A stretch of DNA of 41,051 bases. It comes from Vairimorpha apis BRL 01 (Eukaryota > Microsporidia > Nosematidae). Under the pieces are notes generated by a model, which saw only the letters and a program-made list of their open reading frames with translations, was not told where the DNA came from and did not search any database. Both the position numbers and the translations under genes were made by a program. The stretch covers positions 1 to 41,051 of the forward strand of contig KE647234.1 of the NCBI GenBank assembly GCA_000447185.1. Reading direction: 5' to 3'. Shown here piece after piece: positions 1 to 41,051 of the stretch; within the stretch, counting starts at the first letter, position 1; every line of letters begins with the position of its first letter.

Positions 1-3000
1 TTTCTTCATCACAATTTACCCTATTAATTTCTATAATATTTTTTCCTTTCTCTATTATGTAAATTCTACATGCATCAATCCATTTTTCTTTTTTCAATCC
101 TTCAACAAACAATATTTCAGAAAGAATATTATCATATTGTTTTACACAGTATTCTATGTCAATACTATTATAGTATTTACTTACTAATTCTCTAACTACA
201 TTAACACTTGTGTCCGGTATGTATTCGTAGTACTTATTTAGTAATCCAAGGATATTTTTCCAGTAGTTTTTTATTAAAATATTGTAATTTTCTATTTTTC
301 CTTTTAAAAGTTCAGCTACTTTTTTTCTAACCAATTGATTGGAGTCGTATTTAAATATGTACAAAATAGTAGACGGAACAGGAATATTTGATTGAAATGA
401 AACGTTATTTATATTACTAACAGTTTCTTTTGAATATTCTTTATTACTATCAAATTCAATTTTACTATTATTAATGATCTCTAAACTACAAATTCTATTA
501 CCACTATTTATAAAACATTCATTCACTAGATATTTATAAACCTTCTCTTTTCCACTCAACTTACTAAATGCCTGTATTGCTATCTTATTATCTTTACTAT
601 TATAAATATCTTTGAGTTTATCAAAATATTCAGGAAGGTATTCTTGGAATATTTCTAGATCAAATGCATGAGATAAGAAATTTAAATTGTTTTTTAATAT
701 TTTAATAATTTGTATACTTAATTGAGTATTGTTTAGTAATTTAAGTATTTGTACTATAAAATACGAAATTCGAAGATCTTTGTCTATATTTTCTATAAGT
801 GGTTGGAAATCTGAAATTTGAAGCTGTTGATTATTATCCAAATCAACATATACTTTTTTATCATTAATTTTACTATCATTACTTTCTCTACTTACAAATT
901 CCTTCATTACATTCACACATTCATCAATACAAAAATTATTATTTACTACAAACAGGTTCAATATACAAAATACTTCTTTTACATACCACTCTTTGTCCTC
1001 TACAATATTATATAATCCTTTTAGTATCTTGAATACCATCTCTTTATACTCTTTTATACTAATCCGTACAAGTTCTATTATAAATTTGATAGAGTATATA
1101 TCTATCATGTAGTTGTATTGTAGGTTAAAAAGAACGTAGAGTGTGTTTTGTATAGTCATTTTATTAGTATAGGAATTTATTATTTGTGATTTAAGTAGTT
1201 CCAAAATCCGGGGTTTTATTTCATTTGAAGAAGAAGCATCCGAGAGGAGTTTACTACTTGTTTATTAGAGTCATCAAGTGAAATAAATAAAGTATGTATG
1301 TAAGAATGATCTAGAGAGAAAGAATTAAAATTTTCGTTACTGTTGGTATTTTGAATAAAATTATTTTTATTATTTTCTTTTTCGTTAAATTTTTTAAATT
1401 AATAGAACTTTTAAAAAGATTTCTTAAATAAGGTTCAATATTAATCGAATGTAAAATATAAGGAGACTTTAAATAATTCATTATTTCTAGATATTCAAGT
1501 GATTTATTAATATAAGACAGGATGAAATATTCATAAAATTTGTAAAAGATACAAAGACCGTCGTTGTATCTAATTTTATAGAGTAGGTAACAAAAGAGTT
1601 GCATATTATGAACAATAAATATATTTGTACTATTTTCAGCTTTATTTTGATTTATACAAATATTCTTGATATCTTTTTTATTGTTATATTTAATATAATG
1701 CTCAATACAAATATCACAACATTCAATATCATCTATTTTTTTGTTAGTACCCAAATAATATATTAAATGACTTTCAGTATTAAAATTTATATTACACCCT
1801 ATTGTTTCTCGTTTGCTATTACAAAGTATCTTAAACAAGTTTATTCCTTCTTCAATGGTGCAATTTTCTTGATCAACATTGGTTATGTATTCATGTGGAT
1901 AAAAATTTATACTATAATCTGTTAAGAGGTCTTTAAAAAAATTTCTATTTATATTTATTTTATTCTTATTATTCGATTTTTCATTGTCTACCAACTTCAA
2001 TAAAATATTATAAATTTCAAAATCTTTTATATTTTTAACTATCATTTTAATGATCTGAAAATAATCAAGATAATTAAAAACAGAAATATGAAATTTACCC
2101 TGTAAAACCTGTTGAGATAAAATCTCTAGATAGGGTGATCGCTCATCAGGGAATAGAGAAAGAGAAGTATTAAAGATATTTAAAAATGATTGTGAGGTAC
2201 TTAAATAAGAGAAAACTAAGTTTTTGAGATTTGTGTCCTTATATTTATCTATTATTGTTTTTAAATTGTTTTGAATATTATTTATATCGTCAATAATATT
2301 ATCATCATCTTTTATTTTTCCATAATATATATTTTTATTATCATCACCTTTATTTTTTCCATTATTAATTTTTATACTTTTTCCATTTTTAATATTAAAA
2401 TTATCACGGTATGAATTTTTCCAAACAAGTACATTATAAATAAATCTATCGCTTATATAAAAACGATCAACATACTCTACAAGCAAATCAATTTTGTTAT
2501 GTTTAACTAAAGAGAAAAAAATCTGGTCATCTATTTTTTTGTTAATATTAAAAAAGTAAGTTAATGGTTTATTCATAGTAACAGATACCTCTACTAATAA
2601 TTGAATAAGAAATGTGTCTATAATATTAAATTCTGTATATTTATATCCATTGTTGCATTTTATATTTATGCAATCATTCTTATGGATATGTTTACTTTTT
2701 TCATTGTTTATGCAATCTTCATCTTTTTTATATTTATTAATTTTTATGCATTCTTTATTCATACATATCTTTTCATTTATAGACTCGTTCTTTTTTATGT
2801 TTATGCAATTGACATTTTTATTTCCATCAATAAAAACTTTATTATTACCGAATAAAAAAACCATTGTCTGATTATACAATTTATTTTCAATACAACCGTT
2901 TTCAATAAAAACCAAATCATTTTGTACAAAATTTAATATATTATTTTTTATACTGTTATAGATTAGCATATGTGGATAAAATTTGTGATTACTTTCAATT

Positions 3001-3863
3001 TGATTATTTAAATAATATTCTAACTTCTCTTTGTTTGTGTAATTTTCATATTTATTAATTTTTTCATTAATTTTACCATCAATATTTAAATTACTATTTT
3101 CTTTTTTAACACTTATATCACATAGACAAAGTATTCTTAGATAAAATTCATAATCATCACGTTTGACATATTTATACAAAAATCCACAATTTTTAAACAA
3201 ACATTTATAAACTAATATATTATAAACACAAGGACAAGATTTGTAAATAAATAATTCCATTAATTTTTCCAAAACATCTTCTTGTAATATAATATCTTTA
3301 TTATGTATAATCATTTTAGAAAGCAACTTAGCAATACATTTTAAATTTATTTTAGACAAAACTAATGTTGTGATAATATCATCAGGTAAGTAATCCTTAT
3401 AATGATCTAAAAATGTTGATACTATGTCTGGTACATATAAGTTAGATTGAATATATGTTTCAATAGATTTAAATTTATTATATTTTTGTGATTTAAGATA
3501 ATATCTTAGTATTTGAAATGGGATTGTTGATCGATCAAGAAAATTTAATATCTTAAGATGATTTTTTTCAGTTATAAGAAGATCAAGAGTTGATAATTCT
3601 ATTTTTTGAGATTGTGTTAAGTAATTATTAATAAAATATGTACAATTTTTATTATTTATATTTTTGATGTTAGTAACACTATCGTTTTTAATATCGTTAT
3701 TTACTAAAATTTTATCAATTTCGCTATTTTTATACTCACATAAATATTTGATATACTTATATTTATGATTAACATGAACTTGATAATGAGCTACTTGTTG
3801 TTTTAAAACAGTAGGCAAGGATTTAAATTTTCTAGATAGTTTTTTAATATTACTGGGATACAT
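1..3863 (-). CDS. Large helical protein of unknown function, truncated by the left edge, with two apparent frameshifts
   Basis: I do not recognise this protein. It reads leftward and is still open at base 1, so the C-terminus is missing. A longer ORF begins at 3887, but a CCC signal (complement of 3872-3874) lies 8 bases before the ATG at 3861-3863, so I take that as the start (MYPSNIKK...). The first frame stops at 1311. A -1 step at the T6 run 1390-1395 (A6 on the coding strand) opens a second frame (...NSNENFNSFSLDHS...). Another -1 step between about 1218 and 1262 opens the third frame, which runs off the window. The product, over 1,280 residues, is mostly amphipathic helix with short Asn/Lys-rich inserts. 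The last part has a HEAT/ARM-repeat look (e.g. VRKKVAELLKGKI). Candidates are a large scaffold of the HEAT class, but no specific family motif is visible. No other gene overlaps it convincingly. Confidence 0.75.
2640..2825 (-). repeat. Degenerate Cys-Ile-Asn repeat inside the large unknown gene
   Basis: On the coding strand this stretch encodes several imperfect copies of a short motif: NCINIKK, ECIKINKY, DCINNEK, DCINIKC. They are spaced about 12-20 residues apart in a Lys/Asn/Glu-rich context. At the DNA level the copies appear as recurrent TTTATGCAAT-like words. It looks like a low-complexity expansion in a loop between helical domains. Confidence 0.5.
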
Positions 3864-3871
3864 TTTTTTAA

Positions 3872-3874
3872 GGG
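3872..3874 (-). promoter_or_regulatory. CCC start signal of the large unknown gene
   Basis: On the coding strand CACCCTT precedes the ATG at 3863 by 8 bases. It favours this start over the ATG 24 bases further upstream at 3887, which lies on the far side of the signal. Confidence 0.7.
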
Positions 3875-3887
3875 TGATTAGTAACAT

Positions 3888-4953
3888 GGTATTTAAATAA
3901 TTCGAATGATAGTTTATTGATTAAAAATTTTATATTTTAAATTTAAATAATCTACATTTTATGTGTTATAAATTAATTGTAAAAAAGTTTTGTATTGAAA
4001 TAATTTTAGTATTTAAAAAAAATTTATTATTTATTTAAATCAATCAAATTTCTATAAAATGAAAAAAATTTAAATAATTTTTACAATTGTAAAAATGTAT
4101 AATTTATTGTAAATAAAATGCCAATAAAAATATAATTTATATAAAATTGTATGGTTTTTAAATAAAAAATTTTATTTAAAAATTTAAAACCTATTTAAAT
4201 GAAATAAAAATTTTAATATTTTTAAAGACATAATATAGTTAATGAAAAAAATATTTAAAAAAAAATTTTGAATTATGTTAAAATTGTTCATGTTAGTACA
4301 AAAAATATTTATTATTTGCAAAAAACTCAAAATAAAATTTATTAAATTTATTTATTTATTTTAAATTAGAATATTGATTTAAGTATTATTTATTTTTTAA
4401 CTTTTTATAGCGCAACATTTTTTTTACATATATAATACTTTGAATTTTATATAAATTTAGAAATTAAATATAATAAAGAGTATAGTTTTTTAAGGTGTTA
4501 TAAATTTAAGATAAAAATTTTAATAAAGTTTATTTTTAAATAATAAATTTGTTTGTATAATTAAATTTCTTTATAAGATATATAAAAAAAGGTTTATCAA
4601 ATACTCTAAATTGATTTATTAAATCTAAAAACCAATTTATGAATATTTCATATAAAATACTAAATAATCCAGAAAAATAACTTCTGGTAGATTATAATTT
4701 TTAATTTTTAAAAATTTTTGTACAACAACAAAGTATTTTAATTAAGATGATATAACCTATAAATACTACTGATATGATTAATTATATTTCTTTACTTAAT
4801 TTATTAAATGTTAACTTAAGAGGCTCACTGAAATATGATAACATAAAGTTATGACATTTTAAATACAATTGAAAAAACTTTATTCTTAAACAATTATAAA
4901 AAATGCCATATTTTTAATCAATAAATTATAATATTAAACAAAAAACTTTATTT
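3888..4953. other. A+T-rich spacer
   Basis: No coding potential seen on either strand and no CCC signal with a following ORF. A slightly less A+T-biased patch lies at about 4815-4860. It contains CTGA followed by ATGATAA, a weak box C/D-like pairing that I do not regard as a gene. Confidence 0.6.
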
Positions 4954-5959
4954 TTATTCACTTAACTTATTCTTTTTTACATGGTCATCTTCATTATCTA
5001 TACCATCTTCACATTTAAACTCTTCAGCATCGTCAGTCCATGATATCAAAAATGTTCTGTCACATGGTGGTACCATTATGTTTAACTCTACATTTTTTTT
5101 ATCAATAGTATATCCTCTAAATTCAACTATGTCATCTTTAAAAAGCGTTTTGTTAAGTTCAACGTTTATTTGTTCAAATGAAGAGGAATGAACTTTTTCT
5201 TCTTGTTGTTCAAGACTAGAATCTTTAGATTTTGAGTCATTTTGAATATTTTCTTGTACAGCTTCAAGAAGAGGTCTTGGCTTTTTAAGTTTGTCTTTTT
5301 CAAATGATTCATCGATTTCTACTTTAATGTTTTTTTCTTCTTCTTCTTTTATTATTTGTTACACTTTCTTCTTTATCATTTATATTTTTAATATCTTTCT
5401 CATCTTCCAATAACTTTTCTCCATCCTTCTCATCATTAATATCATCTCCTATTTTTTCTTCATCTTTACTATCTTCTTCATCATCAACAATCAAATCATT
5501 TACTTCCTCATCATTTTCATCTTCTTCCTCATCCTCTTCTTCTTCTTCACTACATATCACTTCTTCAGTTTCATCAACAGTAATCAAATTTTCATTAGGT
5601 ATCCCAGGATAATAAACATCAACAATATATCCAATTCTTAAAAATTGTTGTCCTCTGAAACTTCCAATAATTATTATACTAGTTAACCCAAACAATTGTT
5701 CTAAAGGTATTCTGTCAATATCAGGTGCATCCGCCTCTAAATTAAATTTAACATTACCCTTAGGTATAGGTGAAATTTCAGTTTCTGATAATATTTGGTC
5801 TTCGTTTTCATTTGTTACATCTACAGTATATAATACTGTAAATATTACACCTTCTTCTATTTCTTGTTTGCTGTTTAAAACAATTTCAAATTCAAATGGG
5901 TCTGTTATTTTACGAATTGTATTTTTTAAAGATATCGATTTGAATGTTAAAAGTTCCAT
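4954..5959 (-). CDS. ASF1: Histone chaperone ASF1 with acidic insertion and one apparent frameshift
   Basis: ASF1 binds histones H3-H4 and delivers them during replication, transcription and silencing. The first frame (residues 1-211) has the Asf1 immunoglobulin-like core: ITDPFEFEIVLNS matches the conserved TDPYEFEI strand, PIPKGNVKFNLEADAPD matches the P-x-G-x-x-F-x-x-A-D-x-P region, and FRGQQFLRIGYIVDVYY matches the GxEFxRVGYYVxxxY strand. From about residue 133 the chain turns strongly acidic. The frame ends in KRRRRKKH and stop. A +1 step at the T7 run 5330-5336 or the T4 run 5347-5350 opens a second frame of about 125 codons ending at 4954. That frame contains CDRTFLISWTDD, which resembles the last core strand of Asf1 (RFHINWED type). 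One gene of about 334 residues is therefore likely, with the acidic segment placed before the last core strand. The start is fixed by a CCC signal 4 bases before the ATG. Confidence 0.88.
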
Positions 5960-5963
5960 TTGA

Positions 5964-5966
5964 GGG
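5964..5966 (-). promoter_or_regulatory. CCC start signal of ASF1
   Basis: The coding strand reads TACCCTCAA directly before the ATG at 5959. The signal and start match the conserved N-terminus of the protein. Confidence 0.7.
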
Positions 5967-7133
5967 TAATGGTAGAAATTGTTTTAGAGGTAAAGTTGTA
6001 TAAAGATAATATATAAATAAAAAAGAAATTTTTTATTGATAAGCAAATAATTTTTTTTGCAATGTCAATAATAATATTTAACATGTTTTGTCAGATACAT
6101 AATTAATTTTAATTATAAATTATTTTATTACAAAATACCCAATTTTTTATAAAATTTTTAATAATTGTGTTGAAATATAATATATTATTTAAAATGAGTA
6201 AATTTTTTATATTTCTGTAATTAATTATAACTTCCAAAACTAATTGAATTCATAAAAGTATTAATTGTTTAATTTTTTATAATATTTACTTTTTTTATTA
6301 GAAAATATACAATTTATTTTCTTTTTTTTACATATTAAAATTTTTTTTAGGGATTTAAAATTTTATATGTTTTTTTAAATTTTTTAAATATAAAAACTAT
6401 TATCAAATTTTGATTTATAATTTAAAAATTAGAGATCTAAATTTAATCTATCAATTTATAAACTAAAAGCAATGAAAAAATTCATTAAATACATTTTTAT
6501 ATTTTATATTTCTTATAAATAAGTAAAATTTAAAATTAAATATTCGTTTTTTTATTACAATTTACTTTACCTTTAGAATTTTAACATTTATTGTTTTTGT
6601 TTTAAATAATTCTTTTTATTAAATAACTATTTTTTAACTTTTTTAAAGTTTTTTAAAATGAAAAAAAATAAATATAAAAATAATAAAAAATTAACTTAAA
6701 CTTTCTATTTTTTAAATACAATAGTATATATAATTATTTTATTTTTGGTTTAAATATATTTTATTTTTTAAAAAGTGTTATAAAATTAAAATGAAAAAAA
6801 ATTCAAATTTAATTTTTTTTACTTTTTATGATAGAATATAAAAAATTGTTTATATCATTATGTTTACAAATCATGTTTAAATTTTATTATAACAAAAATT
6901 AATAAAGTTTTTACAAAAAATCTACTTCTAAAACTTAAATGTTTGTTTAAATTTTAAAGACCTAATATAAATAACTTAGAAATAAATACAATATTTAAAA
7001 ATTCATTTACTAATTTTTAAAATAAAAAATAAAAGTTAAGAACATTATTTAAAAATAGAATTATATAAATCTTAAACAAAACTATAATTATTATCACATG
7101 AAAAAAATTAAATTATAATTTTTAAAATTTTAG
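5967..7133. other. A+T-rich divergent spacer between ASF1 and P2
   Basis: Shared 5' region of two divergent genes. Long A and T runs. A CCC at about 6350 on the minus strand is followed by ATG and an immediate stop, so no gene is called. Nothing else seen. Confidence 0.6.
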
Positions 7134-7137
7134 CCCC
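7134..7137 (+). promoter_or_regulatory. CCCC start signal of P2
   Basis: TAGCCCCACAA stands directly before the ATG at 7143, leaving 5 bases between the C run and the start. Confidence 0.7.
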
Positions 7138-7142
7138 ACAAA

Positions 7143-7460
7143 ATGGATTTAATTTCTTGTGAACAATTAATACGTCTAGCTGGTTTACAAAGAACACCAG
7201 AAAACTTCAAAAAGATTTACAATGCTATAAATGCTGATTTATGTGAGGATAGTTTAGATGTATTTTTGAAAAAAATAGAATCAAGTTCTGTTGAAGAAAT
7301 AATTAACAAAGGATCTGAAATTATATCATCTTTAAGTGTTAGTGTTTCGGCTCCTTCACAGGCACCTGTACAAGTTGAAGAAACTAAACCTGAAGTTAAG
7401 GAAGAAGAAGAAGAGGTTCCTGAAGTATCTTTGTTTGGTGATGATGATGATTTCTTTTAA
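7143..7460 (+). CDS. RPP2: 60S acidic ribosomal protein P2
   Basis: P2 pairs with P1 on P0 to form the lateral stalk of the large ribosomal subunit, which recruits and activates translation GTPases. The 105-residue product has the usual family length. Residues 1-65 form the helical dimerisation domain. The pattern LAGLQRTPENFKKIYNAI then FLKKIESSSVEEIINKG follows P2 (LAALGG-x-SPSAxDIKKIL, then GKNIEDVIAQG) rather than P1. A flexible Ser/Pro/Ala hinge follows at about 65-80. The acidic tail EEEEEVPEVSLFGDDDDFF is a divergent form of the canonical EESDDDMGFGLFD end: the acidic cluster and terminal aromatics are kept, but the order differs. The gene is uninterrupted and has a CCCC signal at its start. 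Confidence 0.92.
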   Translation: MDLISCEQLIRLAGLQRTPENFKKIYNAINADLCEDSLDVFLKKIESSSVEEIINKGSEIISSLSVSVSAPSQAPVQVEETKPEVKEEEEEVPEVSLFGDDDDFF

Positions 7461-8867
7461 ATTAAAAATAATTTTATAGCATATAATATTATATCTTTTT
7501 TGAAATTTATTTTTAATATTTTATCTTAATCTTTTTATGAATATTTTGTTGTAGTTTTGCTTCATAAATATTTTTATTTTAGTTTAATAATTATATTTAT
7601 ATATTTCTGACTAAAATTTTACTTGGATTATATAAATAACATAAAATTTATCTATTTTAGATATTTTAATTTTAACGATATGATTTTTGAATTTTTAATT
7701 TTAATATATTTTTATGTTGATTATATTAATTATTTATTTTATATAAAATGTTTTTAAAAATACTACTTTAAAAAAATTCATAAATAAAACAAAATTTTTA
7801 TATAAACACATTACTTGAAATTTAAAATATAATTTTACATCTCTTTTTATTATGTAATTAAACTATTAATATGAAAATATGTTTAAATATATCTTTAAGA
7901 TAAAATTCATGTTTATGTGACTATTATTATATATATTTTTTAATTTTTTTGATTTTATTTTTTAAAAATGTATTATTTATAAATATATAAGTTATATGAT
8001 ATTTCATTTGTTTGAAAAATCATACAAATTTATTATGTTTTTTCAATTTTCTATTGAATACCATTCTTGAAAACAAAAAAATCTTATAATTTTTTTTTTA
8101 CAATAAAATACGATATAATATTTAAGTTTTTAAAAATTATATTTAAGGATTTGTTTTAATTGTTTAATATACATAAAAAATAGTTGTATTTTATATATAT
8201 AAATGGTCAAATGTTATTTATGTAGTATATTAAAAATATTTAATAGATTTTTCTATAAAAAATATTATATACAATTTATAGAAAACATATTAAAGTTAAA
8301 AATTTTTTTAGGAGATATTGTTTTTTAAAATAAATCAATAATTGATATATAAAATTTATTAACTTAAATATATATAGTTTTTTTAAGAAAAAAAACATTA
8401 ATGTTTGTAATTTATTTTGTTTATTCTATTGAAATATTATTCTTATAAAATTTAATTTGAAATAGTTTTGTTATATTTTTACATGTTTATTATCTATTGT
8501 TGATCATCATTTTGATAAATATTTTATTAAAATAATAAGAATGTTTTAATTATTATGTATGAAAGAATGTGAAAAAGTTAGTATTTATAATTTAAAGTTA
8601 AATATATACTTGTATTGTTTTTAAATTTGACAGTTTTATTTTTCTTTATGTTTTAAATATAATACTTTTAAAAAAAAAGTATTTTGAAATTAAACAAAAA
8701 ATTTTATTAATCAATTAATATACATTGAATTAAAAAACATATGATTTTTTTGAATAACATTTATAAATTTTATTTGTGGGTTTTGAAACAAATTGTTTTA
8801 ATTTAATAAAAATTTTTACTTTTAATCTATATTTAATTTTTGTTATAAAGAAAATTTATACATACCA
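7461..8867. other. A+T-rich spacer
   Basis: About 1.4 kb with no ORF that I can support on either strand and no CCC signal other than the one belonging to the next gene. Confidence 0.6.
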
Positions 8868-8870
8868 CCC
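8868..8870 (+). promoter_or_regulatory. CCC start signal of the PNKP-like gene
   Basis: CACCCTCTC precedes the ATG at 8875. The frame is open further upstream, but only non-ATG codons are available there, so this signal decides the start. Confidence 0.7.
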
Positions 8871-8874
8871 TCTC

Positions 8875-9830
8875 ATGAAAGAAACTCAAATTAATGACTC
8901 TCTAATAATATTAGATTATGATTTTAAAATCATTTCTAATAAATTAGCAATTTTTGATTTAGACTCAACACTTCTTAAATATTATGAAAGTAAAGTACAA
9001 AAATTTGAATATCAATATAAGTCTGTTCCTGAAACATTAAAAAGATTATATAAACAAAATTACAGTATGGTTATTGTAACTAACCAATCAACTATTATTA
9101 TTAATAAAGAACTTGAAAAACTAAAAATGAAGCTTAAAAGATTTATGGAACATATACAAATTCCTTTTTTAATTTTTATATCTATAAAAAAAGACAAATA
9201 TAGAAAACCATCAATAGGTACTTATACATATTTATTAGAAAATTACAAATGTAATAATTTTGAAGATGTTTTTTTTGTAGGAGACGCATATGGAGTATCA
9301 TCTAGTTATGTCTCAGATTGTGATATAAAGTATGCTTATAATTGCAATATTAAATTCTATACACCAGAAGAATTTTTCCTTAATAAAAAAATGAACGTCA
9401 GCTTTGATAAATTTGATGTTACAAAATTTACAGGTGATTTTACACCAAAAAAACTAAATATATATTTATTTATTCCTTGAAAAAATATAGTGGTGTTACA
9501 ACATTTATCAAAAAATATTACAAGGATTATACGATTAACATTGATGATGTTTTAAAACCTCAAAATGTTTACATAAACTGTAATAAAAAAGATTTATATA
9601 GTTTGTGTTCAGAAGACTGTACCTATTATTTGTTTGATTACTCCAAAGATATTATTAAATGGTGCAAAGGATTTTTTTTTACAAGTGGGATGTTTTACAA
9701 AAAAAATTTTGCAGTTTGTAAAAAAGAAACTCTAGATTATCTTCAAGAAAAATTTATAAAAGTCCCTTTTATATTTGACGAAAGTGAATTTACAAGTGAA
9801 CAAAAACAAATAGCTCTTTTACAGTTATAA
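8875..9830 (+). CDS. PNKP: Polynucleotide 3'-phosphatase (PNKP/Tpp1 type) with degenerate kinase half and one apparent frameshift
   Basis: The enzyme removes 3'-phosphates from DNA breaks so that polymerase and ligase can act. Residues 1-190 form a HAD-type PNK3P domain: IFDLDSTLL (nucleophile D28, D30, then S-T), VIVTNQS at 67-72, a Lys-rich stretch KKDKYRKPS near 105-113, FVGDAYG at 134-140 and SDCD at 147-150. FYTPEEFFLN is the usual closing motif. The frame stops at 9480. A -1 step at the A7 run 9447-9453 joins a second frame ending at 9830, giving about 318 residues. That second part aligns in outline with the PNKP kinase domain: YIFIYSLKKYSGVTTFIKK occupies the P-loop place, YTINIDDVL the next strand, CTYYLFDYSKD the next. 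The P-loop lacks the GK[S/T] lysine, so kinase activity is unlikely. The kinase comparison is inference. Confidence 0.85.
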
Positions 9831-10393
9831 ATCTAATTTTTTTGTCATTTATAAAAATAAATTTTTTATTATGTAAAAAATATAAAGTTTTATTTTCGAT
9901 AAAAAAATGTTGTAATTTATTTTATTTCTAGGATTATACATTTAATTTTATTTTAAATGTAAAATCAAATTAAATTTTCTAATTACGAATATCAAACATT
10001 ATTTAATTATCATAAAAAAAATTCTAAATAAATTTTAATTAAAAATTTAATCTAATGCATGTAGAATATATAATAGTATTAAAATACAAAAAAAATTACA
10101 TTTCAAGATTTTGAATTACGTTAATATAATTATTTATAATATAGTTGTAAGTAAAAATTTTTTTAAATTTAATAAGATTATTATGTTTAATTAAATAAAA
10201 ACGTTTATACAATAAAAGTAAATATTATATAATTTTTAAATAAGTTTTTTTATTATTTTCATATTACAATTTATTATTTTAAAAAATTTAAATGTACAAT
10301 ATTATATACATTATATTTTTTGATTATAACAAAATTTCCTTAAAATGATGACCAAATCACTTTTTTTAAAAATATACATTTTATTTGCATTTT
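9831..10393. other. A+T-rich convergent spacer
   Basis: 3' ends of the PNKP-like gene and of the small minus-strand gene face each other here. Nothing else seen. Confidence 0.6.
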
Positions 10394-10708
10394 TTATTTA
10401 TATTTTAATTCTTCGAAGAATTTAATTTTTTCTCTTACATTTACTCCTATAAAATTTATAATTGTTTTATTTGATATGATACTTCTGTTTTTAAAATTTT
10501 CAAAAAATCTTGCTAATTCTTTAACTCTTCCCAATGCCTTCTTTTTGCAATTACAACTTGCACCTTTAAGTGAGTGATTATAGCAAATATCTTCTAAAAA
10601 ACTAGTATTCGTATTAAATCTATTAAACAATAGAGTTTTCATGTTTAAAACGTTTTCTACAAATCCGTTTATCTCCATAAAAAAAATAATTTCATCATAT
10701 AAATTCAT
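10394..10708 (-). CDS. Small basic hypothetical protein
   Basis: I do not recognise this 104-residue protein. It starts MNLYDEIIFFMEINGF at the ATG 10706-10708. An extension three codons upstream would need a TTG start. The chain is Lys-rich and mostly helical by composition. A central patch CYNHSLKGASCNCKKK holds three Cys and one His, which could bind a metal but does not fit a named zinc-finger spacing. The context before the start is TACCTATG, with only two C where neighbours have three. That is either a weak signal or an under-called C run. The composition (more Cys, Gly and charged clusters than random A+T-rich ORFs) supports a real gene. Confidence 0.6.
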   Translation of the reverse strand: MNLYDEIIFFMEINGFVENVLNMKTLLFNRFNTNTSFLEDICYNHSLKGASCNCKKKALGRVKELARFFENFKNRSIISNKTIINFIGVNVREKIKFFEELKYK

Positions 10709-10711
10709 AGG

Positions 10712-11616
10712 TACCAATTATTACATTTTGTTTATAATTATTGGATTTAACTATACGACTTAAGAAATTAGTATATAAAAAATATATTTTTCTTTGTTTA
10801 AAAAAGTTGTTAGAATTAATAACAACAATTAAATTATTATGAAAAGACTATTTATAGAAAAGTTAATTTCAATTTTTTTAAACTAAACAAAAAATATGTT
10901 AAAAATTGGTATGTATTCATATTATTTTAATTAAAATTAAAATTTAATTTAATTATAGTTTTAGAAGTTTTTAATTAATGTGATTATAAGAATAAAATTT
11001 AACAAAAAAATTTATAAATTTTTAAATGTTAGATTTATAGTCTAGAAAAAATAAAAATATAAATTACAATATTGAAAAAATTTAAATATATTTTTAATTA
11101 AAATTTTTTTAAATTAATTTAAACGTACCATTCGATTGTAAATTTCATAATAAACTCAAACAATTAGTAAAATGTTAATATTATAATGTAAAAAAAATTC
11201 CACATAATAACAAAATTTTTAATTTTAATTAATTTAATATGATATACATTTTTTAGATAAAGTAAAAGAAAATCATTAAATTTTACATCTTTTTTTCTAA
11301 GTAATTATATTTTTTCATATAGGATTAAGTTAAAATATACAAAATTAAAATTTGATTCAATTTAATGTTAAAAATTTTATAAAATGAATGGTATAATCAA
11401 ATTTTGATATATAGTTTTATATTCAAAGATAATATCATAAAATTTATTAAAATTTAATTATAATTCAATAAATTTATGTATAAAAAAAATAAATTATGTA
11501 AATTACTATAGAAAAATACATTTTTAAAAAAATATTTTTTGTATGTTTCATTTTTGATCAATTATCTTACAAAATTTCAAAAAAATCCTTCAAATATAAT
11601 ATTTGTAATTATAAAA
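10712..11616. other. A+T-rich divergent spacer
   Basis: Shared 5' region of the small unknown gene and the acid phosphatase. No CCC signal is visible in it on the plus strand, so the acid phosphatase lacks the usual start signal. Confidence 0.6.
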
Positions 11617-12792
11617 ATGTTCATATATGTTTTATATATTTTATCTCTAAACTGGGATTATTATGATAGTAATACTAATAAACAAGAATTTAAGAAATAT
11701 TGTCAACCAGTATATAAATTTTTTCCAAGGAATGGAAACTATAATTTAGAAAAATTGATTGTAATTTTTAGACATGGAGATCGTGCACCATTAAAAAATT
11801 TATCAAAAGATTGGGAAAAGAAAAAATGTATTAGATGTAAATTTACAGATGGACAAATATATAATTGTAATGAAAAAAATTGTACTAAAGGAGATCTTAC
11901 AATTAAAGGATTTAACCAAGCTACAAAATTAGGAAAATTTATAAAAAAATCCTACGTTCCATTATTATTTCCTAATAAATTAAATATTGAAAAATTTAAT
12001 TATCGTGTAACAAAAATTGGTAGAACTCATTCTACATTGATGGGTGTAATGAAAGGAATAAATAATAATAAAACAATTGATCAAGTAAAAAAAGGCGGTG
12101 ATATAGATTCGTTATTAAAAATAAAAGAATGTTCATATCTAAAAGAAAAAACAATGGTAGATACAAAAATTAATAAAGATTTAGAAGAAGATTTAAATAA
12201 TATAAATATTTTTGATGAAAAAGAATTGAGTTTAAAAGCGGATGAAATTCGATGCAATATGTGTAATAACATAAAAAATAAACCTGATAATAAAAATATA
12301 AATGAACAAATTTTAAAATTATCTAATAATACTTGGTCTAAACAAATGAAAAATGTTAGTCTAGATAAAACTTCTAAAAAAATAGTTTTTGGTAAATTTA
12401 GCAGTGAATTAATTGAAGAAATGAGATCTGATTTTGCCATTAGTTTCATATCTGCCCATGATGGTTCAATAGCAATGCTACTTTCTTCTTTAAGTGATAC
12501 ATTGCAAGAATGGCCTCCATATGCTTCAGCCATATTTATTGAAATATGGTGTAAACATGGACGACAATTCGTAAGACTAGTTTATAATGATAAAAAAATT
12601 GAATTTATTGAGTCAGAAAAAGAATTTATACCTATAGAAGTGTTTGGTAGATATTTAATTAAAATGTCATCAGATGATTTTAAAATTAAACAATTGTGTG
12701 CACAAAATGGTAACACTTTTAACTCAAATTTTTTAATAGATAAAAAATTACATGTAAGTAAGCTAAAGTGGCCAAATATGTTTGTACAATAG
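11617..12792 (+). CDS. Histidine acid phosphatase, secreted or endomembrane
   Basis: A member of the branch-2 histidine phosphatase family, which hydrolyses phosphomonoesters through a phosphohistidine intermediate. From the ATG at 11617 (391 residues) the protein begins MFIYVLYILS, a short hydrophobic signal peptide or anchor. RHGDRAP at residues 52-58 carries the catalytic histidine. RVTKIGRTHSTL near 130-140 supplies the conserved RxTxxxRT arginines. SAHDGSI puts the proton-donor HD pair at 281-282. Cysteine pairs are in keeping with an oxidising compartment. The frame is open for 26 more codons upstream, but without an ATG. No CCC signal precedes the start, unlike most neighbours, so the exact N-terminus is uncertain. 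The natural substrate cannot be read from the sequence; lysophospholipid or general acid phosphatase are both possible. Confidence 0.9.
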   Translation: MFIYVLYILSLNWDYYDSNTNKQEFKKYCQPVYKFFPRNGNYNLEKLIVIFRHGDRAPLKNLSKDWEKKKCIRCKFTDGQIYNCNEKNCTKGDLTIKGFNQATKLGKFIKKSYVPLLFPNKLNIEKFNYRVTKIGRTHSTLMGVMKGINNNKTIDQVKKGGDIDSLLKIKECSYLKEKTMVDTKINKDLEEDLNNINIFDEKELSLKADEIRCNMCNNIKNKPDNKNINEQILKLSNNTWSKQMKNVSLDKTSKKIVFGKFSSELIEEMRSDFAISFISAHDGSIAMLLSSLSDTLQEWPPYASAIFIEIWCKHGRQFVRLVYNDKKIEFIESEKEFIPIEVFGRYLIKMSSDDFKIKQLCAQNGNTFNSNFLIDKKLHVSKLKWPNMFVQ

Positions 12793-13855
12793 ATAAACCT
12801 TTTCTAAGTTATTGTATATATGTAAATTTTGAGTATATAAACTAGAAATATTTTTTGTGTTCTGAAATTAGAAAAAAATATACTTTTGAATTTAATTTTA
12901 ATTTATAAAAAATTTATTTAATTTATTGGACATATAAATATTTAAAAAATTATATGATTTTTTGTTAAAGCAATTGTTTTAAAAAAAATATTTTAACTTT
13001 GTTGATTAAATGATATTAAATTTTTGTAGAAATTAAACTCTAATTTTTAACTTATTTTTTTATTTGTATAATTTTAATTTAATTTAAAAATTTTTATTAA
13101 ATAGTAGATTTTAAACTAAAAATATCATTATTTTAACAGTAAAATTATATTATTTTATTTTATGAGTTAATAAAAATCTTACTTTAAAATTTAAAGTTTT
13201 ATATCATAAAATAACATATTAAAATTTTAATAATCAAATTTATGTAAAAAATGCTTTTAATACAATTTAATTAAATTATTAATAGAATATGTTATAAATA
13301 TTGATAAAAAATAAAAATTTAAATTCTATAAAGAATGTAAGTTTTTAATAATTATAATTTAAATTATACAAAAATAAAATATTTATATTTTTATAATTAA
13401 CTTATATTTTAATTATACAAATTAGATTAAGGTACTCAATTTTTTGTTATAAATCTTTATCTGTTAGTTGTTAAATAATTAGATTCAAAAAAAATTATTT
13501 TTTGCTTTTAATTCTAAAAGAATACATAAAAAACAATGATAAAAAATGTTTTTTATTTCAGAAAAAATATTTATTTTATAATAAAATTTAATTTATAACA
13601 ATCTTAAACAAAAATAATTAAACACTGTTTGTTGCACATTTTTATAAAATAAAAAATTCATCATATTTATATATTTAAAGATACAATAAATCACTAAATA
13701 ATTTCTTAATAATGTTTATTTTAAACTATAAATTTATTAAAACTAAATGATTTAAAAATAAAAAATTATATCTTTTAAAATAAATTACAATAAAATTCCT
13801 TACTTATATAAAATTTATTTTGCATAATGAAATAATTTATAAATAAAACATTATA
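12793..13855. other. A+T-rich spacer
   Basis: About 1.06 kb between two plus-strand genes. No supported ORF, RNA gene or repeat seen. Confidence 0.6.
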
Positions 13856-13858
13856 CCC
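13856..13858 (+). promoter_or_regulatory. CCC start signal of RPT4
   Basis: TATACCCTTAAT precedes the ATG at 13864 by 5 bases. Confidence 0.75.
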
Positions 13859-13863
13859 TTAAT

Positions 13864-15026
13864 ATGGATACTCAAAAAATTTACGAAGCTTATATAAATG
13901 CTATAAAATCTAACGAGACAACATATAATAATTTAAAAATGGAACAAGAGATATACAAGCAGACAAATAAACAATTTCTTAAATCTGAAAAAGATGTAAA
14001 AAGTTTGCAAACAATTGGACATATAGTTGGAGAAGTTTTAAAAAAATTAATGATGAAAAATTTATTGTTAAAAGTAGTCAAGGACCCAGATACGTTGTTG
14101 GTTGTATGAAATCTATTGATCGAAATTTGTTAGATACTGGTACTCGTGTAGCTCTTGATATAACTACTCTTACTATTATGTTAATTTTACCTCGTGAAGT
14201 TGATCCTATGGTTTACAAAATGAGTGAAGAAAAACCTTCTGATTTTGGTTTTGAAATTGTTGGAGGATTAAAAAATCAAATACGTGAACTAAAGGAAGTA
14301 ATTGAACTACCAATTAAAAATCCTGAAATTTATAAACGTGTAGGAATTAAAGCTCCTAAAGGTGTTTTACTTTATGGTCCACCAGGTACTGGAAAAACAT
14401 TATTAGCACGTGCAGTGGCTGCTACAATGGATTGTAATTTCTTAAAAGTTGTAGCGTCTGCATTAATAGAAAAATATATAGGAGAGTCAAGCAGAATGAT
14501 TAGAGAAATGTTTGCATATGCAAGAGAAAGAGCTCCTTGTATAATTTTTATGGATGAAATAGATGCCATTGGAAGCAGACGATCTTCTGACTCAAGTTCA
14601 TCCGATCGAGAAGTTCAGAGAACTTTAATGGAGCTTTTGAATCAGTTAGATGGATTTAAAGAATTAGATAATGTAAAAGTTATAATGGCTACTAATAGAC
14701 CAGACATTTTAGATCCAGCTTTATTAAGACCCGGTCGACTGGATCGTAAAATTGAAGTACCTCTTCCAAATGATCAGGCCAGAAAAGAAATACTTAAAAT
14801 ACATATGCAAGGTATGGAAATCGATGGAGAAATTGATTACGATGTTTTAGTCAAATTAACTGTTAATTTTAACGGTGCCGATTTACGAAATGTAAGTACG
14901 GAAGCAGGTATGATGGCTATTAGGGATGATAGAGAATTTGCATTACAGGAGGACTTTATTAAGGCGGCTAGAAAAATTGGTGAAAGTAAAAAATTAGAAA
15001 GTAAATTGGATTATAAAAAGAAATAA
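13864..15026 (+). CDS. RPT4: 26S proteasome regulatory ATPase RPT4 (PSMC6), one apparent frameshift
   Basis: RPT4 is one of six AAA+ ATPases in the proteasome base that unfold and thread ubiquitinated substrates. The N-terminal part (about 60 residues) is a coiled coil leading into [12 protein letters not shown] -1 step at the A7 run 14040-14046 is needed to continue into GPRYVVGC, the OB domain signature, and then [16 protein letters not shown] and [10 protein letters not shown], which are diagnostic for RPT4 among the Rpt paralogues. The ATPase domain has Walker A GPPGTGKT (about 172-179), Walker B IIFMDEID, sensor ATNRP and [10 protein letters not shown] with the arginine fingers. The C-terminal helical domain closes with [13 protein letters not shown]. 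The corrected length is 387 residues, normal for the family. Without the shift the first frame stops at 14109 and the protein would lose all catalytic parts. Confidence 0.97.
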
Positions 15027-15359
15027 ACAATATTAAGAATGTAAATGTTTTTATTAATTTAAAATAAAAAAAATAAATATCATTATATTTAAATATAATT
15101 TTAAAATCTTTTAATTTTAAGACAATAGTATCAAAAAAATAATTAATTATTTTATTTAAAATATATTTTTGATAAAAAATAAAAAAATTTAATTTAAAAT
15201 CAATGTATTTAAATTAATTTTTTTTATATTTTATAAAACATAAAACCCTTAAACATTTTAAATTAATATTCTTTAAACTGTTTTTATTAAAAATTTAAAG
15301 TTTTAAATCAAAAATAAAATCTATCTTTTATTTTTTGCATTACATTTTGTTTTTTAAAA
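15027..15359. other. Short A+T-rich spacer with a spare CCC signal
   Basis: ACCCTT occurs at 15245-15250 without a usable ATG after it, about 112 bases before the signal that is next to the following gene. No other feature seen. Confidence 0.5.
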
Positions 15360-15362
15360 CCC
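15360..15362 (+). promoter_or_regulatory. CCC start signal of the OB-fold gene
   Basis: AAACCCTTTG precedes the ATG at 15372 by 9 bases. Confidence 0.7.
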
Positions 15363-15371
15363 TTTGTTAGA

Positions 15372-17100
15372 ATGATCTATAAAGTTTTTGAAATATTTAG
15401 ACAGTCAACAAATTTTTTTATTCTTACATCTGACGGGCCAAAAAGAGTGCATTCTAGTCTTAATGATAGTATATGCAAAGGTTATATTTTTAAAGATGAT
15501 TATATTAATATAGATAAAGAAACAGATACAGGAATACTTTTCACTGTTGTTAACACAGATGAATTATCAAAAGCTTATAATGTTGAAGCTAAAAAAATTA
15601 AAAATAATGAGACAAATAATAATTCTGATGTAATAAAAAATGATGAAAATACAAAAAATGAAAAAAAACAGAAGTTGAAACAATTGAAGATATAACTATT
15701 CAAGAAAATTTCGAATATAATTTACTTGATTATTATTATACGACACACAATTTTTTACCGTATCTTACTGATGTATTACCTTATTATACAAATATTGTAA
15801 CTACAAATAGTAATTCTACAAAAAGTAAAAGAGGAATAATAAAATACAAATCTAGAATTAATCTTGCAAACAATAAAGCTTATTTTTTTTATATATTAAA
15901 TTGTGATGATAAATTAATTAAGGGAATGATTTGGAAAGAAAATTTTAAATTTTCTTATTTTGAAATAGGAGATGAAGTTGAAATTTTTAAATATAGACAA
16001 AGTAAAGGATTTCAAAATCATGGACATATAGAAATAAATGAATTTAGCGAATTAGTTTATTTTAATATAGATGAAATAACGATTTCAGAAATGACACTTG
16101 TGAAGAAAAATAATGATGAAAAATTAAAAAATAATACATCATATGAAGAAAAACATATTGATTTGTTAAAAAATATTAATCATACTGTAAAAGGTGTTAT
16201 CTATTATACAAGTATGTTAAATAAAAAAAAGGAAGTAATTATTTAGATTATTATTTACTAGATGTTGAAAACAAAAAAGTAATTTTATTTTACAATTCAG
16301 ATTTGTCTTTTTATAACATAGAAGCTGGAAATATTATAGAAATAAAAAACTTAAGAAAAATTCAAAGAAGTGGATATGATCTATATATTTCTACAATTTA
16401 TACACAATTTAAATATGAAATAATAACTCAACTAAAAGAAGAATGTTCGTCTTTTTTGTATGAAGATAACAAAAAAAGAAAGTTATCTATTAATTGTGAA
16501 AATGAAAAAAATGATAGTTCTTTAGATGAAGAATTCATAAAAAGAGTTAAAAGAGAAACTAATGAAAATATCAATAAAGATGAAGAAGAAACATATGTAA
16601 GACTTAATATTACTCATTCATCTATCCAAGGAAATAAAGTTTTTATCGAAAAAGGTTTTGGTTTTATTCCTGATGATTTGGATAGTATAAATGATTGCAA
16701 TGAAATTATTGATAATGTTTCATATGTTGTGCATCCTTTTTTCATACCAAATAAAATATCTTTGCTTGAATTGGAAGAAAGGTGTAACAAATTAGTTATA
16801 AACGAAAGTGATAAATTTATTTTAGAAGCAACTGTTTTGGGAATTGAAGAAGAAGAAGATTTCAATATTGAATATGTTGATTCTGATGAAATAAAAAGAC
16901 ATTATCCCGTAAAGGTAACTGTAGAAGGAAATATAGATTTTTATATATTTAACAATTTTTTTATTCCAAATAATCTTATTGAAGATATTAAAACTAAGGT
17001 TGATGAAAGCATTGGGAGAAGACATTTTTTTATTATACATGCATTTAGAGATTCAATAGATAATGTTTTATTTTGTATTAGTGAAATGAAAATGATTTAA
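15372..17100 (+). CDS. Multi-OB-fold nucleic-acid-binding protein (RPA1- or POT1-like), two apparent frameshifts
   Basis: Three open segments in successive frames make one protein of about 576 residues. A -1 step at the A8 run 15661-15668 joins the first (to 15695) to the second. Another at the A8 run 16223-16230 joins the second (to 16246) to the third. Two segments have clear OB-fold patterns. At about residues 153-230, YKSRINLANN, then KLIKGMIWKENF, then GDEVEIFKY. At about 273-350, TVKGVIYYTS, then YLLDVENKKVILFYN, then AGNIIEIKNLRKIQRSGYDL. A third possible fold follows near 475-570 (YPVKVTVEGNI, FFIIHAFRDS). Such serial OB folds occur in replication protein A large subunits and telomere-end-binding proteins. 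No zinc-ribbon cysteines are visible, so it is not a plain RPA1 C-terminus. The family is inference; the domain class is better supported. The CCC signal fixes the start. Confidence 0.65.
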
Positions 17101-19926
17101 ATTCTATTAGCATTTGTTTTTTTAAAATTTTATTTTTAGATTAAATTAAGCAATTAAATCTTTTTAGTGTTTACAGTCTATTAAAGTGAGGTAAACTAAC
17201 ACATTTTTGGTATATACGAAAATTTTGATAATTTATATAATGATTATAATCCGCTAAATTCTCAATAAAATAATTGTTTTTTATCAAATATAAACTTTTA
17301 AATATGTAAAATAATTAAATAATTAAATAATTTTATCTATTAAAATTTTTTAAGATATTCAAAAAGATATCACATTTTTTGCAAAACAATAAACTTTTTT
17401 ATTAGTTAATAAAGAATAATATTTTGATAAATGTTTTTATTTTTAAAATGTCTTGTTAGTTTTTTTGATTTTTTTTAACTAACGTACTATTTAATATTTT
17501 GTATAAATTTACATTTATATATTTTTATATTAGTAAAAAAAATTTAACAATAAAGATACAAAATATAATACATAAAAAATTTAATTTTATTAGATTAATT
17601 TATATGATTTTTAAATTTTTAATAGCAATAATTCTATATTTAAATAAATTTTTAAATATTTATTTGTTTATATAAATAAAAAAAGATTTAGTACATTATA
17701 AAAAGTACAAAGCAATTAACTTAAACAAAAAGATCTATTGAATTTTTTTTAATATTTTAAAAAGTAAATCATAAGCATATTTGTAAATATTTTGATAGAT
17801 TATTAAAAAAATTGTCTATTTTATTATTACATCAAATTATATATTTTTATTTATTTTGAAATATAATTTGATCTTAATATTTTTGTTTTATTACATAATA
17901 TTTAAAGTCTAAAATAACTTTAAAATTTTTATTAGTTTAAATCATATTCTTATCGTATATTTATGCATATAATTACATTTTTTGAAATAAAAAACACAAT
18001 ATAAAGTGATTTAATTATTATTTTGTTGATAAATTTTTTATATAAATAAAATTAAACAAATGAAAGCAACAAATTTTAATTAAAAAAAGATATTGCTAAA
18101 ACATCTTTATATGTGCTATTTTTTTTAATTTATTTATTCGTTATTTAAAATATCAAAATAAATAAATTAAAATTAAATATTTTGACACTTTAATTATTAA
18201 TTAAATTGTAAAATTTAATTTTAATATTTCATATAACATAATATAAAAGATTAACATTAAAAAATATATTTTTTGTAATATAAAAAGTATTATATAGATT
18301 TATTTTTAATTATAAGGATTTTTAATAAATTGAAAAAAACAAATTTTATTGATATTATTATGAAGTATAAAAAATATGTTAAAGATTTAATTAATTAATA
18401 AAATTTGTAATGTTTAAATACATAAGTAAAACATATATTATTAATATATATTTTTTTTGTACTTTTAGTAAAATGCTTATATAAAATTTCATATTATAAC
18501 ATGTAACTTTGTAATGACAATTTTACCCTAAAACATAATTAAACTAAATTTTTTAGTTTATATTAAAGCTTATATTTGACTTGTGACTAATAAGAAACTC
18601 TTAATGTATTTAAATAAAATACATAAAAAAGCATAATAGTTAAAACCTAAAGGCAGTTCATCAGACTTATTGTTAACTTAAGTTATATTTGCAAAATCTA
18701 ATTTACTAATTAAAATAAATTTCAAAAGAACAATTTTATAAATTTTAACATAAGAATATGAATCAAAATTGCAAAAAAAATTATTTAAATAATTTTATAG
18801 ATTTTTTTTAATTTATAAGTAATAAATTTTAAAGATTTTAATTTTGATAAAGATATATTTAACTAATATTTTTATACATATAATTCAAAATTTAAAACCT
18901 TTAGTTTTTAACTTAATCTTTTTTTATAGAATATAAAAGATTTTATTGTATTATTTAAAAAATTACAAAATTAATATTTTTCGTATTTGTAAGAAAATAA
19001 TTTAATGAAAATTCAATAAAAAATTAATTTTTGTAAATAATTTTTACGAATAAATTTTGTTATAAAAAACTAAAATTTAAATTTAATATTGCATTTTGTT
19101 TTGATTAATTTAAAAATGATTTATATAACATATATTATATTGATTTAATTTTTGACATAATTTTAATTTCAAAAATATTTAATATGTTTAAAAATATTAT
19201 TTTTATTTACTTTGTTTTTTAAACCTTTCTATATATTATATAATTTAAAAAATTAATTTCATTTTTTTAAAAAACAATATTATATATTTTTTGTTTTTTC
19301 TTGATATTTTATAATTAAAATTAGTTTATTTTTATATTTTGTAATATAATTTCACGATAAATGAAATTAAAATTAAAATATATATAAATTAAATTGTTTT
19401 TTAGTAACAAATATAAGTATGGTATATCATAAAAATAATGTTTTATTTTAAAAATTAAAGATATAAATGATAGAATTTTTTCAACATTAATTTTTTCTGT
19501 TTTTAATCCTTTTAATATTTAAAATTTATTATGATCTACAAATAAACATAATCATTAAATTATTTTAAATATAGATTTATATATTAAAATTTGATAAGAT
19601 TTTAAAGCTGTTTTTTTAAATTTATTTTCCCTTTTAATTTTTAAAGTAAACAAAATAAAGTTAAAAATATAAAAAGGAATTTTTTTTATATAATTATATT
19701 TAGAATAATTTATCTTAATTATTTATATAATTTAATTTTTGCAAAAATTATACACAAATTTATTTTATAATTTTCAATTTTTTATAATTAATTATTTTTT
19801 TTTTATAAACGAAAAAATTCAAAAATTTTAAAAGACGCTTATTTTTTATTTAATTCTTAATTTATCATATTGTACAAATTAAAATGATAAAATGTTTAAT
19901 TTATTTTAATTAATCTATCTGTGTTA
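17101..19926. other. 2.8-kb A+T-rich gene desert
   Basis: Between converging genes (plus on the left, minus on the right). No supported ORF on either strand. TACCCTAA at about 18523 has no following ATG, so no gene is assigned to it. No tRNA-like or repeat structure recognised. Confidence 0.6.
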
Positions 19927-20585
19927 TTAAATATTCTTTTTATTAAAGAAAATCCACTCTTGTAAAACGCAGTAAGCAATTTTTTCCAATTGATTTCTTT
20001 TAACATTTGAAAATAGTGATTTATATGGTTTGTCGGGAAGTTCGTATTTTACATAAAATTCTTTTTTTTAATTTCATTCATTAAAAACTGATCAGAAATT
20101 AATTCAGGATATTTTCTTAAAGAATAATCAATTCTGTTAAAAAAAGGAATATTAATTAATGTTTCTTTACTAAAAATAGGTCTGTAGTAAGCAATAACAT
20201 GATAAGTTTTATCTTCATGAACAATACTAATAGTTTTTTTATGTAAACCTAATTTATCTTCTTCTTTAATTTCTTTTTGTAATTTAACTAATTGATCTTT
20301 TTGTAAACTTCTTTTTTTAATTGCGGACTTAGATAAATGTCTTGGAACCTCTTTATAAAGTAAGAATTGCCCGTTTATTTTTGATGGAGACCATATTTTT
20401 CCATCTGTCCATCTTTTTATTCCATTATCAGTTTCTACAAAAACAAAAATATCTCCTGATCTTAAATTTCCTCTTTCTTCAACTTTTAGTCGTTGTGTTA
20501 TTGGAGTTATATAACCTAATCTTGAAGCATGTACCATCAGAATTGCTTCTTCGTATGTTTGGACATATCCAAATAATTTATTCAT
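19927..20585 (-). CDS. Gti1/Pac2 family (WOPR-domain) transcription regulator, one apparent frameshift
   Basis: WOPR proteins are fungal DNA-binding regulators of cell-type switching (Wor1, Ryp1, Gti1 and Pac2 belong here). WOPRa spans about residues 4-80: GYVQTYEEAILMVHASRLG, then RGNLRSGDIFVF, then IKRWTDGKIWSPSKI and GQFLLYKE, all hallmark segments. WOPRb is at about 115-150: KKTISIVHEDKTYHVIAYYRP. The first frame stops at 20049 after NEIKKKNFM. A -1 step at the T8 run 20062-20069 (A8 on the coding strand) extends it through KEFYVKYELPDKPYKSL to a stop at 19927, giving 219 residues. Almost nothing lies outside the DNA-binding domain, so this is a minimal member. It shares a divergent spacer with the TIM22-like gene. 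Confidence 0.93.
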
Positions 20586-20589
20586 ATGA

Positions 20590-20592
20590 GGG
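20590..20592 (-). promoter_or_regulatory. CCC start signal of the WOPR gene
   Basis: The coding strand reads ATCCCTCAT immediately before the ATG at 20585. Confidence 0.7.
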
Positions 20593-21591
20593 ATTTTTGG
20601 AATTTTTATATATTTCTTTTTTTATCAAGTTACAAACAATTTGATGTGCGTAATGACGTATAAAAAATTACAAATTAATTCTAAGGTCTATGCACAGATC
20701 ATAAAAATAGTTTTAGTTTGACATTTTAAGATGTTTTTGAGATGTTAAAAGCAAATCAATAAATGGATCATAATATAAATAATTTGAAAAATTATATATA
20801 TTTAAAACATATATTTATGATATAAAAAATTGAATTTAGCATTCTAGTCAATTTATTTATTTTTATTTAATTAATATTTTATATATTATGAGCCATTTTT
20901 TAAAGCAAATTGATTTCTAAATATTTTTTTTAGTAAAAAAATTTAACGTTTTATTAACTTTTATTTTTAATCCATAAAATTAAATAATTCTTAAATTATT
21001 ATTTTTTGATTCAAAATAATACTGTTAAAAAGATTAATTGCTTCAAATATTTTTTCATAAAAAATAAAATAAAAATTTTAAATTTCATTTTTTTTTAAAT
21101 GAAACATTTTTAAAATTAGATTTTGTTAATTTAAAAACTTTTTTGAAAGATATAATATTGATTTTTTTTAATATACTGACATAATATATTTTCAAATTTT
21201 TTTTGAAATTATAACATTAATTACATTTTGTGTAATAAAATTTAATTTTTTTTAATCTTTATAATAATATAAAAAAAATTATTTTATGCTACTATAATAT
21301 TACAAAAAAAACTAATTAATATATAAATTTAAAATAATAAAAATTTTGTTCTTATTATAATCTAAATAGAATAGTTGCGTCAATATTTTTACTTCTTTTT
21401 TGATTAATTTTATAAAATCAAAATTCTTAATATATTATATTTTATTCAATAAAAAATTAAAAAACTTATAATTATTTTTTATTTTAAAGTATAAAAAGTA
21501 TTTTTTTGATTTTAATTTTAATCATATGTTCATTTTAAAATTTATACAATTTTATACATTAATATTTAACTATTAAGAAAATAATTTTAAA
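20593..21591. other. A+T-rich divergent spacer
   Basis: Shared upstream region of the WOPR and TIM22-like genes. The part next to the WOPR gene (about 20640-20715) is less A+T-biased and contains TAATGACGTATAAAA. No other feature seen. Confidence 0.55.
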
Positions 21592-21594
21592 CCC
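21592..21594 (+). promoter_or_regulatory. CCC start signal of the TIM22-like gene
   Basis: AAACCCATTT lies 12 bases before the ATG at 21607, slightly further away than in neighbouring genes. Confidence 0.6.
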
Positions 21595-21606
21595 ATTTAT
21601 AATTAT

Positions 21607-21945
21607 ATGCTAAATAAAGTTTGGAAGTTTTCAAAACCTAAGATTTATAAAACTGTTTCTGACACTTTACAAGGATATTTATTTGGATGTATGATGGGAA
21701 TTTTCACAAATAAGAATGATTTGAGATTAAAAAGTATTCATAATACTGGAAAAGATATGGCTCAGGTATGTGCAATATATTCTGTATCAGAATCTGTTTT
21801 AGATACAATGAATAAAGATGATAAAAATAACAAACTTCTTGCTGGTATGGCTACTGGTATTATTTGCTCAAAAGATAAATTCATTTCGCATAATACATTA
21901 TTAGGAGGTGTGAGTTTAAGTTTATATAAAGGAATGTTAAATTAA
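21607..21945 (+). CDS. TIM22: TIM17/TIM22/TIM23-family mitosomal translocase, TIM22-like
   Basis: A 112-residue, uninterrupted protein with the layout of the Tim17/22/23 family: several short hydrophobic segments rich in small residues. Residues 20-33 (TLQGYLFGCMMGIF) carry a glycine-spaced first segment. Residues 47-67 (TGKDMAQVCAIYSVSESVLD) resemble the Tim22 second segment with its conserved acidic residue. NKLLAGMATGIICSKD at 75-90 matches the G-x-x-T-G-x-I-x-x-x-[KR]-x signature of the third segment. The last segment is LLGGVSLSLYKGML. Microsporidia keep a much reduced import machinery in mitosomes. I favour TIM22 over TIM17 or TIM23 from overall shape only. Confidence 0.72.
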   Translation: MLNKVWKFSKPKIYKTVSDTLQGYLFGCMMGIFTNKNDLRLKSIHNTGKDMAQVCAIYSVSESVLDTMNKDDKNNKLLAGMATGIICSKDKFISHNTLLGGVSLSLYKGMLN

Positions 21946-23001
21946 ATTTTTAAAATATTTTTCTCTTATAGAGCTATATTTTTGTAATTTAATTTTTAAA
22001 TAAATAAATATTTTTAATATTTATAATTTTATTAAAATATTCTTTAATATAAAATGTTTCATGCAAAAGTAATTTTAACACGATTAGATCATACTAAATT
22101 ACATAATATTTAACTTAACAAATATATTTAAATTTAAAAAAATTTAATATAAAAATATAGATATCTTTCAAATTACTAAACTTTAAAAATTATTTTATTA
22201 TAAACACATTTGTATGAAACAAAAATTTGTTCTAATATTAAACTTTTAAAAAAAATTTATTTAGAATAGTAAATCTTTGTAAAATGTAAAATTTAATAAG
22301 TTTTTGGTTTTATAATATTATGCTATATCGTTTTTATGACATTAGTTAAAGATATAAATGTAATTGTAAACAATGTATATATGATATAAATTTTCAAAAA
22401 CATAATTTAATATATTTAAATGTTTTGTGTTTATTAATCTAAAATCATAGCTTAATGTTATAATAAATAAACTTAAAAATTTATATAATGATTTTAATCT
22501 ATATTATTAGTTTAATTTTATTGATATTTTATATTAATTCACATTATTATTATTTTTAAAACATATAAAAACTTTTTTAACTTTATTATTACTTTTGTAA
22601 AAATAATTTAGATTCGAAACTATATAAATATTAAATTTATATATTTTATATATTTTTGCATAAACAAATTTATCACTTTTTATTTACTTAATGTAATAAA
22701 ATAAATGTTTAATCTAATTTTCTGTCAACAATACATAAATACTATTTTATGCAATATATTATATTTTGTTGTCTTATTTTAAATGAAATTTTATAAATAT
22801 TCAAATTATTATATGGAACAGATGTCAATTGGGTAAATATCATAAAAATAGGTTTATTTTTAAATGTTATTTTATTATAACTTAAATTTAGACACAAATA
22901 AAAAAATAGGTATTTTTTATATTTAATATTAATAACTAATATTACATATTATCATTTAATTAATTTGTTATTGAGGTTTATAACCTAAAAAATATATAAC
23001 T
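21946..23001. other. A+T-rich spacer
   Basis: No supported ORF. A GGG at about 22830 (CCC on the minus strand) has no suitable ATG after it. TTCGAA at about 22613 lacks any tRNA context. Confidence 0.55.
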
Positions 23002-23167
23002 AGATATAATAACAGTAAAATTTTATAAAATTTATATTTTTTTAAAATAAAATATTTTAATTTCAAAATATACGATTTTTTTTTCTAAAGTCTATAATCA
23101 ATGAATTAAAAAAATCATAAATATTATTTACAAATTTTTTAAAATATTCAAATTTTTTAATTTTTTT
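23002..23167. repeat. Duplicated block, left copy
   Basis: The 166 bases from AGATATAATAACAG to the T7 run before GTCATGCC recur at 23359-23512, after the gap. Differences are nearly all in homopolymer length, and the left copy has the longer runs. The two copies are followed by different sequence. Confidence 0.9.
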
Positions 23168-23332
23168 GTCATGCCCCTGGGGATACGCCCCAGTTTTAAA
23201 ATAATATTCAACAATATTGTTATAATTATAAGATGTTTTATTTGTATTTTTATTGAACGTCTTATGACGTGTAGTTTCAATATACCTCTCTGGGTCGATA
23301 TTGCTTCTTGTTGTGTTCAACTTTCTATGCAT
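23063..23332 (-). CDS. Partial ORF of unknown function next to the assembly gap
   Basis: An 89-codon frame runs leftward from an ATG at 23332, only six bases from the run of Ns, so the true start may lie in the gap. It crosses the GC-richer island (residues 1-53, including GAYPQGHDKK) and continues without a break into the duplicated block (EYFKKFVNNIYDFFNSLI). I recognise no family. Codon use in the island part differs from the neighbours, with more G+C. The right copy of the block encodes the same C-terminal segment but has an in-frame stop just upstream. No CCC signal is visible before the ATG. It could be a gene fragment, a mobile-element remnant or a chimera made by the assembly. Confidence 0.3.
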   Translation of the reverse strand: MHRKLNTTRSNIDPERYIETTRHKTFNKNTNKTSYNYNNIVEYYFKTGAYPQGHDKKIKKFEYFKKFVNNIYDFFNSLIIDFRKKNRIF

Positions 23333-23338
23333 ATATAT
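23168..23338. other. GC-richer island with a C4-G4-C4 hairpin
   Basis: Markedly richer in G+C than anything else non-conserved in the window. At 23174-23193 three tracts CCCC, GGGG and CCCC stand close together. CTGGGG (23177-23182) can pair with CCCCAG (23188-23193) over the loop ATACG, and the first CCCC can pair with the same GGGG as an alternative. It ends at the assembly gap. Confidence 0.6.
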
Positions 23339-23358
23339 NNNNNNNNNNNNNNNNNNNN
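23339..23358. other. Assembly gap of 20 Ns
   Basis: Twenty undetermined bases. They separate the island from the second copy of the duplicated block, so the real distance and even the adjacency are uncertain. Confidence 0.99.
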
Positions 23359-23512
23359 AGATATAATAACAGTAAATTTATAAATTATATTTTTAAATAA
23401 ATATTTAATTCAAATATACGATTTTTTTCTAAAGTCTATAATCAATGAATTAAAAAAATCATAAATATTATTTACAAATTTTTTAAAATATTCAAATATT
23501 TTTAATTTTTTT
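23359..23512. repeat. Duplicated block, right copy
   Basis: A 154-base copy of 23002-23167 starting directly after the gap. It is 12 bases shorter through shorter A and T runs (for example TTTT where the left copy has TTTTTTT). After it the sequence turns to ACTTACG instead of the GTCATGCC of the left copy. Confidence 0.9.
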
Positions 23513-25203
23513 ACTTACGTTTTTTTATTTATATATACTTTAGAATTGTATATAATATTTTTCATATTATTGAAATTATAAAGTTTCTTCTAAAAATATA
23601 TTTAAAATTAAAATAAAAGAAAATTAACCATTGTTTATAATAATAGCAAAATTAATCGATTAATTTAATACATAATTTTATATTCATCATTCATTATAAT
23701 AAATTTACCACAAAAAAGAAAAATTTTAATTTAAAATGAAATTTTGTTGTTTTATATGAAAAGGTTTAGTTAAAAAAATTTAGTTAAAAATAAAAATTTG
23801 ATAAATTATATAAAATAAAATAATTGTTTTTTATAATTTTAAATTAAAAATTAATAAAATATATAAAAAAAATTTAAATTATATTCTAAAAAGATATAAT
23901 TTTTATAAAAATAATTTAACTTTAATCTTTTTTTATAATATAATTTTAAAATGTGATTATTTTATTTTGAATTACATTTTATATAAATTATTTTTTTAGT
24001 TTTATATTCTAATATTATTAATATGTATTACATATTTATAATTCGTAAATATTGTTTATTTAATTTTAGATTCAATTAATCTCCAAAAAAATATAAGATA
24101 TACTATTATATTATAACTATATGATAATCGCAATTGAAATTTTACATTCAAAATATCACATATTTATAATTAAATAAAAAAGTACTTAAAATGAAAACAT
24201 AGTTTAATTAAATATATTTTGTAATAAAAATACAGTGCTTTTAAATTAAGAAACTATACATTTAATTTTATATAGTATAGTTTTGAAAAAATTAAGTTTA
24301 TTTTTGTTATCGTTATTGTTTTTTTAGTTTAAAAAAAATTTCTTTTTATTTAAATACTAGGTTAAAAATCTTTGTTCTTTATATATTATTTTAGTTCGAT
24401 TTTAATCTTAAAATAATACTTGCATATAAACATAATTTAAATTTATAAATTAACAATATTTATGCTAAATTAAAAATTTAATGATGTAATAATATATTAA
24501 AAATTAATTACCATGTAATTTTTATAAAATAGTTTTAAATAATATCAAATTAAAGTTTTTATTTTTTATTTTAGAAAGATTAATCAAATGATTTTATATA
24601 ATATAAAAACATATTTAAATTTATTTTAATTTAACTTGAAATAAAACATTGTAATTTGTTTTCTTTTTTCAATTATTTACATATGTAAAAATATTTTAAA
24701 ATATATAAAATTGATTTTTTATTTAAAAATAAAAACAAGTTGTAATTAAATTTCAATTAATAATTGTTTATTTAATAAATATTATAGATATTTTTAATAA
24801 TTTAAAACATTATATAAGAGTTTTTATTATATTTTAAGTTATTGAAAAAGCATTTTGCATTTTAAAAAAATGTTATTTTTGTTTGACTAATTTAAAATAG
24901 ATTTTAAAATATTTAAATGATGTTTTATTTTTAAAAAACAAAATTCCACCTTTAGAATAAATTGATGATTTGGATAAAACTACAATTGATATACATTATA
25001 ACAATTAATTATAAATTTTTTTAATGTAAAAAAACTACTTTATATCTTTACTTTTTTTACAAAAATAATAAAATAACAATTAAAACTTTTATTTTTTCTT
25101 TAACATACAATTAATTAATTAAAAATTTTTAATATTTAAAAGCATTTAATACTATATTATTATAGATTTTACAAATTAAAATCTATCTATTCATACATTT
25201 AAT
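23513..25203. other. A+T-rich spacer
   Basis: About 1.7 kb without a supported ORF, CCC signal or RNA gene. Confidence 0.6.
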
Positions 25204-25629
25204 TTATTCGCCAAATAAATAAACAATAATCTTGTTAATCAAACCTGTTCTTTTTACATATATATTTTTGTCATCTATTAACCCTGAAGTTTCTCTAAAT
25301 ACACCAATAATTTCTCCATTTACCATAAATGTATTAAGTTTCAATAAATCTTGATCATTACTTTTGCACACAACATTTATCCAATTCTTACCGTATTCTA
25401 TATGTTCTATTTGTACAAATTCTCTAATTTTCTTTAGGACACTATCTAAATTTTTTGATGTAAATCCAAAAATAGTAACTGCCTTTTTATTTGGTTTTTC
25501 ATGAACTACAAGAGATTCATCATAAAGTGTAGATTCTGGAATAATAATCTGTTCATCAATTTTTATTGATTCTTTTTGTTGTGTTTCAATTGGAGCAATA
25601 TTTTTTTTGAATATACGTGGATGAAACAT
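25204..25629 (-). CDS. Nucleoporin of the NUP53/NUP35 type (RRM/MPPN domain)
   Basis: NUP53/NUP35 proteins are membrane-associated scaffold nucleoporins that bridge inner-ring components. The 141-residue product carries a single RRM-like domain at about residues 49-112. KAVTIFGFTSKNLDSVLKKI matches the V-T-V-F-G-F-P entry strand and helix of the Nup35 RRM. KNWINVVCKSNDQDLLKL matches the N-W-x-x-I-x-Y strand. MVNGEIIGVFRE matches the final G-x-x-I-G-V strand. The C-terminal segment GLINKIIVYLFGE looks like the short amphipathic membrane helix found at the end of Nup53. FG repeats are absent. The protein is about half the length of yeast or human relatives. A CCC directly abuts the start codon. 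Confidence 0.75.
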   Translation of the reverse strand: MFHPRIFKKNIAPIETQQKESIKIDEQIIIPESTLYDESLVVHEKPNKKAVTIFGFTSKNLDSVLKKIREFVQIEHIEYGKNWINVVCKSNDQDLLKLNTFMVNGEIIGVFRETSGLIDDKNIYVKRTGLINKIIVYLFGE

Positions 25630-25632
25630 GGG
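25630..25632 (-). promoter_or_regulatory. CCC start signal of the NUP53-like gene
   Basis: The coding strand reads AAACCC followed at once by ATG, the shortest spacing in the window. Confidence 0.65.
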
Positions 25633-26057
25633 TTTATATTTGTTTAAAAAATAAAAAAATGTTACATAAAATATATTATCTAAACTAATTCTTTATTATA
25701 CATTTTTAATAAAATATTGAATACTTTAATTCTGTAAAATAAATTTGTATAATATTAATATATTGTTTTAACTTTTTTAATGATTTAAATTTTGTTTATT
25801 TTTATACCCTAAACCTAAAAAATTAAAAACTAATTTAAAAAAATTTTTAATCCTCTAAAATTTTTAATTTAAAATGTTATTTATATCATAAATGATAAAT
25901 CAAATAAACATCAAACGATGTTTGAAATAAAAAGCAAAAAATAATGATTTTAAATCTATTTTCAATTGTTTCAAAACAATCAATATTTTAATATTTATGT
26001 TAAATAAATCATTTCTATCAAATTAAAAAATATAAATAAAAAAATTATTAAACAAGG
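25633..26057. other. Divergent spacer between the NUP53-like gene and the cyclin
   Basis: Only 425 bases separate the two divergent starts. TATACCCTAAACC at about 25803-25815 has no following ATG in frame with a gene. It may be a spare or promoter-associated C motif. Confidence 0.5.
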
Positions 26058-26477
26058 ATGAATTTTTACAAAAATGCTACAATGCAAAAATTAAAAACTA
26101 ATAAAAAGGAATATATATCAGATATAATTATTAAGAAGATAATTTTAGAGTATAGTGACAATTCAATATTTATTTCAACATTATGGGAACTAAGAGATAT
26201 TGTACCAATTTATTTAATCTCTGGATTTATAATTTTAAAGCGTTATTTAAAAACTATGCAAAAACGCGTATCAGATTTATTATTAAGTAAAATTTTTCTA
26301 GCTTGTTGCTGGATTAGTGTTAAAATTTTTAATGATACACATATTTCATGTAATGAATTTCTTGATCTTTATAAGATTAATTATAATGAAATAAATTTAA
26401 TAGAAGCACATATTTTATCAAAAATTAATTACGATTTAGATATTTCTCATAAAGAGTTTGTTAATTGGAAAAATTAA
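26058..26477 (+). CDS. Small cyclin (cyclin-box protein, possibly PHO80/PCL-like)
   Basis: Cyclins bind and activate cyclin-dependent kinases. The 139-residue product is essentially one cyclin box at about residues 45-139. Its visible marks are PIYLISGFIILKRYLK (helix 1), SKIFLACCWISVKIFND (helix 3, the A-x-x-x-A-x-K-x-x-D core of the box) and YNEINLIEAHILSKINYDLDIS (helix 5, the E-x-x-x-L-x-x-L-x-x-x-L element). The single box and small size fit PHO80/PCL-type cyclins better than mitotic B cyclins, which have two. The start MNFYKNATMQ lacks a CCC signal; the context is ACAAGGATG. Met9 is an alternative start. Confidence 0.78.
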   Translation: MNFYKNATMQKLKTNKKEYISDIIIKKIILEYSDNSIFISTLWELRDIVPIYLISGFIILKRYLKTMQKRVSDLLLSKIFLACCWISVKIFNDTHISCNEFLDLYKINYNEINLIEAHILSKINYDLDISHKEFVNWKN

Positions 26478-29400
26478 AATAAATTATCATATTTAATTTA
26501 TCATTTCTTGGTTTTCGATGCACGCAAAAATGTGTCATTTGATCAACAATCAAATATGATTAATTTTTTTATAAAAATGTTTTTATTTTTTTAAATACTT
26601 TTTTTTCTAAAATTTATTTCTAAATGATTCAAATAAATTAAGACTGTGTTGTTATGATTAATTAAACGTTAAAATTTATATGTATAAACAAAAAAAATTT
26701 CAAATTTCTAATGTCAAATGTCAAATATTTTATAACAATTTGTAATTGAAGTTTATTTAGATTAATACATTTTGAGATATTGTGAATTTAATTATTTTTA
26801 AATAATAATAATAAATTTTTTGAAAAATTTAATTGTTTGAATAATAATTTATTCAAATCAAAATAGAAAAAATAATTGAGTTATATAGATAAAAATATGT
26901 TATTCTGTTAATAAAAAACTTATGTTTAAACCATTTGATTAATTTTTAGTTTTTCTTTAATTCGTAAAATATAATTTTAATTAAATATTTATTCATATCT
27001 TTATTAATACATTTTTAAATTTAAATTAGAAAATGAATATTCTTTAAATAAATCATAAATGTTAATTATAAATTCATTGTATTTTTTGATTAAATTAAAT
27101 ATAAAACAAACAAATATATATAAATTTAAGTTTTTACTTTGTATTTAATTAAAATAAACATTGAATTTTTTATATTTTAGAAAAAAATTATTTTTAAAAT
27201 AATTTAAAAAAAATATTCAAAATATTCAAAATATTTTTTAAATAATTTTTTGTAAAAATCTTTTCAAATAATTCATTTTTAATTAATTATTTTATATTTT
27301 AATTTAAATTTATTCGAAAAATTTATAAATAATTTTTTTTTAACAATTATTTTCCCGTAAAAATATTTTTTTAAAACAAAGGTCTTTAAAATAAATAACT
27401 TTTTCATCATAATTCAATATTTGCATTTGCATTAAAATTATATACAATTAAATAATAATAATATGTTTTCTACTTGTCATAATTGTTAAAAAATTTAGTA
27501 ATAATTTTTTTTAAAACTTTATATGAATTATGAGATTTATTTTACTTTAATTTAAGTTTATTTTTAAGTTTTATTTTTTCTAAAAGCCAATTTTAAGATT
27601 TATATAATTATCATTTAAAAAATAATCAATTTTGTTAATTGGTAAATCGTAGAAAAGAAAAAACAAAAAATTTTTTAATTTAAATAAACTTAAAGTTATA
27701 CACAAATAAAAGATTTAAAATTACAAAGATTATTGTTAAAAAAATATTTTTAAAATCTTTAAAACACGATTAAGTAGAACATACATTTTCTTTTTAATTA
27801 TAATAATAAAATTAATTCTATATAGTCTTTCTATACAAATCATAAACATAAACATTTCGAAATAATTGACAATTAATATAAATTTAAATTTAGTTAAAAT
27901 TAAATACATTTTAACGATGTTGTATACAGATTAATAAAAAAAATTAAATTAAATACTTAAATTAAAAGCAAAAAATTTATTTTTTTTAAATAAGAATGTT
28001 ACCAAATTTCTATAAAAATTTGTACTTATTTTAAAAACATAAAAAAAATTGGTTTTAATTGTTAAATCATTTTTTTATAAAATTAAAAATTAAATAAATT
28101 TGTTAATATAAAATATATTTATAAGTTAATTTAAGTTAAAGCTAGGACCAATATTAAATTATAAACTATCAATAAACTATATATAATTAGTATTTTAAAA
28201 AAAATAATTTAAAATTTGTAGAATTATTTTAATTTTAGACAACTATTTTAAATATTATGTAAAAAAATAAATTAATTAAAGATTACTAATCATATAACAT
28301 TTTAGTTAAAAGCTATATAATAAAAAATATTTTTCTTAGATGAAATTAAATTTATGCCTCTTTTTTTATATTAAAATTTTTTTGTCATTGTAAAGTATTT
28401 TCAAATAATTCGAATATAAAAAAATTTCCTATAATTATATTAAAATTATCTTGTTTACTTATGATTTAAAAAAAATTATAATTATTTTTTTATAGATAAA
28501 TATATAATTTAGTAATTTACATATTAACAATCAAATAAAATAAGAATTTTTTTTAAAAAAGATTGAATTTAACTAAATATAAAATTTTAAATTTTTTATT
28601 TTGTATATTCATAATATCAATAAAATTCACTAATTATTGTTAATATTTTACAAAAACATTTATAAATACATATAGCAAAAAATATTAACAATGGTTATAC
28701 AAGTACAAAATTTAAATATACTATATATTAATTGTTTTAAATTTATTAATAAATTTGTAACTTATATAGAAACACATAATAATATAGATAAAAAATTTTA
28801 TCAATATAACATTAATTAAACTTAAATTAGTAAAAGAATACTTAGGATATAATTAATAGCTGCAATAATTGTACTTGAAATGTTTAAGGAAAAATAAAAA
28901 AAACAATAAATATATAAAAATGAAAACTTATGATATATTTTAGTTTTGTTATACTTGTTCAATAATTTTTTTAAAAAAAATAAAGTTATAACTTTGCGAT
29001 ACATAATAAATATTTATTAATGTTATTAAGCATATAAACATACTTCAATACATAAAAAAATAAAAAGTACATTTTTGTATTTGAAAAAATCACTAATATA
29101 TGTAAATAATAAATTAACAATATTAATTATAATAAAAAAGCATATTAAAAATAATTAATATGAGTTTAAATTTCAATTAAAGGTATATTCTTATTTTACT
29201 TTATATAATTTTAATGAAATTAAAAGCAATAAAATAATTTTTACTATTTGAATTTTTCAACTAAAATACGAATTATAATTACATCATAAAAAACAAAAAA
29301 AAATTGCAATTTAGTTTGAAATATAATAAATTATTCGATTTTGTTTCTCTGAAAATATAATTGAATATTAAAAAAATATTTTTGAAATTTTATTAAAATA

Positions 29401-29920
29401 TAATTTAGAAAAAATTATTTATTAAAAAATTTAATGTATTTAAAGAAAAAAATTAATAGAATATTAAAATGTATTCTTTTCTCAATGTCTTAATTTATAC
29501 AAGATTCAATCTAAAAGTAATGGTATTGATTAAATTATTTTATTTACTTTTTATTTGTTGTAAATAAAATATATATTTTTTTTTATATTGAATAAATTTA
29601 TTAAATATATTTAAAGGTGGTAAAAAAAGTGTAGTAAATTAAAATTGATAATAAAATTTTAAAAACTTTTAAGCATTTTATTTATTTAGAATATCTTTAA
29701 GATACAATACTAAAATAGTTATTAAACATTTTTAGAAAAATAACTTAAGGACATTATTAACATAAAAATTAATAAATATATTACACAAAACAAATAAAAT
29801 ATAACAATTTAATTATATTTGTTTATCAACAACTATAAAAAATAAAAGTTAACTTTTAAATTTCAATCGTAAAACCAAACATAAAAGAATTCAAAAATAA
29901 AATTAACATTCATAAAATTT
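26478..29920. other. 3.4-kb A+T-rich gene desert
   Basis: Lies between the converging cyclin and DSK2 genes. Just after the cyclin is a less A+T-biased patch at about 26505-26560 with a hairpin. A 60-codon ORF at 28822-29004 (minus, hydrophobic) has no start signal and is not called. Nothing else recognised. Confidence 0.55.
26537..26555. other. Small inverted repeat downstream of the cyclin gene
   Basis: ATTTGAT and ATCAAAT form a perfect 7-bp stem over the loop CAACA, about 60 bases after the cyclin stop codon and followed by a T run. It could be a 3'-end element, but a 7-bp stem is weak evidence in A+T-rich DNA. Confidence 0.25.
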
Positions 29921-30922
29921 TTATTCTTGTTTTTTCCTTGCAAGCAAGTCAATTGCAAAGTTAATATCTCCATGTCCTTGAATTAATGCAGTTAAATTTT
30001 CTTCTTCATCATTAAACCCCATTTCTTTCAAAGAATTTATTTGTTCAGTAAATTTCTTTTTATATTCTTCTCTAGAAAGTACAGGAGATTGTTGTTGAGG
30101 TGTACCACCATAAGGCATGCCCGGATAATATGGATTATATCCCATCTGAGGAGGGTATGTGGGGAGATATCCCATCTGAGGAGAATATGGAGGTTGTGGA
30201 TAACCCATTTGTGGTGGATATGGAGGTTGTGGATAACCCATTTGTGGTGGATATGGAGGTTGTTGGAAACCCATCTGGTTCATCGTGTTCAAAATTGAAG
30301 GATTTTCTTTAACTGTTTTAAAGAGCTCCATATACATTTTTTTCATTTTTTCTTTCTCTTCAGGATTTAAATTTGGATTTTGTAAATCAATTAAGGAATC
30401 AATCATACCAGGATTACCTAAAGCCATATCAATAATTTCTTGAGAAACGGGACCTCCCATCGCAGGATTCATTGGAGGTTGCATTTGTGGATAATACATA
30501 CCAGGTGATTGAAAGTTTCCATATGGATTAAAGGATGTGTTATTTTGTTGATATGGATGATTTGCAACAAGGGAAGTATTCTTCTGATTATTACCAATAA
30601 ATGGATTTTTAGCTTGTTGTTGATTATTGGTTGCGTACGGATTATTATTAGATGATTCTTGTTTATTGTTTAGAGCAGTTTTCGTTTCCTTTAATACAAA
30701 AATTCTTGCACCTTCGTCTTCTTTATTAATGTAGTCACTTAATTTGCTATCATTTTTAAATTTATCTTTTCTGAAATAAAGTATTTGCTTGTCAAAAGGT
30801 ATTTTTATATTCTCAGGTGTTTTTTCTTCAACAAGTTTTTTGAAGTCTTGAACAGTCATTTCGAGATCTTCTACATCAATGGGAAAAGTTTTACCAGATA
30901 CTACGACAGAAAGCTTAACCAT
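29921..30922 (-). CDS. DSK2: Ubiquilin/DSK2-type proteasome shuttle (UBL-STI1-UBA)
   Basis: DSK2/ubiquilin carries ubiquitinated proteins to the proteasome: the N-terminal UBL docks on the proteasome and the C-terminal UBA binds ubiquitin. The 333-residue product has a UBL at about 1-78 (MVKLSVVVSGKTFPIDVED start, QILYFRKDKFKND with the ubiquitin-like strand, RIFVLKE end). A Gln/Asn-rich linker covers about 82-150. A shortened STI1-like helical segment is at 158-217 (SQEIIDMALGNPGMIDSL, ENPSILNTMNQMG). A Pro/Tyr/Met repeat tract follows at 221-261. The UBA is at 292-330 (LKEMGFNDEEENLTALIQ, then GDINFAIDLL). The single STI1 segment makes it closer to yeast Dsk2 than to animal ubiquilins with four. 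A CCCC signal marks the start. RPT4 in the same window belongs to the same pathway. Confidence 0.93.
   Translation of the reverse strand: MVKLSVVVSGKTFPIDVEDLEMTVQDFKKLVEEKTPENIKIPFDKQILYFRKDKFKNDSKLSDYINKEDEGARIFVLKETKTALNNKQESSNNNPYATNNQQQAKNPFIGNNQKNTSLVANHPYQQNNTSFNPYGNFQSPGMYYPQMQPPMNPAMGGPVSQEIIDMALGNPGMIDSLIDLQNPNLNPEEKEKMKKMYMELFKTVKENPSILNTMNQMGFQQPPYPPQMGYPQPPYPPQMGYPQPPYSPQMGYLPTYPPQMGYNPYYPGMPYGGTPQQQSPVLSREEYKKKFTEQINSLKEMGFNDEEENLTALIQGHGDINFAIDLLARKKQE
30140..30262 (-). repeat. 33-bp tandem repeat encoding Pro-Tyr-Pro-Gln-Met units in DSK2
   Basis: Four copies of an 11-residue unit (QPPYPPQMGYP, the last ones degenerate) are encoded by 33-bp repeats. The first two copies are nearly identical at DNA level and the others have drifted, which indicates recent expansion by slippage or unequal exchange. 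Confidence 0.85.
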
Positions 30923-30926
30923 ATTA

Positions 30927-30930
30927 GGGG
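30927..30930 (-). promoter_or_regulatory. CCCC start signal of DSK2
   Basis: The coding strand reads AACCCCTAAT directly before the ATG at 30922. Confidence 0.75.
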
Positions 30931-32217
30931 TTATTTATATTTTTTTTATATTAAATATTATTAACCAATTGTTTTTTCTAGAAGATTATTTGTTATTTAA
31001 AAAATTTACATTTTTAAAAACCTTATTTATAAAACACTATTACTTCAAAATAAATAAGTTTCATTTTTTAATAATGCTTTTTAACAACTATAAAACAATA
31101 TAACTTTTTTTAAATATTTGTATGTAAAGAAAACCAATTTAATTTTAAAAACAAAAAAGCTTTAATAATTAGTAATTTAATTATTTTTTTACAAATTAAA
31201 TGTTTATCTTAAAATTTTTATTTTTAATTTTTAATAATTAAATAGAACAGAGTCTAATTTAATTACCTATAAAATTTATACTAATATTAAACTACATTTT
31301 TTTTATAATATTTAATATTTTTAAACTTATATAAAGATTACTTTTATTCATATGTTTGTATGTTTTAACTAATAAAAAATAATATAATTATTTTATTTTT
31401 AATTCTGAATTTATAGGAACATACAAAAAACAACTCAAACAAAAAGACAATATTTTATAAAAGAATTAAACTTCAATTATTTTTTTATTATAATTTAAAT
31501 TTAAATTTTAGTTAAAAAATATAAAAGTCGAGTTTTTAGTATAAAATCATTTTTTTGATTAAAAATTCAGCAAATAAAATATTATTTACTTAATTAATCT
31601 ATAATTTTTTTAAAATAAACTGAGAAAAAATCATTTCGTAATTCAAACTAACTGCAAAAAATTTAAAATATTATTTTATAAAAAATAAAACATTACTACT
31701 ATAAAATATTTTATGTATTACTAATATGATACAATTTAGATGACGAATTATTAAAATTATACAAATATCACGTATTTTATAAAAATCAAATTAAATATTT
31801 AAGAACTTTGTTTTATTTTTGTTTTTAATTAAAATGCTATGTTTATATTTTTGTAAAAAATAAACTTATAAGTTTTATTAAAGATAAAATTTAAAAAATT
31901 AATAAATTGTATATTAATACATGATTATAAAAAAATATAAATAAGCCATAGATATTGTTTAAGATAAGTTGTCAAAAGTAATTTTGCAATATCATTAATA
32001 AAAAACTATTGACATAAAAAAATCTAAAAAATTAATGATATATTTTAAATTATGAAAATGTTTTTTGTACAGATACTTTTTAAAATTTTTTTATATTTGT
32101 TTGATAAAAAGTTTCTTTAATATTAATTTTTCTAACTTAACAATTTAAATAATAAATATTTGACAAAAATTAAATATTTTATTTATATTTTGTAATTTAA
32201 TAAAGTTTGTTAATTAT
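30931..32217. other. A+T-rich spacer
   Basis: About 1.3 kb between two minus-strand genes. A 74-codon frame at 30879-31103 on the plus strand overlaps the DSK2 start and is a by-product. Nothing else seen. Confidence 0.6.
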
Positions 32218-33057
32218 TTAATAAACAATAACAAAAAAATTAAATTTTTTAATTAACAATTTAAAAAATGATTTTTTATAAAATTGTGCAAAAAAAATAC
32301 CATTGTCGCAAATATCAATTCCATAAATTAAATCTCCTACTTTATATTCGTAAACTAAGTCAAAACAATTACTAAATATTTTAACACCTTCATACATACA
32401 GCTTATAAAATAGTTAGAATTATATTTTATAATTCTCCATATACCACATCCAATAAAATATTTAATATGGTTTTCTAGGTTAAAATCAAATTTATATACA
32501 TATTCGCCATAACTTCCTACAATTAACCCGTTATCAATAAATAAAGATGTAATACCATTTTCAAATGTTATTTTTTTTAGTATATTATTGTTTTCCAAAT
32601 TTATACAATATAATATTGCATCTTCTCCTCCACAATAAAGTAAATTTTCATGTATAATAATTGACCATAAAATATCATTTGAAATTTGAATAGTAAATAA
32701 TTTATTTAGATTATAATCATAAGCATCAATTGCACCAATACTTGTACTTACATATATTTTATTATTTATATGTATAAATGTATTAAGATATGAAGTTTTA
32801 TATTGAACTATTAATTCAAGTTTTAAATTAAATTTCATAACATATTCACTTGAAGCTACATATAAAAAATCATTTAAAACTTTTAAGTCAAATGTACCAG
32901 AAGTATTTGCAAAATTTAATAACTTAAGATCAAAATTATAAATTTCAATATTTCCTGATCGAATATTATCATGAATTTTATAACTTCCAGTATAAATTAG
33001 ATCATTATAAATACATATAGTACATATTTGAGAATTAATATTAGATTTTATTAACAT
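32218..33057 (-). CDS. DPH7: Diphthine methyltransferase DPH7 (WD-repeat methylesterase)
   Basis: DPH7 demethylates diphthine methyl ester on elongation factor 2, allowing the final amidation that makes diphthamide. The 279-residue beta-propeller has family-specific segments in order. NIEIYNFDLKL and the early blades cover about 35-120. YCGGEDAILYCINL at about 152-165 corresponds to the GGDDG-x-L blade. NGITSLFIDNGLIVGSYGEYVYKFD at about 177-201 corresponds to the GSYDE-x-[IV]-x-x-[WF]D blade. GCGIWRIIKY is the G-G-V-W-R-I motif. ISCMYEGVKIF is the A-C-M-x-x-G-x-K-I motif. LIYGIDI stands for the L-x-Y-G-x-D-W motif. The last blade ends in FFAQFYKKSFF. The combination of GxWRI with CMxxGxKI is what separates DPH7 from generic WD proteins. 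A CCC signal precedes the start. Confidence 0.88.
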   Translation of the reverse strand: MLIKSNINSQICTICIYNDLIYTGSYKIHDNIRSGNIEIYNFDLKLLNFANTSGTFDLKVLNDFLYVASSEYVMKFNLKLELIVQYKTSYLNTFIHINNKIYVSTSIGAIDAYDYNLNKLFTIQISNDILWSIIIHENLLYCGGEDAILYCINLENNNILKKITFENGITSLFIDNGLIVGSYGEYVYKFDFNLENHIKYFIGCGIWRIIKYNSNYFISCMYEGVKIFSNCFDLVYEYKVGDLIYGIDICDNGIFFAQFYKKSFFKLLIKKFNFFVIVY

Positions 33058-33062
33058 TATAT

Positions 33063-33065
33063 GGG
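33063..33065 (-). promoter_or_regulatory. CCC start signal of DPH7
   Basis: The coding strand reads TTACCCATATA before the ATG at 33057, with 5 bases between. Confidence 0.7.
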
Positions 33066-33625
33066 TAAAATTATTATATATAAAAAAATATTAAGAGTTA
33101 TAATTAATGTTAAAAATATTAAAAAAATTTTATACTTGTTAATATTATAAACCTATTTACCATTTAAATAAAAAATTTAATCATTTATTTAATACATGAA
33201 AAGTTTATTTTATACTAAACAATTTTTTTTAGTTTAAATTTTAAATATGTAAAAATTTAAATTATTTATGTAAATTAGAATTGATATATTTATTTAAATA
33301 AAATAAAGAAGAAAATATGTTAAAATAATAATTAAAAAAAAGGAATTATTTAGCAAAGATAAATTATTTTTAATTCATATTTTAATAAATAAATTATTAT
33401 TATAAATGATTTACTTTTTACTAATAATCTACAAAAAGTTATATTGTTTTATAAAATATATCAATATTTAAAAAAAATTTAAGTCTACTTCAAATATACA
33501 ATAAATATTACTATCTATTTTTCACCAAAATCTATAATTATATATGTCGTAAAAGTATTCACTATTTTTATATATACTTATACAATAAATAATTTTATAA
33601 AATTATTCCAAGTTATTTCATTTAA
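33066..33625. other. Divergent spacer between DPH7 and NAR1
   Basis: 560 bases, the shared upstream region of two divergent genes, each with its own CCC signal. No other element recognised. Confidence 0.6.
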
Positions 33626-33628
33626 CCC
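33626..33628 (+). promoter_or_regulatory. CCC start signal of NAR1
   Basis: TTAACCCTTTA precedes the ATG at 33633 by 4 bases. Confidence 0.75.
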
Positions 33629-33632
33629 TTTA

Positions 33633-34697
33633 ATGTATAAAACAGAAAATAAACCTTGTACAAAACCATTTACATTTAAACTTGAAGATTGTTTAGCTTG
33701 TTCGTCATGCATATCTGATTTTTCGAATAATATTCCTACTATTAAAGATCTTAAAACAAAACCCTTCTCATTTTTAATTTCAATACATTCAAAAATAAAT
33801 ATGTATTTTCATTATAAAAAGTATAAAAATGTTTCTTATGTTGTTTTTGAATGTATTTTAACAAATTTTTTAAAACACATTTTTCAAATTACAAAAATTA
33901 TAGATACTTCGTTTTATCAATATTCTCTAAATAAACAAGTTTATGAAGAATCAAATATGAAGAAAATAATTATCAGTGATTGTCCTGGTACAGTTGCTTA
34001 TATTGAAAGTCAAGGTGTGCATTTGATACAATATTTGTCAAAAGTATACACACAACAGCAGATAAGTGCTTCTAATCTTAAAAACGTTGTCAGTGTAGTT
34101 CAATGTTATGATAAAAAAATGGAAAATGGACGTGACTGTACCAATATTGAATATATATTAACAACATTTGAATTTTATAACTTAATAATTGAAAATGGTT
34201 TCTTAGAATTTGATGATAGAAGTGAAATTTTTGAATGGGAAAAAAGCTATGGAGATGGTAATTTATATGGATATTTAGATTATATTAAAACTGTCGATAA
34301 TTTGAATATTAAAACTAATTATCCTAATTTTTCTTTAAAAACAGTTTCTAAACCATTAGAAATCAAATTAAATGGTAAACGAAATATTAATAAAAATAAC
34401 ATAAGAGAAGAATTTTTAGTTCAATGTAATGGGTTAACCAAAAAATATTTGAGAATTATAGGATTAGAACATTTAATAAATTTTATAAAAGATACAAAAA
34501 TTAATGGTTTGAATTATGATGTTTGTGAAATTTATATTTGTAGTAATGGATGCTTAAATGGACCAGGACAAGTATTTTTTGATGAAAAACTTGAAAAATA
34601 TTTTTTAAATGATTCTAAAATTGATTTAAATATTGAAAAAAAAGAAAGAGAATATAAAGAAATTAAAATGAGAAAAAAATATTTAGTAGAATGGTGA
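33633..34697 (+). CDS. NAR1: Cytosolic Fe-S assembly factor NAR1 (iron-only hydrogenase-like)
   Basis: NAR1 passes Fe-S clusters from the scaffold to the targeting complex in the cytosolic Fe-S assembly pathway. The 354-residue protein is complete and unbroken. All eight cluster cysteines are present. C9, C20, C23 and C26 (LEDCLACSSCISDF) bind the N-terminal 4Fe-4S cluster. C117 (DCPGTVAYIES), C158 (VVQCYDKKME), C303 and C307 (ICSNGCLNGPGQ) hold the second one. The C-x2-C-x2-C triplet, CPG, P/Q-CYDKK and the SGCLNGGGQ-like motif are the family hallmarks; here SNGCLNGPGQ shows small changes. Long A runs inside this gene (such as A7 before ATGG near 34118) are in frame, unlike those in several neighbours. 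Clients in this window are not obvious. DPH7, its divergent neighbour, works in a pathway whose first step needs a Fe-S enzyme. Confidence 0.96.
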   Translation: MYKTENKPCTKPFTFKLEDCLACSSCISDFSNNIPTIKDLKTKPFSFLISIHSKINMYFHYKKYKNVSYVVFECILTNFLKHIFQITKIIDTSFYQYSLNKQVYEESNMKKIIISDCPGTVAYIESQGVHLIQYLSKVYTQQQISASNLKNVVSVVQCYDKKMENGRDCTNIEYILTTFEFYNLIIENGFLEFDDRSEIFEWEKSYGDGNLYGYLDYIKTVDNLNIKTNYPNFSLKTVSKPLEIKLNGKRNINKNNIREEFLVQCNGLTKKYLRIIGLEHLINFIKDTKINGLNYDVCEIYICSNGCLNGPGQVFFDEKLEKYFLNDSKIDLNIEKKEREYKEIKMRKKYLVEW

Positions 34698-35718
34698 TAT
34701 TTTGTTTTGTGTTAAGTTTAATCTATCGTTATACATTATTTATTTTTTTAATGAAATCAAAAATTAAAATTTATAAGTTTTACTTTTCTTTTTTTCTATA
34801 CAACAATTTATCTAAATAAAAATTAAAAATTCTAAATAAATTTTATAATAAATATATTTAAAAATTTGAGGGAAAAATATTTTTATATTGAATTTAAATT
34901 TTTTAAAAGCTATAATTTATAAATATAATTGAGAAATATATTTAATATTATTTTATTTTAATAAATAAAAAATTATGTTATTCTAATATTTTTAATGAAG
35001 TACCCTAAAGTATATCAAATTAAATAAAATGTTTTTTTTCAATTAATATTAAAAAATTTGAATTTTAGTTGTTTTATAACAGAAATATGTAAAGTTAAAT
35101 AAATAATAATGACTTCTAAATTTAACAATTATATTATATTAAGAACATAAAAAATAATTTTTATTTATTATTATTTTATGAAATATAAAACACTAAAAAT
35201 TGTTGTAATATATTATGTGATCGGAAATTTACAAAAATAACAATTTTTTTAAAAATGTTTTTATACTTATATATATATGAATTAATTTTAACAAATATAA
35301 ACAATGCACTAAAAACTTTTATATTTCTTAATGTGTTTAAAACTCATAAATTTTTATCTTAATAAATTCAAAAAAATTAATTTATAATACTTATTTCAAT
35401 TAGATATTTAGAAAAATAAAAAAAATAAGTATGTATATAAAATTTGTATTAATTAACAAATAAATGAAATAATATATGAATTTATAAAATACAACATTCG
35501 ATTGCTTTTTTATTTGTTAATTTTTGATTGAAAGATAAAAATGCAGTTATCAAATAAAAATAAATAAAAAAACAAGACATTTATAAATAATATATACAAC
35601 TATTAAAAACCCTTATATATTTCCTTTTTAATCAAATATTTAATCTCAAGTCATATTTATATATTTAAATATTGGATATTTCTGGAACAAAATATAATAA
35701 TAAATTTTCAGTTAGTAA
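34698..35718. other. A+T-rich spacer with spare CCC motifs
   Basis: TACCCTAA at about 34991 and ACCC at 35609-35612 are not followed by usable ORFs. The second lies about 110 bases before the RING gene. No other features seen. Confidence 0.5.
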
Positions 35719-35721
35719 CCC
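35719..35721 (+). promoter_or_regulatory. CCC start signal of the RING gene
   Basis: TAACCCTC precedes the ATG at 35724 by 2 bases. This favours it over the later in-frame ATGs. Confidence 0.7.
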
Positions 35722-35723
35722 TC

Positions 35724-36887
35724 ATGACAGAAGAAAATTTTAACAACTTTTTTACTATCTTTATTATGATGGATGCAGATCAAGAAAATAATATGGGATA
35801 TAGTATGGGAAATTTCACTTCAGACCGTGAAGGTTTAATCGAATCAGTTATGAGCACATTAGCAGAAAGGTCAGGACAAAATAATACAGAACAGGAGATT
35901 AACCATCGTAATTATCGTGGATTTTTAAATGCACTTAGTATGTTATTAGAAAGTAGCATGACGACTGAGCTTCGAACAAGAATAAGAACAAATTCTGGAA
36001 ATAATTTGAATAGAAACAATGATATTAGAAACAATCCTATTTCATCTCATACTGAAACCATACAGAATATTTCTAATCTTCAAAACAATAATACTGAGCA
36101 GTTAAATTTTGATGTGAATAGAATGCGGGGAAGAGTTATGAGGAACAGATTTGTATATGCAGAAGAAGGACAAGTTGAACAAAATAATGATATCAATTTA
36201 AACAATTTATCTGAACAAAATTCAAATGTTAATAGATTTTTAAGACCAAGATGGAACACTTTGATTGAAAATATTCAAACAATTAATAACTTTAGAACTT
36301 CTGATTTGAATGAACAAATTAATATTAATTCAGAAAATATTAGTGTTCAACAAGTTAATAATGTAGCAGAATTTTCAAATGTAAATGAAAATAATATTAA
36401 TACTGAACAAAATAATACTGAAACAACAACTAACAACGCTAATGGTCCATTTACTTTTAGATTTGAAAGTCCAATTAATTCTAATAACCAAACTGATGCT
36501 TCTCATCAATCAAATTCTCGGAATTCTAACAATTATTATATTATTTTTGATTTTTCAATTAATGGAAATGTTTTTAGCATAGAATTTGATCGCTCTAATC
36601 TTGGTTTAACTGAAACTTTAGCTCTTTTTGAAAGTTTATTTAATGCTTCTGAAAGAAGAAAAGTTCTTAAAAAGGAACAATTAAAACAATTTAAAGCTTT
36701 TAGAGTTAATAAAACAATGTTAAAGACAGATTGTGCCATTTGTATGAATCAGTATAAATTAAGAGAACTTGCAAGAATTTTGCCTTGTGAACATACATTT
36801 CATACAAAATGCGTTGATAAATGGTTAATTAAACACAGTACAACGTGTCCGGTTTGTAGAAAAAGCGTTTTAAATGAGAGATTGTAA
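35724..36887 (+). CDS. RING-H2 E3 ubiquitin ligase with Asn-rich N-terminal region
   Basis: RING-H2 proteins recruit an E2 enzyme to ubiquitinate substrates. The 387-residue chain is mostly Asn/Ser/Glu-rich low-complexity sequence up to about residue 255 (many NN pairs). A short globular part follows ([21 protein letters not shown]), then a basic helix ([18 protein letters not shown]). The C-terminal RING-H2 domain at 337-378 has C337, C340, C355, H357, H360, C363, C375 and C378 in the exact C-C-C-H-H-C-C-C order, with [16 protein letters not shown] between them. This is the class of RNF115/126- and Praja-like soluble ligases. No transmembrane segment is evident. Substrates cannot be read. 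The gene is unbroken despite its length. Confidence 0.92.
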
Positions 36888-38386
36888 TTTTACAAATTAA
36901 TGTAAAATGTCAATGTAATAAATATGTATTTTGCAAATTTAATTTTTTATTAAGAAAATAATATAATATACCTAAGTTCTTTTAAATAATTTTTGTTTTG
37001 TATTTATTTCATATTTATAGAAATTTAAAGGCTTTTATCTTGTATTTTATTGTTGAAAGCGAAATGATAATATGTTAATTTATTTAAACATTTAAAAATT
37101 ATGCATATTTTAAAATTAAAAGGTTGTAATAAATAATAAATTAATACATATTTCTTCTCAATTTAATCTATTTTTTTAAGATTAAAAATATATTTAATTT
37201 TTTAATTATTAATTATTAACAAAATATGAATATTAAAAAAATTAAAAATTTATTTTCCAAATTTTTAAATAATAAAGAAAAACTGATTTATAAATATTGT
37301 CTTTTAATTACATTATAATAAATATTAGTAGAAAAATAGAGAATTTAAAAATTTATTGTGAAGTAAATCATTTAATTCAATAAAAACTGTGTTTTTTAAG
37401 TCATTTTATATAAAAGATAAAAACGAATGTGTTAAGCATTTTTCTTTGTAAAAAATTTCATATATATTCATAGTGTTTTTTTTACAATGTTTATATATTA
37501 ATAAGTTATATAAATATGAATTTATCAAATTTAATATATTTATTAAGTTTATTTAAATGTTTCGTTCTCATTTATTTAGTTACATTTTCAGGTGCAGGAA
37601 TTAAAATTTGAGTCCGGTTCTTTTATTCAACGTTTCTTATTTATCGTATTAAAAAATTAAATTATAAAAAAATTATATTAAATAAGTTATTGTTTTTATG
37701 TAATTATATTTAAAAGTAATTCATAAATTAAAAAAATATTATTTTAAATTTTAGTTTTTTTATTATTAAGAATATAATATTTTTTAATTGTTGATTAAAT
37801 AATTTTATTTATAAAAATTAATTAATCAATATTTTATCTCATGAGTAAAAATAATATAATTTATTATACTTTTTAATATTAAAAATACATCATAATAACT
37901 AAAATATTAATAAACTAAAAATTTTAAAGAGACAATAAAAATTTAACAAAAATTTTAAAAATTAGATTTTATATATAGTATAAATGAAAAAGATAATTAT
38001 TGAAGTTAAATATATTTTTTCAAAAAATTATGCTTTATATGATATTTTTATAAATATTTAAAAATAAAGTTAAAAGAATAATTTTATTTTGAATGCCAAA
38101 TTATACAATTATGTTATGTAACATATAATAAATTTTACATTTACAATAAAATTATTATTTTTCTACTAAAAATGAAAAAATAAATTCTATAATATTTCTC
38201 TATTGTGTTTCGTATATTAAAATTAAAATAATAACAAAAATTTATTTTTGTAAAAAATTATATATTAATTAATATATATTTAATCAAAAAAATTTATACT
38301 TATAATAATTAATTTTTAAAATGATATATATTTTTTACATAAAATTAAGATTATTTTTGTGATAACATTTCAAATTAAATAAAATA
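36888..38386. other. A+T-rich spacer with one less biased patch
   Basis: About 1.5 kb. A patch at about 37590-37635 (GGTGCAGGAATT and TTTGAGTCCGGTTC) is richer in G+C than the rest and encodes nothing I can see on either strand. It may be a small RNA gene or a regulatory site. Confidence 0.5.
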
Positions 38387-38389
38387 CCC
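38387..38389 (+). promoter_or_regulatory. CCC start signal of separase
   Basis: ATACCCTTTTTT precedes the ATG at 38396 by 6 bases. Confidence 0.75.
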
Positions 38390-38395
38390 TTTTTT

Positions 38396-40514
38396 ATGAT
38401 TTTACTTAATAAAATTACTTTTCGTATAAATAATTTATTGTCAAAAGTAACATCAGATTCAATAAATGAAGCGCATAAAGTTATAGATAAATATTTTTAT
38501 CTTTCTTCTAAATTTCCACCTTTTACTTTTGAAAAATGTATGTTAAAAATGTTAAGTAAAGTTTATCATCAAGAAATGTACAATAAATTAGAATATCTTA
38601 TTTATCACAATGAACATAATAACAAAGAATTTAGTAATATTTTTGTACCTTTTTGCATTATTAAATATAAATATAAAAAAGAAATTGATAAAAATATCGA
38701 TAAATATATAAATCTTTGTGATTCCAAATTTAAAAATAAAATACTTAAAATAATTACAAATTCTGAAAAACAAGAAAAGTTTACTTATAAATTTTTTTAT
38801 ATAGATGATTGCATTTGTAATTTTAGAATAAGCACAGAAAATGGTGATTTTTATGAATTTTATAACAAAAAAATTATTACACAAAATTCTTCAGAAGATA
38901 AATTTATTCAGTTAGTAAATTTATTTGTCGAAAAAAAATATATACAATGTAAAAAATTGATTAAAGACATTCTTGTTGATGTATCTGATATACAAAAATT
39001 ACATATTTATAATTTATTAATATATTGTTATTTTAATTTAGGAATGTATCAAGAATCAATATATTATATTGATAGATGTTTGTCTATGTCAGAAATAACC
39101 TATAATTATTTTATTCATTATAAATTTTTAATTGAACGATTTGGAAATTCATATGGTCTTTACTCTAAATTATTCTTTGAGCATGAATTTAACAAATTAT
39201 TACACACTATTAAAAATAATTTAAATGAAAGTTTAATATTTGAAAAAAATTTATTAAAAAACGATGTTAAATATATTTTAAATGTAAATGATATTAATGA
39301 TCTTAATTCATATAGTGATCTAAATTATTTTTGTCTTAACAATAGATTAATTAATAATTTTAGATTAGAAAATAAAATAAATGTTTTACGAGAAATACGA
39401 AATCTAGAAGAAAATACTAAAAATTTAATTAGAAATTTAAAAAACGAGTTTTTAGTTATTAGTATACATTGTATTCAAAATTTTTTATATTTAAATGTCA
39501 ATTTTAATCATATAATTAACACAAATTTAGATTATAATTTAATAAGATATAAATATCAGGCTATTTTACGAAAAAATAGAGAATCTTTTTACGAAAAAAC
39601 AAAGAAAGATGGTGGTTAGAGCGAATTAAATTGAATAATGAAATGAAAGAATTGATGAATAGTGTTAATTATAATTTAATGATAGAAAAAGAGTGCATTA
39701 TTTTAATTTTAGATGAAAAAACAAGTGAATTTCCATTTGAACATACAATTATGTTACATAAATATCATACTTATAGAATTTTATCTTCTGAGTTTTTACA
39801 AACAAATTCTTTTGTTTCTAAAACCTATGGAAATGATTTTTATACTAATAATGATATTCAAAATAAAAATTTTTAGACACATTAACAAACCATAACAAAA
39901 TTTCTTATAGTATTTTTAATGTAGATTTTAAATTGGAAGATAAGAATTTTGATACAAAGAATTTTCATCGAGATATAAAAAATAATAATTTAAATATTTT
40001 AAAATACAATTTTATTATTGATAACTCTTTGCAAAACACTTATAAAAGAATTACTAATGAATTTACATATTTAAAAGAGGATAATTTCAATTGTATACGT
40101 TATTTTGGACATGGAAATGGTAATAAATATTTATCAAATTATAAAGATAAAATATTATTTCTTTTTGGTTGTTCAAGTGTAAAATTAATTTGTAGAGACA
40201 ATTTTAAAAAAAATAGCACAATTCTAAAACATATAAAAAACAATAGAATAGTATTGGGATGTTTATATGAAGTAACAGATAAAGATATTGACATTTTTAG
40301 TATTGAATTATTAAAAAGTAACGGTGATTTAAGCAAAATTGTAAAAAAAGCACAGAGTAAAATGAAACTTAAATGGTTAAATGGGTGTAGTATAGTTATA
40401 TATGGTATGCCGTTCATATATAAATCTAATATAAAAAAAATATTTAATATACATTTAAATTTTTATATTGTTGTTAATTTTCAAATATATATAAAGACTA
40501 AGAATTTTTTTTAA
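38396..40514 (+). CDS. ESP1: Separase (ESP1), compact, two apparent frameshifts
   Basis: Separase is the clan CD cysteine protease that cuts cohesin at anaphase. Three open segments make one protein of about 706 residues. The first frame (38396-39619) is helical, probably TPR-like (e.g. ASp/Tyr-rich helices near 39000-39100), and ends DGG. A -1 step at the A6 run 39594-39599 gives ERWWLERIKL, the W-W-x-x-R signature, then LILDEKTSEFPFEHTIML, the L-x-L-D-x-x-x-x-x-[LF]-P-W/F-E motif. A second -1 step at the T5 run 39870-39874 leads to the catalytic part: RYFGHGNGNKYL with catalytic His573, FLFGCSSVKL with catalytic Cys593, GCLYEVTDKDIDIFS, and KLKWLNGCSIVIYGMP. All these are diagnostic. Yeast and human separases are two to three times longer, so the helical N-terminal half is strongly reduced. 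No securin candidate was recognised in the window. Confidence 0.95.
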
Positions 40515-41051
40515 TAAAAATAAACTTATAATAATATTTATTTTTAAAATTAAATTAAATAATAGTAATTAATTTATGATGGAAAAAAGAATTCTTAACC
40601 TTTAAAAAAAGTATTTCTCTTATTATAATCATATTTACTGTATAAAATTTTAATTTTATAATTATAAATTAAAATATATTAAGTTTATACAAATTTGTAT
40701 TCAATTGGCAAAATTCTTTTATTTAAATTTATAATTTTATTTTTATATATTTAATTAAATATGAAAATTTTTTAATAGTCATTTTGATCTGATTTAGGTG
40801 TTAAAAAATACATATCTAATATTTAAATATATTCTTTACATTAACTGGCTTTTATATTATTATTTTCAAGTGTTTAACCAAGTTTTATTATTTTATCTAA
40901 TGTTTATCAAAAGTTTTTATAAATATCTATAATACAAATTTCGATTTTTTAGAAAAATAGTATTACATACATTAATTGAACAATGTTAAAATAATAAATT
41001 TTAATTTAAAATTTCAAAATATTTACTTTTTTTGTAATATATTAATTGTAA
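40515..41051. other. A+T-rich tail of the window
   Basis: 537 bases after separase up to the window edge. No ORF or signal recognised. Confidence 0.6.

Follow-up and report, generated by a model that had tools for sequence, protein, structure and literature searches.

Frame changes in a 41,051-base scaffold of Vairimorpha apis BRL 01 are most probably errors of the deposited 454/Celera assembly

The window analyzed here, a scaffold of Vairimorpha (Nosema) apis BRL 01 taken in its full length of 41,051 bases, contains seven genes that are continuous only if the reading frame is changed at ten points, raising the question of whether the organism recovers these frames during expression or whether the deposited sequence is in error. 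A sequence-only reading had taken a run-length error in the assembly as the simplest explanation and real runs rescued by slippage as the alternative. With a probability of about 0.97, the frame changes are errors of the deposited 454/Celera assembly of V. apis BRL 01 rather than recoding, as all three of the broken genes compared with other sources are whole there. The support comes from knowing which assembly this is and on what platform it was sequenced, and from intact proteins for four of the ten breaks, a sign bias, a dependence on run length and a scarcity of long runs outside called coding sequence. The intact copies, the 454 origin and the truncation of non-coding runs thus bear out the simplest explanation, whereas slippage or programmed frameshifting is not required to account for the breaks and receives no support.

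Each of the ten frame changes can be seen in the sequence, and nine of them are also called by a coding-frame Viterbi model run blind to the earlier list of breaks; the run lengths quoted in that list match the sequence. In the stop-to-stop frames, overlapping open pieces were found for ASF1, the PNKP-like gene, RPT4, the DUF5088 gene (two overlaps) and separase (two overlaps). The large gene, on the minus strand and with no Pfam match, consists of an upstream piece at 3920-1311 (part 1219..3920) and a downstream piece at 2..1261 that extends past the scaffold end; there is no overlap between its two main frames, which are bridged by a 60-codon open middle frame (1398-1219), so that two changes (1398-1311 and 1261-1219, called at penalties of -8 and -10 but not at -14) are required if this is one gene. 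A sequence search of both pieces against PDB chains gave weak matches only (best E 0.8 and 0.038, the latter to calmodulin), which were taken for chance. On the plus strand, the phosphatase piece of the PNKP-like gene (8767..9480) overlaps a second piece with no Pfam match (9438..9830), the frame changing within 9438-9480. The DUF5088 gene, previously described as an OB-fold gene, has a first piece with no Pfam match (15318..15695), a second (15662..16246) and a third (16225..17100), with breaks in 15662-15695 and 16225-16246. The claim that domains continue over the breaks holds in Pfam, where the DUF5088 profile is matched at 2-123 and then 126-184 and Peptidase_C50 is split across two separase pieces. 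In the WOPR (Gti1/Pac2) gene, on the minus strand, the first piece (20049..20621) ends at 20049 and the second frame opens at ∼20067, placing the break near 20049-20067; the short second piece was missed by the coding model, which left this break uncalled at every penalty from -8 to -26. Neither Rfam nor a tRNA scan gave a hit in the window.

The model recovered nine of the ten window breaks at penalties of -8 and -10, six at -14, three at -18, one at -22 and none at -26. The bias to one sense is confirmed for the breaks called at -8 and -10, each with the sign originally assigned to it (eight of one sign, ASF1 of the other), WOPR being the break without a call. Corrected lengths that are exact multiples of three had also been offered as evidence, but these are not independent, because the frame shift was picked to yield such lengths. 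The model was also applied to a genome sample consisting of the window and twenty further V. apis BRL 01 stretches of 10 kb each (207,361 non-N bases), giving at -14 a total of 38 frame changes, 32 versus 6 by sign (p = 2.4e-5), and a ratio of 27 to 5 with the window removed (p = 1.1e-4). The bias was present at every penalty with events: 58:19 of 77 at -8, 48:12 of 60 at -10, 32:6 at -14, 12:2 of 14 at -18 and 5:0 of 5 at -22, with no events at -26. As strict penalties drop most events, the absolute break count is soft, the density being one frame change for every ∼1.5 to 6 kb that the model calls coding, given 60, 38 and 14 events at -10, -14 and -18, respectively. Opposite-sign events make up 6 of the 38. 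One sampled locus, L010, has eight events, and part of the 38 may lie in decayed or mobile genes.

The controls consisted of codon-shuffled sequence, artificial genes and reversed sequence. No events were called in any of five codon-shuffled sets or, at all three penalties used, in 150 artificial unbroken genes. The reversed sequence gave three events, all of the majority sign, within 5,097 positions called coding; with so few positions called, the per-position rate is not lower, although the total is (3 versus 38). Recovery by sign in 150 artificial genes was 147 each at -10, 120 versus 115 at -14 and 61 versus 37 at -18, where the model itself leans toward the majority sign.

The proposal that A/T runs are the break sites stands for runs of seven or more and carries little weight for runs of five or more considered by themselves. 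Among the 32 majority-sign events, 30 touch a run of at least five, 26 a run of at least six and 20 a run of at least seven, compared with 16.7, 9.4 and 4.2, respectively, expected for random coding zones of equal size; none of 1000 draws reached any of the observed values. Since 16.7 of 32 random zones already touch a run of at least five, such a run alone is weak evidence, and the signal is carried by runs of seven or more. The break rate per coding run was 0.1% at length 4 (2/1670), 0.5% at 5 (4/818), 1.6% at 6 (6/382), 8.4% at 7 (13/155), 9.8% at 8 (5/51), 2/6 at 9 and 0/1 at 10, where each event is credited to the longest run touched, a choice that favors long runs; that longest run was merely 4-6 in 12 of the 32. 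On the coding strand the base was A in 28 of 32 breaks versus 453 of 595 coding runs of six or more, a difference that is not significant (Fisher p = 0.20).

A/T runs above length 8 turn scarce whether or not they lie in called genes. For runs of ten or more, only 1 was observed in coding sequence versus 19.3 expected, and 10 outside it, where extrapolation of the decay across lengths 4-8 predicts 110.8; the outside class denotes all sequence beyond the called segments, possibly with uncalled genes in it, and the spectrum is that of this assembly alone. A scarcity of long runs where there is no frame to recover points to undercalling by the sequencing method. A related pattern is seen in a 166-base block (23002-23167 and again 23359-23503) whose two copies flank a 20-N gap. 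The copies have the same order of 82 runs, of which 14 differ in length, all 14 being shorter on the right. Among runs of three or more, 8 of 21 are equal in length, the last three differences lying where the copies diverge, and in the first stretch right of the gap, a stretch selected after inspection, 11 of 11 are shorter.

The scaffold, on which the deposited protein NAPIS_ORF01645 lies, derives from a 454 Titanium paired library assembled with Celera Assembler 6.1 at a coverage of ∼15×, the figure for non-repetitive contigs, with the reads cited as SRA067788 (PMC3726280). No second platform was noted in that paper, whose main text contains none of the words "Illumina," "homopolymer" and "frameshift." Correct genotyping by 454 is given as 95.8% for 4-mers, 87.4% for 5-mers and 72.1% for 6-mers (PMC5822529). 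In pyrosequencing a run of identical bases is read as one signal, the certainty of its length falling as the run grows; at ∼15× and a genomic A+T content of ∼81%, consensus runs would often be too short and less often too long, and each such error inside coding sequence would appear as a frame change.

Near-identical unbroken proteins in other public assemblies cover four of the ten breaks in three of the seven genes, including the opposite-sense one. For RPT4, a proteasome ATPase (plus strand), the frame changes within the overlap 13989-14109 between a first piece (13843..14109) and a second piece with the AAA domain (13989..15026). Two intact copies of 387 residues each, P0002 and P0003, are both identical to the second piece at 327 of 328 positions and match the first at 63 of 75, with the alignment extending beyond the break. 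Separase, also on the plus strand, comprises pieces at 38366..39619, 39580..39876 and 39867..40514, with one break in 39580-39619 (called at -8 and -10) and another within 39867-39876. These correspond to residues 1-404, 398-493 and 493-682 of the 684-residue intact copy P0121 (401/404, 94/96 and 187/190 identical); both of the breaks originally listed are present, and the comparison reveals that the count was incomplete, with a further C-terminal change at the A8 run 40433-40440. ASF1, a histone chaperone (minus strand), has its opposite-sense break in the overlap 5324-5358 between a first piece (5324..5983) and the acidic tail (4954..5358), aligned to residues 1-210 (204/210, one gap) and 205-335 (129/131) of the 335-residue copy P0123. 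The RPT4 and separase copies lie on contigs of 4,480-7,520 bases, which suggests that they are genomic DNA, whereas the ASF1 copy, on a 1,596-base contig, could derive from a transcript. Compared as proteins rather than as DNA or reads, the copies differ from the window by few residues and so come from other isolates, not from a re-reading of BRL 01; they presumably represent genomic DNA of the same species.

The six breaks outside this comparison (large gene, two; PNKP-like, one; DUF5088, two; WOPR, one) probably share the same cause. That at least one of them is a true feature of the DNA, rescued by slippage amid sequencing errors elsewhere, is very unlikely.

It is highly unlikely that the broken genes are decaying pseudogenes or real indel alleles in BRL 01, as the slight sequence differences in other isolates and the clustering of breaks at some sampled loci might suggest. 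In the in-frame parts, identity to the intact copies is 97-99.7% for RPT4, separase and ASF1, and neither accumulated damage nor relaxed constraint is apparent in RPT4 or separase at the identities given above. Moreover, RPT4 is a core proteasome ATPase for which no second copy was seen in 5.96 Mb (12 matches, the next best 50-52% identical), and decay leaves unexplained why long runs are also scarce beyond the called genes.

Slippage of RNA polymerase at true DNA runs, restoring the frame in some mRNAs, is extremely unlikely. To our knowledge, a frame break recovered in this way would be the first in any microsporidian. The A+T-rich genome, the breaks at A/T runs and the transcript-sized contig of the ASF1 copy are all compatible with it, and there are precedents in Blochmannia (PMC3017870) and Buchnera (PMC3164680). 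However, the contigs bearing intact RPT4 and separase exceed one such mRNA, and, judging from proteins and contig sizes, the DNA behind these three of the ten breaks is in frame in other isolates. Long runs are also rare outside called genes. In addition, 32 one-sign events in 207 kb compare with 1-18 homopolymeric frameshifts, counted by other criteria, per 416-642-kb Buchnera genome (PMC3164680), and the 12 events at runs of 4-6 contrast with the tracts of at least nine mentioned for Blochmannia (PMC3017870). Programmed or general ribosomal frameshifting, for which the dominance of one sign might speak, is scarcely credible, given that near-identical copies of three genes require no shift, that RPT4 and ASF1 are, as judged at the protein level, listed unsplit in V. 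ceranae, N. granulosis and V. necatrix (P0004, P0005 and P0125) with no conserved shift site, that both signs occur, that the event rate tracks run length and that no shared site beyond an A/T run is apparent by eye.

The probable errors of the assembly have a close parallel in N. ceranae BRL01, which shares with V. apis the genus, the 454 chemistry and single-base frame breaks, and for which the authors hypothesized 58 single-base assembly errors of this kind (PMC2685015). The N. ceranae annotation marks frame errors with N or X, whereas neither "homopolymer" nor "frameshift" is used in the main text on V. apis. The Buchnera and Blochmannia systems resemble V. apis in their A/T-run breaks, otherwise intact essential genes and A+T-rich intracellular setting; their new genomes rest on Illumina reads, plus 454 for Buchnera, and recovery of full-length product is reported from earlier work (PMC3164680, PMC3017870). 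V. apis differs in that its three checked genes are in frame elsewhere, its breaks are denser and its long runs are scarce outside genes.

No new recoding mechanism is revealed, and the value of the finding lies in a warning on the public V. apis genome. No printed report of V. apis frame errors was found among the open-library papers listed on microsporidian or Nosema apis frameshifts or in PMC3726280. Of the 10 genomes that PMC10133504 compares in its Table 1, V. apis BRL01 ranks last by BUSCO score (75.0%), while N. ceranae BRL01, also sequenced by 454, reaches 93.9%, so that 454 by itself does not explain the V. apis value. The one deposited gene model inspected skips 71 bases at a frame break. 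From the break density in the sample, damage to gene models is probably widespread in V. apis, many database proteins being cut short, divided or joined across spurious introns, and claims of gene loss, species-specific genes and completeness based on the V. apis BRL 01 assembly warrant rechecking.

The ten frame changes in seven genes listed in the sequence-only reading are present in the sequence, with stop-to-stop frames, Pfam domains spanning the breaks and a Viterbi model of the coding frame, for which 38 long ORFs from the same sequences served as training set, all in agreement. At a shift penalty of -10 the model recovered nine of the ten with the signs originally assigned, and at stricter penalties it called six (-14), three (-18), one (-22) and none (-26). 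The WOPR gene, a member of the Gti1/Pac2 family found here in a microsporidian (20049-20621, minus strand), has a short second piece and its break was called at no penalty, though the frames themselves are as described. The large gene does need two changes, because its main frames do not overlap and are bridged by a 60-codon middle frame. No frame changes were called in five codon-shuffled sets or in artificial unbroken genes, and breaks planted in artificial genes were recovered almost equally for the two signs at -14 (120 of 150 versus 115 of 150). Three events appeared in reversed sequence, where just 5,097 positions were called coding; each had the majority sign.

The observation was therefore correct and careful, and its cause is ordinary. 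The simpler of the two explanations offered with it, that run lengths are wrong in the assembly, is supported by the dependence of the breaks on run length, the scarcity of long runs outside genes and the existence of intact copies of three genes; we place its probability at about 0.97, with four of the ten breaks covered by a check of the individual break. The window is a complete scaffold of the V. apis genome. This genome was sequenced from a paired 454 Titanium library and assembled with Celera Assembler 6.1 into 554 scaffolds from 1,138 contigs, at a mean depth of 15x for non-repetitive contigs, and the words Illumina, homopolymer and frameshift are absent from the main text of that report (PMC3726280). 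The sequence used here comprised 223 contigs and 5,960,447 bases of the published 8.5 Mb.

The window and twenty 10-kb stretches (207,361 non-N bases, penalty -14) contained 38 frame changes, 32 of one sign and six of the other (p = 2.4e-5), or 27 versus five when the window is excluded. Eight of the 38 fell within a single stretch (L010), a cluster that may include decayed or mobile genes. Runs of at least 5, 6 and 7 were touched by 30, 26 and 20 of the 32 majority-sign events, compared with 16.7, 9.4 and 4.2 for random coding zones of matching lengths, and these counts were equalled in none of 1000 random draws. When every event was credited to the longest run touched, the break rate per coding run was 0.1% for runs of length 4 and climbed to 9.8% for those of length 8; two of six runs of length 9 had breaks, and the single run of length 10 had none. 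This is the form expected from pyrosequencing, for which correct genotyping on the Roche 454 was 95.8, 87.4 and 72.1% for 4-, 5- and 6-mers, respectively (PMC5822529). The break base was A on the coding strand in 28 of 32 events versus 453 of 595 coding runs of at least 6, which is not significant (p = 0.20).

Outside called coding segments, A/T runs roughly halve in number with each extra base from length 4 to 8 and then drop steeply, with 56 of at least 9 and 10 of at least 10, versus 217.9 and 110.8 expected from extending the decay. Neither slippage nor recoding accounts for this scarcity. Slippage at true poly(A) runs, recovering the frame, has been reported in Buchnera (PMC3164680) and Blochmannia (PMC3017870), but is very improbable here; the 32 one-sign events in 207 kb compare with 1-18 homopolymeric frameshifts per 416-642-kb Buchnera genome (PMC3164680), albeit under different counting criteria.

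A further hint of run-length error comes from the 20-N gap, 20 N being the Celera default for such gaps. It is flanked on both sides (23002-23167 and 23359-23503) by a block whose 82 runs follow one order, with 14 of them unequal in length and always shorter in the right copy, where the shortened runs lie near the contig end. Just past the gap, all 11 runs of at least 3 in the first stretch are shorter, and beyond that stretch eight are equal; the last three length differences sit where the copies diverge and are to be discounted. The two blocks could be one locus assembled twice, with contig ends unmerged, or a real repeat. Left of the gap, 23168-23338 lacks a counterpart in the right copy, overlaps an open minus-strand frame (23063-23377) and is possibly a mobile-element remnant.

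The strongest test of the breaks is whether the same gene is intact when sequenced by others, and this was applied to RPT4, separase and ASF1. RPT4 is represented by two whole 387-residue proteins in other assemblies, whose source labels are lgn (presumably Logan) and ena; the second window piece differs from each of these proteins at a single residue. Separase is found as a whole 684-residue protein (17 member sequences), tiled by the three window pieces at residues 1-404, 398-493 and 493-682; an additional frame change, missing from the original list, lies at an A8 run (40433-40440) two residues before the C terminus of the intact copy. ASF1, with its break of opposite sense, is found as a whole 335-residue protein (10 member sequences), of which the window pieces span residues 1-210 and 205-335. 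Thus, four of the ten breaks are absent from other assemblies. Judged by their identity, these copies would be from V. apis. The contigs carrying intact RPT4 and separase (4,480 to 7,520 bases) exceed one such mRNA and are therefore probably DNA, and the ASF1-bearing contig (1,596 bases) could be RNA. Ribosomal frameshifting that restores the frame, and gene decay as the source of the breaks, are both contradicted by these intact, near-identical copies.

Run-length errors would also bear on the annotation. Table 1 of PMC10133504 covers 10 genomes, among which V. apis BRL01 has the lowest BUSCO completeness (75.0%). This fits sequencing errors, but chemistry alone does not explain it, since N. 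ceranae BRL01, the other 454 genome, stands at 93.9% (PMC10133504). For N. ceranae BRL01, the published genome joins 58 pairs of ORFs, each on the hypothesis of a single-base error (PMC2685015). In V. apis, the deposited separase model NAPIS_ORF01645 (exons 39086-39613 and 39685-39873) is identical to two of the window pieces at 176 of 176 and 63 of 63 residues and stops at the second separase break. At the first break it skips 71 bases (39614-39684), an omission that looks like an intron invented to span an error.
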